A stretch of DNA of 64,000 nt. It comes from Granulosicoccus antarcticus IMCC3135. GTDB lineage: Bacteria > Pseudomonadota > Gammaproteobacteria > Granulosicoccales > Granulosicoccaceae. The position numbers and the translations under genes are program-made. Below the pieces are notes generated by a model. That model saw only the letters and a program-made list of their open reading frames with translations, was not told the origin of the DNA and did not search any database. How positions within the stretch are numbered: the stretch's first letter is position 1; each line of letters starts with the position of its first letter. The DNA lies in contig NZ_CP018632.1 in NCBI RefSeq assembly GCF_002215215.1, positions 7,250,501 to 7,314,500 of the forward strand. The letters run 5' to 3'. Shown one piece after another: positions 1 through 64,000 of this stretch.

Positions 1-208
1 AGGCTTGTTCGAACCGCCCCGGATGCCCCACAATTGACAGGGCAAGCCATATGACAAGCCCGGTGCATCCGATGTCGATCAGCGACTGCAGGAAAGCACG
101 CTCAACACCAAAAGGCACGGCCAGGGCCATTACGTAGCTGACCACGGCCAAAGCGATGCCAATCTTCAGCTGACCACGGCCCTTCGGCAGGTCCTGTGGC
201 TTGCCCAT
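1..208 (-). CDS. Partial small membrane protein (C-terminus off the left edge)
   Basis: An open frame on the minus strand starts with ATG at 206-208 and runs off the window edge, giving at least 69 residues. The start reads MGKPQDLPKGRGQLKIGI, followed by two hydrophobic stretches (roughly residues 17-34 and 44-60), so it is probably an integral inner-membrane protein. It is divergent from rnt. I do not recognise the family, and the missing C-terminus prevents a better call. Codon use looks like that of its neighbours. Confidence 0.5.
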   Translation of the reverse strand, partial: MGKPQDLPKGRGQLKIGIALAVVSYVMALAVPFGVERAFLQSLIDIGCTGLVIWLALSIVGHPGRFEQA

Positions 209-375
209 AAGGAAAGCTATGTTGAAATACTGCTGTATCAGTTCACGCACAGTGCAAAAACGTCGCGCATTCCGGAAAGGTTCGATGGTATCACCTACAC
301 CTGCGTGTATCATTCTTCGCTTAGATAACCTTTCCATTGCCATCCCCTCGCACCGCTCAGGAGCGCTTAGCGTAT

Positions 376-1038
376 ATGTACCAACCCGGACAAGCCTATT
401 CCCTCAGTGATCGTTTCAGAGGCTACCTGCCCGTTGTCGTCGATGTTGAAACCGGCGGATTCAACGAGCGCAATGATGCCTTGCTGGAAATTGCCGCCGT
501 TTTGCTGGGAATTGATGAAAATGGTCAGCTGAAGCCCGTCAAGAGCTACACCACACACGTTGTGCCTTTTGATGGCAGCAACATCGAACCCAAGTCGCTG
601 GAAGTCAATGGAATAGACCCCTACCACCCACTACGGGCTGCCAGAGAAGAGCGCGAAGCGCTGTCTCATATCTTCACGCCGGTGCGAGAAGCCGTCGCTG
701 CTGCCAATTGCACACGTGCCATCCTGGTCGGCCACAATGCCTTCTTCGACCTCAAGTTTGTCAATGCAGCTGCCGATCGTTGCGGTATCAAGAAGAACCC
801 GTTCCACCCGTTCAGCTGCTTTGACACCGTCTCGTTTTGCGGACTGGCCTACGGTCAGACTGTGTTGGCGCGCTCAGCTGTCGCAGCAGGCATGGAATGG
901 GACACCGCAGAAGCCCATTCGGCTATCTACGACACCCGCAAGACAGCCGATCTGTTCTGCTCCGTGATCAACCGCTGGGAAGAGCTGAATGCTGGTACTG
1001 AAGCGCCTATTGCAGACGGCTCCTACGTACCTCGCTGA
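376..1038 (+). CDS. rnt: Ribonuclease T
   Basis: This is a DEDDh-type 3'-5' exoribonuclease that trims the 3' ends of tRNAs and other stable RNAs in the cytoplasm. The 220-residue product shows the exonuclease motifs in order: [10 protein letters not shown] (Asp and Glu metal ligands, about residues 20-30), [10 protein letters not shown] with the second Asp, and AHSAIYDT with the general-base His and last Asp. It aligns along its whole length with E. coli RNase T, including NPFHPF and FDT. I chose ATG 376, with AGGAG at 359-363, over an in-frame TTG at 337 because the family normally starts a few residues before DRFRG. arfB follows 15 nt downstream. Confidence 0.95.
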
Positions 1039-1053
1039 GCGTGTGCCGCCATC

Positions 1054-1470
1054 ATGCTGAAGATCAACGACAACCTGTCCATTCCCATCGAGGAAATCGA
1101 GTGGCAGGCTATCCGTTCTCAGGGTGCTGGCGGCCAGAACGTCAACAAGGTTTCATCGGCTGTGCACCTGCGCTTTGACGTCAATGCATCCAGCCTGCCC
1201 GAACATATCCGGCAAAAACTGTTACAAATCAAGGACAAGCGCCTGACCAAGGATGGCGTGATCGTGATCAAGGCACAGCAGCATCGTCGTCAGGACCAGA
1301 ATCACGCGGATGCTCTGCAACGACTTGCCGAACTGATCAGGGAGGGGGTACACGTCCCGATCAAACGCCGCCCTACCCGCCCGACCCGAAACTCGGTGTC
1401 ACGGCGACTGGACAACAAGACAAAACACTCAAGACTGAAAGCCAGCCGCGGCAAGATTGACCACGACTGA
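1054..1470 (+). CDS. arfB: Alternative ribosome-rescue factor ArfB (YaeJ, class I release-factor-like)
   Basis: ArfB is a stop-codon-independent peptidyl-tRNA hydrolase that frees ribosomes stalled on mRNAs lacking a stop codon. The 138-residue protein has the GGQ catalytic loop at residues 26-28 inside SQGAGGQNVNKVSSAVHL. It ends in a long Arg/Lys-rich tail (from about residue 104) that in this family inserts into the empty mRNA channel. Length matches YaeJ of E. coli. There is no codon-recognition domain, which separates it from RF1 and RF2. It lies 15 nt after rnt and is probably co-transcribed; it converges on grxD. Confidence 0.93.
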   Translation: MLKINDNLSIPIEEIEWQAIRSQGAGGQNVNKVSSAVHLRFDVNASSLPEHIRQKLLQIKDKRLTKDGVIVIKAQQHRRQDQNHADALQRLAELIREGVHVPIKRRPTRPTRNSVSRRLDNKTKHSRLKASRGKIDHD

Positions 1471-1488
1471 CCGTTAATTCAGTCAAAT

Positions 1489-1827
1489 TCAGGCTGATTG
1501 AGCTGCAGCCTTGTCGATCATTTTCTTCAAATCGCCGCTTTCGGCCAGTTCCATGACGATATCGCAGCCACCGACCAGCTCCCCTTCGATATACAGCTGT
1601 GGAAATGTTGGCCAGTCAGAAACCTGCGGCAGAGTCTCGCGAATCGCAGGGTCTGCAATGATATTGACGAAAGCAAATTCCTGTTCGCATTGCTTCAATG
1701 CTTCTACTGTGCGCATGGAAAAACCGCACATGGGCAACTGAGGCGTGCCTTTCATGTAGAGAATTATCGAATTTTCGGAAATTTGCTGTTCGATACGGGT
1801 ACGGACGTCGGATGCTTGGTCACTCAT
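1489..1827 (-). CDS. grxD: Monothiol glutaredoxin (Grx4 type)
   Basis: This 112-residue monothiol glutaredoxin has the CGFS active site at residues 34-37 (LPMCGFSMRT). Family members bind a [2Fe-2S] cluster with glutathione and pass it to iron-sulfur assembly factors; they often work with BolA proteins, and an ibaG-type BolA gene is present at 52191. The TWPTFPQLYIEGE segment around the cis-Pro glutathione site is rendered here as DWPTFPQLYIEGE, followed by GGCDIV, all typical. sodB lies upstream on the same strand, separated by two strong hairpins, so the genes are probably transcribed separately. Confidence 0.95.
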   Translation of the reverse strand: MSDQASDVRTRIEQQISENSIILYMKGTPQLPMCGFSMRTVEALKQCEQEFAFVNIIADPAIRETLPQVSDWPTFPQLYIEGELVGGCDIVMELAESGDLKKMIDKAAAQSA

Positions 1828-1950
1828 GATGCTGCTTGCTCACGGTCAAAAATCAAGATAGTGGCCGGCAGTGTACTCCCAGTGATGGGTGCGCACACTC
1901 GGCAGACGGATAATCTGGGGAGTTACCAGCAAAACTGCAAGAGGCGTCGC

Positions 1951-1978
1951 GCCGGACGGAACATTCACACCGTCCGGC
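1951..1978 (-). terminator. Hairpin between sodB and grxD (perfect 9-bp stem)
   Basis: GCCGGACGG (1951-1959) and CCGTCCGGC (1970-1978) form a perfect stem with a 10-nt loop. On the minus strand only a short TTTT follows some 20 nt later, so it is either a weak terminator or an mRNA-stabilising hairpin downstream of sodB. Confidence 0.45.
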
Positions 1979-1992
1979 AACGTAACGCCCTA

Positions 1993-2022
1993 CCCCGGCC
2001 CCAGTACATCCCGGGGCCGGGG
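1993..2022 (-). terminator. GC-rich hairpin after sodB
   Basis: CCCCGGCCCC (1993-2002) pairs perfectly with GGGGCCGGGG (2013-2022) across a 10-nt loop, 21 nt beyond the sodB stop. It lacks a clear U-run. It is the nearer of two hairpins in the sodB-grxD gap and probably ends or protects the sodB transcript. Confidence 0.5.
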
Positions 2023-2043
2023 GTCTGACTCAAAAAGCGTGGA

Positions 2044-2655
2044 TCAGCTCGCAGATGCGGCAGCGAATCGCTCTGAAGTCTTGGCCCAATCAACTACTTC
2101 CAACCAACCATCGATGTAGTCAGGACGCTTGTTCTGATACTTCAGGTAATAAGCGTGCTCCCAGACATCCAGTGCAAGGATCGGAGTGCCCTGGCTATCG
2201 GCAACCGACATCAGTGGGTTGTCCTGGTTAGGCGTTGAGGTGATTTCCAGCTTGCCGTTCTTGACGATCAGCCAGGCAAAACCAGAACCAAAGCGTGTGA
2301 TACCAGCCTGCTTCAGGCCAGTCTTGAGCTCAGCCATGGAACCGAATGTGGAATCAATAGCTGTCGCCAGCTCACTGCTGGGAGCGCTGCCACCGTTGCA
2401 CATGGAGTTCCAGTACAAAATGTGGTTGTAGTAACCACCACCGTTGTTACGAATCGCCGGAGAAGTGCTTGAGTCAACCTGAGCCATTACTTCTTCCAGT
2501 GACTTGTCAGCCAATGGAGTGTCGTTCACAGCACCTGTAAAGTTGTTGAAATAGGTGCGGTGATGCCGGTCGTAATGGATCTCCATGGTCTGAGCATCCA
2601 CATGTGGCTCAAGAGCCGTGAAGTCATAAGGCAGATCTGGGAATGTGAAAGACAT
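2044..2655 (-). CDS. sodB: Superoxide dismutase, Fe/Mn family (Fe type likely)
   Basis: This cytoplasmic superoxide dismutase has 203 residues. It contains the metal-binding His27 in MEIHYDRHH, the second His in NHILYWNSM, and the C-terminal DVWEHAYYLKYQNKRPDY motif carrying the Asp and His ligands. The compact length and WLIVKNGKLE region favour the iron form, but sequence alone does not settle the metal. I chose ATG at 2655, preceded by AAGGAG at good spacing, over an upstream in-frame start at 2685 that would add ten unconserved residues. It is a single gene flanked by an intergenic region of 377 bp and by hairpins. Confidence 0.95.
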   Translation of the reverse strand: MSFTFPDLPYDFTALEPHVDAQTMEIHYDRHHRTYFNNFTGAVNDTPLADKSLEEVMAQVDSSTSPAIRNNGGGYYNHILYWNSMCNGGSAPSSELATAIDSTFGSMAELKTGLKQAGITRFGSGFAWLIVKNGKLEITSTPNQDNPLMSVADSQGTPILALDVWEHAYYLKYQNKRPDYIDGWLEVVDWAKTSERFAAASAS

Positions 2656-3032
2656 GTAAAACTCCTTGAATGTTGTACGAAACAACCGACGCCAGCGAAC
2701 CGGCGGCGGTAATCATGGAAACGGCTCTTTGCCAGCCCCGTAAAAGACCGGCTACCGACCGCTGTGCATCGGCATTACCGTATACCAGTACTGATGGAAT
2801 TACCGACGTATGGTCTCACCGTAGTTTCCGCCTTGGCAAGCTTGGGGGAGCGTGATGGTAGAATCTGCATGTCACCCTGCTCTCAGCCGTAACCTGCCGG
2901 CCTTTGAGAGGGACTACACGAGCTGCGCTCAAGTCATTGTCCAGAGGCAATCCCTGAAACGATGGCTTGGCGAGTCCGCGCAACTGTAATAGTATCAGGC
3001 GCCTGTTATTCAACCCTTAAGGCCTTACTACG
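2656..3032. promoter_or_regulatory. Divergent sodB/argD intergenic region with a candidate argD promoter
   Basis: This 377-bp gap holds no supported gene. TTGGCG (2967-2972) and TAGTAT (2990-2995) are separated by 17 bp and form a plausible sigma-70 promoter for argD, 38 bp before its ATG. The sodB promoter must also lie here, but I see no convincing -35/-10 pair and no clear Fur-box or ArgR-box match by eye. Confidence 0.35.
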
Positions 3033-4244
3033 ATGGCTTCATTGATGGCCGCCTACGGTCGTTTGCCCGTTTCCATGCTCCGCGGCGAAGGCGCTCGCCT
3101 GTGGGATGACAAAGGTCGCGAGTATCTGGACGCACTGAGCGGCATCGCCGTCTGTTCTCTGGGACACGCTAACCCTGTCATCGCCGAAGCTATTGCCAGC
3201 CAGGCTCGTGAGCTCATGCACGTCAGCAATGTCTACAACATTCCCCAGCAGGAAGAGCTTGGCGAACAACTGTGCCGTGTATCTGGCATGGACAAGGCTT
3301 TCTTCTGCAATTCAGGTGCAGAGGCCAACGAGGCTGCCATCAAGATCGCACGCTTGCATGGCCATGCCAAAGGCATTGCAACACCCACCATAATCGTCAT
3401 GGATACCGCCTTTCATGGCCGCACCCTGGCGACTATCTCGGCGACCGGCAATCAGAAAATCAAGGCAGGCTTCGGCCCGATGCTGGAGGGCTTCGAAATC
3501 GTGCCTTTCAACGATGTGGCAGCCATTGAGGTCGTCGCCAGCAAACGCGATGACGTCGTCGCCATCATGGTCGAGCCCATTCAGGGCGAAGGGGGCGTCA
3601 ACATTCCCGACGAAGGCTATCTCAAGGCACTGCGCGCACTGTGCGATCAGCACGACTGGCTACTCATTTGCGACGAAATCCAATCGGGAATGGGCCGCAC
3701 CGGCACCTGGTTTGCCCATCAACACGAAGGCATACAACCGGACATCATGTCCGTGGCCAAGGCGCTGGGGAACGGCATGCCGATCGGTGCCTGCCTGGCT
3801 CGTGGCGCTGCTGCAGAATTGATTCAGCCCGGCACTCATGGCACAACCTTTGGCGGCAATCCGCTTGCCTGCCGAGTCGGTCTCACCGTTATCCAGGAAA
3901 TGGAGCGCCTTGATCTGATAAACCGTGCGGATGAACTGGGCAAGCGCATGCTCGACGGTTTCCACAGCGCTCTGCATAATCAACCAGGCGTTCGTGCGAT
4001 CAGAGGCCAGGGCCTCATGCTGGGTGTCGAGCTCGATGTACCCTGCCCCGAACTGGTCAGAAATGGCCTGGATGCCGGCATCCTGTTCAATGTCACCGCT
4101 GGCAATGTCATACGCCTGCTACCGCCGTTCATCATCACCAACGAAGAGGCCGATGAAATCGTACGTCGCATTTGCGATCTGATCATCGACTTCCTGCAGC
4201 ACGCCGACCTTCCAGCAAGCAGTTCTGCTGGCTCCAACGCCTGA
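3033..4244 (+). CDS. argD: Acetylornithine/succinyldiaminopimelate aminotransferase
   Basis: This PLP-dependent class III aminotransferase converts N-acetylglutamate semialdehyde to N-acetylornithine in arginine synthesis and often also serves lysine synthesis. The 403-residue protein shows NSGAEANEAAIK (phosphate-binding loop), FHGRTLATIS, EPIQGEGGVN, the DEIQSGMGRTG cofactor-ring segment and SVAKALGNG with the Schiff-base Lys. The start MASLMAAYGRLPVSMLRGEG matches the family. argF begins 15 nt after the stop, so argD-argF form an arginine operon. Other PLP class III enzymes are excluded mainly by this context and by the FGGNPLACR segment. Confidence 0.93.
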   Translation: MASLMAAYGRLPVSMLRGEGARLWDDKGREYLDALSGIAVCSLGHANPVIAEAIASQARELMHVSNVYNIPQQEELGEQLCRVSGMDKAFFCNSGAEANEAAIKIARLHGHAKGIATPTIIVMDTAFHGRTLATISATGNQKIKAGFGPMLEGFEIVPFNDVAAIEVVASKRDDVVAIMVEPIQGEGGVNIPDEGYLKALRALCDQHDWLLICDEIQSGMGRTGTWFAHQHEGIQPDIMSVAKALGNGMPIGACLARGAAAELIQPGTHGTTFGGNPLACRVGLTVIQEMERLDLINRADELGKRMLDGFHSALHNQPGVRAIRGQGLMLGVELDVPCPELVRNGLDAGILFNVTAGNVIRLLPPFIITNEEADEIVRRICDLIIDFLQHADLPASSSAGSNA

Positions 4245-4259
4245 ACTGTTTCCAAAAAA

Positions 4260-5165
4260 ATGCGACATTTTCTATCCGAGAACGATCTCACGGCAGACGA
4301 ATTCCGCGCCATCATCCAGCGTGGCAGCGAACTGCGAAAACAATGGGAATCTCACAGCTGTGAAGTGACCCTCCCACAGCGCGTGCTGGGCATGATTTTC
4401 GAAAAATCCTCTACCCGCACACGCGTATCCTTCGAAGCCGGCATGACGCAGCTGGGTGGCCATGCGATCTACCTGTCACCGGACAACACACAACTGGGAC
4501 GCGGCGAACCCCAGGCTGATACGGCGCGAGTACTGTCGCAGATGGTCGATGCCATCTCGGTACGCACCTTTTCGCACGAGTCACTGGAGCGTTTCAGTGA
4601 AAATGCAACAGTGCCTGTTATCAATGCCCTGACTGATCTGCTACACCCCTGCCAGCTACTGGCCGACATGCAAACCTATCTGGATCACCGTGGTGATATC
4701 AGCGGCAAGCGCGTGGCGTGGATTGGTGATGGCAACAACATGTGCAATTCCTATCTGAACACAGCTCGCCTGCTCGGCTTCCACCTGTGCTTTGCCTGCC
4801 CTGATGGCTACGAGCCGGATGCACAGATACTGGCAAACGCCGGCAACCATGCCAGTCGTGCAGCAACGCCTGCAGAAGCCTGCACCGGTGCTGATCTGAT
4901 CGTCACTGATGTCTGGGCCAGCATGGGACAAGAAGAGGAACAGAAGGCCCGCCTGGTGGCTTTTGAAGGCTATGAGATCAACACCGAGATGATGGCTCTG
5001 GCCAATGAGGACGCTTTGTTCATGCATTGTCTGCCAGCACATCGCGGCGAAGAAGTGTCAGCGGAGGTCATTGACGGCTCTCAGAGTGTCGTCTGGGAAG
5101 AGGCCGGCAATCGACTCCACGCACAGAAGGCCCTGCTGGAATTTTTGCTACTACACGCCCAATAG
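4260..5165 (+). CDS. argF: Ornithine carbamoyltransferase
   Basis: This enzyme makes citrulline from ornithine and carbamoyl phosphate in the cytoplasm. The 301-residue product has the carbamoyl-phosphate loop KSSTRTR, the HPCQLLAD motif, the ornithine/loop segment [11 protein letters not shown] and the [11 protein letters not shown] motif with the catalytic Cys. It lies 15 nt after argD in an apparent operon. A gene of unknown function (5189) follows after 23 nt and may be co-transcribed. No carbamate kinase or arginine deiminase genes are near, which favours the anabolic enzyme. Confidence 0.96.
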
Positions 5166-5188
5166 CCAGAACACGGAATTTTTCAATC

Positions 5189-5728
5189 ATGTCCATCAAA
5201 GACAGTTTCACCGACGACGAATGGTTTCTGCTCAGTGCCATGCCCGGACTGATTGGAGCTGCCATGAGCAATGCAGCCCCCAGCGGCATCATTGGCACAA
5301 TCAAGGAAATGAGTGCCACCATGCGGGCTTCGGCACAAGCCAAATACGACCATCCGGAGAGCGAACTGATCAGCGAGCTGATCACCAAAGCTGCAAACTG
5401 GGAGGAGGCTAAAGAGAAAGCGGCCGATTATCGTGAGCGGGCTCAGGCACACGTCAAGTCCGCCAATGTTCATAACCGTGAAGATCTGCAGAACATGGCG
5501 GTGAATGATTGCCGTACAGCCGCAAGACTGGTTGAGGAGCGTTGCAGTGAAGCCGATGCAAAAGTCTACAAAGAGTGGACAATCAACGTCGCACGTTCAG
5601 TAGCTGAAGCGGCCAAGGAAGGCAGCATACTGGGGTTTGGCGGTGAACGCGTCTCAGCTCCAGAACGCGAACTTCTGAGTCGCATCGAAGCTACTCTGGG
5701 CATCAAATCCGGCCTGCTTCTGGCCTGA
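5189..5728 (+). CDS. Unknown 179-residue protein downstream of argF
   Basis: This protein starts MSIKDSFTDDEWFLLSAMPG, is rich in Ala and Glu, and is predicted mostly helical. A weakly hydrophobic N-terminal segment (about residues 14-36: PGLIGAAMSNAAPSGIIGTI) precedes charged helices with two regions like EEAKEKAADYRERAQAHVK. There is no signal peptide and no motif I recognise. It follows argF by 23 nt and ends just before a strong hairpin at 5735, so it is likely the last gene of the argDF transcript. Its function is unknown. Confidence 0.8.
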   Translation: MSIKDSFTDDEWFLLSAMPGLIGAAMSNAAPSGIIGTIKEMSATMRASAQAKYDHPESELISELITKAANWEEAKEKAADYRERAQAHVKSANVHNREDLQNMAVNDCRTAARLVEERCSEADAKVYKEWTINVARSVAEAAKEGSILGFGGERVSAPERELLSRIEATLGIKSGLLLA

Positions 5729-5734
5729 ACGAGT

Positions 5735-5764
5735 TCTGTTTCAGCCTCGGGAGACTGAAACAGA
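5735..5764 (+). terminator. Hairpin ending the argD-argF-unknown operon
   Basis: TCTGTTTCAG (5735-5744) pairs perfectly with CTGAAACAGA (5755-5764) over a 10-nt loop, starting 7 nt after the stop codon. No long U-run follows, so termination may be Rho-assisted, or the hairpin may protect the 3' end. Confidence 0.5.
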
Positions 5765-5842
5765 TCATTCCGTCACCACCTCGCACATGGCACGATTACT
5801 GCTTCACGTCAGAGTTTAGATTGACATGGAGTACTGAGGTTC

Positions 5843-6688
5843 GTGGACCAAGCTAGCAACACTCTCACGAAGCCTGACAACATGCCAGGCGCCCTGAGCC
5901 GATTGATCACACACCCGACAAGGGCTCGTGCCTTTGGCATTCATCTGGTACTGAGTCTGCTTTTCTTCTCGACTCTGGTTGCCATGATGCTGCTGTACTG
6001 GTTTCCCGGAGAACTGTTCTTCGTCGATGGTGGATGGCAAGGTCTGAAACTGGTCGCCATGGTCGATCTGATACTGGGGCCAGCACTAACACTGATCCTG
6101 TTCAAGCCTGGCAAACCCGGACTGATGATGGATATGTTCATGGTCGCCGCCATTCAGATTGCAGCCCTTGGCTATGGTTTTCACACCACTCACCAGCAGC
6201 GTACGGTCGCCATCGTTTATGCCGAGAACGGCTTCAACACTCTGTCTGCGAAAGACAACCAGGATGCCAACCAACAACTGCTCGAACTTGAGCAGCAACC
6301 ACAACCCTTGCCGCCAACAGCCATGCTGAAGGTGCCACTACTGCTGACACCAACGCCATCCCTTGAAGATGGCGGCTATGGCAAGGTTCTGGAAGATATG
6401 TTCAATGGCTATCCCAGCCCTCAGGAACGCAGCGACCAGTATGTATCCGTCGTCGAGAATCATGCGGCCATGCGTGCTGGCGCTCTGGGAATTGAACAAC
6501 TTGCCGAGAAGGGCGTATTGGAGGTGGTTGAGCGGGCCTTGCAGAAGCACTCACTCAAGCCTGAGAATGTGGAGTTCTACAAGTTTCAGGCACGCTATGC
6601 CAGCGGCATCGTTCTGTTTGATCCGCAATCCATGCAAATCGTGGATTTTATTGCGCACCAGAAGCCGGACCTGCTGGCGGCCAAATAG
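5843..6688 (+). CDS. TfpX/TfpZ family type IV pilin accessory protein
   Basis: Members of this family sit in the inner membrane and help assemble or stabilise particular type IV pilins. The protein has up to 281 residues with three hydrophobic segments in the first half (about residues 32-53, 69-90 and 98-115, including FKPGKPGLMMDMFMVAAIQ and LGYGFHTTHQQRTVAIVYAENGFNT, typical of the family), then a periplasmic domain of about 160 residues. The GTG at 5843 has GGAG and GAGG nearby; an in-frame ATG at 5882 would give 268 residues and also fits. Unusually, no pilin gene is adjacent, so it looks like an orphan. Confidence 0.8.
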   Translation: MDQASNTLTKPDNMPGALSRLITHPTRARAFGIHLVLSLLFFSTLVAMMLLYWFPGELFFVDGGWQGLKLVAMVDLILGPALTLILFKPGKPGLMMDMFMVAAIQIAALGYGFHTTHQQRTVAIVYAENGFNTLSAKDNQDANQQLLELEQQPQPLPPTAMLKVPLLLTPTPSLEDGGYGKVLEDMFNGYPSPQERSDQYVSVVENHAAMRAGALGIEQLAEKGVLEVVERALQKHSLKPENVEFYKFQARYASGIVLFDPQSMQIVDFIAHQKPDLLAAK

Positions 6689-6729
6689 CCGCCTTCGGCC
6701 AACTCTGACCTCGTCAGGCTCAGATCAGA

Positions 6730-8250
6730 TCAAAGCCCATTGGCCTTGGCTTCATCCCGTACTTCTGATGGCAAGGTGTACTTCAGAGAAAGCAGGATGG
6801 CGTTACTCTCGGCAGATGCGGCGGCAATTCTGGCCTTCTGACGACGATAGCGATAGGCCGCTGCGATGGTCCAGTTACGCGCTGCCTTCCACTCGATCCT
6901 GGGTTCGACACTGATAAATCGACGAGCATACTCATCGTCCTGATTGACGCCCAGCCGATCCGGCTCATAGGCACGTCCACGCAGGGAAAAATTCAGCCGC
7001 GGCGAGATAGTTCTCTGCAGATCACCCGTTAATTCATTGGTTTCCACTTGCGAACCAGAGCTGCTGGGTTCGACATCAACCGCATACTTGACCGTATAAC
7101 GAGTCTGACCGGCATCGTATGTCAGGGAGACACTGGCCAGCCAGCCATCATTATTCGACTCCAGAGAATCCAGAAGATCCTGGGGTATTTCCTCACCGGG
7201 ACGATCCTCTGCCCTCAAGGTATCTGACTCGTCAGTTGTATTGGTGTACACACCACCGTCTACGACAAACTTCAAGGTAGGCGTCAAAGAACGCTCATAA
7301 CCGAGCTTGAAGGTTGCTGTGGTTGATACGGCATCGCGTTTCGGCTTGCGCAGAATATCCTTTTCCGAAGGGTCAGAAACCAGGTCCCCGAAAGGGATAA
7401 TCGCATACGCGTTGGGCTCCACTTCGGCCGTGTAGTGACTGTAGGAGGCTGTTGCCGTTAATGTCGTGATAGTCGACTGCTTGAATCTCAGACCGATATC
7501 AATTTCATTTTCGTTGTAGTCGTCCAATTCACCACTGGGCGTAAAGGGCTTACCCGCATCTTCAATGGTTACCTCACTGTAGGACAACGGCGTACCATCA
7601 AAACTACCATCTGCCAATCGTGGAAAAGCTGCAATATATTGACGATAAATGGCATCTTGCGTATCTGGCAGATCATGATTCACCTGCGACAGTGTTGCCT
7701 TGGTCGTCAGTATCAGACGACGTGACAGGTCATAGTCAAATTTTGGTTCGATAATATATTCCTGTCGCCCCACATTGCTGGACTGCGACAGGTCATCCAG
7801 ACCGGTATCAGTGGACAGACTGTCAGTATCACTCAGATCAGCTGCGATATCACGACTGGGGGTGTCCTGCTTGAAGCTGGCCAGCACGCCGTAGCGTGAA
7901 CGTGCAGAGCGCAATTTGGCGTCGAAGGCCAGATACTGATTAGAATCAAGCCCCTCATCACCGTTGTCATTGGTTGTGGTCAGCAGGGCATCGATTCTGG
8001 CCAACCCTCGATAGCTGGCAGACTGGGATTCTCGACTCACACCCAGCTCACCCACCGCACGTGTGGCAGCCAGATTGCCGTCAGCATCAGCAATCAGGTA
8101 GTAGTTGTCATCCAGACGCTGATCCAGCGAGATGGACGGATCAAATACCCAGACATCTGCCAATGCTGGCAGACAGACCACAGAGGTCGTCAGACCCGCG
8201 ACGGCCAGACAACGTACTGCCTTGTTCCTGGACCTGTTGAACGAAGCCAT
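6730..8250 (-). CDS. Outer-membrane beta-barrel protein linked to polysaccharide export
   Basis: This 506-residue protein has a signal peptide (MASFNRSRNKAVRCLAVAG... cut after PALA, about residue 31) and then alternating polar/hydrophobic stretches rich in Tyr, Thr, Asp and aromatic-ended strands (RYTVKYAVDVEPS, FKLGYERSLTPTLKFVV, ILLSLKYTLPSEV), as expected of a large outer-membrane barrel. It lies 66 nt downstream of a Wza-type export gene on the same strand. Barrels of this kind accompany such genes in exopolysaccharide clusters and may form or assist the export pore. This role is inferred from context; there is no catalytic motif. Confidence 0.7.
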   Translation of the reverse strand: MASFNRSRNKAVRCLAVAGLTTSVVCLPALADVWVFDPSISLDQRLDDNYYLIADADGNLAATRAVGELGVSRESQSASYRGLARIDALLTTTNDNGDEGLDSNQYLAFDAKLRSARSRYGVLASFKQDTPSRDIAADLSDTDSLSTDTGLDDLSQSSNVGRQEYIIEPKFDYDLSRRLILTTKATLSQVNHDLPDTQDAIYRQYIAAFPRLADGSFDGTPLSYSEVTIEDAGKPFTPSGELDDYNENEIDIGLRFKQSTITTLTATASYSHYTAEVEPNAYAIIPFGDLVSDPSEKDILRKPKRDAVSTTATFKLGYERSLTPTLKFVVDGGVYTNTTDESDTLRAEDRPGEEIPQDLLDSLESNNDGWLASVSLTYDAGQTRYTVKYAVDVEPSSSGSQVETNELTGDLQRTISPRLNFSLRGRAYEPDRLGVNQDDEYARRFISVEPRIEWKAARNWTIAAAYRYRRQKARIAAASAESNAILLSLKYTLPSEVRDEAKANGL

Positions 8251-8316
8251 AGATGAGATCCTGATGCGTGACGAAGTCGGTTAGCCAGAGCCGCAGCCCT
8301 GCGTGTCCCTGAAAGA

Positions 8317-8907
8317 TCAGGGAACCAGGACTACGTCACCACTTTGCAGGATTATATTCTGATCAAGGTCACGTCCGCGAGAAATCGAACGAAAATCGAA
8401 TTGATAAGTCACTTCACGACCATCCTGACGGCGCAGGATCTGGATATTGCGGTTGCTTGCGTAAGGTGTAAAGCCACCTGCCAGTGTCAAAGCCTGGACG
8501 ACATCCACGTAACGTCCAAGGGTAAACTGCCCCGGAGCTTCTACCTCGCCCAGAACGAAGACGGTATAACCGGAAATCTTGTCAACTGAAACAGTGACTT
8601 CGGCATCGGGAACATAACGTTGCAGGCGTGAACGGATCTCATCCTGCACTTCCAGAGGCGTACGACCAGAGACCTGGATGTCGCCGGCCAAAGGAAAGGA
8701 TATACCGCCATCGGGTCGAACCAGTACCTTGCGATCCAGGTCTTCTTCCTTCCAGACAGAGATGTGCAGAACATCCTCTGGACCAATTCGGTATTCGAGA
8801 CCATTACCCACCTGAGCCTGGGCCATGCTGGGTAGCAAAGCAGAAACAGATAGGAAAATAGCGACTATCAATGAAAAACGAGATGTCAAAGCAGACATGG
8901 CTGGCAT
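8317..8907 (-). CDS. Polysaccharide biosynthesis/export protein (Wza-like, SLBB domain)
   Basis: Proteins of this family form the periplasmic/outer-membrane part of polysaccharide export channels. The 196-residue product has a signal peptide ending SMAQA, then the Poly_export domain (YRIGPEDVLHISVWKEEDL, then RPDGGISFPLAGDIQVSGRT) and one SLBB domain (VFVLGEVEAPGQFTLGRYVDVVQALTLAGGF). There is no lipobox Cys, unlike E. coli Wza. ATG 8907 has AGGAG at 8916-8920 and precedes the signal peptide directly; the longer frame to 8982 is not supported. It is transcribed ahead of the barrel gene at 6730. No glycosyltransferases are nearby, so the polymer cannot be named. Confidence 0.85.
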   Translation of the reverse strand: MPAMSALTSRFSLIVAIFLSVSALLPSMAQAQVGNGLEYRIGPEDVLHISVWKEEDLDRKVLVRPDGGISFPLAGDIQVSGRTPLEVQDEIRSRLQRYVPDAEVTVSVDKISGYTVFVLGEVEAPGQFTLGRYVDVVQALTLAGGFTPYASNRNIQILRRQDGREVTYQFDFRSISRGRDLDQNIILQSGDVVLVP

Positions 8908-9027
8908 TGCGTGAGGCTCCTGGAAGTAGACAGACGGCAGGGTCCCGTAGGACCCATACCTCTGCCAAAGATTCAATTCCACCAGTATAGCTGATCAGCA
9001 TTGATGGCAAGTGGGGCGGTACACACC

Positions 9028-10848
9028 TTACTGCATGATCTGAGAGGAAGTGTCGATGACCTCATCCCGCAGTGTGGTGCCATCGTAAATCGTACGAAAC
9101 ATGTCCACTTGATCAACTGTTTCACTCTGAGTCCAGAGATCCAGAAGATGGCCATAACTGATCGGTTGATAGCGCAACTCAGCGGAAACGGTATAGATAT
9201 CACTACCCGGCACCGACACCCGATAAGTAACGGTATCCTTGCCATTATTGAAGTCGGAATCGTCGTCCATGGCCACACCAAATACGCCGAAGGTATCAGG
9301 CAGAGTATTGTCGTCACGGATCGAATTCTTATCCATGCCGGCAGGCGTTAAGCGATTGTCTTTCAAGTAGAAACTACTGGCCAGCACCGAATGTGTGCGA
9401 TCGCCGTCCGAGTTGCCGGTTATGGCCTGATAGACCTGAACCTGTGTCTCTGAAGTGATGGTTTGGTAGTGTATCTCCCAGGTCGCCGGATCGACATCCT
9501 CTGAGACACCGACAATGCTGCCGTCCGCTCGTATTTTGCCACTTTCGAATACCTGCTCACCACTACTATCCAGCACCTGCACATGCAGGTATACCCGACG
9601 GGAATGATAGCCTGAAGGCAGGCGGTGACCGGTATTGTTTTCGATGTTGACATCGAAGCTCAGCGTGTTATCAATCACCCCTCCTTCGGTCAGAGTAACC
9701 GTTGCAGCAGTTTTCAAAAATTCACGATTGCGTGCGATTGAACCCGCGAAATCCATACCCGGCTTAACGCCCAGCTCATCACCAAAGTTCATCAACATGT
9801 CCTGGACGACGGTATTGGCACCCAGAAAGGTGTGCTCGGCAAAATCAGGGCGCTTGCCTGGAGCGTTCTGGCCAATAATGACCTCCTCATCGAGCTTCGG
9901 CATGTGACAGGATTGGCAATTAGCCTCTTTCGGTCCGCCAACGGCATAGTCACTGTTCTCCCATTCGCTGTATACCGCTTGCTCGGCGAACACTGCATCA
10001 CCCTCCAGAGCAAGACCTTCTTCGCTGACGGCATGCACATTCAGATTATGGCAAGTGGCACAGCTCTCGGACGTACTCAGGTGCAGTCCTTGCTGCGCAA
10101 GAAACCCTGCATTCTGTCGCATATAGCCGACTTCCGGATCTGCATATTGTCCATAAGCTGGCCGATCATCATTGTCGCCGGTCACCGAGCCCACGACCTC
10201 GTAGCCACCACTCATGCTGGCTTCAGTGCCCAAATTTGTACCATCCATCTGATGACACAAAGAACAGCTGACACCGTCCATCGCATGGTTGAACAGCTCA
10301 TCCGTTTCTGTCATCGAATAAAGCCCCTGCTGAATAACAGAACCATCGACCTCCGACACCTTATCGAACAGACGCAGGTCCAGACCTTCCTTCTCAGCCA
10401 GATCATGCGCCATAGGCGCGTGACAGACGATGCATTTATCATTGATCGTATCTTCCAGGCCTGGAAAGTTATCCAGCTCGGCGGCCACCACCGCGTGCCA
10501 GTAAGGATCACGCGTGGCATTGGCCATCATGCTGGTCTCCCAGGCGGTGCCAATGGAAACATCGCGAGTAACATCCTTGACAGCCGTGCTGACCACCATA
10601 TCCGGATCATTGTGGCAGGTTGAACAGGCATCACTTCCCGAATAATGCACGCCTTCAAAACTTGCCTCCGAACGCGCCAGCTCAGGCAGTATGTTGCGAG
10701 CGGCCGGTAAATGTGTGATGTCGGTTATAGGCACTTCCTCCTCACCTGGGTCCCCACTGCTACCACCTCCGCAGGCAGACAGCACTGAAAAGGTGGCCAG
10801 CAGGCCAGTTATCCGAAGTGTATGCAACACGCGTTTCTCGAAATACAT
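9028..10848 (-). CDS. Five-heme c-type cytochrome lipoprotein
   Basis: This 606-residue secreted protein begins with a lipoprotein signal whose lipobox is LSAC (TFSVLSACGGGSSG), so it is probably anchored in the outer or inner membrane facing the periplasm or surface. It carries five CxxCH heme sites: CSTCH, CIVCH, CSLCH, CATCH and CQSCH. A C-terminal segment, NNTGHRLPSGYHSRRVYLHVQV, is common in multiheme cytochromes of the c554-like group. I chose ATG 10848 because the lipoprotein signal starts there; the open frame upstream to 11085 is not conserved. It follows the quinoprotein-like gene at 11000 by 151 nt and probably takes electrons from it or another dehydrogenase. Confidence 0.8.
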   Translation of the reverse strand: MYFEKRVLHTLRITGLLATFSVLSACGGGSSGDPGEEEVPITDITHLPAARNILPELARSEASFEGVHYSGSDACSTCHNDPDMVVSTAVKDVTRDVSIGTAWETSMMANATRDPYWHAVVAAELDNFPGLEDTINDKCIVCHAPMAHDLAEKEGLDLRLFDKVSEVDGSVIQQGLYSMTETDELFNHAMDGVSCSLCHQMDGTNLGTEASMSGGYEVVGSVTGDNDDRPAYGQYADPEVGYMRQNAGFLAQQGLHLSTSESCATCHNLNVHAVSEEGLALEGDAVFAEQAVYSEWENSDYAVGGPKEANCQSCHMPKLDEEVIIGQNAPGKRPDFAEHTFLGANTVVQDMLMNFGDELGVKPGMDFAGSIARNREFLKTAATVTLTEGGVIDNTLSFDVNIENNTGHRLPSGYHSRRVYLHVQVLDSSGEQVFESGKIRADGSIVGVSEDVDPATWEIHYQTITSETQVQVYQAITGNSDGDRTHSVLASSFYLKDNRLTPAGMDKNSIRDDNTLPDTFGVFGVAMDDDSDFNNGKDTVTYRVSVPGSDIYTVSAELRYQPISYGHLLDLWTQSETVDQVDMFRTIYDGTTLRDEVIDTSSQIMQ

Positions 10849-10999
10849 AACGTTGCTCTTGCATGAAAACCGTGCTGGGACATTGCAGCTTGCGCGCATC
10901 ACCAGCCAGTAGAGTTTGGGAAAGACTCGCTTGGAAGCCGCAATCGTCCCACGGCTCAATGAACTGTTAGCGGCATGAGCCAACCAATGGTTTAACGCT

Positions 11000-13174
11000 T
11001 CAATAATCGCTGGGTTCGAGAATATGGATAACTTTTGCAATGTTATCGGCCACCCAGATGGTGCCGGGGAATACATCCGCATCACCTTGTGCCGTCAAAT
11101 CAAGTGGTGTTGTACCCAGATCTTCCAGAAGCGCGGAATTTGAGGTGATCGCTGTACCATTGCCATTGAATTCAACGCGATAAATCACCTTGTTGAAAGC
11201 GGCTGCAATCAAATCGCCTTGCATCGAACCGGCAAAATTGGAGGCCGTATATTCGTCGATACCGTTGGTTGATGGAGAGTTGACAACCAGCGATCCATCG
11301 TTCTGACCGGGAGTCTTGTAATTGCACTCCACAGGATCCGCATCCCCTTCGATGGGTGACTGACCGCCAAACTTGTTGTCTTTGTTGCCACGGGTCGGGT
11401 TTGGATGTCCAGCGTAGTAGCCCTGGCTGATCAGATGCAGACCGTCCTTATGACTCGCACCAACTTCAACGAGATTGTTGCTGCAGTTACCCGATGGCTC
11501 ACCACCCCAGCCAGCGTTAGGACCGTTATCCCAGGTATAGAACCTGCCTGTCTCGGTATACACAATGTCATAGGCATTACGAAAGCCTGTGGCAAATATC
11601 TTGACCGGACCGTCTATCTCCAAAATGGCCTGATTGAGACCATCATTCCCGCCAAACGGATCGTTCTGATCCGACGGGCCATCCAGTGTTGGCAAATCAT
11701 AAGTCGAGTCACCGATCGTATCCAGATTGATCTCCAGAACCGCTGAAGACAGAGCATATTCCGGTAATTCTGCAAAGTTGTTGGACGGCGCGCCCTGATT
11801 GGTATGACCACCGACGCTCAGATAGATCTTGTTACCCACTTTAACCAGACCATTAGGACCATGGTTTTCCTCCGAGCGAGGCAGGCCACGCACCATGTCC
11901 TGCTTCGTCCAGTTGCCACCATTCTTGGTCAGTTTGTGCAGTACACCGGAATTGGTATCCAGATTGGAATCGGTGCCAGAAGGACCAGCCGCCTGTCGCC
12001 AGTCACTTGACGAGGCATAAATCACGGGCGCCGCCGCAGTACCTGTGACATGAATACCCGTCATGGTTCGCTGTTTGGTCGCATTCGGCGTACCGTCATC
12101 ATCATGATTTTGCGTATTCTTGACCAGAGTGATTGTGTCGGAAACAGTACCGGTATAGTTATTCTTGCCATTGCGAGTCACGTCAAACACGTAAATGGTG
12201 CCGGTCATTTCTCCGACATACAATTTTCCATCAGGCCCGAACTGCAATGTTGTCCCCCGCGTAATATTCTGACTGGTATTCAAAGTACTGGTGGTAAAAT
12301 TGATTGCCACAGCCTGAGGTTCAACCACAGTGCCTTCCAACACAACTTCCAAAGCACCATTATTGCCGTCGTGAAAGACTTCGGCTATGGCAGATTTGAA
12401 TCCTGCCACACCAGTATTCAGATCAACCTTGACGTCCAGTTGCTCGCCCGGATTCAACGATGTCGGAGTAAAATTGACCGTAAATTCGCCCGCATTGGTA
12501 CCACTGAGCTGAATGGCTGAAACAAAAATGGCAGGCCCCTCATCTGTGCCCTCGTTGGTAAGGATGAAGTTTTTCTGGGAATCTGAATTCTGTAATGTCT
12601 GACCAAAAACGATTGTCTTATCCGACTGCCCCAGGTCCGAGGTCAACGGATACCGTGCGCTACCAGTGAACAGCACCACATAAGGTGCCGTTGCCCCACT
12701 GATAGTCAAACGCAGACCGGCCGCTTTATCGCCAGTTGTCAATGGTGTGAATGTCACTGTCACCTCAATGGATTGACCCGGACTCAATGTCTCAAAGCCA
12801 TTGAAAGAGGAGGAGAACTCATTGGCACTGGTGCCAAACAGGGTGGCTTGCTCAATCGAGATAGCCGGGGCATCGTCGGCACCGGCATGTGTGAGTGTGA
12901 AAGTCTTGCTCGTCGATGTGCCTACATCAATAAGATCAGTCACAACCTGACTGGGACTGATGCTCAGTTCCGTGACACGATTTATGGCAGCCGTACCACT
13001 GAGCTCCACCACAATCTGGCCTGTGCCGTCACCAACGGCATCCACTTCAAGCACCTCCGCATCGTTTGTATCGCCTCCGGTATCCTGCGCTTGGGAAACA
13101 CCCGTCAAGGCAAGTAGCAGCAGGATGCCTGCAAACAGCGCATATCCGCGCCTGGTCAGGAACTTGTTCGCCAT
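11000..13174 (-). CDS. Secreted choice-of-anchor-D plus glucose/sorbosone-dehydrogenase-like beta-propeller protein
   Basis: This 724-residue exported protein has a signal peptide (ALFAGILLLLALTGVSQAQ) and two Ig-like choice-of-anchor D/ASH-type domains (about residues 45-290; repeated TFTLTHAGADDAPAISIEQ, NFILTNEGTDEGPAIFVS). It ends in a beta-propeller of the GSDH/PQQ-dependent sugar dehydrogenase type: LQFGPDGKLYVGEMTG, GPNGLVKVGNKIYLSVGGHTNQG, IFATGFRNAYDIVYTETGRFYTWDNGPN and an end near GTIWVADNIAKVIHILEP. Whether it binds PQQ or is catalytic cannot be told. ATG 13174 with GAGAGAT upstream is preferred to a TTG at 13213. The next gene is the five-heme lipoprotein, a natural electron acceptor. 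Confidence 0.75.
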   Translation of the reverse strand: MANKFLTRRGYALFAGILLLLALTGVSQAQDTGGDTNDAEVLEVDAVGDGTGQIVVELSGTAAINRVTELSISPSQVVTDLIDVGTSTSKTFTLTHAGADDAPAISIEQATLFGTSANEFSSSFNGFETLSPGQSIEVTVTFTPLTTGDKAAGLRLTISGATAPYVVLFTGSARYPLTSDLGQSDKTIVFGQTLQNSDSQKNFILTNEGTDEGPAIFVSAIQLSGTNAGEFTVNFTPTSLNPGEQLDVKVDLNTGVAGFKSAIAEVFHDGNNGALEVVLEGTVVEPQAVAINFTTSTLNTSQNITRGTTLQFGPDGKLYVGEMTGTIYVFDVTRNGKNNYTGTVSDTITLVKNTQNHDDDGTPNATKQRTMTGIHVTGTAAAPVIYASSSDWRQAAGPSGTDSNLDTNSGVLHKLTKNGGNWTKQDMVRGLPRSEENHGPNGLVKVGNKIYLSVGGHTNQGAPSNNFAELPEYALSSAVLEINLDTIGDSTYDLPTLDGPSDQNDPFGGNDGLNQAILEIDGPVKIFATGFRNAYDIVYTETGRFYTWDNGPNAGWGGEPSGNCSNNLVEVGASHKDGLHLISQGYYAGHPNPTRGNKDNKFGGQSPIEGDADPVECNYKTPGQNDGSLVVNSPSTNGIDEYTASNFAGSMQGDLIAAAFNKVIYRVEFNGNGTAITSNSALLEDLGTTPLDLTAQGDADVFPGTIWVADNIAKVIHILEPSDY

Positions 13175-13360
13175 CTGTGTCGATCTCTCACTCGGATTGT
13201 TACCTGCCACCAAGACAGGAATTGCAGTAGCTGAAACTGCAATTTTCGTGACAAACCCGATAATTCCACCTGACAGAGACTAGTGAATCACCGTAAAACC
13301 ACTCTTTACAGGTATGTATCGGCCATAATCGAGCATCAACTTGTTGCTTTTCATGTCGCC

Positions 13361-13858
13361 ATGTCCCGCTTACCCTTTTCGCTGGCTGCCAGTCTTTCTC
13401 TTTCAGTCCTGCTGACAACCGTGTTTCAGGCGGCTGTCGCCGCTGACACCGATGCTGGCCCACTGGACCGACCGCTAGTACTTCCAGGTGACGAAAACCT
13501 CGAACAGGTCACAACGCTTGCACCCTCTGTAGATCTTCAAAACAACCCGATTCAATCGCAGGAACAATTGCGTACGGTTGTCGAAGATGAACAGGAAGAA
13601 CTGGAACAGCTACCCCACGAGCAACTGGTTGACAAGGCAGAACAAGGTGAACGCGCAGCTCAAGTAGTACTGGGTGCAGAATTCGCCCGTGAAGCCACCC
13701 TGCTGGCGTTCGCACCGGAGGCCGCCAATGCTGCCTTGAGCGATGCGGCTCGTTGGTATTCACTGGCAGCCAGTCGCGGCTTTCCGGGAGCACCATCTCT
13801 GGATCAATCGGGCATCCGATTTTTCCCGATTCGCATTCAACGTGAGCAACGTCCCTGA
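13361..13858 (+). CDS. Exported small protein with a Sel1-like end
   Basis: This 165-residue protein has a clear signal peptide (MSRLPFSLAASLSLSVLL... cleaved near VAA-ADTD). The middle is acidic and Gln/Glu-rich (EDEQEELEQLPHEQL). The C-terminal part, LVDKAEQGERAAQVVLGAEFA and DAARWYSLAASRGFPGA, resembles one to two Sel1/TPR-like repeats, suggesting a periplasmic protein-interaction role. The frame is open up to 13283, but ATG 13361 starts the signal sequence. It is divergent from the gene at 11000. The end GIRFFPIRIQREQRP follows the repeat without a full second helix, so the protein may be short or truncated. Confidence 0.6.
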   Translation: MSRLPFSLAASLSLSVLLTTVFQAAVAADTDAGPLDRPLVLPGDENLEQVTTLAPSVDLQNNPIQSQEQLRTVVEDEQEELEQLPHEQLVDKAEQGERAAQVVLGAEFAREATLLAFAPEAANAALSDAARWYSLAASRGFPGAPSLDQSGIRFFPIRIQREQRP

Positions 13859-13894
13859 TACCCGATCTTTCAAGGTAGGTAGCTCATTAGTGAT

Positions 13895-13924
13895 ATTCAG
13901 CGATTCAGCGATTCAGCGATTCAC
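13895..13924. repeat. Short 8-bp tandem repeat (CGATTCAG)
   Basis: ATTCAG is followed by three copies of CGATTCAG/CGATTCAC just after the Sel1-like gene and before the convergent TPR gene. It is a simple non-coding tandem repeat likely to vary in copy number. Confidence 0.7.
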
Positions 13925-13986
13925 ACCCATTTTCGGCTTGGCAATGGGCAAAACACAGCCTTAAGGGCTAAGGGCTCGCGGAATAA

Positions 13987-15312
13987 TTAATTTGAGCCCA
14001 GGTGCTGATAGACATCATTGAGTTGTCGTTGCAGAATCGGGCTATCCGGTTCCCACTGACGACGCTGTTCCAGTGTTTTGCGCGCCAGCTCCCATTGTCC
14101 TGAACGTAGCCGGGCATCCAGCAAGACCTGCTCGAACAGGTCACGCTGAGCGTGACTACCACCTGTTCGCCACATTGATGAACGGACGGTGCCCAGCTCC
14201 CTTGCAGCGGTTTCATGATCGCCACGGGCATGAGCAAACATCCCTTCAGCGGCCGGAATACCCACCTCCTGCCACAACGCCCTGTCCTGTGCCACATGCG
14301 GCGATTCTGCCTGAGCACGAATCAGTGTCATCAGCTCTAACGCCAATGGCGAATCGGCCTTGGCCAATCCATAGAGATACTGCAGGCTCAAAAACGGCTG
14401 AACCACATCGTCCTGACGCGTTTCGAGAAACGGCAGCAAGTCCTGCCAGCGATCACCAACATCGACATCAGCCAGCTCCAGTCTGGCCAGTAACGACACA
14501 GCACCGATCTGATCCTGACTGTATTCCGGCTGTATGCCCCAACAACGCTGGTCATGAATCTTCAAGGCAGCATCCACTTGCCCATTGGCAATTTCAAACA
14601 GAGCAACATGCCACCAGTTATGCGTAAACATGAAGGAATTCAGCCCTTCCCAGCTTGCCGAACTACCCGATAATATCGACAGCCCCTCGTTAATCGAACC
14701 ACGCCCCAGATGCACATGCGCCAGTGCATGATGGGCCCACGGCTCATCAGGGTCTATCGACAGCGCACGGTGGGCTGCTGCTTCTGCCGCTGACAACTGG
14801 TGCGATTGTTCATAGCCGAAGGCAATCATGCTGTGAATGGGTGCCCGATGCGCGTTGGCTGACTCACCGGCCAGGGCCAGTTTCAGCATGAGCGCAGCAT
14901 TGCCAGCATTGAAGGCGTGATACTGCACGACTTTGAGCAGCGGTAAATCCTGCGGATATTCACCGCACAGCTGTTCCCCGATTCTCAGCACGTGATGATA
15001 ATCATGCTGCTGCCAGGCTTCGAGCAAGGACAACATGCCCTTCTCACGACGATTCAAACCACCGGCCCGCTCTGCGCGCTGCGCATAGGGAATTGATTTC
15101 TCTGGCGCTTCCGGGCGCTCCAGAAACATCCACAACATGCCCGCGTAGATATTGGCCAGCGCACTATCCGGGTGATTGTCAGCCGTTACCAACACATTGA
15201 CCGCACGTGTCTGGTAGGCAACAAACCCCTCAGCAAAGTCATTGATACCTGCCAGTGCTGCTACCGGGCTGGTTGTAGAGGAGCCGAAACTGTCGAGAGT
15301 GGTTGTGGTCAT
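13987..15312 (-). CDS. TTC38-like tetratricopeptide repeat protein
   Basis: This 441-residue, all-helical protein has TPR-type motifs (AEAAAHRALSIDPDEPWAHHALAHVHLGRG) and the hallmark THNWWHVALFEIANGQVDAALKIHDQ, typical of proteins related to eukaryotic TTC38. There is no signal peptide, so it is probably cytoplasmic. No enzymatic role is established for the bacterial members. It is divergent from the alpha/beta hydrolase gene at 15377 with only 64 nt between start codons, so the two may share a regulatory region. Confidence 0.75.
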   Translation of the reverse strand: MTTTTLDSFGSSTTSPVAALAGINDFAEGFVAYQTRAVNVLVTADNHPDSALANIYAGMLWMFLERPEAPEKSIPYAQRAERAGGLNRREKGMLSLLEAWQQHDYHHVLRIGEQLCGEYPQDLPLLKVVQYHAFNAGNAALMLKLALAGESANAHRAPIHSMIAFGYEQSHQLSAAEAAAHRALSIDPDEPWAHHALAHVHLGRGSINEGLSILSGSSASWEGLNSFMFTHNWWHVALFEIANGQVDAALKIHDQRCWGIQPEYSQDQIGAVSLLARLELADVDVGDRWQDLLPFLETRQDDVVQPFLSLQYLYGLAKADSPLALELMTLIRAQAESPHVAQDRALWQEVGIPAAEGMFAHARGDHETAARELGTVRSSMWRTGGSHAQRDLFEQVLLDARLRSGQWELARKTLEQRRQWEPDSPILQRQLNDVYQHLGSN

Positions 15313-15376
15313 ATACGATCAGTAACTGTGTTGTCTGTCATTATTGCGCCCTGTTCAAACAAGAGCTGTCAAATTC

Positions 15377-16192
15377 ATGCCGGTTGTCAAAATCAATGGA
15401 ATCAGTCTCCACTATCAGTACCATCCCTGCGACCAGACAAGTGCGCCTGCCACGCCTCCGGTTCTATTACTGGCTGGCATGGCCAGCGACAGCGCCAGTT
15501 GGCAACCAGCCATTGTTCCCCTGAGACAGCAACACAGTCTATTGATTCCCGACAATCGTTGCACTGGACGTACCACACCCCAGACGATTGTCAGCAGTCG
15601 CGACGCCATGGTGACAGACATTCTGTGCCTGCTCGACGAGCTTGGTATCGAACGCGTCAATATCGTCGGCCACTCCATGGGAGCCATGCTGGGCTGGGCA
15701 CTAGCCTGCACGGCACCCGAGCGGGTCACCAGCCTGGTCAGCGCCGCAGGTCTGCCCAGTATTGTGCCAGCCCGTATTGCCTTGTTCAAATCATTGCGGA
15801 CCCTGCGATCCGAAACCAACGAACGCGACTGGTTCGGCCTGCTCTATCAGTTTTTGTTCTGTCCCGAATTCTTCGAAAATCCTGATGCCATAGAGGCTGC
15901 GCTGAATGGCTCCATGAGCTATCCACATAAACAGGCACTGAGCGCATTTTCCTGCCAGGTCGATGCATTGGAGAGTTTTCTGCCACCACTGCCATTGGAG
16001 AAACTAGCCTGCCCGGTCACGCTGATGACGGGTAGTCAAGATACTCTGATGACTCCACGCATGCTGCAGACGTTCGGTGAGGCGCACCCAGAAGTGCGGA
16101 CAGTGGTCGTGGAAAATGCCGCCCATGCTCTGCACTGGGAACAACCCGAGACTTTCGTACGTATTGTTCTGGATGCGCTGGAAGCTGTCTGA
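15377..16192 (+). CDS. Alpha/beta-fold hydrolase
   Basis: This 271-residue hydrolase has the oxyanion region LLAGMASDSASW, the nucleophile elbow GHSMG (Ser about residue 105), the acid in TGSQDTLMTP and the catalytic His in NAAHALHWEQPE near the C-terminus. The cap domain lies between. The substrate is unknown; relatives include esterases, lactonases and 3-oxoadipate enol-lactonase-like enzymes. ATG 15377 is preferred to a TTG at 15344 because MPVVKINGISLHYQ is the usual start. It ends 31 nt before the convergent P1 peptidase gene. Confidence 0.85.
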   Translation: MPVVKINGISLHYQYHPCDQTSAPATPPVLLLAGMASDSASWQPAIVPLRQQHSLLIPDNRCTGRTTPQTIVSSRDAMVTDILCLLDELGIERVNIVGHSMGAMLGWALACTAPERVTSLVSAAGLPSIVPARIALFKSLRTLRSETNERDWFGLLYQFLFCPEFFENPDAIEAALNGSMSYPHKQALSAFSCQVDALESFLPPLPLEKLACPVTLMTGSQDTLMTPRMLQTFGEAHPEVRTVVVENAAHALHWEQPETFVRIVLDALEAV

Positions 16193-16223
16193 GCGACGCT
16201 CAAACGTCTGTCAGATCACAGCA

Positions 16224-17315
16224 TTACCAGGATCGCTCATAGTTATCGTGACCGAACTTATCCTGCCAGCTGGGCAAGGTATCACCCGGAGCTGACTCCG
16301 CCAGGTAGACCGCTCTTGCAATAGCCCGTGACAGGCACACCGCTGCGGCATGCCCCAGACGCATGGCATCTTCGACCGGCGCCTGCATCGGCACTCCACA
16401 GGTGGACAGGGCGAAGACCAGGTCACCGTCGAAAGGCGTATGCGACGGTACGATGGCGCGCGCCATGCCATCCTGAGCTGCCACGGCCATGCGTAGCAGC
16501 TGCGCCTTGTTCATGACCGCATTCGTGGCGACAATGGCAATGGTTGTGTTCATGCCCGCCGGAGGCGATCCTGAGCTGCCTCCCGGCAATCCGCGCATGG
16601 CCTCATAAGCTCGCAGTTTGTCATTGCGCGGTATGAGAAAAGGATCAGGTGCCATCGGCTGGCCACAGCCGCCGAATTCGCCGTGCATCTCAAACGGTGC
16701 TGCCCAGAAGGCCTTGCCTCCGGGCGTCACCACACTACCGTGTGGATTGACCACAACCAACGCCCCCACCAAGGTGCCATCGGGCATGACGATCGAGGCG
16801 GAGCCCAGTCCGCCCTTCAGGACAGCGGTAGTGGCACCGACACCGGCACCGGCCGAGCCCAGTGCGAAGCCCTCTCCAGCGGCTGCCAGGGCCTGACGTC
16901 CGAGCGCCTGATAGGGGTTATACAGCCAATCCGACTGACCACCATTGAGCAAATCAAAAATGATGGCGGCCGGCACGATAGGCACTCGCACGGGCCCTAC
17001 ATTGAATCCGCGGCCACTCTCGCGCAGCGCCGCCACCACTCCAGATGCGGCATCCAGCCCCAGAGCAGAGCCTCCCGAAAGAACCAGTGCATCGACCTCT
17101 TCCACCAGCTTGTCCGGTGCCAGACAATCAGTCTCACGCGTGCCGGGAGCCCCTCCCATGATGTCCACGCTGGCAATGAAAGGCTGCTCAGAGGTGAGTA
17201 CGGTCACTCCTGATTTAATCTGTGCATCGCTGGCATTGCCAACCCGCAAACCCGGAATATCGGTAATCAGATTGCGTGGTCCGACGGACCATCGCAGCTC
17301 ATTCGGTTCATTCAT
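16224..17315 (-). CDS. P1 family peptidase (DmpA/NylC-type self-cleaving N-terminal hydrolase)
   Basis: P1/S58 peptidases such as DmpA, BapA and NylC cleave themselves to expose an N-terminal nucleophile and act on D-amino-acid, beta- or cyclic peptides and amide oligomers. The 363-residue protein has the family start ITDIPGLRVGNASD, the VLSGGSALGLDAASGV segment, GAGVGATTAVLKGG, and the predicted self-cleavage site in PAGMNTTIAIVATNA, where Asn-Thr precedes the small subunit. It is the last gene of the peptide transport cluster, 80 nt after the ATPase gene, so it probably hydrolyses imported peptides. The substrate is not known. Confidence 0.85.
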   Translation of the reverse strand: MNEPNELRWSVGPRNLITDIPGLRVGNASDAQIKSGVTVLTSEQPFIASVDIMGGAPGTRETDCLAPDKLVEEVDALVLSGGSALGLDAASGVVAALRESGRGFNVGPVRVPIVPAAIIFDLLNGGQSDWLYNPYQALGRQALAAAGEGFALGSAGAGVGATTAVLKGGLGSASIVMPDGTLVGALVVVNPHGSVVTPGGKAFWAAPFEMHGEFGGCGQPMAPDPFLIPRNDKLRAYEAMRGLPGGSSGSPPAGMNTTIAIVATNAVMNKAQLLRMAVAAQDGMARAIVPSHTPFDGDLVFALSTCGVPMQAPVEDAMRLGHAAAVCLSRAIARAVYLAESAPGDTLPSWQDKFGHDNYERSW

Positions 17316-17395
17316 TGTGAAAACTCGATCAGATCAGTTATCAGGGCTGGCAAAACAATCAAATTTAACAGGCTGACTAATGGTTTCACCAGCCC

Positions 17396-19102
17396 TTACG
17401 CTATGGTCAACTTGGGAGCAGCGGCCAGCAGTTGCTGTGTATATTCATGCTGCGGGTTATCGAACACATCACTCGTGTTGCCCCGTTCCACGATGCGTCC
17501 GTGACGCATGATCAGAACGCGGTCACTGACACGTTGTACCACTGACAAATCGTGGGAGATGAACAGATAGGCCAAACCCTGCTCACGAGCCAGATCATCC
17601 AGCAACTGCAGCACCTGCGCTCGCACTGAGACATCCAGCGCCGAGACAGCTTCGTCGAGAATGATCAGTGAGGGCTTGATGATCAATGAGCGAGCGATGG
17701 CAATGCGCTGGCGCTGACCGCCGGAGAATTCATGAATGAACTTGTCACTATCCGTGGCAAGCATGCCGACACTCTCCAATACAGCGGCAATCCGCAAACG
17801 TGTCTCTGCACGCCCGGGTGGATGATCCAGTACATGCAATGGCTCACTCACCAGTCGCCCCACCTTGTGCCGCGGGTTGAATGAACCATAGGGATCCTGA
17901 AACACGACTTGCATTTGCTGGCGAGAGACGCGCGACACTTGCTGCAAAGTACTGACGGATTCACCATTCAATTCAACACGACCACTGTGCAGATGCATCA
18001 ATCCCAGCAACGCGCGGGTCAGGGTGGATTTGCCGCAACCACTCTCACCAACCAATCCGACACTCTCGCCGTGCCGGATATCAAAGCTCACCTCATCCAC
18101 GGCCCGGAAGGCTGGCGCATGTCCGAAGAGACGCTTGCGGCGCCCCGGGTATTCACACACCAGCTCCCTGACCTGCAGCAGAGGTACACCGCTTTCGCCA
18201 GAACTCGCAGAGGCAGATGGGGCAAGGGCTTGTGAGGCTTGTGAGGCTTGTGAGGCTTGTGATGCTTGTGAGGCTTGTGATGCTTGTGATGCTTGTGATG
18301 AAAGATGCGCGGACCGACTGATACCCGTCAATGCCGAGGCATCAAACAGAGTGCGAGTATATTCATGTCCCGGATCACCAAACACCTCAGCCAGCGCCCC
18401 TTGCTCGACAATCCGGCCTTGACGCATCACGACAATGTCATCGGCCATATTGGATACCACCGCCAGATCGTGGGTAATCAGCATCAAAGCCAGACCTTCT
18501 TCCTGCTGCAGCGTCTTCAACAATTTCAGAATGCCCGCCTGTGTCGTCACATCCAGTGCGGTAGTCGGTTCATCAGCAATCAACAGGCGCGGTTTACAGG
18601 CCACAGCGATGGCAATGACTACCCGCTGTCGTTGACCACCTGACAATTCATGCGGATATCGATTCAGTGGAAACCGGGCATTGGGCAGACCAACCCGCTC
18701 CAGAGTCTGCGCGGTCAACTGCAGTGCATCGACTCGACTAACCTGTCGATGCAGGCGAATGCTCTCGCTCACCTGATCACCTATGGTTTTGAGCGGGTTC
18801 AGAGCAGTCATGGGCTCCTGGAAAATCATGCCGATATCACTGCCACGTAACTCGCACAGGCTTTTTTCAGGCAACTCCTGCAACAATTTGTCCTGGAAGC
18901 GGATGCTGCCATCAAGAACAGAACCACGGGGCATTAGCTGCATTATTGACAAGGCGGTCATGGATTTACCTGAGCCGCTTTCGCCAATGACACCCAGCGT
19001 CTGACCCTCTGCTATCTGCAAAGATATATCGTGCAGAACAGCCGTGCCATGAATCGACAGACTGACCTTGTCAAGTTGCAGCAGGACTTGGCTATCGCTC
19101 AC
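17396..19102 (-). CDS. Fused dual-ATPase of a peptide/nickel-type ABC importer
   Basis: This single 568-residue chain holds both nucleotide-binding domains (DppD- and DppF-like, as in YejF/GsiA). NBD1 has Walker A GESGSGKS at about residues 40-47, signature LSGGQRQRV and Walker B LLIADEPTT. NBD2 has GESGCGKST, FSGGQRQRI and LIILDEAVS. The linker (about residues 266-290) is made of repeated Ser-Gln-Ala from a 9-bp tandem repeat. I chose GTG 19102, with CGAGG upstream, over ATG 19138, which lies deeper inside the permease gene; either way the genes overlap and are translationally coupled. It powers the permeases encoded just upstream. Confidence 0.9.
   Translation of the reverse strand: MSDSQVLLQLDKVSLSIHGTAVLHDISLQIAEGQTLGVIGESGSGKSMTALSIMQLMPRGSVLDGSIRFQDKLLQELPEKSLCELRGSDIGMIFQEPMTALNPLKTIGDQVSESIRLHRQVSRVDALQLTAQTLERVGLPNARFPLNRYPHELSGGQRQRVVIAIAVACKPRLLIADEPTTALDVTTQAGILKLLKTLQQEEGLALMLITHDLAVVSNMADDIVVMRQGRIVEQGALAEVFGDPGHEYTRTLFDASALTGISRSAHLSSQASQASQASQASQASQASQASQALAPSASASSGESGVPLLQVRELVCEYPGRRKRLFGHAPAFRAVDEVSFDIRHGESVGLVGESGCGKSTLTRALLGLMHLHSGRVELNGESVSTLQQVSRVSRQQMQVVFQDPYGSFNPRHKVGRLVSEPLHVLDHPPGRAETRLRIAAVLESVGMLATDSDKFIHEFSGGQRQRIAIARSLIIKPSLIILDEAVSALDVSVRAQVLQLLDDLAREQGLAYLFISHDLSVVQRVSDRVLIMRHGRIVERGNTSDVFDNPQHEYTQQLLAAAPKLTIA
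18228..18299 (-). repeat. In-frame 9-bp tandem repeat (8 units) encoding Ser-Gln-Ala
   Basis: Eight contiguous units of GCTTGTGAG/GCTTGTGAT on the plus strand span 72 bp in the linker between the two ATPase domains. Units differ only at the last base. Because each unit is nine bases, gain or loss of units changes linker length without shifting the frame. Confidence 0.95.
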
Positions 19103-19907
19103 GACGCAACCTCGGGTCCAGCCAGTCACGCAGTCCATCTCCCAAAAGATTCAGACCCAGCACCGTGATGACAATCGCCAACCCCGGGAACAAGGCCAGA
19201 TGCGGCGCCAGTGAAATCAGCGTCTGGCTCTCAGCCAGCATGCGCCCCCAGCTGGGAATAGGCGGCTGTGCACCTAATCCCACGTAAGACAAACCGGCTT
19301 CAGCCAGTATTCCCAACGAGAACTGGATAGTCCCTTGTACCAGCAGCAGATTGGTGATGTTCGGCAGCAGGTGTTCAACCGAGATCCGCACAGCCCCCTT
19401 GCCTGCTACACGCGCCGACAATATGAATTCACGTGTCCACAGACTCATTGCGGCGCCACGCGTCAGTCGGGCGAAAACCGGAATATTGAAAATGCCGATG
19501 GCGATGATCGCATTGATGGCACCCGGCCCGAATACCGCCGTGATCATGATGGCAATGAGCAGCGCAGGAAAGGCAAAGACCAGATCATTGCTACGCATGA
19601 TCAGCTCATCCACCCAGGTATGCGCACGTGCAGCAGCCAGTAAACCCAGTGGTACACCCACCCCCATACCGATCCCCACCGCCACCAGAGCAACGGCGAT
19701 GGAAGTACGCGCCCCCACCATCAGCATGGATAGAATATCCCGACCCAGATGATCACTGCCCAACCAGTGCACAGCCCCGGGAGGTGTGAACTTGTGGCGG
19801 ATGTCCAGCATGGTCACATCAAACGGCGTCCACACATAGCTGAGCAACGCGGCGATGACCACCAGCGAGACCAGCAGTGCTCCGGGCACAATGGATCGCA
19901 ACTTCAT
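19092..19907 (-). CDS. Peptide/nickel ABC transporter permease, DppC type
   Basis: This 271-residue inner-membrane permease has the DppC/OppC N-terminus HWLGSDHLGRDILSMLMVGARTS and the EAA loop SLWTREFILSARVAGKGAVRISVEHLLPN that contacts the ATPase. It has about six hydrophobic segments. The C-terminal LGLNLLGDGLRDWLDPRLRRER is diagnostic of the subfamily. It overlaps the upstream DppB-type gene by 4 nt and the downstream ATPase gene by 11 nt, indicating coupled translation. Confidence 0.93.
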   Translation of the reverse strand: MKLRSIVPGALLVSLVVIAALLSYVWTPFDVTMLDIRHKFTPPGAVHWLGSDHLGRDILSMLMVGARTSIAVALVAVGIGMGVGVPLGLLAAARAHTWVDELIMRSNDLVFAFPALLIAIMITAVFGPGAINAIIAIGIFNIPVFARLTRGAAMSLWTREFILSARVAGKGAVRISVEHLLPNITNLLLVQGTIQFSLGILAEAGLSYVGLGAQPPIPSWGRMLAESQTLISLAPHLALFPGLAIVITVLGLNLLGDGLRDWLDPRLRRER

Positions 19908-20854
19908 CGGCGCTGCTGCCTCAAACGCGGATCAACCCAGGCATAGGCAAGATCAATGAGAAAAGTCACCATGACCACGGCAAAGACCAGCAACATGATG
20001 ACGCTTTCCACCACGATCAGATCCCGCTGCGCAATGCTCTGAAAGATCAGACGCCCCAAGCCTGGCAAGAAGAAAACATTCTCGATGATGATGGCACCGG
20101 CAATCAGGAAAGAGAACTGCAAGCCCATGATCGTCAATACAGGAATCATCGCGTTGCGCAAGGCATGTCGCAGCATGGCCTGTCTTGAACTAAGGCCTTT
20201 GGCTCTGGCCGTTCGCATGAAGTCCTCATTCAGAACATCCAGTAAAGAGGAGCGCATCACGCGGGTCAGAATGGCTGCCTGTGGCAAAGCCAGCGACACC
20301 GCCGGTAAGGTCAGTGACTTCAAGCCTGCGAAAATACCGGATTGCCATCCGCTGAATCCGCCGGCTGTAAACCAGCCAAGATTGACCGCAAACAGCAGTA
20401 CCAGCAACAAGGCAAACCAGAAATTGGGAATGGCAATACCCAGCTGCGTGAAGCCCATCACGGCGGTATCCGCAATACCGCCGCGCCGACTGGCAGCCCA
20501 GATACCGGCAGGAAACGCCAGCAAGGTCGACAACACCAGAGCATACGAGGCCAACGGCAGAGAAATCCACAACCGCTCCGCCACCATCTCGGCCACCGGT
20601 GTGCGATAGGTATAGGAACGACCAAAATCTCCCTGCACCATGCCACTCACCCAGCTCAGATAACGTGCCACTCTGGACTCATCCAGACCCAGCTCGGTAC
20701 GCAGAGCTGCGATGGTATCGGGCTGTGCATTCATGCCCAGCATGTAGGACGCCGGATCGCCCGGAACCACTTCGATGACCACGAACACGATCAGGCTCGC
20801 CACCAGCAAGGTTGCCAGTAGAGAAGCTGATCGTTTGAGAAGATAATGCAACAT
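19904..20854 (-). CDS. Peptide/nickel ABC transporter permease, DppB type
   Basis: This 316-residue permease starts MLHYLLKRSASLLATLLVASLIVFVVIEVVPGDPA, the canonical DppB/OppB N-terminus. It has the EAA loop NEDFMRTARAKGLSSRQAMLRHALRN and ends FLIDLAYAWVDPRLRQQRR. Six membrane spans are apparent. It forms the transmembrane heterodimer with the DppC-type partner and lies 55 nt after the binding-protein gene in the operon. Confidence 0.93.
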   Translation of the reverse strand: MLHYLLKRSASLLATLLVASLIVFVVIEVVPGDPASYMLGMNAQPDTIAALRTELGLDESRVARYLSWVSGMVQGDFGRSYTYRTPVAEMVAERLWISLPLASYALVLSTLLAFPAGIWAASRRGGIADTAVMGFTQLGIAIPNFWFALLLVLLFAVNLGWFTAGGFSGWQSGIFAGLKSLTLPAVSLALPQAAILTRVMRSSLLDVLNEDFMRTARAKGLSSRQAMLRHALRNAMIPVLTIMGLQFSFLIAGAIIIENVFFLPGLGRLIFQSIAQRDLIVVESVIMLLVFAVVMVTFLIDLAYAWVDPRLRQQRR

Positions 20855-20909
20855 TCAGGGAAGCACGAAGACCCGTCAGGCCTTCATCAATTGGATAGTT
20901 GGTTAGTCT

Positions 20910-22388
20910 CTATTCTTCCCAGTAAACACCGGTCAGATCATTGGCCTGGGTGGGCGAGTTCTCCCACAGCCCCTTGATCCTGGAATTGGCAACCCCGGCC
21001 CTGGCCAGCTGAAACAGATAGGCGTTGACATAATCATCGGCAATGATCTGTTGCGCCTGCTGCAGCAGTTCGGTACGTTTGTCAGGGTCTGTCTCGGTAT
21101 TCAACGACGTCATCAGCGCCTGCAGATCGGCATTGTCGTACTGGAAATAATAGTCAGGATTGGCATAGATTCCAATATCCATGGGCTCGGTATGAGAGAT
21201 GATCGTCAGGTCAAAATCCTTGCCTTTGAAAACCTGCTCCAGCCATTGCGCCCATTCCAGATTTTCAATGTTCGCCGTGATGCCGACATCACGCAGCTGG
21301 GCTGCAATGATCTCGCCGCCGCGTCGGGCATAGACCGGTGGTGGCAACTTCAGTGTGACTGTCAGATCATTCTCGTGACCCGCCTCTTTCAGTAAGGCTT
21401 TCGACTTCTCCGGATCAAAGGCGGACTGCGCTGTCAGGTCCAGATACGCCGGATTGTGTGGCGCAAAGTGAGTTCCGATCGGTGTGCCATAACCGTACAT
21501 TGCACCGTCGATGATCTCATCTCGGTTAATGGCATGGACCACCGCCTCTCGGACGCGTACATCGTCAAACGGTGCCACTGCATTGTTCATGGCCAGAATG
21601 GTTTCCCCTTCGGTGGAACCCAGTACCACTGAATAGCGTGGATCCACATCCAGCTGCGCCAGATTCTCGGGAGCTGGATAGTTGGGAAATGCATCCAGAT
21701 CGCCTGCCAGAATGGCCGAGTAGGCTGCTGTTGGTTCGCTGATGAATTTGAAGGTGGCTTTCTCAAGCTTTACCGGCTTGCCCCAGTAGTCCGCATACCT
21801 GACAATCTCGACACGATCTCCCTGCACCCAGTTGGCAAACTTGAAGGGCCCGGTACCCACCGGATGAGTGGCCGCATCGGCGGCAGAGGCCGGATCAAGG
21901 ATGACGGCATCGCCCCAGGCCAGATTGAACAGCAAATTACCGTCGGGCTGTTTCAGGTTGATGGCAATGGTCAGAGGGTCAATGATCTCGACATTGTCGA
22001 TATTGGCAAACAAGCCTTTTTGCGCATTGGTTGAATCGTCCGCCATCGCACGATCTATGGAGAATTTAACATCGTCGGCCGAGAATTCAGCCCCGTCGTG
22101 GAATGTTGCATCCGCCCGTAGACCGAAAATATAGCGCAGACCCTCATCCTCGATGCTCCAGCCTGCGGCCAGCGCTGGCTTGATACTGCCATCGGGCCCA
22201 AAACGCGTCAGACCTTCAAAGATATTGGCATAAACCACTTCATCAATAGCCGCCGCAGCCCCTGCCGTAGGGTCCAGATTGGGAGGCTCAAGCTGCACGC
22301 CAAGAATAATATCGGTTCTGGCAGCAAAGGCGTTACTGACAGCACACGTGAGAACCAGCAGTGCCGGCAGGCTAAATCGCTTATTCAT
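20910..22388 (-). CDS. Extracellular solute-binding protein family 5 (peptide-binding)
   Basis: This 492-residue periplasmic protein has a signal peptide (LPALLVLTCAVSNAFA, cut near AFA-ARTD) and the family-5 signature NIFEGLTRFGPDGSIKPALAAGWSIEDEG...YIFGLRADATFHDGAEFSADDVKFSIDR. It delivers ligand to the adjacent permeases, and the peptidase genes in the operon suggest short or modified peptides. It starts 9 nt after the M20 hydrolase stop. Dipeptide versus opine or other ligands cannot be told from sequence alone. Confidence 0.92.
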   Translation of the reverse strand: MNKRFSLPALLVLTCAVSNAFAARTDIILGVQLEPPNLDPTAGAAAAIDEVVYANIFEGLTRFGPDGSIKPALAAGWSIEDEGLRYIFGLRADATFHDGAEFSADDVKFSIDRAMADDSTNAQKGLFANIDNVEIIDPLTIAINLKQPDGNLLFNLAWGDAVILDPASAADAATHPVGTGPFKFANWVQGDRVEIVRYADYWGKPVKLEKATFKFISEPTAAYSAILAGDLDAFPNYPAPENLAQLDVDPRYSVVLGSTEGETILAMNNAVAPFDDVRVREAVVHAINRDEIIDGAMYGYGTPIGTHFAPHNPAYLDLTAQSAFDPEKSKALLKEAGHENDLTVTLKLPPPVYARRGGEIIAAQLRDVGITANIENLEWAQWLEQVFKGKDFDLTIISHTEPMDIGIYANPDYYFQYDNADLQALMTSLNTETDPDKRTELLQQAQQIIADDYVNAYLFQLARAGVANSRIKGLWENSPTQANDLTGVYWEE

Positions 22389-22397
22389 TACCGCTCC

Positions 22398-23762
22398 TTA
22401 GTGAGATTCTTTCAGCAGTAGGGCTTGTAAGGTACGCCCCATGATCTGCGCCGAGTCAATCATATCCTGTATTCCCACATACTCGTCAGGTTGGTGGGCC
22501 AGATCCAGAATGCCCGGACCATAGGCGATGCAGTTGTGCATGCGCCCGATGCGATCGATATGCTTCTGATCATAGGTGCCGGGGGAGACAACATATTCGG
22601 GTTCCGTACCGAGACGATTACGAATCGCTTCGGCCACCGCGCTGACCACCGGGGAATCCTGCGCTGTCATGGTCGGCAGAACCGAGAACATTTCTCGAAT
22701 ATCGTATTCGAAGCGATCTCGGTCAGACTTTATCTGCTCCAGAATTTCGTGCAGTTCACCGCGCACATCAGCCAGATCCTCTTCGAGCAGAAAGCGCCGA
22801 TCAATCACCATACGGCAACGATCGGGGACCAGCGCCGAGGGCATGCCGGTATAGCCAGATTCTGGCTCATCCAGGCCACCGTGAATAGAATTGATATTCA
22901 AGGTTGACTGTCGCGCACCTTCGGGCACCACCGGCATGGTGGTACGTCGCGCCGCCAGGCGTGGGATAAGTGTTTCTTCGAAGGCCTCCAGAACAGCCCC
23001 CATATGACGTACCGCACAGTCCCCCAGAAATGGCATCGAACCGTGCGCAATATGCCCGTGCGTCTCGATCTCTGCCCACAAGACACCACGGTGCCCAAGG
23101 CAGATACGCTCTTTATTCAAGGGTTCGGGAATGATCACATGCTGGACACGCGACGGGTCAAACCAGCCTTTCTCCGCCAGGTAGGCGACACCGCCAAAGC
23201 CACCCGACTCCTCATCGCAGGTGCCGGATATCTCGATGGCACCGGCGTAATCCGGATGCTCTGCAATGAAACAGATAGCGGCAATCATGGAGGCCGCCAT
23301 CCCCCCTTTCATATCGCAGGCACCTCGACCGTAGACACGTCCATCCCTGACGATCCCTGCAAAGGGGTCAACAGTCCAGCCTTCGCCAGTTGCCACAACA
23401 TCGGTATGCGAGTTGAAATGTACGCACTCGCCCTGGTGCCGACCTTCATGCCGGGCAATCAGGTTCCAGCGCGGATACTTGTCGCTGTCGCCCAGGGCAC
23501 CTTCGGCACGCACCCGTTCGATAGCAAAACCGTAGGGCTTCAGAAACCGCTCCAACAGATCGCAGATAGCGGCGTAACCCTCGCCCGGCGGGTTGATAGT
23601 GGGGTGCTGGATCAACGCCTGCGTCAGTTCTACCAACTGAGTTTGTGCATCGGCAATGCGTCGATCCAGTGCCGATAAGGGTTGCACCGAGAGTCTTTCA
23701 TCGGTGTCAGTCGCTGGCTGTACATTTTTGTCCGGACTGTGATCCTGTCCTGCTTGCGTCAC
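22398..23762 (-). CDS. M20 family deacylase/peptidase (ArgE/DapE-like)
   Basis: This 454-residue di-zinc hydrolase shows the M20 metal motifs HFNSHTDVVATGEGW (His, then Asp), GRGACDMKGG (bridging Asp), GTCDEESGGFGG (catalytic and metal Glu) and, near the C-terminus, a region with His ligands (DLAHQPDEYV). The dimerisation domain lies between. It belongs to the ArgE/DapE/CPG2 group, but its position as first gene of a peptide ABC operon argues for hydrolysis of an imported N-acyl amino acid or peptide rather than arginine or lysine synthesis. The 35-residue N-terminal extension rich in Asp and Gln is unusual. Confidence 0.88.
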   Translation of the reverse strand: MTQAGQDHSPDKNVQPATDTDERLSVQPLSALDRRIADAQTQLVELTQALIQHPTINPPGEGYAAICDLLERFLKPYGFAIERVRAEGALGDSDKYPRWNLIARHEGRHQGECVHFNSHTDVVATGEGWTVDPFAGIVRDGRVYGRGACDMKGGMAASMIAAICFIAEHPDYAGAIEISGTCDEESGGFGGVAYLAEKGWFDPSRVQHVIIPEPLNKERICLGHRGVLWAEIETHGHIAHGSMPFLGDCAVRHMGAVLEAFEETLIPRLAARRTTMPVVPEGARQSTLNINSIHGGLDEPESGYTGMPSALVPDRCRMVIDRRFLLEEDLADVRGELHEILEQIKSDRDRFEYDIREMFSVLPTMTAQDSPVVSAVAEAIRNRLGTEPEYVVSPGTYDQKHIDRIGRMHNCIAYGPGILDLAHQPDEYVGIQDMIDSAQIMGRTLQALLLKESH

Positions 23763-23963
23763 TGATTACCCCCGCTGAATGTTCGAATGTGCACTTTGTT
23801 GCGGAACCAGTTGTGCCTGTTATGCGTCTCAAAGTCAAATGCGTCCGAGCGTGAACTCGGGCAAGCAGTTAGAATCCCGATAACAAATTTCTCATACCGC
23901 TGTCCGGACCTACCTGTTCGCGATAGGTACGGCCCTGTTGAACTCGCCACAAACGCGCTGACC

Positions 23964-24617
23964 ATGAATCAGAACCTGCTCGATCTGCTACCGCAGTCAT
24001 CTCATGCCACTCGATTCTGGTGGATTCGCCATGCAAGAGTGCCAGAAGTTGCACACCGTATGTACGGCAGCCTGGATGTTGATAGCGATACTTCCGATAC
24101 TGCGCTGTTTCAGGGTATCGCAGCCAAGTTACCCAAGGATGCCCTGTGGGTAACCAGCCCGCTAAAGCGCACAAAGCAGACCGCTGATGCGCTGATTGCT
24201 GCCGGTGCCACGGCCAGTGACTGGGCGCAGGATGCAGATATCAAGGAGCAGGATTTTGGTGATTTCAACGGCATGACGCATGAGGAGCTCTTTGCTCAGC
24301 GTGATGATGCCTATCTGGGATTCTGGCCCTTGCCACCCGAACAGCAAGCCCCCAACGGTGAGAGTTTTGCCATGCTGCGCACTCGCGTGGAAGCCTTCGT
24401 CAAGCGCATGATCACCGAGCATCAAGGCAAAGATGTGGTGTGTGTCGCTCATCGCGGCACCATCCTCGCCGCCTTGCAGATTGCACTGGATCTGCCCATG
24501 CGCAACAGCGTCAGCTTTGACATCGGTAACGTCTCTCTCACCCGTCTGACCCATCATGCCGATGTACCGCAAGGTGGACCGCAATGGCGTGTGGTTGACG
24601 TCAGCTGGCTGCCCTGA
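23964..24617 (+). CDS. Histidine phosphatase family protein (phosphoglycerate-mutase-like)
   Basis: This 217-residue protein has the RHAR motif (WWIRHARVPEV) with the phosphorylated His, TSPLKRTKQTADAL, the acid Glu in QDFGDFNGMTHEEL and the second His in VAHRGTILAAL. RHA replaces the more usual RHG. Substrates of this group range from alpha-ribazole phosphate to small metabolites; no cobalamin genes are nearby, so no name is assigned. ATG 23964 starts the conserved region; the frame is open from 23787, but the preceding residues look non-coding. It is divergent from the M20 operon. Confidence 0.8.
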   Translation: MNQNLLDLLPQSSHATRFWWIRHARVPEVAHRMYGSLDVDSDTSDTALFQGIAAKLPKDALWVTSPLKRTKQTADALIAAGATASDWAQDADIKEQDFGDFNGMTHEELFAQRDDAYLGFWPLPPEQQAPNGESFAMLRTRVEAFVKRMITEHQGKDVVCVAHRGTILAALQIALDLPMRNSVSFDIGNVSLTRLTHHADVPQGGPQWRVVDVSWLP

Positions 24618-24633
24618 GGACAGCCGCCTAGTA

Positions 24634-24666
24634 GTCCTCCAACTTGATAATTGCGAGTTGGAGGAC
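24634..24666. terminator. Perfect 11-bp hairpin after the histidine phosphatase gene
   Basis: GTCCTCCAACT (24634-24644) and AGTTGGAGGAC (24656-24666) pair perfectly over an 11-nt loop, 17 nt past the stop of the phosphatase gene, in the gap facing fadA. It is probably a terminator for the plus-strand transcript. Confidence 0.55.
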
Positions 24667-24690
24667 AACTGGTATTTGCGAACAGAATGG

Positions 24691-24729
24691 ACGAAGACAG
24701 GCTTGACTACAGTTGCCTGTCTTCGTCTT
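24691..24729. terminator. Bidirectional-looking terminator between the phosphatase gene and fadA
   Basis: ACGAAGACAGGC (24691-24702) and GCCTGTCTTCGT (24715-24726) form a perfect 12-bp stem followed by CTTT on the plus strand. It lies 7 nt beyond the fadA stop on the other strand and can serve both convergent genes. Confidence 0.6.
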
Positions 24730-24735
24730 TATCCC

Positions 24736-28085
<3,350 letters not shown>

Positions 28086-28430
28086 GAGCGAAAGCTCCTA
28101 CAGTTATCGTACAGATGAAAGGCTTCGGAACTTGACCGGAATGATCAGATCCGCAGAGTGGTTTCATGCACCAGATGTGGAATGTTACGCCCTGTCCGCC
28201 GGTGCACATAGTTGTTCGACAAAAATCATGTTACGCCAATAGCGGCAAGATCGGCTTGCAAGCTGATCAGAGAGCAGTCTTTTCAAGACTGTACAAGTCG
28301 CGACTGGGCGAAAATTTCGTGGCTGAGCACGTTCTCATCACTCAACATTCAGAGTCCGGACTGTCCATGACAGGGCACCAAGCTTGAACCCGGCAGCCCT
28401 GCCTTTACCATGTGGTCTTTCTGACAGGCA
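28086..28430. other. Intergenic region upstream of fadB
   Basis: This 345-bp gap separates fadB from the upstream acyl-CoA dehydrogenase gene on the same strand. I find no supported gene. A small perfect hairpin, CAGTCTT/AAGACTG, lies at 28275-28291. The fadB promoter and the acyl-CoA dehydrogenase terminator should be here but cannot be assigned by eye. Confidence 0.4.
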
Positions 28431-30230
28431 TCAGATGGCGAAGTGCGCCTCATCCAGATCCATCAGGTTATCGGCACCCGAGAGCATGGTCACAGCCAGG
28501 GTGCTGGTGCGAGGTAACAAGCGTTCCATGTAGAAACGCGCGGTGAACAGCTTGGCACGCAAAAAGACAGCATCGCCTTCGCCGGCTTCCAGCTGACGCT
28601 CGGCAGCAACCGCTGCCTGCGCCCAGAAATAGGCCATGACGATATAGCCGGAGTACATCAGGTAATCCACCGACGCGGCCCCTGCCTCCTCCTTGTCCTG
28701 CAATGCTGCCATGCCGATGCGCTGCGTCAGAGCACCCCATTCCACATTGAGCTTGGCCAACGGTCGGATGTAGCGATGCAATTCAGGCTCATCGCCATGC
28801 GCTTTACAAAATTTATGGATCTGTCGGGTGTAGGCCTTCAGCAGGGCACCTTGAGAACCCAGCACCTTGCGACCCAGTAAATCAATGGCCTGTACACCGG
28901 TGGTGCCTTCATAAATCATGGAGATACGCGCATCGCGTACGTTCTGCTCCATACCCCATTCCTTGATGTAGCCATGACCGCCGAATACCTGCATTCCAAG
29001 GTTCGCAGCTTCGAACCCGGTCTCGGTCAGGAATGCCTTGGCAATGGGCGTCAGTAGGGCCAGCTCCTGCTCGGCCGCCGCACGGGTTTGTTCATCAGCC
29101 CCCTGGTGAGCCAGATCGACCAGCATGCCGCAGCGATACAAAAACATGCGACCACCTTCAGCCAACGCTTTTTGTGTCAACAGCATGCGGCGCACATCCG
29201 GGTGCACAATGATGGGATCGGCCGGCTTGTCGGGTGCTGCAGCGCCAGACAGTGAGCGCATTTGCAGGCGGTCACGGGCATAGGCCAAAGAGCCCTGAAA
29301 GGCGAGTTCGGCATGCGCCAGACCTTGCACCGCAGTACCGATACGAGCCGTGTTCATGAAAGTGAACATACAGTTCAGGCCGCGATTGGGAGGCCCGATC
29401 AGAAAACCCTTGGCACCATCAAAATTGAGAACGCAGGTGGCGTTGCCATGAATACCCATCTTGTGCTCCAGCGAACCGCAGCTCACCGAGTTTCTGACAC
29501 CCATATTCCCATCGTCGGTCAACGAGAACTTGGGTACGATGAACAGGGAGATGCCACGCGTACCTTCTGGTGCACCAGCCAGCCTTGCCAGAACGATATG
29601 AACTATGTTGTCCGCCATGTCGTGTTCGCCGGCAGATATGAAGATTTTCTGTCCAGTAATGGCGTAGCTTCCATCATCATTGGGCTCCGCACGCGTCTTG
29701 AGCAGGCCCAGATCAGTGCCGCAATGCGACTCTGTCAGACACATGGTGCCGGTCCATTCGCCCGAAACCAGCTTGCTCAGGTAGTTTTCCTGCTGCTGCT
29801 CGGTTCCATGAGCAGCCAGGGTATTCATGGCACCGTGGGACAATCCCGGGTACATGGCCCAGGACCAGTTTGCGGTACCGTTCATTTCCGACAGAACGGT
29901 GCCCAGCGACTCAGGCAGTCCTTGTCCACCTTGCGCCACGGGTTGCGTCATGGATGGCCAACCGCCATCGACATATTGCTGATAAGCCTCACGAAAACCG
30001 TCTGGCGTGGTGACCTCACCATCCTTCAAAGTGCAGCCCTGTGTATCACCCACCGCATTTAGTGGACTCAGGACGTCCCGGGCAAACTTCGCCCCCTCTT
30101 CGAGAATGGCATCCACCACGTCGGGTGTTGCATCCTCAGCCCCTGGCAGGCTTGCGTAATGCTTGTCGAACTCAAGAACTTGTCGCAAGGCAAATCGCAT
30201 ATCTTGCAGTGGCGGATTGTACGCTGGCAT
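28431..30230 (-). CDS. Acyl-CoA dehydrogenase, long form with C-terminal extension (PA0506/DmdC-like)
   Basis: This 599-residue FAD enzyme introduces the first double bond in acyl-CoA degradation. Family features are MTQPVAQGGQGLPESLG, the FAD/substrate loop MCLTESHCGTDLGLLKTRAEPNDDGSYAITGQKIFIS, GIEHKMGIHG-like LEHKMGIHGNATCVL, the FGGHGYIKEWGMEQNVRDARI segment and the catalytic-Glu region IYEGTTGVQAIDL, followed by the acyl-CoA_dh C-terminal domain. Relatives include long-chain enzymes and methylmercaptopropionyl-CoA dehydrogenase, so chain length is uncertain. ATG 30230 (MPAYNPPLQDMRF) is the family start. The 5' leader contains a copy of the dispersed 13-mer. Confidence 0.9.
   Translation of the reverse strand: MPAYNPPLQDMRFALRQVLEFDKHYASLPGAEDATPDVVDAILEEGAKFARDVLSPLNAVGDTQGCTLKDGEVTTPDGFREAYQQYVDGGWPSMTQPVAQGGQGLPESLGTVLSEMNGTANWSWAMYPGLSHGAMNTLAAHGTEQQQENYLSKLVSGEWTGTMCLTESHCGTDLGLLKTRAEPNDDGSYAITGQKIFISAGEHDMADNIVHIVLARLAGAPEGTRGISLFIVPKFSLTDDGNMGVRNSVSCGSLEHKMGIHGNATCVLNFDGAKGFLIGPPNRGLNCMFTFMNTARIGTAVQGLAHAELAFQGSLAYARDRLQMRSLSGAAAPDKPADPIIVHPDVRRMLLTQKALAEGGRMFLYRCGMLVDLAHQGADEQTRAAAEQELALLTPIAKAFLTETGFEAANLGMQVFGGHGYIKEWGMEQNVRDARISMIYEGTTGVQAIDLLGRKVLGSQGALLKAYTRQIHKFCKAHGDEPELHRYIRPLAKLNVEWGALTQRIGMAALQDKEEAGAASVDYLMYSGYIVMAYFWAQAAVAAERQLEAGEGDAVFLRAKLFTARFYMERLLPRTSTLAVTMLSGADNLMDLDEAHFAI
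29495..29507 (+). repeat. Dispersed-motif match inside the acyl-CoA dehydrogenase gene
   Basis: TGACACCCATATT matches the core of AGACACCCATAAA at ten positions. It is antisense to the gene, unlike nearly all other coding copies, and could be coincidental. Confidence 0.35.
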
Positions 30231-30234
30231 TTCA

Positions 30235-30247
30235 AGACACCCATATA
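30235..30247 (+). repeat. Dispersed-motif copy in the acyl-CoA dehydrogenase leader
   Basis: AGACACCCATATA lies 4 nt upstream of the acyl-CoA dehydrogenase start codon, on the strand opposite to the gene, where a ribosome-binding site would normally sit. The last bases differ from the consensus AGACACCCATAAA. Confidence 0.7.
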
Positions 30248-30427
30248 GTTTAACTGCACTAAGTGTCGGCTGATTTCTACCCCAACTCAATGACGAATGC
30301 GGGCGAATCTACTGGCATTTTCGTTCACAGCTAGTGACACGATCTTTTACGAACATATAAATCAGTTGTTTAGCCTCACAACCAACTGTCAATGCAATGA
30401 CGATATCGCTTGCGTTAGTTGGGCAGG

Positions 30428-30467
30428 TTTATGGGTGTCTGCTGTTTTCGTCTCTGCTGTTTTCGTC
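30428..30467 (-). repeat. Exact dispersed 13-mer plus a 15-bp tandem duplication at the end of the AraC-type gene
   Basis: TTTATGGGTGTCT (30428-30440), the reverse complement of AGACACCCATAAA, supplies the stop codon of the regulator gene. It partly overlaps two tandem copies of TCTGCTGTTTTCGTC (30438-30452 and 30453-30467), which encode a repeated Asp-Glu-Asn-Ser-Arg tail. Confidence 0.85.
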
Positions 30468-31535
30468 GCTGGTGGCAAGTTGCGACAGGCTGTTCCGGTA
30501 CTCTGTCGGTGTCGCCCCGGTCCAACGCCTGAACGCCCTGAAGAACGCACTCACCTCATCAAATCCTAGCAGACCGGCGATTTCGTTATAAGTCAGATCA
30601 CTGGTCGCCAGGTATCGCACTGCCGCAACCCGTCGGCAATCATCCTTCAATCGCTGAAACGAGGTCCCTTCTTCCTGAAGCTGACGTCGTAATGTGCTGA
30701 CCGACATCCCCAGCTGTTCACTCACGTGATCGGCACCAGGAAGACGCCGCGAGTAATCATTACCAAACAATGCCAGCACACGATCACTCAATCGTCGATC
30801 ATCGTAGGACGGCACGATCAGTTGATAAGGAGCAGACTTCAGAAAGACGGACAGAGACTGCTCATTCTGCACATTGGGTAGCTGCAATATGTTTTTCTCA
30901 AACCGAATCAGCGACTGTTCGCAATCGAAATCAACCGGGCAGCGAAACAGGCGTGTCCACTTGGCACCATTGGCGGGCATGGGAAAGTCGAATTCCACGC
31001 ACCTCAACGGTATCGAACGTCCAGCAAACCAGCTGAGCAGGCTGTGCCACATGTACAGTGATGTACGTATACGCATCGGCCCTGCCGCATTCAGAATCTG
31101 CCGCAAACTGTGACCCGACTCATCGCACACGCCGGCAAAGCCGATACTGGTGCTGGAGCGATCATCAATAATATGCGGCTTGACCTTGAGACCATTGCAC
31201 ACATCCATGAACTCACCGGCCCGTGTCACGATAGCGCCCAGCGTTGGTTGATGAATAACGCACAGGCACATCATGCGAAAGGTGCCTCTTGCCACAGGAC
31301 CGCCACTGACCATGCCCAGAGACTCATCGCGTAGCAGCAACATCCCACGCTGATAAAGACGTCCGAACAGGGCGGCGGACAGATCAACCCCGGATTGCAA
31401 CTCCTCCAGAGTCACCCCTTCAGCTTCGGCAAACTCACGTGGATCATGCCCCTGATCGACGATGGCACGAAGCAGTGCCCGTACATTCGATTCGGATATC
31501 AAACCATTGGCAGAAGATGAAGGTGCTGCTGACAC
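30429..31535 (-). CDS. AraC family transcriptional regulator with arabinose-binding-like N-terminal domain
   Basis: This protein of about 368 residues has an N-terminal ligand domain of the OruR/ArgR-like AraC group (QRGMLLLRDESLGMVSGGPVARGTFRMMC) and a C-terminal double helix-turn-helix: HVSEQLGMSVSTLRRQLQEEGTSFQRLKDDCRRVAAVRYL and LTYNEIAGLLGFDEVSAFFRAFRRWTGATPTEYR. No ATG precedes the conserved region; GTG 31535 or TTG 31607 are possible and I prefer GTG. It lies 198 nt upstream of the acyl-CoA dehydrogenase gene on the same strand and may regulate it. The C-terminus SDENSRDENSRHP is a repeat-derived tail that ends in the dispersed motif. Confidence 0.85.
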   Translation of the reverse strand: MSAAPSSSANGLISESNVRALLRAIVDQGHDPREFAEAEGVTLEELQSGVDLSAALFGRLYQRGMLLLRDESLGMVSGGPVARGTFRMMCLCVIHQPTLGAIVTRAGEFMDVCNGLKVKPHIIDDRSSTSIGFAGVCDESGHSLRQILNAAGPMRIRTSLYMWHSLLSWFAGRSIPLRCVEFDFPMPANGAKWTRLFRCPVDFDCEQSLIRFEKNILQLPNVQNEQSLSVFLKSAPYQLIVPSYDDRRLSDRVLALFGNDYSRRLPGADHVSEQLGMSVSTLRRQLQEEGTSFQRLKDDCRRVAAVRYLATSDLTYNEIAGLLGFDEVSAFFRAFRRWTGATPTEYRNSLSQLATSDENSRDENSRHP

Positions 31536-31799
31536 GAGCTCGATATTTCTCTGTGAAGCTGAACGATATTCACAGCATAACGCGTCCGAAGGGTACGGCA
31601 ACTGCAATCATCAGCTGAGCATGAACCCCTGTCCTTGCGCAACAGAAGCGCCTGTCAGGCACCAGGATCAGCCACTCTCATTCAATGACTATGCCTTGCT
31701 CGCAAATGAAGGGCCGATAGGCCCTCACCGGCCCGGCCTACTGCTTTGAGAGACGGCATCAAAAGCCAAGCCATCTCTCAATGAGTCAACGATACTAAT
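31536..31799. other. Intergenic region between gltA and the AraC-type gene
   Basis: No supported gene lies here. A small hairpin GGGCC-GATA-GGCCC (31711-31724) and a weaker one, TTGAGAGA/TCTCTCAA (31746-31781), lie just after the gltA stop and probably mark its transcript end. Confidence 0.4.
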
Positions 31800-33146
31800 T
31801 CAAAGATCAAAGCCCGGGCGCTGGCCCTTTGGGATAATGTCTTCAGCCGAATCCGAGATCCAACCGCGCTGATCTCTGGGCACATAGTCATGCTCCGTAG
31901 GCCCTGTATAGATCTGACGTGGCCGACCGATTCGCGCGCCCTGGAGATTCTGTTCACGCCAATGAGCAATCCAGCCTGGCATGCGTCCCATGGCAAATAT
32001 CACGGTAAACATATTGGTCGGAATTCCCAACGCACGTAAAATGATGCCGCTGTAGAAATCCACATTCGGGTAGAGTTTGCGTTCCACAAAGTACGAATCA
32101 TTCAGTGCAATCTCTTCAAGACGCCGACCAATTTCAAGAAGTGGATCGTTGATGTTCAGATGCTTAAGCAGCTTCTCTGCAACCTCCTGCAGCATCTTCG
32201 CCCGTGGATCAAAATTCTTGTAGACGCGATGTCCAAAACCCATCAGGCGGACTCCACTGTTCTTGTCCTTGGCCAGACGCATGTACTCCTCAACCGACAA
32301 ATCACCCTGGTGTATTTGCTCGAGCATGTCCAGAACGGCGACGTTCGCACCACCGTGCAATGGCCCCCACAGAGCACAAACTCCAGCGGCACATGAGGCA
32401 AAAAGGTTCGCACCACTGCTACCCACCATCCGTACAGTGGAAGTGCTGCAGTTCTGCTCATGGTCGGCGTGCAGGATAAGCACCAGATTGAATGCCAGAC
32501 GAACGATTTCATCTGTCTCATGGGGCGCGTGAGGCTCTGAAAACATCATGTGCATGAAGTTTTCTACGTAGAGCAACTTCGGATTGGGATAGTTGTAAGT
32601 CCGGCCAATCGAACTTCGGTGAGCAAAAGCGGCAATCGTTCTGATCTTGCTGATCAGCCTGGCAGCGGCGGCGATGAATTGATCATCACTGTCTGCCCCG
32701 TTCATGTCAGGATGAAAACAAGACAAGGCATTGATCATGGCCGACAGGATCGCCATCGGCGGTGCCTGGGTCGGAAAGCCCTGAAAGTGATGCTTCATCG
32801 ACTCGTTCAGCATGGCATGCCGCGTCAAACGCTCGCTGAAATCGCCGTATTCAGCGGCCGTAGGCAAATTGCCAAAGATCAGTAGCCAGCAAACCTCAAT
32901 AAAGTTCGGTCGATTTGCGAACTGCTCAATGGGAATTCCACGGTAGCGCAAAATGCCTGCATCACCATCGATATAGGTAATAGCGCTTTCGCAACTACCT
33001 GTATTGCCGTAACCCTGGTCGAGTGTAATGTAGCCGGTAGTGTCGCGCAGCTTGCTGATATCCAGCCCCTTCTCTGCCTCACTACCCTCAACAACAGGTA
33101 ATTCAATTGACTTACCATCAAGAACTATAGATACGCTTTCACTCAT
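31800..33146 (-). CDS. gltA: Citrate synthase (type II)
   Basis: Citrate synthase condenses oxaloacetate with acetyl-CoA at the start of the TCA cycle. The 448-residue protein has the type II N-terminal domain (DTTGYITLDQGYGNTGSCESAITYIDGDAGILRYRGIPIEQ), LILHADHEQNCSTSTVRMVGSSGANLFA with the catalytic His, LWGPLHGGANVAVLDML, MGFGHRVYKNFDPRAKM and the catalytic-Asp region NVDFYSGIILRALGIPTNMF. The length fits the NADH-sensitive hexameric form. It is a single gene, with the accessory island beginning upstream of it. Confidence 0.97.
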   Translation of the reverse strand: MSESVSIVLDGKSIELPVVEGSEAEKGLDISKLRDTTGYITLDQGYGNTGSCESAITYIDGDAGILRYRGIPIEQFANRPNFIEVCWLLIFGNLPTAAEYGDFSERLTRHAMLNESMKHHFQGFPTQAPPMAILSAMINALSCFHPDMNGADSDDQFIAAAARLISKIRTIAAFAHRSSIGRTYNYPNPKLLYVENFMHMMFSEPHAPHETDEIVRLAFNLVLILHADHEQNCSTSTVRMVGSSGANLFASCAAGVCALWGPLHGGANVAVLDMLEQIHQGDLSVEEYMRLAKDKNSGVRLMGFGHRVYKNFDPRAKMLQEVAEKLLKHLNINDPLLEIGRRLEEIALNDSYFVERKLYPNVDFYSGIILRALGIPTNMFTVIFAMGRMPGWIAHWREQNLQGARIGRPRQIYTGPTEHDYVPRDQRGWISDSAEDIIPKGQRPGFDL

Positions 33147-33567
33147 AGCAGAACCAGCACTTTGTAAGGGATCAATTACTTAGAATAGTCGACGGGAAGT
33201 AGAATCACTAGTCTCGGACTACTGTTTGTCCATGCAGACCACGATCAGAAATTCAGCCGTACGGGTGCCATTTCTTGCATCAATGATGCCGAGCGTTTCA
33301 GGCTTGTTGATGGAAGCCAGAGCAACTCCAGAAATTCGCTATAGTTTGCGACTATTGCGAACACACATGCTCGCGATTCTTGCGTCGTTCTCTTCGTTCG
33401 TTGACTAACCGGTCGTCACTGCACTGAAACTTCCAACACCAGAAACTGTTTGTGCCTAAAAAGTTAGATTCGGATAATTACCATCTTATTCATTCCGTTC
33501 AGGCATGGAACGCCCTCTGCTCCGCAGCAGATAGCCGCGGGTCTGGATCGACATTAACGTAATCGAT
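33147..33567. other. gltA upstream region and left part of the accessory island
   Basis: This 421-bp region has no supported gene. A plus-strand open frame near 33231-33408 has no ribosome-binding site or recognisable similarity. The gltA promoter must lie in the first 200 bp. Base composition turns AT-rich to the right, suggesting that the island boundary is in this gap, but I found no copy of the tRNA-Thr 3' end here. Confidence 0.35.
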
Positions 33568-33672
33568 CTAAGAGACTACGAATCCTCGTTTTAAATGAGC
33601 AACCCTTATACGGACAGCAGGTCCATTAAACCCCAGATAGGTCACGACTGCGCGCAACTCATCTTTATTCAT
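33568..33672 (-). CDS. Possible 34-residue small protein downstream of the island membrane gene
   Basis: An ATG at 33672 opens a frame of 34 codons ending TAG at 33568, reading MNKDELRAVVTYLGFNGPA and then VRIRVAHLKRGFVVS. It starts 38 nt beyond the stop of the 537-residue membrane protein on the same strand. The ribosome-binding site is weak. The even mix of charged and hydrophobic residues looks protein-like, but it may equally be a remnant of a larger gene. Function unknown. Confidence 0.3.
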   Translation of the reverse strand: MNKDELRAVVTYLGFNGPAVRIRVAHLKRGFVVS

Positions 33673-33710
33673 TAGAAATCAAATAGACGACACATGAGTC
33701 CAAATTCGGA

Positions 33711-35324
33711 CTAGAACAGAACGTTGAATGTCGTTTTCAAACCCCAATAAATTGCTATGACTGATATAGCAGAGAAGATGCAAATTGCAATCCACTGCAA
33801 CCTTAGTCCGTCACTAATTTTTGGTTGATATAACGCAACAAATATTTTTTTCACAATAATTATGGCAACAGTTATACGGTATTGCCAATTATTTTTACTA
33901 GCCAATGAATAGGCGCTTTGAGCTATATAACTATGACAGAAATTGGAGCATTTTCCTGACAGGTTGTATTTACCCCAGTCAGGTGAAAAACCGGCCGGTA
34001 TGAAGCTCAAAAACAACATAAAAAGTACAATCGAAATGGCGGAACTTACCTGCCCACTTGCGTACTGCATAAGAGTATCAATACCTAAATTGCACAGGTA
34101 ACTAAGTCCAGGCCATGCCGCATCACAATATTGCGTTTTAAAGAATAAAAGTTGGTCGACAATATCACCATTAACTTTTACCCTGTTAACACGAAGGTTC
34201 TCAATTTGTTTCGCACCAAAGTAGCCATTACTAAAAATATTGATGTAGACCAGAATCGGTCCAACTACGCCCAACAGCCACAATACACAAACAGTGTACG
34301 TTCTCCAAAAACTGGATTTGGCACTTTTCTCACCTGCCGCAATTTGCTCGTTATTTATTAGCTCGAGCGAAGTTCCAACGTTTTTTAAGTAGTCCTTTTC
34401 CTGATCGGCTTTATTGTTAGAGCAAAAAGTACCTATCGAATTACTAACTATTGCTTCCTTGTCAAACCATCCTAGCGATTCGCAGGTCTGCACCAGTGAA
34501 GCACCATACGCAGCAATACCAGACGCCGTATGTCTAGTGGAACGCCCTGCTCTTTTCGCATCAACTAAACCACGCTTCAGATCTCTTATTAATATCTGAG
34601 CATTATCGATCCCTCGATTTTTTATTCTATGGACAGTCGTCAGGGTCTCATTTTCGTTCGAGTGATGCGCGTGCTTGTGTAGTAGAAATTTGAGATAATA
34701 AAATGCTTGGCTACACAATCTACGGCGCTCGTAATAATTAGTAGAGACTAATTCGCCATTAGCTTTGGTGTAATCCGCGCGCGACAGCATTATACCAGTT
34801 TGATGAATCTCAAAATTTATTTTGTGTACTACCGTACTAGAAATTGACTCTAGAGCTTCTTGAATTAATGATTTACTACGCTCGAATTCTTGATGCTGAG
34901 CACTATTTTGCTGAACACTGCATAGAGATGCGTAGTTTTGTTTTAACGCATGCAGATGCTCAAGAATCATTGATTCTTGGCTGCAGTTTTCTCTAGGAAG
35001 GAATTTCGGTCTTTTCGAAAGATTCGATTTATCGTTACTATTTTTTTCTAGTAAGTATACCGAGCCAAGAAGTGATGTGTATTCTGTTGAATGGGCGTCA
35101 ACTACAACGCGGTACAGGCCTCGATTCGGCTCAGATAGAAAGTCCGTGTCCTGCCAATCAACTATAGAACTGGCAAGCAATGATCTTTCTTGAAACACTC
35201 CATCATCATTTCGGATAGATATGTTTGTCAAATAAAAATCGTAAGCCCCTAGTCCAAACGCTGTTTTCGAAAAAAACAGATCCCCAGAGATGCATGGAAT
35301 CCAAGAGATGAACTCATTTCCCAC
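33711..35324 (-). CDS. Unrecognised island protein with soluble N-terminal part and C-terminal membrane helices
   Basis: This protein of about 537 residues is AT-rich compared with its surroundings, a sign of transfer. Roughly the first 340 residues are soluble and rich in Ser, Asn and His; a segment YYERRRLCSQAFYYLKFLL and HKHAHHSNENETLTTVHRI lies near residue 200. Four hydrophobic helices follow: TYTVCVLWLLGVVGPILVYI, SAISIVLFMLFLSFIPAGF, ITVAIIIVKKIFVALY and LQWIAICIFSAISVIAIYWG. The GTG at 35324 has GGAG at 6-nt spacing and is preferred to a TTG at 35339. It follows a small membrane protein gene by 99 nt. I cannot assign a family. Confidence 0.6.
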   Translation of the reverse strand: MGNEFISWIPCISGDLFFSKTAFGLGAYDFYLTNISIRNDDGVFQERSLLASSIVDWQDTDFLSEPNRGLYRVVVDAHSTEYTSLLGSVYLLEKNSNDKSNLSKRPKFLPRENCSQESMILEHLHALKQNYASLCSVQQNSAQHQEFERSKSLIQEALESISSTVVHKINFEIHQTGIMLSRADYTKANGELVSTNYYERRRLCSQAFYYLKFLLHKHAHHSNENETLTTVHRIKNRGIDNAQILIRDLKRGLVDAKRAGRSTRHTASGIAAYGASLVQTCESLGWFDKEAIVSNSIGTFCSNNKADQEKDYLKNVGTSLELINNEQIAAGEKSAKSSFWRTYTVCVLWLLGVVGPILVYINIFSNGYFGAKQIENLRVNRVKVNGDIVDQLLFFKTQYCDAAWPGLSYLCNLGIDTLMQYASGQVSSAISIVLFMLFLSFIPAGFSPDWGKYNLSGKCSNFCHSYIAQSAYSLASKNNWQYRITVAIIIVKKIFVALYQPKISDGLRLQWIAICIFSAISVIAIYWGLKTTFNVLF

Positions 35325-35423
35325 GAGCTGCTCCTGCAAGCTAAGAGCAACTCGATGTTGCCCATTTTCGTTCTGGGATACTAGACTAGACAGACATTAT
35401 GTCAACGCCTAAACGCATTGCAG

Positions 35424-35642
35424 TTACAGGCTACGCACAGATTCAGTGCTTATGCGTTTGTCAGAAATCACGCGACCAGACTGATCACCACCCATTCCGT
35501 GCACAATATTTATCCCAGAATCCTGCCTAAGAAGCTCGTTGGCTACCGAGTTCACTCGAATCAAATGTGCTAATTTACGCACCAGAACAAGCATGGCAAT
35601 TCCAAAAAAAAACAAAGTTAGTCCGCCCACAAGTTCAAGCAT
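35424..35642 (-). CDS. Small single-span membrane protein, first gene of the island pair
   Basis: This 72-residue protein has one N-terminal membrane helix (MLELVGGLTLFFFGIAMLVLV), then a basic stretch RKLAHLIRVNSVANELL and a polar tail. It has an excellent ribosome-binding site (AGGAGG 7 nt before the ATG) preceded by a 14-bp palindrome at 35660, so expression from its own promoter is likely. It is transcribed towards the 537-residue membrane protein and probably works with it. No family recognised. Confidence 0.65.
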   Translation of the reverse strand: MLELVGGLTLFFFGIAMLVLVRKLAHLIRVNSVANELLRQDSGINIVHGMGGDQSGRVISDKRISTESVRSL

Positions 35643-36141
35643 AATAATCCTCCTGATAGGCGAGAACTCTCGCGAAATAAATTAGTTTGATGAGGGGAAA
35701 GGGAATCATGCAGCTCCGACACTGCTAGTAAGTTTGTACCAAGCAAAGATTTCTGCTTGAGCATAGATCGGCCACAGTTCCTGATTCCTTAACAACTTAT
35801 ATGTCCAATTCTCCTACAAGTCAAGCATACTGAGGAGCCTGTAACACTATACACCATCGGTATGCCAACTATGTGACGAAGCACTCGTTACGCGATATAT
35901 GACGAAAACCTAAACTGCAAGGCTCGAGAGCGACAACCCTATGTGCTACACACAACAGGCTAACGTTTTCCGATTAAATGAATTATTTCGCATATTAACG
36001 CTATCGCTGCTTATGGGTGGATTCAGTTCAATTTGTACACTTTCGCGATTTAAACTTTGCCTGATACATCATTGTGCACCCACTCGTAGTAAGGCATTTT
36101 CGTCAATAAGCGTTTTGCGCCGCATCTTCCGAACTACGGAA
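35643..36141. other. AT-rich island gap without a supported gene
   Basis: This 499-bp region contains the upstream region of the small membrane protein gene. A plus-strand frame from 35941 (74 codons) has no ribosome-binding site and is not convincing. TTATGGGTGG at 36011 resembles the dispersed motif but diverges after nine bases. Confidence 0.4.
35660..35673. promoter_or_regulatory. 14-bp palindrome upstream of the small membrane protein gene
   Basis: GCGAGAACTCTCGC is a perfect 6-bp inverted repeat around AC. It lies a few bases upstream of the AGGAGG ribosome-binding site of the 72-residue gene. It could be an operator or a leader hairpin that controls the island membrane pair. Confidence 0.4.
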
Positions 36142-36418
36142 TCAAAACCATTCTTTTTCGCGTGAAATATCAAGTGCCCACTCGCCAAAAGGTGGCCGTT
36201 CGTGGCACTCATTATGGAACTGCACAGCGACACCCTTGCCAGTGATGCTCTCGATCAGTTTCAGCAGATCTGCCAGGTTCTTGGCCAGCCGATCGATGCT
36301 GTGCATATGAAGCGTATCTCGGCTGCACAGATGGGCCAGCAAAGCCTTCAAAAGCCTTCAACTGAGGTCTGTCGGTCGACTTACCCGACACCTTGTCCTC
36401 GAGAACACCCGATTGGAG
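36142..36418 (-). pseudogene. Serine recombinase (resolvase/invertase) relic with a 10-bp duplication frameshift
   Basis: Read on the minus strand, one frame gives GVLEDKVSGKSTDRPQLKA and another gives LLAHLCSRDTLHMHSIDRLA, then KNLADLLKLIESITGKGVAVQF. These are adjacent parts of a Tn3-resolvase/Hin-type catalytic domain. They are split by an exact tandem copy of AAAGCCTTCA (36341-36350 and 36351-36360); removing one copy restores the single frame. The catalytic Ser N-terminus and the DNA-binding C-terminus are both missing, so this is an inactive fragment. It supports a mobile-element origin for the island. Confidence 0.8.
36341..36360. repeat. Exact 10-bp tandem duplication that frameshifts the resolvase relic
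   Basis: AAAGCCTTCA is present twice in tandem. Deleting one copy joins the two halves of the recombinase frame. A second exact 10-bp duplication breaks the AlbA_2/HATPase gene at 37574-37593. Confidence 0.9.
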
Positions 36419-36430
36419 CCCCCCCCCCGA

Positions 36431-36676
36431 TTTGGTAGACACTTCATTTTGGAGCGATAATGCTCCCAAAGGTGAACAGTGTCAAAACAGAAATCCGGAA
36501 ATACCCGTCGTACCTTCAGCGATGAATACAAGGCTGAAGTGGTTGATCTTATCAAGAACGGTAACAAACCATTTAGCCTGGTCTGCAAGTGTGGTCATAC
36601 CCAAATACGACGGCCACAATTACGAGGAGTGCTTTATGGCGCGGGTGCAGGTTGCGCAACAACAACCGAATCCTGA
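36431..36676 (+). pseudogene. IS3-family transposase OrfA fragment
   Basis: A frame from GTG 36479 begins MSKQKSGNTRRTFSDEYKAE and continues VVDLIKNGNKPFSLVCK, which matches the N-terminus of IS3/IS911-type OrfA (helix-turn-helix transposase_8). The similarity stops near 36590 and the rest reads out of character. The preceding bases TGGTAGACAC near 36433 resemble an IS3 terminal repeat and abut a run of ten C at 36419-36428. OrfB is absent, so this is a truncated element. Confidence 0.55.
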
Positions 36677-36740
36677 GGTAGCACGACGGATGATGGAGCA
36701 GCTCAACAAACCCCTGCACACGAGCAACGCTACGCTATGA
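36636..36740 (+). CDS. Tiny ORF 1 of an overlapping trio (34 residues)
   Basis: ATG 36636 follows AGGAG (36624-36628) at 7-nt spacing and encodes MARVQVAQQQPNPEVARRMM plus EQLNKPLHTSNATL. Its TGA overlaps the ATG of the next ORF (ATGA at 36737). The good ribosome-binding site and overlap argue that it is, or was, translated. I do not recognise it; it may be a leftover of a phage or transposon operon. Confidence 0.4.
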   Translation: MARVQVAQQQPNPEVARRMMEQLNKPLHTSNATL

Positions 36741-36925
36741 GAAACCGATCAGCAGCGTTACTCAAGCGCCTACAGGGGGTCGAGCAGCAAAGGCGCGCCG
36801 TTGTGGCACAGCCCGTAGCACTGTGGCCACAGCTGGTTAACATTGCTGAGTGGAGCGCAGCTGCACAGACGCCACAGGAACGGCTAAAGGTGCTTGAACG
36901 GGAACGGCAGAAGAGCGCGTCATGA
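36737..36925 (+). CDS. Tiny ORF 2 of an overlapping trio (62 residues)
   Basis: This starts within the ATGA overlap with the previous ORF and encodes a helical, Gln/Arg/Ala-rich protein: MRNRSAALLKRLQGVEQQRR, then AVVAQPVALWPQLVNIAEWS, ending LKVLERERQKSAS. It ends in a further ATGA overlap at 36922. It is GC-richer than the island around it. Composition suggests a small accessory protein of a mobile element. Family not recognised. Confidence 0.45.
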   Translation: MRNRSAALLKRLQGVEQQRRAVVAQPVALWPQLVNIAEWSAAAQTPQERLKVLERERQKSAS

Positions 36926-36996
36926 GACGGCCGAATCACTCTGATTTCTGGTGGCTGTCTGGAACGGGAAACAGTGCTCAAACTTTCCACTCTTGA
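36922..36996 (+). CDS. Tiny ORF 3 of an overlapping trio (24 residues)
   Basis: This third coupled frame starts at the ATGA overlap and reads MRRPNHSDFWWLSG then TGNSAQTFHS before a stop. It is probably the truncated start of a longer gene, since the sequence to its right becomes AT-rich non-coding DNA. Confidence 0.25.
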   Translation: MRRPNHSDFWWLSGTGNSAQTFHS

Positions 36997-37573
36997 GACC
37001 TTTAAAGAGGTAAAAAACTAAGCACCCTCTTCCGAAGCGCAAAGAGAGCAGATAACGCGCGCTAGCTAAGAACTGGCTCACAAAAATCTAGCTTCCGAAT
37101 CGAGCTTATATAAATCGCATATAGAAAAACTAATAAACTATTGATTTTTATATAAAAAACAAAAAAAAGAAATTCTGATCAGACTAAGCATGATACAAAG
37201 CTATCGACACGCTAGCGCTACTTACCATACCAATACGGTACATACTTCGCATTTTTTTTGGCCTGATTTAGATCCGCAGGAACCACAAGCCCCTCCGCAC
37301 AGGCATCCCGAATGACCTCAGAGACTTTGCCATACTGCTTATCCGAAAGCTTGAATCGACTACGAAGTGTTGCGTTGCTCATAGCAGAGTTTTCTTCCAC
37401 TTTTAGACAAGCATGCCAATAGCAAGCACGTAGCCGTTCTTCTTTAGTCATCATAGGGAACGGGCGAGGTCCAAAGATAGTAACAACAGTACTCCCCTCT
37501 TTCGCTTGAACCAGAGGTGGTGGCAACCCTTCACTTTCTATCGCTTCAAATGCCCTATCAATACCACTACCTC

Positions 37574-37593
37574 TCAACTCACTTCAACTCACT
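37574..37593. repeat. Exact 10-bp tandem duplication that frameshifts the AlbA_2/HATPase gene
   Basis: TCAACTCACT is present twice in tandem (37574-37583 and 37584-37593). With one copy removed the minus-strand frame reads L-S-E-L-R-G-S-G-I-D, the expected continuous family sequence. Confidence 0.95.
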
Positions 37594-38095
37594 TAACCCA
37601 ACACTCAGAAAAAGCCGAGAGAGTTGCTGATTTCGTGATTTAGAAGGGGCATCAACGAATCTGTCAGTCTCGATAAGAGGAGAACCGCAATTCGTTATTA
37701 CTATTCGATCTGAAAACACCTCCACAATAGGACCAGCATCTGCACCAGAAAAATCCTGGTGCACGATCGCATTGCTGAGTATTTCACGAACTGAAATTTT
37801 CGGAATATTGAATTTTTCAACCCTCAATCCAGTAACTAGCTCTTCTTTATGAGGGATAAAAGTCATAATTTTTTGCAGAGCATTATCAAACGCCATTACG
37901 TAACCGAGGGCACCTTGCGCATCGTACTCAGCATCAACCTTACTCGTTCCAGTGTATTTGATGACTCGAATCCCCCTGCGCTCAAGTCCTATCAATTTGG
38001 CGAAATTCTTCACTGCAGAGACTGCAAGTAGGTTAGAGACATCATACCCACCACTTAGATTCTTAAATAACAGATCTTCACGACACAAGTCGTCG

Positions 38096-38103
38096 ATTGA
38101 AGT
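38096..38103. repeat. Left target-site duplication of the IS66 element
   Basis: ATTGAAGT directly abuts the left inverted repeat and is repeated at 40655-40662. Eight bases is the known duplication length for the IS66 family. Confidence 0.95.
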
Positions 38104-38141
38104 GTAAGCGATCCATCCAGCCCAGTCTTGTACTGTAACGA

Positions 38142-39800
38142 TCAGGGAGGAATTTTTTGCGTAGGACTCGGTTGGCTGTGATAGAGCATTGCCGCCTGGT
38201 CCGGGCTCAACTGCCAAGGCAGTAGCGCCTCGATGTCCTCAATCGACTTGGCGTTGGGCATTTCAGCCAGCACCGCCGTCATGTAGTGAAGCGGATTATG
38301 GTTGTTCGCCTTTGCGCTCTCGAGAATGCTGTAGATCAGCGCACTTGAGGCAGCACCGGCAGGCGTATCGGCGAACAAGAAATTTTTTCTCGCCAAGGCC
38401 ACGGTCTTGGCCACATGCTCGGTGAGTATGTTCGAGATCGGCAGGCGCCCGTCATCGCAATAGCGACGCAGGCCAGCCTCATGTTTGATCAGGTAATTGA
38501 GTGCTGTGCGCGTCTTGGCATGCCGCACTCCTAGTGTCTGTACCTTCTTGGCCCATTCCATGAACGTATCCCAGATCGGCACCGCCTCACGCAGTCGTTT
38601 CTCGAGTCGTTGAGCCGGTGGCAAATCACGGATCTGCTCCTCAAGTTTGTAGAGGCGCTTGTAGAAGGCGATTGCCTTTGTTGCTACCCACTCCTCGCTG
38701 GTTCCTTTCTTGCCCTTGGGCGCATGGCGCCCAGCTTCGACGAACTTGCGTCTCGAGTGGTCGTTGCAAAGCACGGTTAACAGTTCATTCTTACTGACAA
38801 TGGCATTGAAGCTCGGTGCCGCATCGACAACCAGAAATCCTTTGAAGTCTTCGAGCAGAGTCGAGGCCACAGCCGAGCCTTTGGATACGTTGTAGTCCAA
38901 TAGCACCACCGGTGTCTCAGGGGCGCCACCGCGTCGGATCCACAACGCGCTGCGGCTACTGGCCGATCGCCCATCCTCCTTGAGCACCTGGATACCAGTA
39001 TCATCGGACATCGCGATATCGTAGGCGAAGAACATCTCCTGCATCAGGTTGTACAGCGGCTGGAGGAAGGAGGCGCTGTCGATCAACCAGCGGGCCAGCT
39101 TCGAGCGGGACAAATCCAGCCCCTCGCGCGCCCACATCTTCTCCTGGCGGTACAGGGGCAGAGCATCCAGGAGTTTTGCCACCATCGTGTAAGCCAGAAT
39201 CGAAGGGCTGGCCTGCGAGCCAGGCAAGGGTTGCAACGGCATCGGAGCGGTTTTCACGCCACACTCCCTGCAAGCACAGGCGTACTTGAGCTTCACGTGC
39301 TGGATGACAAATTGTCGTGCAGGGATCACGCCGATCTGTTCCGTGACTTCCTCACCGATGGGCATGAGCTGACCACCACACTCGCCCTGGCGATGTTCCT
39401 CGTCCAGTTCGTGCGTGATACGCACCCGCTCCAGGTGATCTGGCAACAGACGCCGTGGTCGTGGCTTTGCTGGTTTGGGCCGCGGCGCTTTGTCATCCTC
39501 CCCGTCGGTACCCTGTCCATCGGCGGGCGAGTCGCCCGCCTGCTCATCCGCATCTTCTAGCTCATCATCAAGCGTTGCTTGCATGGCCGCAAGCTCCGCT
39601 TCATTGAACAGACTCAGATCTGCCTGGCCGGGATTAACCTCCGAGGAGCGGCCCCAGTGACGCTGCGCCAACTGCGCGATCACCTGCTCAAGCTTGTCGA
39701 TCATCCGTATCTTGGTGGCAAGATCACGCTCGGCAACAATGAGCCGCTGGCGCAATTGCTCAATGTCAATGATCTCGTTTGAGGGAAGCTGGGTGTTCAC
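38142..39800 (-). CDS. tnpC: IS66 transposase TnpC (DDE)
   Basis: This 552-residue transposase has an N-terminal leucine-zipper-like helix (IEQLRQRLIVAERDLATKIRMIDKLEQ), then the zinc-finger/HTH region with a Cys pattern around EEHRQGECGGQLMP and YACACRECG. The DDE catalytic core follows, with Asp in MSDDTGIQVL and in GFLVVDAAPSFNA and the late Glu region AKANNHNPLHYMTAVL near the C-terminus. The start is GTG 39800, without a good ribosome-binding site. It ends 38 bp inside the left terminal repeat boundary, as expected for the family. Confidence 0.95.
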   Translation of the reverse strand: MNTQLPSNEIIDIEQLRQRLIVAERDLATKIRMIDKLEQVIAQLAQRHWGRSSEVNPGQADLSLFNEAELAAMQATLDDELEDADEQAGDSPADGQGTDGEDDKAPRPKPAKPRPRRLLPDHLERVRITHELDEEHRQGECGGQLMPIGEEVTEQIGVIPARQFVIQHVKLKYACACRECGVKTAPMPLQPLPGSQASPSILAYTMVAKLLDALPLYRQEKMWAREGLDLSRSKLARWLIDSASFLQPLYNLMQEMFFAYDIAMSDDTGIQVLKEDGRSASSRSALWIRRGGAPETPVVLLDYNVSKGSAVASTLLEDFKGFLVVDAAPSFNAIVSKNELLTVLCNDHSRRKFVEAGRHAPKGKKGTSEEWVATKAIAFYKRLYKLEEQIRDLPPAQRLEKRLREAVPIWDTFMEWAKKVQTLGVRHAKTRTALNYLIKHEAGLRRYCDDGRLPISNILTEHVAKTVALARKNFLFADTPAGAASSALIYSILESAKANNHNPLHYMTAVLAEMPNAKSIEDIEALLPWQLSPDQAAMLYHSQPSPTQKIPP

Positions 39801-39848
39801 GCGAACGACAATACTACAAGTGCGTACTACTGTCTGGTCTGCGCTTTC

Positions 39849-40208
39849 TCAGAAGTGACGTGCGTATACCTGTTCGCGATGCGGGCGCATGCCATTCAGA
39901 TCATAGCCATCAAGCAGGTAGTCCAGCTGCTCCTGATCCAGCTCGATGGTATCGCTATCGCCAAACCAATCAGGCCAGTGGAAGCGCTGATTCTCAACTC
40001 GTTTATACAACAACCAGTATCCGTTCAAATGCCAGATCAGCACTTTGACACGGCGAGAGCAGCGACTGACAAACACATAGGCAGTCCGATCAGAGGGATT
40101 CTGATCAAGCTCTGAGGCAACCAGTTCTGATAAGCCATCAATCTGTTTTCTCATATCGACAGGGTGGCGATACACCAGCACTCGCTCAGGCAACCAGCGC
40201 GCACTCAT
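39849..40208 (-). CDS. tnpB: IS66 accessory protein TnpB
   Basis: This 119-residue protein has the TnpB/IS66 Orf2 pattern: VLVYRHPVDMRKQIDGLSEL, then AYVFVSRCSRRVKVLIWHLNGYWLLYKRVE and FHWP. It is required with TnpA for efficient IS66 transposition, although its biochemistry is unknown. ATG 40208 overlaps the tnpA stop by 4 nt (ATGA). The frame extends to 40265, but the added residues are tnpA sequence in another frame. Confidence 0.93.
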   Translation of the reverse strand: MSARWLPERVLVYRHPVDMRKQIDGLSELVASELDQNPSDRTAYVFVSRCSRRVKVLIWHLNGYWLLYKRVENQRFHWPDWFGDSDTIELDQEQLDYLLDGYDLNGMRPHREQVYARHF

Positions 40209-40567
40209 GATCGAGCCTCTCGAGCCAAACGCATGATCGCTTCGATGCCGACACTGGCACTGCATTGCAGGCGAACCTGCTGTCCGATGTGAATGGTGAC
40301 ACCCTCACCAACGTGTTGATCAGGGACAACAATGGCCTTGGGTTGAACTGACCGAAAAGCTGACGCTTTTTCATCCTTCTTCTTGTTAGTGCTTCTTGGT
40401 TTGCGACGGGTGCCGGCGAACTTGTTGCTACGTTGGTAGTGCCGAGCAAATACAAACCGTGACAGACCCTCGCGATCACAGAATGTACTCTGTGGCAGTC
40501 CAGAGGCGTGGAACTGGTCAATCCAGGCATCCCACTCGGCGGCGGTGAACTTGGGTGATGAAGGCAT
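40205..40567 (-). CDS. tnpA: IS66 accessory protein TnpA
   Basis: This 120-residue protein has the IS66 Orf1 N-terminal helix-turn-helix (AEWDAWIDQFHASGLPQSTFCDREGLS), a basic linker and a C-terminal strand region (GVTIHIGQQVRLQCSASVGIEAIMRLA). ATG 40567 has AGGAT upstream. It is the first gene of the element and overlaps tnpB by 4 nt. Confidence 0.9.
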   Translation of the reverse strand: MPSSPKFTAAEWDAWIDQFHASGLPQSTFCDREGLSRFVFARHYQRSNKFAGTRRKPRSTNKKKDEKASAFRSVQPKAIVVPDQHVGEGVTIHIGQQVRLQCSASVGIEAIMRLAREARS

Positions 40568-40654
40568 GGTAGAAAATCCTGACAATGTGAATTGGAATCG
40601 TCATGATCAGTGCGTCGTCAAGCATTGTCACCATGGGCCTGATGAGTCGCTTAC

Positions 40655-40662
40655 ATTGAAGT
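40655..40662. repeat. Right target-site duplication of the IS66 element
   Basis: ATTGAAGT directly follows the right inverted repeat and is identical to 38096-38103. Confidence 0.95.
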
Positions 40663-41340
40663 AATCGATGTACTGCTTTGCTTTAACTTAGATGCCATTT
40701 TGTCGATGAAAAAGCTTTCTTTCAACACATCCGCGTTCAGTCCATACAAACATTTTTGGCGTTCAAATGCATACCTGCTGACTGCTTGCCAAATCGTAGA
40801 TTCTCTATCCGGATACACATCCAATTTCTGTAGATTTGAGTCAACTCGAATGTAAGCGCAATTTTTGAACCTAACAGGGTGTCGGAACGCTGGGCTGACA
40901 ATCAGGAATTCAACATGAAGCCCATTAACGTCAAGCTCCCGATGCTCAATAGTCAATCTGGGGCTCAAATTCTTCGGTAGCCACAGCAGAAAATCTTCAT
41001 TACCGATTTTCTTGGTTGCGAGTCTTACTTCAGTACCAACAATTGAATGATCTAAATCATCGACACCCAATACAAAATAAGCGCGTTCCTTAACACACAA
41101 AATAGCGCAATTTGCTAAGGCTGATACATACTTACCAATACTATCTGGATTGCCGTTATTCATCTTGAATTCGACCCAATCCGTCTCTTTGGGTAAAGAC
41201 ACTAAACTCTCAAGCAAATTGTTGAGTTGATCTCGCTCCATTGGTCACAGTCATCGGTAGCTATTCATTAACGACGCCATTGCAGACGGGGTACTTTGCA
41301 TAATAGTGACACCAGAGTGACACCAAATATGTTTCCAAAC

Positions 41341-41373
41341 AAAAAAGGCCTAGGTGAAATCACCTAAGCCTTT
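41341..41373 (-). terminator. Rho-independent terminator of tRNA-Thr
   Basis: On the minus strand AAAGGCTTAGGTG pairs with CACCTAGGCCTTT (one G-T pair) over a 4-nt loop and runs into six T. It lies directly 3' of the tRNA gene. Confidence 0.9.
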
Positions 41374-41381
41374 GAATTTAA

Positions 41382-41457
41382 TGGTGCCGGCACCAAGAGT
41401 CGAACTCGGGACCTACTGATTACAAATCAGTTGCTCTACCAACTGAGCTATACCGGC
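41382..41457 (-). tRNA. tRNA-Thr (anticodon TGT)
   Basis: The minus strand folds as a 76-nt cloverleaf: acceptor GCCGGTA/TGCCGGC, D arm TAGCTCAGTTGGTAGAGC, anticodon arm CTGAT-TTGTAAT-CAG with anticodon TGT, T arm with GTTCGACTC and encoded CCA. A strong terminator follows. The 3' end points to the accessory island at 33-41 kb, as expected for a tRNA used as an integration site. Confidence 0.97.
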
Positions 41458-41674
41458 ACTACAGACTGACCTTCAAACTGCTTGAATCTGGCATGGCCGA
41501 GATTCGATATCCTGATAAAACTGCGTCAGCCGTTATCAGGGCGCTAAGTGTATGCATTTAAAACTGATTTGGCAACGCAATTAGTCACCGATTTTGATAT
41601 TTTTTTCGTTCCACTGCGAACAATGTGTTTCTTCGGCGACTTTCAACCCCTTAAAAGCCTTTCGGAGCAAATTT

Positions 41675-42472
41675 TCAGTTCAGCGACAGCCTGTCGCAGC
41701 AAGTTGACGCCAATCCCAACTCAATCTCACTAAGAGCCCCTCCCATCTCAGAAACCCCTTTGAGCACCAACAGCTCGTCATGCACAACAGGAATTCTCAT
41801 GAAGGATTCAAGAATCTTGGCCTCGCCACCGGTGACAATCGTCGTCATCGGCGAAACTCGCTGAGAAGCCTCGTAGACCAGCCGCTCCATGGCACCAATT
41901 GAGGCGAACCCGGTTCCACCTGCAATGCCACCCGCCGTGTTGTCGGAAAACGGACTGATGTCGCCGTCCGCGGCAAACAGGGCCGATGTGTACTTGCCCA
42001 GAGAACGACGCATGGTGTAAATACCCGGCAGAATCGCCCCACCCAGATGAACTCCGTCCGCATCGATAAGATCAACGGTCGTCGCGGTTCCAGAATCGAT
42101 CACACACAAACCACCGCTGTACTGGGCACGCGCGCCAATCATGGCAGCCCACCGGTCAACGCCAAAGGTTTCAGGCTCGTTGTAGGCATTCTTCAGACCA
42201 TTGAACTCTGCGACTGAGTGGATGGCGATGGGCTTGATGGCAAACTTGTCGCAACACCAGGCACTCATGTTAGGCAGCAATCGCTCGCCAGCTACATTCG
42301 AGACATGCACGCTTTCCGGTCGTCGCTCACCCAGAGCCTTGAGCCAGACCCTGTCGAGCACTTCATGTAGAAACACATCCTTCCAGGCAAAGGTTTCCAA
42401 CGGGTGCAGACCGTCTTCATCTTCAATTGCAGATTTGCAACGTGAATTACCTATGTCTACCAGAATTCTCAT
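41675..42472 (-). CDS. coaX: Type III pantothenate kinase
   Basis: CoaX phosphorylates pantothenate in the first step of CoA synthesis; it is an ASKHA-fold kinase that needs a monovalent cation. The 265-residue protein has ILVDIGNSRCKSA (phosphate 1), GVDRWAAMIGAR, VIDSGTATTVDLI and the late GGIAGGTGFASIGAMERLV and TIVTGGEA motifs. Its ATG overlaps the birA stop (ATGA), matching the common birA-coaX arrangement. The upstream neighbours M61 and birA probably share its transcript. Confidence 0.95.
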   Translation of the reverse strand: MRILVDIGNSRCKSAIEDEDGLHPLETFAWKDVFLHEVLDRVWLKALGERRPESVHVSNVAGERLLPNMSAWCCDKFAIKPIAIHSVAEFNGLKNAYNEPETFGVDRWAAMIGARAQYSGGLCVIDSGTATTVDLIDADGVHLGGAILPGIYTMRRSLGKYTSALFAADGDISPFSDNTAGGIAGGTGFASIGAMERLVYEASQRVSPMTTIVTGGEAKILESFMRIPVVHDELLVLKGVSEMGGALSEIELGLASTCCDRLSLN

Positions 42473-43317
42473 ACGGTCGGCCTAATCGATACATTGCCAC
42501 TAAAAAGCGGGAGGATTTCACCAGCACGCTCAACCAGCAACGCACCCTGCTCATTGACACCACGTGCAACCGCTTGTTCCGTCGAATTTTCTCGATGAAT
42601 CAACACTTCACGATCAAACAGCCAATCCAGTGCTGCCCATCGCTCAGAAAATACCGTCCAGCCCGACTCATGGAATCGCTGGTGTTCAGCCAACACATTC
42701 GCCACCATTTTCGCAAGCAAAACATCGCGTTCGGACGGAGCCATGCGCCCCCCCATCGCCTCTTCAAGCGATGTTGCACCAATTCCCAGGCCCAGCACCT
42801 CGTCGTCATGCAAAGTGTTGATGCCAATGCCGGTAAACAGCTGCGTAACTCGTCGAGCACCAGCAGATGCGCTAACACTGCTGAGTTCGGTGAGCAGTCC
42901 ACCTAACTTGGCACCGTTCAACAACACGTCGTTTGGCCATTTCAACTGCGGCTGAACTCCCAGGTTGTCGGCCAGGCATTCAGCCACGGCAATGCCTGTC
43001 ACCAGACTGATGCCGACCAGCTCGCTGGCTGGCCGCAATGACTGCGCAAGAACGGAAAACGTGATATTACCCGGACGTGTCTGCCATTGACGTCCGCGCC
43101 GACCGACACCTGCACTCTGCCAATCTGTCACGCACAGATGTACGGTTTCATTGACATCACGCCCCCTGTCGAGGTCCGTGGACGTCAATATGGAGGCATT
43201 GTCCTTGAGCCAGATGCTGGTCGAATCAAGCTGTTCAAAAGCATGAACATCCACATTCGGATGCCCAAGCTTATGCAGTTGATTCTGAATAAGGCGTGCA
43301 TCCGGCAGCTTGCTCAT
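42469..43317 (-). CDS. birA: Biotin-[acetyl-CoA-carboxylase] ligase, catalytic form without repressor domain
   Basis: BirA activates biotin and attaches it to the biotin carboxyl carrier protein. The 282-residue chain begins directly with the catalytic domain (EQLDSTSIWLKDNA) and shows the GVGRRGRQWQTRPGNITFS biotinyl-AMP loop and WPNDVLLNGAKLGGLLTE. The small C-terminal domain follows. There is no N-terminal helix-turn-helix, so it should not act as a biotin-operon repressor. ATG 43317 is preferred to GTG 43395, which would overlap the M61 gene. It overlaps coaX by 4 nt. Confidence 0.93.
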   Translation of the reverse strand: MSKLPDARLIQNQLHKLGHPNVDVHAFEQLDSTSIWLKDNASILTSTDLDRGRDVNETVHLCVTDWQSAGVGRRGRQWQTRPGNITFSVLAQSLRPASELVGISLVTGIAVAECLADNLGVQPQLKWPNDVLLNGAKLGGLLTELSSVSASAGARRVTQLFTGIGINTLHDDEVLGLGIGATSLEEAMGGRMAPSERDVLLAKMVANVLAEHQRFHESGWTVFSERWAALDWLFDREVLIHRENSTEQAVARGVNEQGALLVERAGEILPLFSGNVSIRPTV

Positions 43318-43375
43318 CGCAGTCTTTCTCTCTTGATCATCAAAGGGACTTCGAACAGCAGATAGCGCCCCATAT

Positions 43376-45220
43376 TCATGCCTCTTTCCGACCACCGCTC
43401 AACCACTGCTTCAGGCGATCCGAATCAACAATCTCTAACATCGAGGTATCCTCAGGAGCAGGCTCCAGTGCCAATTGGGCGTTGTGCAACTGGCCCAACC
43501 TGAAAAAATGGATACTGATTTCGCCAAGATTTGCATGACGCGCCAGATGATTAGCCACATCAGCCTTGTTGACCGATAAACCGTTCATGGCGATCAGGAT
43601 GTCACCTGCTGCCATGCCCGCCTTCTCGGCAGATCCTCCAGAGAACACTTGCAGAAGCTTTACGCCGCCCGGTGCATCATCGAAATTGGCTCCAAGCCAG
43701 GGCTGAACGGTCGCTTTAGCATCAACTGCAGCCTTGCTCTGATCACTGGCATCTGCGTTCTGCGCACCTGAGCGGGTGACATTACCGGTATCGGTTGCCG
43801 AATTTCGGGCTCGCCAATCGAGCTTGATCCCCAGGCTGAGGAGCGCCTCAGCCACCGGGAGCTCGTCGGTGGTATACAGCACGCGATTGAAAAAACCGGA
43901 CAAATCCTGGCCCAACAACTGCGAAGCAAGCTTCTGAGGCTCATCTTCTTCCAGGCCTTTGCCACTTTCTAACCAGCGATCCCAGAGCTTGCGCATCAAG
44001 GTGTCCAGCGTTACCTCATCCTGGGAATGCTTGCGCAGCAAAGCATCCAGACATAAGGCAATCAGCGCACCCTTGGCGTAATAGCTGACAATGGCGTTAG
44101 GGGAGTTTTCATCCTGCTTGTAGAACTTGTGCCAGGCATCGAAACTGGATGCGGTCACCGTCTGCGTCAAACGCCCCGGGCCTCTCTGAATTCGGGTCAG
44201 TGTATTGGCCACCAGCTGCAGGTATCGTTCTTCATCAATCAGACCGGCACGTACCAGCACCAGATCATCGTAGTAGGATGTCATCCCCTCGAAAAACCAT
44301 AACAACTCGGTATATGACTCCTGATTAAGCTCAAACGGGACGAAGCGTGCAGGTTTGATGCGCTTCACGTTCCAGGTATGAAAATATTCGTGGCTGCACA
44401 GTCCCAGAAAATTCAGATAGAGGTCACTGGTCGCACTCTCACCGATGACGGGAAGATTCTCACGCGTGATCATCAACGCAGTCGAGGCGCGATGCTCCAG
44501 TCCGCCGTAGCCCTCACCAACCACCATGACCATGAACAAATAACGATCAACCGGGGCTGGCTCACCAAAAAAGCGGATTTCATGCTCACAGATTCTGGTC
44601 AGATCATCGATCACACGCTGCTCATCAAAATGACAGGCGCCTGTGAGAATGATTTCATGCGGAATTCCGCAGGCATCAAAGTGCAAGCGCTTGAAAGTGC
44701 CCTGCTCTACAGGATGATCGATCAGCTCGTCGTAGTTCTGGGCCTGATAGAGGCCGTAACCATCGGTGTCAGTATCAATGGCCTTTAGCGTTGTTGCCAA
44801 TTGGAACAATTGTGCGGCTTCATGCACTGGTCGTTCGAACCTGACCTGCTGCGCTTCCTGATCCTGCCCCTGCACACACAGAAAGATACTGGTGCCGTTG
44901 AAGAAGGCATGCGTGTTATCCACATGGGCAGAGCGGACAGACAGATCCCAGGCATAGATACGATATTCAACAGACAGGCTGGTAAGCCCCGGCGGTGCTT
45001 GCCAAGTCGATTTGTCCAGCTTGGTCAGCGTTATGGGCTCAACCCCCTGACTTGCCATGACACTCACGATATTTCGTGAAAAATCCCGGATCATGTAGCT
45101 TCCGGGAATCCAGTTGGGAAGCCTGAGCACCTGACCTTCGGGATCCGGCTGGGCCACATCGAGTCGCACGTCTATCAGGTGCGCGGCGGCATTCGAAATG
45201 CTGACGGTGTAATTAATCAC
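43376..45220 (-). CDS. M61 family glycyl aminopeptidase-like metallopeptidase with PDZ domain
   Basis: This 614-residue protein of the glycyl aminopeptidase group has an N-terminal beta domain (PNWIPGSYMIRDFSRNIVS) and the zinc motif HEYFH at residues 277-281 within SHEYFHTWNVKRIKP. The downstream ligand Glu lies in LLWFFEGMTSYYDD. A C-terminal PDZ domain (about residues 500-590: GGVKLLQVFSGGSAEKAGMAAGDILIAMNGL) follows. No signal peptide is seen, suggesting a cytoplasmic location. It precedes birA by 58 nt and is divergent from glnS. Its substrate is probably N-terminal Gly/Ala peptides, by family. Confidence 0.9.
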   Translation of the reverse strand: MINYTVSISNAAAHLIDVRLDVAQPDPEGQVLRLPNWIPGSYMIRDFSRNIVSVMASQGVEPITLTKLDKSTWQAPPGLTSLSVEYRIYAWDLSVRSAHVDNTHAFFNGTSIFLCVQGQDQEAQQVRFERPVHEAAQLFQLATTLKAIDTDTDGYGLYQAQNYDELIDHPVEQGTFKRLHFDACGIPHEIILTGACHFDEQRVIDDLTRICEHEIRFFGEPAPVDRYLFMVMVVGEGYGGLEHRASTALMITRENLPVIGESATSDLYLNFLGLCSHEYFHTWNVKRIKPARFVPFELNQESYTELLWFFEGMTSYYDDLVLVRAGLIDEERYLQLVANTLTRIQRGPGRLTQTVTASSFDAWHKFYKQDENSPNAIVSYYAKGALIALCLDALLRKHSQDEVTLDTLMRKLWDRWLESGKGLEEDEPQKLASQLLGQDLSGFFNRVLYTTDELPVAEALLSLGIKLDWRARNSATDTGNVTRSGAQNADASDQSKAAVDAKATVQPWLGANFDDAPGGVKLLQVFSGGSAEKAGMAAGDILIAMNGLSVNKADVANHLARHANLGEISIHFFRLGQLHNAQLALEPAPEDTSMLEIVDSDRLKQWLSGGRKEA

Positions 45221-45352
45221 GAATCTGACAGCTCCCGTCGATCAGCTCCACAGGTTGCACCTGCCTTGTTATCCCATTTCATGCCGTCAACTCCACTCTT
45301 CTGAGCCGATAACACGGTATCTGGCTCCCAACGCCATTGTAGCAATCCTGGC

Positions 45353-45423
45353 AGACACCCATAAATTCTGACAGGTAATCCTGCCAATATTCCAATTGAA
45401 TACTTCACGCTTTATGGGTGTCT
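45353..45423. repeat. Inverted pair of exact dispersed 13-mers between the M61 gene and glnS
   Basis: AGACACCCATAAA (45353-45365) faces TTTATGGGTGTCT (45411-45423), so the two copies form a perfect 13-bp inverted repeat with a 45-nt loop in the divergent promoter region. Confidence 0.9.
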
Positions 45424-45480
45424 CGTACTTCTGTCATAATTGGGTCCTTCTGTTTACCTAGAGATCGTCGCAAAACTGCC

Positions 45481-47142
45481 ATGTCCAAGTCAGAGCCCGT
45501 AGAGGCCAGTAATTTCATTAGAAACATCGTCGACAACGACGTGGCTTCGGGCAAGAACGGCGGCCAGGTAGTAACCCGCTTCCCGCCGGAACCCAACGGT
45601 TATCTGCATATCGGTCACGCCAAGTCCATCTGCCTGAATTTCGGCATTGCAAAACGCTACGACGGCCAGTGCAACCTGCGCTTCGATGACACCAATCCGG
45701 GTCGCGAGAGTGAGGAATACGCCAACGCCATCAGAGATGATGTCAGCTGGCTGGGGTTCGAATGGAACGAGCTGCGCCACGCTTCCGACTACTTCGACAA
45801 GTTGTTCGAATTTGCGCAAGAATTGATTCGCCAAGACAAGGCTTATGTGGATAGCAGCAGCGCTGAAGAAGTGCGCGAGATGCGAGGCTCATTGACCGAG
45901 CCGGGCGTGCCCAGCCCTTACCGCGATCGCAGTGTCGAAGAAAACCTGGATCTGTTCCAGCGCATGAAAGACGGGGAGTTCGACGATGGCGAGCATATTC
46001 TGCGAGCCAAGATTGACATGGCCTCAGGCAATATCAATTTGCGAGACCCTACGCTTTATCGAATCCGCAAAGTCCACCATGTCCGGACCGGCGACAAGTG
46101 GTCCATTTATCCGATGTACGACTACACGCATTGCGTCTCTGATGCGCTTGAAGGCATTACGCACTCTTTGTGCACACTGGAATTCGAAGACCATCGGCCA
46201 CTCTACGACTGGGTACTGGATGTACTGAAAACGCCCTGCCACCCCCAGCAGATCGAATTTGCCCGGCTCTCACTCGAATACACGATGCTCAGCAAACGGC
46301 GCCTGATTCAGCTTGTCGAAGAGAATCATGTACACGGCTGGGATGATCCACGCATGCCAACCATCGTCGGCATGCGTCGACGTGGCTATACCCCTGAGTC
46401 GCTCAGAGACTTTTGCGACCGCATCGGCATCACCAAAAACGATGCGTGGATAGAAATGGCGGTTCTGGAGACCTGTATTCGAGACCATCTGAACAAAAAT
46501 GCGCCACGACGAATGGCGGTACTGGATCCGATCAAAATCACCATTACCGACCTTCCTGAAGACTATGAAGAGACGCTGACGTTTACCAATCATCCTCAGG
46601 ATGAAGCTGCTGGCACTCGTCCTGTGATCTTTACTCGTGAAGTATTCATTGATCGGGATGATTTTGCAGAAGTCCCCCCTCCAAAATATCAGCGCCTGAT
46701 TCCAGGCGGTGAGGTCAGATTGAGAGGCTCCTATGTGATCAAGTGCGAAGAGATCATCAAGGATGCCGATGGCAAGGTCTTGGAACTACGCTGCACTCAT
46801 GATGCGAACACACTGGGAAAGAAGCCTGAAGGTCGCAAGGTCAAGGGCGTAGTTCACTGGGTTTCTGCAACGCACGGAGTTCCGGCTGAAGTGCGACTCT
46901 ACAATCCGCTGTTCAACCGCCCCGATCCCACCAAGGCAGACACACTGGCCGAAGCCTTCAATCCTGAATCAGAAACAATACTGACAAGCTGCGTTGTCGA
47001 ACCTGCCCTTCAACAGGCAGAACCCGAACAGCATTTCCAGTTTGAACGAATTGGCTATTTTGTCAGCGACAGGAGCGATCACCGCACTGACTCACCCGTA
47101 TTCAATCGTACGGTGACCCTGCGAGACACCTGGGCCAAGTAA
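45481..47142 (+). CDS. glnS: Glutaminyl-tRNA synthetase
   Basis: This 553-residue class I enzyme charges tRNA-Gln. It has [17 protein letters not shown] with HIGH at residues 43-46, [21 protein letters not shown], the [12 protein letters not shown] segment, [26 protein letters not shown] and MLSKRRL (KMSKS equivalent). An anticodon-binding beta-barrel domain follows ([20 protein letters not shown], ending [13 protein letters not shown]). It aligns end to end with E. coli GlnS. ATG 45481 fits; the frame extends to GTG 45418 inside a copy of the dispersed motif, which is not a likely start. Confidence 0.97.
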
Positions 47143-47669
47143 TAGCAAGGCTTCCAAAGCTCGGATGCTTCCATGCGCGTCCGATCAGGATTGGAAAAAA
47201 TGCTTTACCTACTGCAGACAGGTAGGTAAAGCACTAACACTATGAAACCCTGAGTGTGATCGTAACCTCGAATTGGCTACATCAGGCTCATGACGCCGGT
47301 ATTCGGCCACCCCGATGCCCATGCAGACTGGCTTTCATCCACATGAAAGCCCCTTGCGATTGTGTTCAAACTGACTCAAGTCGAATAAAATAGAAGGTTA
47401 AAAGGTAGTTAATTACAGCTCAGCCCACCAGCCGGCATGAGACATGCTTCACAATTCAAGCATTCCGGTTAGCCAAGCATTCAAGCCAGAGTAAATAAGC
47501 AAGTTTGCATTGACGAACCTCAATCGACCAACTATCTAAAAATCTACCAACTATCTAAACTAGTGTCATGTTCGCCGGTACACTGACGCCTATATGCTGT
47601 TTTTGTCGCATTTGGTTCCAGACGACCTAGAGCATCCGCCTACAAACAAGTCCGCTGGTGAGAGAATTC
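47143..47669. promoter_or_regulatory. Long leader with promoter for the LysM lipoprotein gene
   Basis: This 527-bp region holds no gene. TTGACG (47510-47515) and TATCTA (47533-47538), 17 bp apart, form a good sigma-70 promoter about 130 bp before the LysM gene. ACCAACTATCTAAA occurs twice (47527-47540 and 47546-47559), so the -10 element is duplicated. A perfect hairpin lies at 47201-47233. Confidence 0.45.
47201..47233 (-). terminator. Perfect 12-bp hairpin downstream of glnS
   Basis: TGCTTTACCTAC and GTAGGTAAAGCA pair perfectly over a 9-nt loop. The A-run just before it means that the U-run expected of an intrinsic terminator lies on the minus strand, although the adjacent gene, glnS, is on the plus strand. 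It may terminate an antisense transcript or act in both directions. Confidence 0.5.
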
Positions 47670-49334
47670 ATGTCCAATAGCATCCCTGCCCTGTTCAAGA
47701 CTAGCTTGGTCGCAGCCGCGATCGTATCGCTGAGCGCGTGCTCAACCACACCAGGCAAGGAAGACACTGGACTCAGCCGGGTGGGCGCGGGTATTTTGAC
47801 CGCGGGGCGAACCACCGCTGATGTGACAGGTCGCGCCTGGGACAAGACCACTTACCTGCTGGGTTTCAGTGACGAAGATACAGAAGCTCAAGCTGATGAG
47901 ACCCAAATCAGTCAGGCGGGAGCTGGCGAGACCCGACCTGGCCAGGAGCTATCCGATGAAGGCCTGCTGATGGATGCCGAAGAGGTGACGTTACTGGAGG
48001 GCAATGGAACGAGCTCTCGAGACACCACCATCCGTCCAATTGTCATACATAGCGCCACACCTAACCGCAGAGCGCGAGACCAGATTCCCTCAGTCACGCC
48101 ACGTGTAGAAACAAACCAGGCAGCAACCATTGAGACACCCATAAACGATGATGTGGGCGAACTAGCTGAATCCGACATCATTCCCCAGCCAGAAGCCTCG
48201 TCCGAATTGGCTACCACACTGCCTGAATCTGCACCCGCCATTGAGGACATGGTCCACACAGTGGGTTCGAGCGAGACATTATGGGATATCGCCAAACAGA
48301 CCACTGGCGATGCCACTAACTGGCACATTCTTGCTGACATCAATAATCTTGGACCCAACGCCTCTGTATACGCGGGCCAGAAGCTGATCATCCCTGCCGA
48401 CATGATCAAGCCATCACTGAATCAGACTGCTGCACTCGAGACTTCAGTTCAAGATTCGGTGCCCGAGCAAATTTATGTTGATACGCAAAACCTGTCAGGT
48501 GCAATCAGCGAAGAAACCGCAGCGAAGCCTCAGTTGGAGGTGCCAGCATCAGCAGCTAGCGACGCCGAAAAACCCACTCAGGTCAGTGCAAAGGCGTTCA
48601 AGCTGAACCCTGGTGAAACACTGTGGGATTTTGCCAAACGGACAACTGGAGATGCCACTAACTGGCAAGCAATTGCCGGGCAGAATGAATTTTCTGCAGA
48701 ACAGGCTGCGGTTGTAAGAACCGGTCAAACGATTTATGTGCCTGAAAACCTGATCAAATCAGATCTCGAATCCGCCATCATCACGGCAACACCAGAGCTT
48801 GAAACAGCAGTCAACGTCACATCATCAGTTGAGGATGAAGTGCTCGAAACGGTTGAAACAGCAGCGAACATCACGCCGGCTCAACCTTCAACAACGATTG
48901 CAAAAAGTGAAGCATTACGGACACTCACCATCTCATCCAAGCCCTCCAAGGTGGATGTGGCAGGTGAGACTGAGTTGCTGGATGCCAATGCAGATCTTCT
49001 ATCTGAGTCAATAGCATCAGTCAAGCCAGATCAAGCCATCAAGATTGTTGAAGCTAACTTCCAATCCGAAGAAACTACCAGCCTCACCACCCAGGCAACT
49101 GATGCGTTGAAAAGCGTCACACCGGAGCCGGATACTCAATCATCACCCGATCAGATCATGGTGAGCGGCACCTACTATCCGAAGGCGATATACAACAATG
49201 CCGATTTCTCCTCCAGCTTGTTGATGCGTGTCTCTCCCGGCACTACCCTGCAAGTCGCTAAATCCATGGGAAACTGGTATCAAGTGAAAACCAGCAAAGG
49301 TCTCGGCTACGTACACCAGCGAGATATAAAATAA
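47670..49334 (+). CDS. Lipoprotein with two LysM domains and a C-terminal SH3-like domain
   Basis: This 554-residue lipoprotein has the lipobox LSAC (AIVSLSACSTTPGK). Two LysM modules follow: HTVGSSETLWDIAKQTTGDATNW (about residues 196-245) and LNPGETLWDFAKRTTGDATNW (about residues 311-360), each with LAD/AGQN and a final VYAGQKLIIP or VRTGQTIYVP. Thr/Glu-rich linkers separate them. The end, SGTYYPKAIYNNADFSSSLLMRVS and LGYVHQRDIK, is SH3-like. It probably binds peptidoglycan. ATG 47670 with GAGAG upstream is chosen. A copy of the dispersed 13-mer lies in the first linker. The next gene is a shorter paralogue. Confidence 0.85.
   Translation: MSNSIPALFKTSLVAAAIVSLSACSTTPGKEDTGLSRVGAGILTAGRTTADVTGRAWDKTTYLLGFSDEDTEAQADETQISQAGAGETRPGQELSDEGLLMDAEEVTLLEGNGTSSRDTTIRPIVIHSATPNRRARDQIPSVTPRVETNQAATIETPINDDVGELAESDIIPQPEASSELATTLPESAPAIEDMVHTVGSSETLWDIAKQTTGDATNWHILADINNLGPNASVYAGQKLIIPADMIKPSLNQTAALETSVQDSVPEQIYVDTQNLSGAISEETAAKPQLEVPASAASDAEKPTQVSAKAFKLNPGETLWDFAKRTTGDATNWQAIAGQNEFSAEQAAVVRTGQTIYVPENLIKSDLESAIITATPELETAVNVTSSVEDEVLETVETAANITPAQPSTTIAKSEALRTLTISSKPSKVDVAGETELLDANADLLSESIASVKPDQAIKIVEANFQSEETTSLTTQATDALKSVTPEPDTQSSPDQIMVSGTYYPKAIYNNADFSSSLLMRVSPGTTLQVAKSMGNWYQVKTSKGLGYVHQRDIK
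48133..48145 (+). repeat. Exact dispersed 13-mer in the LysM lipoprotein linker
   Basis: AGACACCCATAAA is read here in the frame Glu-Thr-Pro-Ile-Asn, within the low-complexity linker before the first LysM domain. Confidence 0.9.
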
Positions 49335-49436
49335 CCACATTGCCATTCTGAAACCTACCGACATAATTCTATGCTGACGACAGCTCAAAAAGTCACAGCA
49401 ATACGGTAACGACCCAAAAACACGCACTGCAACACC

Positions 49437-49471
49437 AAAAAGCCCGGTCTTGTCATGAGGTCGGGCTTTTT
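49437..49471 (+). terminator. Rho-independent terminator after the first LysM gene
   Basis: AAAAGCCCG (49437-49445) pairs with CGGGCTTTT (49462-49470) and runs into further T. It lies about 100 nt past the stop in the 430-bp gap before the second LysM gene; I see no gene in that gap. Confidence 0.85.
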
Positions 49472-49764
49472 CATGTCTTCATTTCCATCCAGAGATCGCT
49501 TCTGGCATTTTTCTGTCTGGCTTTAATTTTTGCCCATTCGTGCCATCATCCGCACTGCACGTAACCCGACGGTCCCATTTGATTAGTTTATGTGTCTCTA
49601 ATCTCTATTAGCGTTGCCGAACTACGATGTGGTTCCCTCCGGATAAGATGGTTCGTGCCGACAATTGATTTCAGGGTGAGAAAGTTACACTTTCTCGTGG
49701 TGTTCATCGAAAGTGATGATTTACCACCTGCAACCCATCTGGCAATAGAAACGACTGGAAGAAA

Positions 49765-50496
49765 ATGAAAAATTACGCCAGTTTATCCGTAGCGATGTGC
49801 TTGTCAGTTGCCTTGGCAGCCGGCTGCGCAACCTCGGGCATAAACTCGAATCAAGCTCCGGATAATCAAACATCAGCAGCCCGCCTGTCCATTGATGATG
49901 TCCAGCATACAGTCGCACCAGGCGACCGACTAAGCGACATCGCGCTCAAATACACCGGACGGGTTGATCAGTGGGAGACAATTGCCACCTACAACAAGAT
50001 TACTGATCCTCGCACATTACGAATTGGCGACATCATTACCATTCCGGCCAGCATGCTTCGTGAGAAAAGAACTGAGTCGAGCAACAAGAATACTGGTCGT
50101 GAAACGCTGAGCAACAACCCTGCGGGAGTTGCTACAACGACAGGCACATTGGCGTTACAACGCGCTCGCGAGGTAAAGAGCACCAACAGTGAAGCCCCTG
50201 ATGTGCACATCGCGTCAGTTAACACTAATCGCACCTTCGAATTGAATCCCATTGAATCCTCAAACCTGGCGACATCGCAGCGCTATGGTACGAAACCACC
50301 TCAGGTACGAGTAATCGGCACCTATTACCCAAAAGGTGTATATCAGCAGCCCGCCAGCTACTCTAAACTTATGATGCGCGTCGCACCTGGGACGATTTTC
50401 GAGCTCGACCAAGTCATCAACGAGTGGTACAAAGTCAATACAGATCAGGGCATTGGTTACATACGCGCCGAAGATGGAAATCTGATGTCAGACTAA
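49765..50496 (+). CDS. Lipoprotein with one LysM and a C-terminal SH3-like domain (paralogue of the preceding gene)
   Basis: This 243-residue lipoprotein has the lipobox LAAGC (ALAAGCATSG) and one LysM domain (HTVAPGDRLSDIALKYTGRVDQWETIATYNKI...LRIGDIITIP, about residues 51-100). The C-terminal domain, VIGTYYPKGVYQQPASYSKLMMRVA then GIGYIRAEDG, closely matches that of the 554-residue neighbour. The pair probably arose by duplication. A cell-wall role at the inner face of the outer membrane is likely. A terminator separates the two genes, so this one has its own promoter. Confidence 0.85.
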   Translation: MKNYASLSVAMCLSVALAAGCATSGINSNQAPDNQTSAARLSIDDVQHTVAPGDRLSDIALKYTGRVDQWETIATYNKITDPRTLRIGDIITIPASMLREKRTESSNKNTGRETLSNNPAGVATTTGTLALQRAREVKSTNSEAPDVHIASVNTNRTFELNPIESSNLATSQRYGTKPPQVRVIGTYYPKGVYQQPASYSKLMMRVAPGTIFELDQVINEWYKVNTDQGIGYIRAEDGNLMSD

Positions 50497-50600
50497 TGAC
50501 CAGCAACCAGCTGCGAAGTCGACTGCCAGCGGAAACCATCTGGCATCACTAAAAAATACTCGAATTACACGAGTCGATTCGCTCAAAGGAGCTGTAAACG

Positions 50601-51152
50601 ATGAGCAGCCAGTTCGTAACACTTGCTCGACATGCAAAATCGAGCTGGAAAACTGAAAACCAGGCCGATTTTGACCGTCCGCTGAATGAACGCGGCGCAA
50701 GGGATGGGCATACCATGGCCAGGCGTCTTCTGAACCGCCAATGTATTCCAGATCTGTTGCTGTGTAGCTCGGCACGCCGAGCTCAGGAAACTGCCGCCTT
50801 TCTGTACACAGAACTCAAACTGAGCGAAGAACAGTTTGAGTTGCACGATGAGCTGTACCTAGCCTCAGCAGGCACCCTCCTGGACATTCTATCCACTGTT
50901 CCCGTCACCGTGAATCATGTCATGGTCGTGGCCCATAACCCCGGCCTCGAAGCTCTTAGTGATCTGCTCGCCGGACGCACTTTGCCGCCACTACCGACAC
51001 TTGGCATCAGACAGTTTGCTGTCTCCTCCATCCGCGAACTCGGCTCCTACAAAAACAACGCCGCCCATTCAGACACCCATAAAGCCGATCCTGTCTCACC
51101 CGCTAAACTGGTGTTCGAAGACTATCCAAAGGCAGACAGAGGTGACTTGTAA
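50601..51152 (+). CDS. sixA: Phosphohistidine phosphatase SixA family
   Basis: SixA removes phosphate from histidine, as on ArcB or phosphotransferase proteins. The 183-residue product has the RHA motif at residues 10-12 (TLARHAKSSW), DFDRPLNERG, CSSARRAQETA and the second His in MVVAHNPGLEAL, with the short form lacking the large alpha-helical insert. AAAGGAG precedes the ATG. Near the C-terminus an insertion AAHSDTHKADPVSP contains an exact dispersed 13-mer, making the protein about 20 residues longer than E. coli SixA. Confidence 0.9.
   Translation: MSSQFVTLARHAKSSWKTENQADFDRPLNERGARDGHTMARRLLNRQCIPDLLLCSSARRAQETAAFLYTELKLSEEQFELHDELYLASAGTLLDILSTVPVTVNHVMVVAHNPGLEALSDLLAGRTLPPLPTLGIRQFAVSSIRELGSYKNNAAHSDTHKADPVSPAKLVFEDYPKADRGDL
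51071..51083 (+). repeat. Exact dispersed 13-mer in sixA
   Basis: AGACACCCATAAA, preceded by TC, is read as Ser-Asp-Thr-His-Lys in a variable loop near the SixA C-terminus. Confidence 0.9.
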
Positions 51153-51170
51153 CTAGCTTAGAGGGAACTT

Positions 51171-51192
51171 GAGAGAGAGAGAGAGAGAGAGA
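51171..51192. repeat. (GA)11 microsatellite downstream of sixA
   Basis: Eleven uninterrupted GA dinucleotides lie in the short convergent gap between sixA and the small gene at 51206. Such tracts are rare in bacteria and prone to length change. Confidence 0.95.
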
Positions 51193-51205
51193 ACTCTGCC
51201 TTCTC

Positions 51206-51427
51206 TCAGCTAGCTGAGACCTTCGTCAATTGCACGCTAGGTGTATCGCCTTTCCTGTAGTACTCCGGTTGCTTCCGCATTTTTTCCAAAGCAATGTCTC
51301 TGGCAGTTTCGGTTTCGAACCAGCGAGTCCCACTCCACTGTTCACCCAGCAGATGAGGAGCACTCATCGGATCGTTCTCAGGAAGCTCAACGCGAATTCC
51401 GAACTGCTTGTCAGCAGAAGTAGCCAT
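51206..51427 (-). CDS. Conserved small protein (73 residues), function unknown
   Basis: This protein reads MATSADKQFGIRVELPENDP, then MSAPHLLGEQWSGTRWFETETARDIALEKMRKQPEYYRKGDTP. The pattern LP..DPMSAPHLLG..W....WF.T...RD.ALE.M....EY.R.GD.P is one I recognise from uncharacterised gammaproteobacterial proteins. ATG 51427 is chosen over GTG 51454, which lies inside a copy of the dispersed motif. It is compact and soluble, with no known role. It converges on sixA. Confidence 0.7.
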   Translation of the reverse strand: MATSADKQFGIRVELPENDPMSAPHLLGEQWSGTRWFETETARDIALEKMRKQPEYYRKGDTPSVQLTKVSAS

Positions 51428-51448
51428 AACTGTCGTCAAATAGGTTTG

Positions 51449-51505
51449 AGACACCCATTATCCTCCCTCAAACCGCCTTACGGCTGCTTCATGACACCCA
51501 TATAG
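51449..51505 (+). repeat. Two dispersed-motif variants upstream of the 73-residue gene
   Basis: AGACACCCATTAT (51449-51461) and TGACACCCATATA (51492-51504) lie 43 bp apart in the divergent gap before the lipoprotein gene at 51635. The second matches the acyl-CoA dehydrogenase leader copy (30236) over GACACCCATATAGT. Confidence 0.8.
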
Positions 51506-51634
51506 TAAAATTAGGCGCCTTGCCTCCCCGCGACTCCCGCAATCGCAGCCCACAACCTGCAAATGAACCGCTGCTCAAGCTGAATCTGCATATTTGTCGG
51601 ATAATAACCAGACTTGGATAGGGGAAATTGCTTC

Positions 51635-51979
51635 ATGAACCGTCAAATACGGATAATTTTCGCAGTGTGCCCACTGATATTATTGGCATCCTGCACACAA
51701 GAATCACAAAACAAGATCGGACGATCAATCCAGAACTGGACTGGAACAGATGGAATTATCGAGATCTACGCAGGCGAAAGACTGGTCAAGCGGTTCATGG
51801 AAATCGACAAGATCTCTACTGCCGCAGGCACCGGCAACAATGCGGATCGCCCGTACCGATTTGGCTACGGCGTCATGGATGCGAACTTGAACAACAAGGT
51901 GGATAGCGACGAAAAGAAAGTCTATTTCGAATTCAGTGACTACTCAACTTCTTATGTGTTCTTTGAAAATCCCGGTTGA
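51635..51979 (+). CDS. Small lipoprotein, function unknown
   Basis: This 114-residue protein has a lipoprotein signal (MNRQIRIIFAVCPLILLASC, lipobox LASC). The mature part, KIGRSIQNWTGTDGIIEIYAGERLVKRF and GYGVMDANLNNKVDSDEKKVYFEFSDYSTSYVFFENP, contains a DxNxNxxVDxDE stretch reminiscent of a calcium-binding loop and ends in beta strands. GGGGA lies upstream of the ATG. Probably a membrane-anchored periplasmic protein. A terminator lies 137 nt downstream. Confidence 0.7.
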   Translation: MNRQIRIIFAVCPLILLASCTQESQNKIGRSIQNWTGTDGIIEIYAGERLVKRFMEIDKISTAAGTGNNADRPYRFGYGVMDANLNNKVDSDEKKVYFEFSDYSTSYVFFENPG

Positions 51980-52115
51980 GCAGAAAAACAATGCGTGAAG
52001 AAGATCACATTATCGCCTGTTATTTCATGTATTTATTTGACTAATCTCCAGTGACTACTAAAGTCTTCGCACGTGCCCCAATCAACAGTTGGTGTTACGT
52101 TCTCACCCCTGAATC

Positions 52116-52142
52116 GGGCCCGCTTGTCGGGCCCTTTTTTTT
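52116..52142 (+). terminator. Rho-independent terminator after the small lipoprotein gene
   Basis: GGGCCCG (52116-52122) and CGGGCCC (52128-52134) form a stem with loop CTTGT followed by eight T. It is a textbook intrinsic terminator just upstream of ibaG. Confidence 0.95.
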
Positions 52143-52190
52143 GCCTGCACTTCCCGCGCTATACTGCGCACCATAACTGAGGCGAACACT

Positions 52191-52439
52191 ATGCGGATGG
52201 ACTTTTTCAGCGACCTGGTAGAACAGTCAATTGCTGATTCACAGGCAGAAATTACGGGTGATGGCAGCAAATTCGAGGCAAGAGTCGTCAGCGACTCTTT
52301 CGAAGGACTGTCTACATTAAAGCGACACAAGCTCGTCTACGCGATTTTGGATGAACACATCAAATCAGGTGCCATTCATGCACTGAGCATCAAGACATTC
52401 ACCAAGAAAGAATGGTCTGAATCCAGCCAGGCGAGTTAA
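52191..52439 (+). CDS. ibaG: BolA/IbaG family protein
   Basis: This 82-residue BolA-fold protein partners with monothiol glutaredoxins in iron-sulfur cluster transfer. It shows the IbaG pattern ITGDGSKFEARVVSDSFEG, LSTLKRHKLVYAIL and a C-terminal IHALSIKTFTKKEW with the conserved His that can ligate a shared cluster. Gram-negative IbaG is about 84 residues. GAGG precedes the ATG at suitable spacing. Its likely partner, a CGFS glutaredoxin, is encoded at 1489-1827. Confidence 0.9.
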   Translation: MRMDFFSDLVEQSIADSQAEITGDGSKFEARVVSDSFEGLSTLKRHKLVYAILDEHIKSGAIHALSIKTFTKKEWSESSQAS

Positions 52440-52771
52440 CAGGGTGCTGGTCCTCACTTGTGAGTGCCAGTACTTATTTGCACCGGTAAATTATGCAATA
52501 TAAATCATACTAACTCTTGCTGCTCATAAAGTCTGAGCAGTTAGTATTTTATTGCATAACTCCTCCCATTGCAGATGAGAGGATTGAACAACACTCCCCA
52601 TGCAACTCCGTCGAAGTTTGGCCCGAATATCGCTTTGTTACGGCACATGCAGGCATGGCCCGGTAACCCAGAGCGGCCAACCGATAGCCACAAGGGGAAG
52701 CACTCTAAAATATAGCCTCCTCGAGCTAACCAAGAGCTCAGCCTGACGCACAACACGGGAGGCTGAACATC
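52440..52771. other. Intergenic region after ibaG
   Basis: This 332-bp gap has no supported gene. Besides the terminator at 52507, a small hairpin (CTCAC-TT-GTGAG within CTGG/CCAG, 52447-52470) lies just after ibaG. Confidence 0.4.
52507..52550 (+). terminator. Likely terminator downstream of ibaG
   Basis: ATACTAA (52507-52513) pairs with TTAGTAT (52541-52547) and, after a 6-nt bulge, CTGCTCA (52520-52526) pairs with TGAGCAG (52534-52540). The stem runs into TTTATT. Confidence 0.6.
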
Positions 52772-53713
52772 ATGACAAGCATTGCGGAGACAAAGCCGGG
52801 TACACCCGTCGACGAGCCCCCCTCTCTGGCGACCTCAGACGAGGCAAAACCTGATCGAGCATGGGTTCAAACCTTGGCAGACATCGTCAGTGCATCTGAC
52901 CTTTCGTTGGAATCACGATTACGGACCAGTTTGTCGTGCGACATCACCGCCCGCCAACCAACGTTTTATTTCCCTCCCAAGATGGCCGAGCTTCAGCCTC
53001 GAAACTTTCGCTACCTTCAATGCTTTGCCAAGAAAAATGGTTTCAAGCTACTTGAAGACAGACGAAACAAGGATATTCAGCCGATTCTGGAAAGGCGTGA
53101 CCGCAAACCCGCCATGGTCGCACTGGGATTAAGTCTGTTGATGAAACAAACCGGCATACCGGGAGCTGCACGAATTCCGTCGGTACCACACCGCTTGAAC
53201 CCAGATAGCCAGTACATTGGACTTGGAAAGCTCATCAAGATGGCTGCATTTGCGACCCCCAATTCCAAACGCGTCGTAGTGCTCCCCAACCGTATTCTGG
53301 TCAATGCTCTCAAGGATACACAGCCCATCTCCGGACATGCCTGCAATATGACTTATGCAGGCAAAACCACGATTCTCAGCCATTTCGACTCGCAGTACTT
53401 CCGATCTATCGGATATTCCACCGGTAGTCAGTACGTTACGCATATTTGCCTGGCCGGTGGCCCTCGGGAACTTGCATCGCTATGGACCCAGCTACCCACG
53501 CTAACCAACACCGATTTCAAACTCCAGCTTTTTCCCGCCACCCGTGCCTCTGAGGACTTCGGACTCTTCTATATCACGCTGTATCTCAACATGGCAAAAA
53601 ATCCTTCCCCTTGGTGGCTGGAATCAGACACCCATAAAGGACTGGAATCAGACACCCACAAAATGAAGGCAAGTAACGATTCGCACACTCACAAGCATCG
53701 AAAAACAGGCTGA
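52772..53713 (+). CDS. Unknown 313-residue protein with motif-derived C-terminal tail
   Basis: This soluble protein starts MTSIAETKPGTPVDEPPSLA, with a low-complexity acidic N-terminus. A compact mixed alpha/beta region follows (QPTFYFPPKMAELQPRNFRYLQ, then RNKDIQPILERRDRKPAMVALG and GKTTILSHFDSQYFRSIGYSTG). The GKTT is not in a Walker A context. The tail, ESDTHKGLESDTHKMK and SHTHKHRKTG, arises from duplicated copies of the dispersed 13-mer. No signal peptide or membrane segment. I do not recognise the family. It stands alone between terminator-like regions. Confidence 0.65.
   Translation: MTSIAETKPGTPVDEPPSLATSDEAKPDRAWVQTLADIVSASDLSLESRLRTSLSCDITARQPTFYFPPKMAELQPRNFRYLQCFAKKNGFKLLEDRRNKDIQPILERRDRKPAMVALGLSLLMKQTGIPGAARIPSVPHRLNPDSQYIGLGKLIKMAAFATPNSKRVVVLPNRILVNALKDTQPISGHACNMTYAGKTTILSHFDSQYFRSIGYSTGSQYVTHICLAGGPRELASLWTQLPTLTNTDFKLQLFPATRASEDFGLFYITLYLNMAKNPSPWWLESDTHKGLESDTHKMKASNDSHTHKHRKTG
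53619..53663 (+). repeat. 24-bp direct repeat carrying two dispersed-motif copies
   Basis: CTGGAATCAGACACCCA followed by YAAA occurs at 53619-53639 and 53643-53663. The first has the exact 13-mer AGACACCCATAAA and the second has C for T. Both are read as Ser-Asp-Thr-His-Lys at the end of the unknown protein. Confidence 0.9.
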
Positions 53714-54041
53714 GCGGTATTCTTTTGACTACCGAGCTCTGGCTGAGATCAGAACTATTTCGCCAGAATCGTCCAAACAGCCACACTCCTCTGAACCTCC
53801 ACTTGTAAATGGATTAAGAAGCGGAATCATCGGAGTTAGCGCAAAATATGGGTGGCCAATTGCTCAGTACTGCAATGATTACCCGTAGGGCTTGATACAC
53901 TTGCGTAGTTGATGGCCACAGATCTTCGGCCGAGTAGTCAATGTCGGCGAAACCTGGTACCCATTAACAGACACATTCTGCTGCCCTTTGGCAGGTGCGC
54001 CGTCTGATCCCTCACATACCGATTAGTCAAAACCCAATCCC
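53714..54041. other. Intergenic region upstream of uup
   Basis: I see no gene or clear regulatory element in these 328 bp. TATGGGTGGCC near 53846 is only a partial match to the dispersed motif. Confidence 0.4.
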
Positions 54042-56000
54042 ATGTCCCTGATTCGCGTTCAAAACGCTTCTATAGCCTTCGGGCCAACTACCGTACTCGA
54101 TAAGGTCAATCTGACTATCGAACGCGGTGCCCGCATGGCTCTGGTCGGCAGAAATGGGGAAGGCAAGTCCACCCTGCTGAAGATAATTGCCGGAGAGCTG
54201 CTTCCCGATAGCGGTGAAATCGTAGGCACCTCTGGGCTCAAGACAGCTTATCTGCCGCAAGCCGTGCCCACCGACTTCGAAGGTACGGCATATGAAGTTG
54301 TCGCCTCGGCACTGAGTAAAGTGGGACGGGTGATTGCGGAGTATCACAAGGAATCCCAACGCCTCGCGCTGGGAGAAACCAAAACAGAGAGCGGGAAGTC
54401 ACTCGTTGACCACCTGGCCCATCTGCAAGATCAAATTGACTCCAACGATGGCTGGTCGTTAGTGCAAAAGGTCGAACAGACACTGTCGAAGATACAGATT
54501 GACCCTGAAGTAGATGTAAGTAGCTTGTCTGGCGGTATGAAGCGACGCGTCGTACTAGCTCGCGCGCTGGTGAGCGAACCCGACATCCTGTTACTGGATG
54601 AGCCTACCAACCACCTTGATATTGGAGCTGTAGCCTGGCTGGAGAATTATCTGGCCAACCTGAACTGCGCTCTGGTTTTTGTAACCCACGACCGGAAGTT
54701 TCTAGATTCCGTCGCCAATCATATCTGTGAGATCGACCGCGGCCTGCTGACCGAGTGGCCCAGTGGCTTTGCCGAATACCGCATTAACAAACAGATAGCG
54801 TTAGATGTGGAAGCTCAGCAAAACGCACTATTCGACAAGAAGCTTGCACAGGAAGAGGTCTGGATTCGCCAGGGAATCAAAGCTCGTCGCACCAGGAACG
54901 AAGGTCGTGTCAGAGCTTTGAAGAAACTTCGGGAACAGCATTCCTCTCGTCGCTCTGTTGTCGGACAAGCTCGAATGTCAGTCAACCAGGCAGAGAACTC
55001 AGGAAAGATCATCTTCGAAACGGAGTCCATGAGTTTTTCTCATGGCGACAGAGAGATCATTTCTGATTTTTCAACCGTTGTCATGCGCGATGACCGAATT
55101 GGCATCATCGGACCCAATGGTTGTGGAAAATCCACACTGGTCAAGCTTCTGGTAGGAGAGCTCACACCAACCACGGGAACCGTGAAAAGCGGCACACAGC
55201 TAGAGGTGGCTTACTACGATCAGCTGCGCGCTACACTGGACCCCAAGCTTTCTGCGGCTGACAATGTCAGCGGTGGCCGGGATACCGTTGATGTCAACGG
55301 CAGCCCGCGACACATCATGAGCTATATGCAGGATTTCCTGTTTGATCCTTCACGCGCACGCGCTCCCATTACTGCCTTGTCTGGTGGCGAAACCGGGCGC
55401 CTCATGCTGGCTAAACTTTTTCTCAAGCCCTCAAACCTGATCGTGCTGGATGAGCCTAGTAATGATCTTGACATCGAGACTCTGGAATTGCTGGAAGCCC
55501 TGCTAGGTGAATACAAAGGCACTGTGGTTTTGATCAGTCACGACAGACAGCTACTTGAAAACGTTGTCACTCGCAGCCTCGTTTATCAAGGCGATGGAAA
55601 CTTTATTGACGTTGCTGGTGGTTACGAAGATTTCGAACGCGAAAGACTAACCTCCAACACCTTGAAGCCTGTTTTTGATCAATCCGACCTGAACCAGACA
55701 CCCACAAAGTCAAAGAAACAACAGAGCAACAAAAGCAGCACTCAAAAAAAAACTCGAGAAAAAAAGCCAGAGCCAAATAAACTCTCCCATGCGGACAGTA
55801 AAGAGCTAAAGCAATTACCCCGCAAGATCAACGAGTTGGAATTGTCGCTGGCTAGCCTGCACCAGCGCATGAACGCTTCAGACTTCTACAACGACAAGGT
55901 TCAGGCTGACAAAACAATCAAGGATTCACAGGGCATACAAACCGAGCTGGACCTTGCCTATGCACGCTGGGAAGCACTCGAAGCTCTATCCGGATCGTGA
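54042..56000 (+). CDS. uup: ABC-F family ATPase Uup
   Basis: This 652-residue cytoplasmic ABC-F protein acts on ribosomes or branched DNA intermediates. It has two NBDs: Walker A GRNGEGKST and signature LSGGMKRRVVLA with LLLDEPTNHLD, then GPNGCGKST, LSGGETGRLMLA and LIVLDEPSNDLD. The ABC-F interdomain linker (about residues 240-320, KKLAQEEVWIRQGIKARRTRNEGRVRALKKLR) and a C-terminal coiled coil (about 585-650: LKQLPRKINELELSLASLHQRMN) identify Uup. The lysine-rich linker before the coiled coil carries a dispersed-motif copy read as Gln-Thr-Pro-Thr-Lys. Confidence 0.93.
   Translation: MSLIRVQNASIAFGPTTVLDKVNLTIERGARMALVGRNGEGKSTLLKIIAGELLPDSGEIVGTSGLKTAYLPQAVPTDFEGTAYEVVASALSKVGRVIAEYHKESQRLALGETKTESGKSLVDHLAHLQDQIDSNDGWSLVQKVEQTLSKIQIDPEVDVSSLSGGMKRRVVLARALVSEPDILLLDEPTNHLDIGAVAWLENYLANLNCALVFVTHDRKFLDSVANHICEIDRGLLTEWPSGFAEYRINKQIALDVEAQQNALFDKKLAQEEVWIRQGIKARRTRNEGRVRALKKLREQHSSRRSVVGQARMSVNQAENSGKIIFETESMSFSHGDREIISDFSTVVMRDDRIGIIGPNGCGKSTLVKLLVGELTPTTGTVKSGTQLEVAYYDQLRATLDPKLSAADNVSGGRDTVDVNGSPRHIMSYMQDFLFDPSRARAPITALSGGETGRLMLAKLFLKPSNLIVLDEPSNDLDIETLELLEALLGEYKGTVVLISHDRQLLENVVTRSLVYQGDGNFIDVAGGYEDFERERLTSNTLKPVFDQSDLNQTPTKSKKQQSNKSSTQKKTREKKPEPNKLSHADSKELKQLPRKINELELSLASLHQRMNASDFYNDKVQADKTIKDSQGIQTELDLAYARWEALEALSGS
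55696..55708 (+). repeat. Dispersed-motif variant in the uup linker
   Basis: AGACACCCACAAA differs by one base from the consensus and lies in the low-complexity linker before the Uup C-terminal coiled coil. Confidence 0.85.
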
Positions 56001-56110
56001 CTCTCAGCTAGAACAGCAAAAGAGTATCGCGTATCAAATGACCGGGCCCCTTGACGCCATAGCGCGTCAAGGTTAACGTTGCATTTACTACTGCGCAAAG
56101 GAATGCACAG

Positions 56111-57112
56111 ATGGCAACTCCAAGACGGCTTGATGCCGCGCTACAACTGACGCCTTATTTTCACTGCACCAGCCGATGCGTGCGTGGCAGCTTTCTTTGT
56201 GGCATTGATCGAACTACCGGTCAGGATTTCACCCATCGGCGTCGCTGGCTTCGTAAGCGACTTCTGCAGCTTGCCACTATATTTTCGATAAAACTCGTCG
56301 CTTTTGCCATCATGGAAAATCACTTCCATGTCGTTCTGCGAGTTGATCGAGATATAGCGGAAACGTGGTCAGATGACGAGGTCATCCTTCGCTGGCATCA
56401 GCTTTTCAAAGGCACCGAGCTTAGCCGCCGCCATAGTGATTCAGAAACACTCGACTCATCTGAACTGAAAATACTATCCGCCAGTGTCCGTCGCTGGCGT
56501 AATGCCCTACACGATATCAGCTGGCTCATGCGCTGCGCGAAAGAACCATTGGCTCGCTTGTCGAACAGAGAGGATGATTGTAAAGGCCGTTTCTGGGAAG
56601 GGCGATTCCACAGCCAGACATTACTTGATGCCCGAGCGGTCGTTGCTTGCATGGCATATGTGGATTTGAATCCGACTCGTGCACAGATGTGCAGTGTGCC
56701 GGAAGAGGACCCTTTTACCTCTCTTCATTGTCGATTCAAAGCTGCATACAATGACACTGCAGCAACAGAGCCACTCCCTCCGGGTCTAATCAATCTGGAC
56801 GAACAAAGTGAGAACAAACGGTACCCACAATTGCTCGTCAATACGCTTGAATACATCGAACTTGTAGACTTGACAGCTCGATTACACAGACCAGACAAGA
56901 GAGGCGCTCTTTCCTCACAAGCCATGCCTGCACTTCAAAGATTAGGCATTAACAAGGCCTCATGGCAAGAGCTCGAAAAATGTTTCAAGCAGCACTTCCA
57001 TGTGCTGGTCGGAACTAGCGCTTCATTGAAACAAGCTTGCCAGGCGCTAGGTAAAAGATATGCCTGGGGACAGAAAGAATGTCACGACTTTTTCAATGGA
57101 GCTCCAATATGA
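56111..57112 (+). CDS. Y1/HUH single-strand transposase-like protein (RAYT-related)
   Basis: This 333-residue protein has the IS200/RAYT-type Y1 transposase fold: an N-terminal TPYFHCTSRCVRGSFLCG, the HUH metal motif in MENHFHVVLRVDRD, and the catalytic Tyr region MAYVDLNPTRA, preceded by RFWEGRFHSQTLLD. A C-terminal extension of about 130 residues includes SLKQACQALGKRYAWGQ. These proteins are usually single-copy domesticated enzymes linked to short dispersed palindromes. No flanking terminal repeats were noticed. It is convergent with gpmI, with an 11-nt gap. It is the only candidate here for an enzyme that could spread short repeats. Confidence 0.82.
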   Translation: MATPRRLDAALQLTPYFHCTSRCVRGSFLCGIDRTTGQDFTHRRRWLRKRLLQLATIFSIKLVAFAIMENHFHVVLRVDRDIAETWSDDEVILRWHQLFKGTELSRRHSDSETLDSSELKILSASVRRWRNALHDISWLMRCAKEPLARLSNREDDCKGRFWEGRFHSQTLLDARAVVACMAYVDLNPTRAQMCSVPEEDPFTSLHCRFKAAYNDTAATEPLPPGLINLDEQSENKRYPQLLVNTLEYIELVDLTARLHRPDKRGALSSQAMPALQRLGINKASWQELEKCFKQHFHVLVGTSASLKQACQALGKRYAWGQKECHDFFNGAPI

Positions 57113-57123
57113 GCTAATTGTTG

Positions 57124-58662
57124 CTAGTACGGCCCCAACAACAACGAAGAGCCTGTCATGGACTCTGGCTGATCAAGCCCCATGAGTTGTAGTATTGTCG
57201 GAGCGATGGAAGGCAGACCGTTACCATTACCCAACTCCCACATGATGGTATCGTGCACGACGCAGGCAACTGGAAATGTCGTATGTTGTGTATGAGGGTC
57301 TCCGCTCACGGGATCAAGCAGCATGTCAGCATTGCCGTGATCGGCAGCAAGAACGATTGAATAATCATTCGCTACCGCGCACTCCCACATTCTCCCAACC
57401 ATTTTGTCCACAGTCTCGACCGCACTTACAACTGCTTCTCTGACTCCTGTGTGACCCACCATGTCGCCATTCGCCAGGTTAACGACTATCAGCCCTGCAC
57501 TCTGCTCTTCAAGTGCGCGAACGATTCCATCAGTCACTTCAACCGCACTCATCTCTGGCTTCAGGTCATAGGTCGCTACTTTTGGCGAGGCCACCAACAA
57601 TCGCTCCTCTCCTGCAAGGGGAGCATCCTGACCACCGTTGAAAAAGAACGTAACGTGAGGATATTTCTCGGTCTCTGCGGAACGAATCTGTTTGATTCCA
57701 GCATCGGATACCGCTTGCCCAAGAGTCTTGCCAGGCTCGTCACGTGTGAATGCACATGCAAACGGATAGGAGCTCTCATAGCGCGTCATCGTTGTGAGAG
57801 TCACCGGCGTGAAGTCCCCTCTATCAAATCCTTCGAACTCAGCAAGCCCCAATGCTTCACTCAACTCCCTGGGTCGATCGTTGCGGAAGTTGAAGAAGAA
57901 AACTTCAGATTGAGCGTCTAGAGGTTTGTGGGTGTCTAGAACAGTGGGTGTGATGAACTCATCAGTCTCGCCAGCATCGTAAGCCTTCTGGATAGCATCG
58001 TCGACAGAGGCCGCTTTGCGACCTTGGGCACACGCGATAGCTTGCCAGGCTGATTCGACTCTGTCCCAGCGCGTGTCACGGTCCATTGCGAAATAACGAC
58101 CTGACACGGTTGCAATGTGACCATCAGCCTTCTCCAACGACTGCAATACCCCACCCATAAACTGCCGCACACTGCTCGGTGCAGTATCTCGCCCATCCGA
58201 GATGACATGCAACACAGGCGTGACTTGATTCTTTGCGCACAGTTCTATCAACGCGATTAGATGCTCGGTATGACTATGAACACCGCCATCAGATACCAAG
58301 CCAAGCAAATGCAGAGGTACACCCTTGCTTTTTGCTCGCTCCAACGCACCGCACACCGCCTCATTTTCAGCGAAAGTACCATCCGCAATCGCATCACCAA
58401 TCTTCACCAAATCCTGCCGTAGCACCGTTCCTGCGCCTATTGACAGGTGCCCTACTTCAGAATTTCCCATTTGCCCTTCGGGCAGTCCAACCGCACGCCC
58501 GGATGCTTCCAGCAAGCACGTTGGATGGGTCGAGTAGATCCGATCAAGATTCTGGGTGTCTGCCAGAGCCACAGCGTTGTTGAGCTTGCACGGGTTTACA
58601 CCAATGCCATCCATGATGATTAACAGAACTCGTCTGCGTGGAGGTTGCTGGAAGTCATTCAT
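57124..58662 (-). CDS. gpmI: 2,3-bisphosphoglycerate-independent phosphoglycerate mutase
   Basis: GpmI interconverts 3- and 2-phosphoglycerate using two manganese ions. The 512-residue protein has the metal/Ser motif MGNSEVGHLSIGAG (phosphorylated Ser about residue 69), HSHTEHLIALIELC, DGRDTAPSSV, the FFNFRNDRPRELSEAL segment, YPHVTFFFNGG and the C-terminal AADHGNADML plus HTTFPVACV metal ligands. A copy of the dispersed motif gives VLDTHKPLDAQ in a surface region where family members vary. It lies between the HUH gene and the tat operon. Confidence 0.96.
   Translation of the reverse strand: MNDFQQPPRRRVLLIIMDGIGVNPCKLNNAVALADTQNLDRIYSTHPTCLLEASGRAVGLPEGQMGNSEVGHLSIGAGTVLRQDLVKIGDAIADGTFAENEAVCGALERAKSKGVPLHLLGLVSDGGVHSHTEHLIALIELCAKNQVTPVLHVISDGRDTAPSSVRQFMGGVLQSLEKADGHIATVSGRYFAMDRDTRWDRVESAWQAIACAQGRKAASVDDAIQKAYDAGETDEFITPTVLDTHKPLDAQSEVFFFNFRNDRPRELSEALGLAEFEGFDRGDFTPVTLTTMTRYESSYPFACAFTRDEPGKTLGQAVSDAGIKQIRSAETEKYPHVTFFFNGGQDAPLAGEERLLVASPKVATYDLKPEMSAVEVTDGIVRALEEQSAGLIVVNLANGDMVGHTGVREAVVSAVETVDKMVGRMWECAVANDYSIVLAADHGNADMLLDPVSGDPHTQHTTFPVACVVHDTIMWELGNGNGLPSIAPTILQLMGLDQPESMTGSSLLLGPY
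57925..57937 (-). repeat. Dispersed-motif variant in gpmI
   Basis: On the coding (minus) strand it reads AGACACCCACAAA, giving Asp-Thr-His-Lys in a variable loop of GpmI. Confidence 0.85.
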
Positions 58663-58782
58663 GAATCGCTATTCCTCAATGTGTCGCGGAGCTTGTTTCT
58701 AATACAGCTGTTCAGAACGGCACCTGATGTGCCTATAAAGCACAATCCTAGAACTTCCAATGCCAATTGATCACACTGCAGA

Positions 58783-58814
58783 CCCGGGCAACGGTTTACC
58801 GTGCCCGGGGTTTT
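58783..58814. terminator. GC-rich hairpin after tatC
   Basis: CCCGGGCAACGG (58783-58794) pairs with CCGTGCCCGGG (58799-58809), with one bulged A, around loop TTTA. The T-run follows on the plus strand, yet both flanking genes are on the minus strand. It probably marks the end of the his-tat transcript. Confidence 0.55.
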
Positions 58815-58822
58815 CGCCTCAC

Positions 58823-59836
58823 TCAGCGCTGATCATCGTCAGGATTGTCATCCGAACTGTCGTCGGTTGAATCGGTCAGGCTATTACGGTACTTACCCTG
58901 TGCGTCCGGTTTTTCGACCAGCGACGGGTCTACTACATCTGCAGGGCTTGCTTTCTGGGTATCTGACACGACATCACTTTTGCCTTGGGCCGGATGGCTT
59001 GACGGTTTATGGGTGTCTTCTGTTGTGTCTGATGCTTTATGGGTGTCTTCTGTTGTAGACGAGTCATCGTTGTAGCGGCGTTCGCGTTCTACGCCAGCGT
59101 CAGTTATGCGCTGCTTGTAGGTCCGGGAGAACACAATGCCTACTTCGTACAGCAGCCACATGGGTATGGCCAGTAGGGTCTGTGAAATGATGTCGGGAGG
59201 CGTCAGGAACATCCCAATGATGAAGGCAGCCACAAAGACATAAGGTCGAATCTTGACCAGATTTTCCGGCGTGGTGATTCCGACAGCAACGACAAGAACC
59301 GTGGCCACAGGGACTTCGAACGCTATGCCAAATGCAAAGAACAGCGTTATGACAAAGTCCAGGTAACGGCCAATATCGGTACTGACCGTGACCCCCTCCG
59401 GAGCAACGCTTGTGAAGAAACCGAACACCAGGGGGAAAACCACGAAGTAGGCAAACGCGACACCGAGATAGAAAAGTCCCGTGCTGGACACAAGTAGCGG
59501 CACCACAAGCTTCTTCTCATGGGAGTAGAGTCCTGGCGCAACGAAAGACCAAATCTGATACAGCAGGTAGGGCACTGACAGAAAGACGCACAACATGAGC
59601 GTCAGTTTGAACGGTATGAAAAACGGTGCCGCTACATCGATAGCGATCATTTGACTATCAGGCAGATGCTTGAGCAGTGGCGCTGCCAGTGCCGTATATA
59701 TCTTGTCCGAAAACCAGAAGAGACACAGAAAAAGTATCCCGACAGCGAGCAGCATCTTTAACAATCTGTCGCGCAATTCGACAAGATGAGACAGAAAACC
59801 TTGTTCTTCTTCTACCACTGAATCTGACGTTGCCAT
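58823..59836 (-). CDS. tatC: Twin-arginine translocase subunit TatC with long acidic tail
   Basis: TatC recognises twin-arginine signal peptides in the inner membrane. The protein has 337 residues. The first 245 hold the six membrane spans and the conserved [15 protein letters not shown]-terminus, the Glu-containing PLVFGFF region and [22 protein letters not shown]. The remaining 85 residues form a Ser/Asp/Lys-rich hydrophilic tail absent from E. coli TatC (258 residues). The tail contains two EDTHK blocks from a 30-bp direct repeat, plus SDTQKASP, a degenerate third. It is the last gene of the his-tat cluster. Confidence 0.95.
59006..59056 (-). repeat. 30-bp-spaced direct repeat carrying two exact 13-mers in tatC
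   Basis: TTTATGGGTGTCTTCTGTTG and one more T are identical at 59006-59026 and 59036-59056. Both contain the exact reverse complement of AGACACCCATAAA and encode Thr-Glu-Asp-Thr-His-Lys in the tatC tail. Confidence 0.95.
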
Positions 59837-59867
59837 GGGATCGGATGCGCTACCAGTAGGGGGTGAA

Positions 59868-60491
59868 TCAACTACCAGACTCTGTTCCAGCGCGATTCAT
59901 ATCGTCAGAATCGTCAGTGGAACCGCTTGAGCCGGTGCGCATAGTAGATGTTTCTTGACCACCATTGGTACCCGATGAGATCGGCTTCAATGATTGGGGC
60001 GATGTGGAGGCATCAATGCTAACTGCGGTGTCCACCGGGGTAGATCCTGCAGAAGAATCGTTGCTATTCGGAGTCTTTGACAAAGTCACAGTATCTGACT
60101 CAGCCCGTACGGAATCAGTTGCCAGCGTTTCCAACGATTTCTCGGTCTTCGAAGCGGTACCATCAAGCTCCTTGACGCTGGTTTCCAGCTCGCCCAGACT
60201 TTTCTTGGCGCTTTGCATAACGTCACGCGAGTTGTTTTCGAAATCCTTTTTCGCCGAGCTGACCATGTTCTTCAACTCATTGATTTGCTCGCGCTGATCA
60301 CCGATCAGTTTTTTCAGATCTCCTGACTGCAACTCAGAAGCCAGATCAGTCTTGACCCCACGAACAAATCGCTGGAGCTTGCCGATCCACTGCCCAGCTG
60401 TTTTCGCTACAGCAGGCAGGCGCTCAGGACCAATGACAACCAGTGCCACGATCCCGATCAGAATAATCTCTGTAAAGCCGACGTCAAACAC
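59868..60491 (-). CDS. tatB: Sec-independent translocase subunit TatB
   Basis: This 207-residue protein has the N-terminal membrane helix with [20 protein letters not shown] and [15 protein letters not shown], then an amphipathic helix and a long coiled-coil-like region ([20 protein letters not shown]). The Ser/Thr-rich tail is longer than in E. coli TatB (171 residues). TatB hands substrates from TatC to TatA. It lies between tatA and tatC with gaps of about 31 nt. Confidence 0.95.
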
Positions 60492-60523
60492 GTGTGCTTG
60501 ATCCGATTAGAGGGCGCGTTGAA

Positions 60524-60751
60524 TCAAACAGACTTTTGATCATCTGTCTTTTGCATGACAGTTTCATTAGCCTGCTTAGTGCCATCTTCCAGCTCTTCAG
60601 TTGGCGCAGTCTCTTCTTCCTTCACAGCCTGTTTAAAACCCTTCACAGCCGAACCCAGATCGCCACCCAGATTTTTAAGCCGTTTGGCCCCGAATATCAG
60701 CACGACAATAACCAGGATGATTAACAGCTGAGGAACACTTGGCATACCCAT
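60524..60751 (-). CDS. tatA: Sec-independent translocase subunit TatA
   Basis: This 75-residue pore-forming subunit has a short membrane helix ([20 protein letters not shown]), the hinge [17 protein letters not shown] with the conserved Phe-Lys, and an acidic tail. The start MGMPSVPQ has a second ATG two codons later that is equally possible. It follows hisE by 15 nt, so tat expression is tied to the his operon. Confidence 0.96.
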
Positions 60752-60766
60752 AATTTTCTCTATTGT

Positions 60767-61087
60767 CTAATCGCTGACGCGAGCAGCTTTCTCGGCATGT
60801 CCCGAGACACCTTCGCGACGCTGCAATTCGTTCAAAATATCAGCCGGCCCGAGCCCCTTGGCACTCATGAGGACCAGCATGTGAAACCACACATCGGCCG
60901 CCTCAGCCACCAGATCAGCCGAATCGTCTCCCTTGGCTGCCAGAATAAACTCGACAGCCTCTTCTCCTACTTTTTGCAATATGGCGTCTTCACCCCGAGC
61001 AAACAAGCTCGCTGTGTAAGATTCTGTCGCATTGCTCTGTCGACGACTGTCGATCTGATCGCCCAGCCGCGCAAGAATGTCGCTCAT
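60767..61087 (-). CDS. hisE: Phosphoribosyl-ATP diphosphatase
   Basis: HisE removes pyrophosphate from phosphoribosyl-ATP in the second step of histidine synthesis. The 106-residue MazG-like all-alpha protein shows GEDAILQKVGEEAVEFILAAKG and LVAEAADVWFHMLVLMSAKGL with the metal-binding Glu/Asp residues. It is separate from HisI, which lies 189 nt upstream. It is followed directly by tatA. Confidence 0.95.
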   Translation of the reverse strand: MSDILARLGDQIDSRRQSNATESYTASLFARGEDAILQKVGEEAVEFILAAKGDDSADLVAEAADVWFHMLVLMSAKGLGPADILNELQRREGVSGHAEKAARVSD

Positions 61088-61276
61088 ATTGAAATCTCGT
61101 TAAAATCCATACCGCCATAGTGTAAGCCGTACCGACGTCCGGTTCATGTCTACTGCCCACACTTTTTCGACAAATTCTTCGTGCCTGTGGCGCTTGTGGC
61201 TTATCGCCCTTCAATCCCAAGATCAGAACAAACTCACCACAGGTGCACGCATATTATTGCATCTGAACGCAATTGT

Positions 61277-61675
61277 TCATTCTTTACCAGATTTCGGCTT
61301 ATTGTAGATATCGTCTGGCGACTTGATAACAGGTTCGCAATCCTGCCACTCGCCTTGCTCGTCCAGCTTGCGAAAGAAACAATGCTGACGCCCCGTATGA
61401 CAAGCGATACCTCCCACTTGTTCCACGCTCAGCAGCAGAACATCCCCATCGCAGTCCAATCGAAGCTCTTTGACGCGCTGCACATGACCGGACTCCTCGC
61501 CCTTGCGCCAGAGCCGCTGGCGTGAGCGTGAAAAATAAACGGCTCGACCCGAGGCTATCGTCTCGCGCAGTGCCTCTTCATTCATCCATGCAACCATCAG
61601 AACCTGACCAGTCTTCTCATCCTGAGCAATGGCTGGCACTAATCCGGCATCATTGAATACGACCGATTCAATCAT
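61277..61675 (-). CDS. hisI: Phosphoribosyl-AMP cyclohydrolase
   Basis: HisI opens the purine ring of phosphoribosyl-AMP. The 132-residue zinc enzyme has [45 protein letters not shown] and the zinc Cys pair in [12 protein letters not shown]. It is the stand-alone form without a HisE domain. A 148-nt gap to hisF contains no gene; transcription is probably continuous. Confidence 0.96.
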
Positions 61676-61823
61676 TTATTTTTCAACAACTTATAAAGAA
61701 CCTGAATGGAAATTCTAACATGAAGCAATCGACCATATCCTGCGCCGATATCTCCATTCGAACCAGTCTTCAGAACTTGCCAGGCCGATACAAGGTATTT
61801 GTCGAAATCGACCCAGACTATGC

Positions 61824-62597
61824 CTATATGCGCACTTCGATGGATCGTGATGCCATGTGTGCCTTCGCTTCAGCGATCGTATATTCACCGAAGTGAAAGA
61901 TGCTGGCTGCCAACACCGCATCAGCACCGCCCTTCAGCACTCCATCACTCAAATGCTCTAGCGTGCCGACACCACCGGAAGCAATCACCGGTATTTCCAC
62001 GGCATCAGTAATGGCCCGAGTCAGTGCCAGATCAAAACCGATCTTCGTACCATCGCGATCCATACTGGTCAACAATAGCTCCCCAGCACCGTACTCAGCC
62101 ATCCTGATAGCCCACTCGATGGCGTCAAGCCCTGTACTGGTTCGGCCACCGTGTGTAAAAATTTCCCATCGCGGTGCCTCGCCTGGCTTCGAGACAGATT
62201 TGGCGTCCAAGGCGACAACGATGCATTGCGAGCCGACCTTGTCGGTGGCTTCACGCACCAGATCCGGACGGTTAACAGCAGCAGTATTGATACCCACCTT
62301 GTCTGCCCCGGCGTTCAGCAACCGACGCACGTCTTCAACCGAGCGGATTCCGCCTCCCACGGTCAGAGGAATGAAAACCTCTGAAGCAACCTCTTCCACG
62401 ACATGCAGAATCGTATCTCGGTTATCGGAGCTTGCGGTGATGTCCAGAAAGGTGATTTCATCGGCACCGGCTTCGTTGTACCCGCGCGCAACACTGACGG
62501 GGTCACCCGCGTCGCGGATCTCCAGAAACTTGACACCTTTCACCACACGACCGCCGTCCACATCAAGACACGGAATGATTCGTTTTGCCAAGCCCAT
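61824..62597 (-). CDS. hisF: Imidazole glycerol phosphate synthase cyclase subunit
   Basis: HisF forms imidazole glycerol phosphate and AICAR with ammonia from HisH. The 257-residue TIM barrel has the catalytic Asp pair in [15 protein letters not shown] and VALDAKS, the phosphate loops [12 protein letters not shown] and [12 protein letters not shown], and the [13 protein letters not shown] segment. It starts 11 nt after hisA. HisA and HisF are ancient half-barrel duplicates and share several of these motifs. Confidence 0.97.
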
Positions 62598-62608
62598 GAT
62601 CAGATCCC

Positions 62609-63352
62609 CTAGGCGTTATCGGTGTAGCTATCAGCCAACGCCTGAGCTTGCGCCAGGTCGATGGTTTTCTCATACAGTGCCCGGCCCACTATTGCACCCG
62701 CGATGCCGCGATGCCGCTGTTTACCCAGCGCATCGATGTCGTCAATATTGGTGACTCCGCCAGAGGCAATGATGGGAATATTGACCGCGTCCGCCAGTGC
62801 GGCCGTCGCTTCCGTGTTAACACCTTGCATCATACCGTCCCGACTTATGTCGGTGTACACGATGGCACTGACACCAACATCCTCGAATCGCTTCGCCAGT
62901 GACACAGCGGTAACACTCGACGCTTCAGCCCAGCCTTCCGTTGCCACAAAACCTTCATTGGCATCAAGACCAACAATGACGTGACCGGGAAAGCGTTGGC
63001 AGAGTTCATCCACGAATTCTGGCTGCTTGACCGCCAATGTGCCGATGATCAGGTACTGGACACCTGCATTGATATAGGCAGTGGCCGTCTCTATCGAGCG
63101 AATTCCACCACCGATCTGCACAGGCACATCACCACAAGCCTTGCAAATCTCACTGACAACGGCCGCATTACGCGGTTCGCCAGCAAAAGCCCCGTCAAGG
63201 TCGACCAGATGGATGCGTCGAGCTCCCTCTTTCAACCAACGCCTGGCCACATCAACCGGGTTGTCATCAAACACGGTGTCATCGTCCATACGCCCCTGGC
63301 GCAGACGTACACATTTTCCATCTTTCAGATCTATGGCTGGAATTATCAGCAT
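62609..63352 (-). CDS. hisA: ProFAR isomerase (HisA)
   Basis: HisA isomerises ProFAR to PRFAR in histidine synthesis. The 247-residue TIM barrel starts [20 protein letters not shown] (catalytic Asp8) and has [34 protein letters not shown] (second Asp) and [17 protein letters not shown] 63352 is the family start; the frame stays open to 63406. The 166-nt gap to hisH contains three copies of the dispersed motif. Confidence 0.97.
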
Positions 63353-63425
63353 CAAATCGATTCCGTTTTCTTGAACGAGAAAGGGGACATTCCAGCAGCA
63401 CTGCAAAATGCGCTAGCCAGGAATA

Positions 63426-63523
63426 AGACACCCATAAAGTGACAGGCTTTCTGAAAGCAACAGAAGACACCCATAATTCTAACGGATGCCGTCTGACTCC
63501 CGATCTTCTGGACACCCATTAAC
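63426..63523 (+). repeat. Three dispersed-motif copies in the hisH-hisA gap
   Basis: An exact AGACACCCATAAA (63426-63438), then AGACACCCATAAT (63465-63477) and GGACACCCATTAA (63510-63522), lie on the same strand, antisense to the his operon. The last one touches the hisH stop codon. Confidence 0.9.
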
Positions 63524-64000
63524 TCAGACCATCCCAATACGCAAAATTGCGAAGTAGCTGCAGTCCATCAGCAGCACTTTTTTCAGGATGAAACTGACAG
63601 GCAAACAGATTGGGAGCCGCAACGGATACCGCGATGTCGTGCCCGTAATGACAAGAGCCGGTTACAACCGATTCGTCATCAGGCACACAGTAATAACTAT
63701 GGGCAAAGTAGAAACGGCTGTTATCGTCAATGCCCGCCCACATCGGATGCTTTCGCACCTGGCGCACCTGACTCCACCCCATGTGCGGTACTTTCAAGCG
63801 CACACCATCGTCCAGCAGCGGATCATCAAATCTGACGACCTTGCCTGGCACCACATTCAGGCACTCGATGCCATTGTTTTCATCGCTGGCACTCAGTAAA
63901 ACCTGATAGCCCATGCAGATGCCCAGAAATGGTCGGGTTCCAGCAATGCGGGTAATCGTTTGCGCCAGACCACTTTGTTGCAACGCAGCCATGCAGTCCG
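63519..64000 (-). CDS. hisH: Imidazole glycerol phosphate synthase glutaminase subunit (N-terminus off the edge)
   Basis: At least 160 residues are present. HisH is a class I glutaminase that feeds ammonia to HisF. The catalytic Cys lies in RPFLGICMGYQVLL, and the His and Glu in ACQFHPEKSAADG; FAHSYYCVP and PHMGWSQV are typical. The frame continues to the window edge (Asp-Cys before MAAL, as in GAFGDCM), so about 50 N-terminal residues are missing. It is upstream of hisA in the his operon. Confidence 0.95.
   Translation of the reverse strand, partial: DCMAALQQSGLAQTITRIAGTRPFLGICMGYQVLLSASDENNGIECLNVVPGKVVRFDDPLLDDGVRLKVPHMGWSQVRQVRKHPMWAGIDDNSRFYFAHSYYCVPDDESVVTGSCHYGHDIAVSVAAPNLFACQFHPEKSAADGLQLLRNFAYWDGLS

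Follow-up and report, generated by a model that had tools for sequence, protein, structure and literature searches.

A regionally confined 13-mer in Granulosicoccus antarcticus and its association with a TnpA_Y1/RAYT-like transposase gene

What gives rise to a 13-nucleotide word that recurs along one part of a bacterial chromosome, both between genes and inside conserved ones? The question is raised by AGACACCCATAAA in a 64,000-nucleotide stretch of the Granulosicoccus antarcticus chromosome (the window), for which the original prediction offered three readings: a DNA-uptake signal, a nucleoid-protein site or a proliferating micro-repeat. We find that the word is associated in space, phylogeny and orientation with a transposase gene. 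Judging from sequence comparison, AGACACCCATAAA is very probably the local version of a pattern GACA-NN-CA and the cognate element of an HUH/Y1 subclass 2.3 transposase encoded at 56111-57112, in a REP-like system that would act largely, not only, near its gene. The micro-repeat comes nearest of the three earlier readings, but the words track the transposase gene and do not stand alone.

Counts and placement of the word

The 13-mer is real and regionally enriched. Nine exact copies lie in the window and 17 in the whole 7.78 Mb genome, all of them within 96 kb (7241413-7336967), and the reversed pattern, counted over the whole genome as a control, has none. With up to two mismatches allowed, the window holds 21 matches against a mean of 1.18 and a maximum of 4 in 100 shuffles, and the excess originally reported there thus holds against shuffled sequence. 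The 10-mer core AGACACCCAT occurs 38 times genome-wide (reversed control 12), with 25 copies in 7218106-7337204 and 13 elsewhere; outside this region of ~120 kb its count is at chance level. Word density is greatest at 7300-7320 kb of the genome, and 25 of the 38 AGACACCCAT copies in the complete genome lie no more than 100 kb from the transposase gene. The region is ~0.48 Mb to the left of dnaA, a distance at which an origin or parS-like centromere was set aside; a parS scan of 784 kb, using one parS word and one variant, gave one match with two mismatches.

The 18 places listed originally were rechecked, and most stand: nine are exact, five carry one mismatch (30235, 53650, 55696, 57925 and 63465) and three of the near matches carry two (51449, 51492 and 63510), but that at 29495 carries three, and two positions given as 53627 and 53651 were each one base off, the correct ones being 53626 and 53650. 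At the left, a plus-strand copy with one mismatch (30235..30247) is the convergent partner of an exact minus-strand copy (30428..30440) that contains the stop codon of an AraC-type regulator ORF (30429-31607). A second convergent pair, both exact, lies between an M61 peptidase gene and glnS (45353..45365 on the plus strand, 45411..45423 on the minus strand). Among viral contigs, the M61 peptidase pattern matched three stretches, none of which was confirmed. The following sites are all on the plus strand: an exact copy within a LysM-SH3 protein gene, in the frame ETPIN (48133..48145); another in a histidine-phosphatase gene, close to its C-terminal end (51071..51083); a copy with two mismatches that is intergenic by simple-script gene calls (51449..51461); and, both in the tail of one 313-aa protein that has no Pfam match, an exact copy (53626..53638) and a CAT to CAC variant (53650..53662). 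Upstream of the transposase gene the words end with a plus-strand CAC variant in uup (ABC-F), in the frame QTPTK (55696..55708), and downstream they resume with a minus-strand CAC variant in gpmI (57925..57937); both point toward the gene. Beyond them are two exact minus-strand copies in the C-terminal tail of tatC (59006..59018 and 59036..59048) and, in the gap between ORFs 62609-63406 and 63519-63992, an exact copy and one with a single mismatch, both on the plus strand (63426..63438 and 63465..63477).

The transposase gene and its word among relatives

The gene at the density peak, which the original prediction did not mention, lies on the plus strand (56111-57112; 7306611-7307609 of the genome) and encodes an intact TnpA_Y1/RAYT-like HUH single-strand transposase of 333 aa. 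Its HuH motif is N70-H71-F72-H73, followed by W162-E163 and Y183-V-D-L-N-P188; in 18 aligned sequences H71, H73, W162, Y183, D185, L186, N187 and P188 are invariant, and the majority consensus NHYH reads NHFH in the window copy. Profile matches fall below their cut-offs (NCBIfam REP_Tyr_transpos, E 9.9e-11 and 41.7 bits against 80; Pfam Y1_Tnp, 0.0023), and a PDB search by sequence and by profile returned no match. Since the single-sequence fold is useless (mean pLDDT 38), the HUH fold rests on these motifs and profile matches. By its NH[YF]H, WE and YVDLNP motifs, its length and its HuH-Y distance the protein matches TnpA_Y1 subclass 2.3: its 333 aa and H73-Y183 distance of 110 compare with a median of 325 aa and a HuH-Y distance of 110 in the accessible text of PMC6006769, where the residue pair may differ. 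Spacing and length are also compatible with the inserts (beta1-alphaA, beta3-alphaC) and two-part C-terminal tail of that subclass, which according to the same text (Quentin 2018) is found mainly in Chromatiales and Alteromonadales in several copies per genome. Matches at E<=1e-40 occur in 49 of 369 genomes of the class, some with five; in the window's genome a single full-length copy is present.

Gene and word occur together within the genus. A full-length homologue is present in 5 of its 27 genomes, and these are exactly the five word-rich ones, with 25-41 RGACACCCRYRAA matches each and 169 in total (reversed control 13). The other 22 genomes have 35 matches against 64 for the control, that is, no excess, and no full-length gene. 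Each of the five carries one intact full-length copy, 57-65% identical and adjoining gpmI in every case. The number of words in the gaps and their spacing differ between species, and in relatives the words form tandem arrays, spaced for example by 29, 38 or 44 bp. A different word in word-poor relatives was sought by eye in 20 gpmI neighbourhoods (17 of the genus); none stood out, apart from a tandem array of 30 bp in G014 and, in G028, variants of GACACCC.

The association extends beyond the genus. In genus g2, long homologues accompany 17 matches in G032 and 7 in G027, and G035 has a 78-residue protein match and no word; G028, of genus g3, has long homologues and 40 word matches. Around its homologue G293 has 19 words within 11 kb, and its background is close to chance (81 vs 61 in the control); in G320 clusters accompany two homologues, and G031 and G367 each have a local cluster without a genome-wide excess. 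Words also lie away from the gene: clusters in G259 and on contig C14 of G320, and many word-bearing contigs of G028, have no homologue among the matches listed (at E<=1e-40 for the former two), 3 of 13 exact copies in G024 are on contigs not placed in the region, and a G320 homologue on C3 has no GGACACCCA there among the matches listed. G030 has no protein match at 1e-5, yet 6 word matches against 1 in the control. Of the 14 genomes of genus g4, 13 match the protein to some extent, with no excess of the window's word; other NN letters in the g4 flanks would fit this result.

The orientation of the words points to the gene as well. At 43 homologue loci outside the genus, a subset of a larger number of matches that includes a few broken or partial copies and several loci from one genus, GACA-NN-CA is more often inward than outward at 40, with two leaning outward and one even, and it flanks the gene on both sides at 30. 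Its inward lean ranks first among 4096 spaced words (127 vs 16, with at most four counted per locus). The two free letters vary by transposase: in the 29 loci with a repeated NN they are CC in 18, GG in five, GC in two and four others once each. Within the genus, neighbours within 600 bp make up 35/45 of convergent and 13/41 of divergent pairs (permutation p 0.0002). Taken genome by genome, G000 (p 0.017), G019b (0.047) and G032/G027 (0.016) show clear convergence, and G012b (0.19), G019a (0.61) and G028 (0.09) do not. More than 5 kb from the gene, the genus shows no orientation bias (45 in, 41 out).

Words inside genes and rival readings

Across five genomes of the genus and G028, with rough gene calls from a simple script, 98 of 212 word sites fall in called genes and 114 outside, so that words are several-fold rarer per base within genes (~6.6-fold if 85% of the sequence is coding). 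Words in genes were originally described as almost always on the coding strand and never in catalytic cores. The former survives as a tendency (77 sense, 21 antisense). The latter is contradicted by the gpmI word, which falls within the Pfam iPGM_N match, and by two words in well-aligned protein sequence of dtd, just outside the window. Between genes of the same direction 31 words are sense and 34 antisense, and with this lack of bias an RNA-level motif was rejected. Alignment with relatives, some of which lack cover at a given site, shows that the gpmI and dtd words arose by substitution with length unchanged. All 4 of 4 four-fold word codons (two in dtd, two in uup) are invariant in five species; of the four-fold codons that lie outside words in six genes, 21 of 497 are. 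The word codons of this test are few (these four and eight two-fold ones in dtd and gpmI), hisA and hisF contribute to the background alone, and those of tatC are unaligned in some of the five species. Some copies within ordinary genes have thus been preserved with hardly a change, which suggests that the words are of consequence; the best reading is that selection or rewriting keeps them.

Could selection act on the encoded peptide? A DTHK motif favoured in several proteins would account for the frame of 52 of the 77 sense words, but with more than half of all sites outside called genes, 21 antisense words, 19 sense words that read (E/Q)TP(I/T) and six that read RHP-stop, we give it almost no credence, and the intergenic words refute it; the preferred frame may reflect tolerance, since another of the sense frames runs into a stop. 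An uptake signal of the Neisseria or Pasteurellaceae kind would likewise be short, non-palindromic, present on both strands and gained by substitution in genes. The word follows the transposase gene, however, and since its 10-mer core is at chance level beyond ~120 kb, and 22 of 27 genomes in the genus lack a word excess, the uptake reading is refuted and retains next to no probability; random counts elsewhere, which the original prediction named as a refutation, remove this idea and leave the feature itself intact. Neutral local duplication of a micro-repeat, with the transposase a bystander, is in keeping with the tandem arrays of the relatives, but it is very improbable in view of the co-occurrence of gene and word, the prevailing inward direction of words at 40 of the 43 loci, the gains by substitution and the synonymous conservation.

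A more serious rival, though still an unlikely one, is a domesticated host factor: a transposase-derived protein that would bind the words as regional chromosome marks kept by selection, serving as an anchor or as a domain or supercoil organiser near, not at, the origin. The single intact gene beside gpmI in all five word-rich genomes, the conservation at saturated synonymous positions and the confinement to a region ~0.48 Mb left of dnaA speak for it. Against it, most of the genus (22 of 27 genomes) does without full-length gene or word excess, word numbers and spacing in gaps differ by species, and clusters in other genera sit at homologues in other, unannotated surroundings. The nucleoid-protein site of the original prediction may be a use to which the host puts this protein and its words.

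Proposed mechanism and comparison with known systems

Under the preferred reading of a transposase with its cognate word, the protein would recognise the word as single-stranded DNA and cut and rejoin it at that point, in the way reported for TnpA_REP of E. coli acting on REPs. It would act largely, not only, near its own gene, possibly because transcription and translation are coupled, so that convergent pairs and arrays would build up within tens of kilobases, the tandem arrays growing through local duplication. In conserved genes, near-matching sequence may have been changed by substitution and the resulting words then maintained, either selectively or through repeated rewriting with other words as the source. 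Transposase copying does not by itself explain gains that preserve length. As a tentative extension, the transposase may write and keep its own word over ~100 kb of core chromosome, even within the genes of housekeeping enzymes such as GpmI and Dtd, by rewriting near-matches in place, not by insertion, perhaps when short single-stranded pieces anneal at the fork; the word would then be a regional address specified by a transposase and now part of the host chromosome.

The proposal supplies a candidate substrate for a transposase subclass that has none on record in the literature accessible to us, and the NN letters would offer a readable specificity code with which the choice of DNA by HUH proteins can be tested. 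It also makes testable whether RAYT-type transposases and their repeats serve the host. The dtd and uup words, fixed at synonymous sites otherwise saturated, provide unusual evidence that the DNA sequence itself is constrained or rewritten. In the density peak at a single gene, nature may have recorded how a transposase acts in the vicinity of the gene that encodes it.

Short dispersed words, some of them regional, are also known from matS/MatP, the RacA ram sites and uptake words, but matS and ram sites are palindromic and are bound by other protein families, and uptake words are genome-wide. MatP was set aside, as the genome has no PF06303 match at E<=0.001.

A close parallel is RAYT/TnpA_REP (Nunvar 2010, PMC2817692), in whose accessible text a Y1 HUH transposase is flanked by its own inverted repeats, the repeat co-evolves with the protein, REP abundance tracks the presence of the RAYT gene, and REPs in Thauera and in three marine gammaproteobacteria are concentrated around the gene, over no more than two hundred kb. 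Here too the gene is flanked by inverted words, the letters NN differ with the transposase, abundance follows the gene and the word is regional near it. Unlike REPs, the words have no GT(A/G)G head (the RGACACCC profiles of three genera have no GTAG or GTGG before them), measure ~10-16 bp against 20-40 bp (as given in the accessible text of PMC3733652) and form no hairpin in the window's genus: folding of its 186 words gives -1.03 against -1.07 for shuffled sequence (sd 0.05), and G028 is less folded than shuffled. The 179 words of other loci fold slightly better than shuffled sequence (-1.73 and -1.56, sd 0.07), and a small perfect hairpin is present in G367. Whereas REPs are extragenic and spread over the genome, the words are regional in the window's genome and, at 98 of 212 sites, lie in called genes, core genes that gained them by substitution among these.

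The TIRYT/TIRtron genes (De Nocera 2013, PMC3733652) are, in that text, Y1 genes flanked by non-REP inverted repeats, some in moderately abundant families; their shared motif is GGGGWSAS, and the word profiles of the three genera contain no GGGG. In the accessible sources 20 of 26 TIRYT examples are assigned to subclass 2.1. The window protein resembles subclass 2.3 as described in PMC6006769 in length, WE, YVDLNP, wide HuH-Y spacing and long C-terminal tail. The accessible text of that paper gives no REP-like sequence for subclasses 2.1 and 2.3, and the open-access main texts searched yielded no word for the latter; here, by contrast, GACA-NN-CA leans inward at most of the homologue loci outside the genus. 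REPINs, in the available text of PMC8049555, are inverted doublets that form hairpins, number at least 69 per E. coli genome and are maintained with a single vertically inherited RAYT; hairpins in the window's genus aside, the inverted doublets and the single vertically inherited RAYT are features that the present system shares with them.

Distribution of the word along the chromosome

The original prediction of a 13-mer recurring through the right half of the window was borne out, apart from a shift of one base in two coordinates and a single weak call; 21 matches occur in the window where about one is expected. The window spans chromosome positions 7250501-7314500. The exact word, a local form of GACA-NN-CA with two variable bases (NN), occurs 17 times in the whole 7,783,862-base chromosome, and all 17 copies lie inside 7241413-7336967. 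Allowing one mismatch adds 18 copies, 11 of them inside 7218106-7337204, to give 35 in all versus 12 for a control in which the pattern is reversed. The 10-base core was found 38 times (12 for the control), 25 times in the region and 13 times outside it. Word density peaks at 7300-7320 kb, with 16 of the 48 profile matches from 784 kb; the profile gave one match in 400 kb sampled elsewhere.

Ordinary core genes make up most of what was annotated in the region (AddAB-like nucleases, citrate synthase, glnS, uup, gpmI, tat, his genes and dtd), and an island carrying an IS66 transposase lies there as well. This transposase (window 38142-39800), a Schlafen AlbA_2 protein (40651-41241) and a tRNA-Thr (41382-41457) lie in a low-GC stretch at window 32001-42000 (GC 0.42-0.48 in all but one of its five 2-kb steps), which has no word at two or fewer mismatches. 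Three short tandem repeat arrays (commonest 15- to 20-mers) were also noted in or near the region, at chromosome positions 7326418-7326598, 7192280-7192365 and 7323195-7323267. Elsewhere, a parS-like site at 3483, two mismatches from a variant of the consensus, is single in the 784 kb around the origin. The DnaA ATPase family has thirteen matches (among them 1767306, 1791817, 2284585, 3896606, 3910392, 4623704 and 7149966), of which several share both score and length (280-302 aa); these are probably IS-associated ATPases in several copies.

A transposase gene in the word-rich genomes

Inside the density peak is an open reading frame of 333 aa (window 56111-57112, forward strand) that had been missed by the gene caller used. 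Its product has the motifs NHFH, WE and YVDLNP, a distance of 110 from H73 to Y183, and catalytic positions that are invariant in 18 aligned sequences. It matches the profile of the REP-associated tyrosine transposase (E 9.9e-11) and Y1_Tnp (E 0.0023), in both cases under the cut-off, and 10 of the 18 family sequences match Y1_Tnp at 0.01. The published description of TnpA_Y1 subclass 2.3 (PMC6006769) gives NHYH-type, WE and YVDLNP motifs with a HuH-Y distance of 110, and reports that REP-like sequences were found there by neither automatic nor manual search. By the motifs tested, the predicted protein fits this subclass of the RAYT superfamily.

The full-length gene (E < 1e-100) is found in five of the 27 genomes of the genus, the same five that are word-rich; in the four others of these it lies in the gpmI neighbourhood, and it was found in none of 17 other gpmI neighbourhoods searched, some of which leave the gap uncovered. 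The five have 169 matches to RGACACCCRYRAA versus 13 for the control, and the other 22, three of which match the protein weakly over a short stretch, have 35 versus 64. An exact word copy was present in 13 of 57 genomes in a first search of relatives, few of them word-rich, and AGACACCCA was found once, in G003, among 20 gpmI neighbourhoods of other genomes. The region aligns at about 65-80% nucleotide identity to stretches of four relatives (G024, G012, G019 and G001), with clustered words at two or fewer mismatches, several at matching places. Not all relatives' copies lie in the region: of 13 exact copies in G024, three fall on contigs C12, C28 and C54, and a gene near 7.707 Mb has a homologue encoded on the C28 piece.

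In other genera, long homologues occur in G032, G027 and G028, with 17, 7 and 40 word matches (controls 1, 1 and 2), and G035 has a 78-residue protein match and no words. Two cases run counter to this pattern. G030 has no protein match at 1e-5, yet has six words on six contigs (control 1), perhaps relics after gene loss. Some protein match is present in 13 of 14 genomes of genus g4 with no excess of the window's word, the flanks of these homologues having mostly other NN. Across the class, 49 of 369 genomes match the transposase at E <= 1e-40. The many fragments among the matches in three family genomes (G057 16, G066 10, G061 8) are turnover of the gene in another genus.

Orientation, form and nearness of the words

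Around 48 homologue loci, GACANNCA was counted 176 times pointing toward the transposase gene (inward) and 28 times pointing away from it (outward). When all 4096 spaced words were ranked at 43 loci, omitting the five of the window's genus, GACA..CA came first, inward exceeding outward by 111 (the SD over all words is 7.2), followed at ranks 2-5 by overlapping parts of itself; the lean is inward at 40 loci, even at one and outward at two. The word profile reads ANC-AGACACCCAT in the window's genus, AATTC-N-RGACACCCA in G028, and GGACACCCA with A/T-rich flanks in G032 and G027, and the leading NN at the 29 loci where one is repeated is CC (18), GG (5), GC (2), or CA, GT, TC or CG (one each). 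Words of the window's genus fold no better than shuffled sequence, and those of other loci show a slight excess. At one locus (G367, L292:239-1260) GGACAGG is followed by CACTCTTGAGTG, a small hairpin, and the word looks REP-like; near gpmI in G014 (L125:117-260) 30-bp units repeated in tandem, with TGACTCTAC and GTAGAGAATCC parts, are perhaps a GTAG-type REP array.

Over 242 sites in the window's genus, convergent neighbours lie nearer to each other (median 306 bp; 35 of 45 no more than 600 bp apart) than divergent neighbours do (1462 bp; 13 of 41). Permuting the strands gives p 0.0002, with an uneven picture from segment to segment. Among the 29 core sites of the window's own genome there are six convergent and five divergent junctions; the convergent ones span 62 to 2233 bp, with the transposase gene inside the widest, and the divergent ones 2.7 to 38.7 kb. 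In the genus, 27 of 35 words within 2 kb of the gene and 16 of 24 at 2-5 kb point inward, and beyond 5 kb there are 45 inward and 41 outward; in G032 the five words on each side all point at the gene.

Word counts in further genomes show nearness to homologues that is strong and not exclusive, as clusters occur both at homologues and where none is listed. G293 has 81 matches to GGACACCCA versus 61, with 19 inside 11 kb around the gene, and G320 has 84 versus 14; among the matches listed for G320, 16 surround one homologue and 20 another, contig C14 has a further cluster with no listed homologue, and C3 has a homologue and no word. A genome-wide excess is absent in G031 (31 versus 37) and G367 (21 versus 23), where four and six words, respectively, lie at a homologue. 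In G259 there are 73 versus 24, 11 of them at the listed homologue and more clusters on other contigs, and words in G028 are spread over about twenty contigs, the majority of which have no listed homologue.

Words within genes and relation to REP systems

In gpmI, orthologues from four of the word-rich five read DTHKP with GACACCCA intact, and that of G019 has DIHKP, its word decayed; in 20 other genomes the site reads DAHEP, DSHEA, DAYAM and similar, with length unchanged in 19. In dtd, CAT or CAC follows GACACC at both sites in all five, and 13 other genomes have H at neither site, with length unchanged in 13 and 12 of 13. The tails of tatC, uup and the LysM gene differ in length among genomes, so that insertion is possible there. 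Synonymous sites are saturated across the five species, and among codons whose amino acid is identical in all five, four-fold codons are invariant in 21 of 497 cases outside words and 4 of 4 inside (dtd, uup), and two-fold codons in 62 of 365 and 5 of 8 (dtd, gpmI), a large contrast on few word codons, with the words chosen from one genome only.

Word and gene are linked by association, orientation, an NN that varies with the transposase, nearness and conservation. The HUH protein would recognise and cut the word as single-stranded DNA, acting largely near its own gene, and words inside genes may be kept either by selection or by rewriting. That the gene is one intact copy at the same place, despite 57-65% protein identity, argues against a purely selfish element, and the 22 of 27 genus genomes with neither full-length gene nor words argue against a host need. 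Published comparisons describe a build-up of REPs close to the gene in Thauera and three marine gammaproteobacteria (Nunvar 2010, PMC2817692) and propose preferential action on nearby copies via coupled transcription and translation (Nunvar 2013). The word is not a REP, because it has no GTAG head and, in the window's genus, no hairpin, and word and gene appear to behave like a RAYT-REP system.
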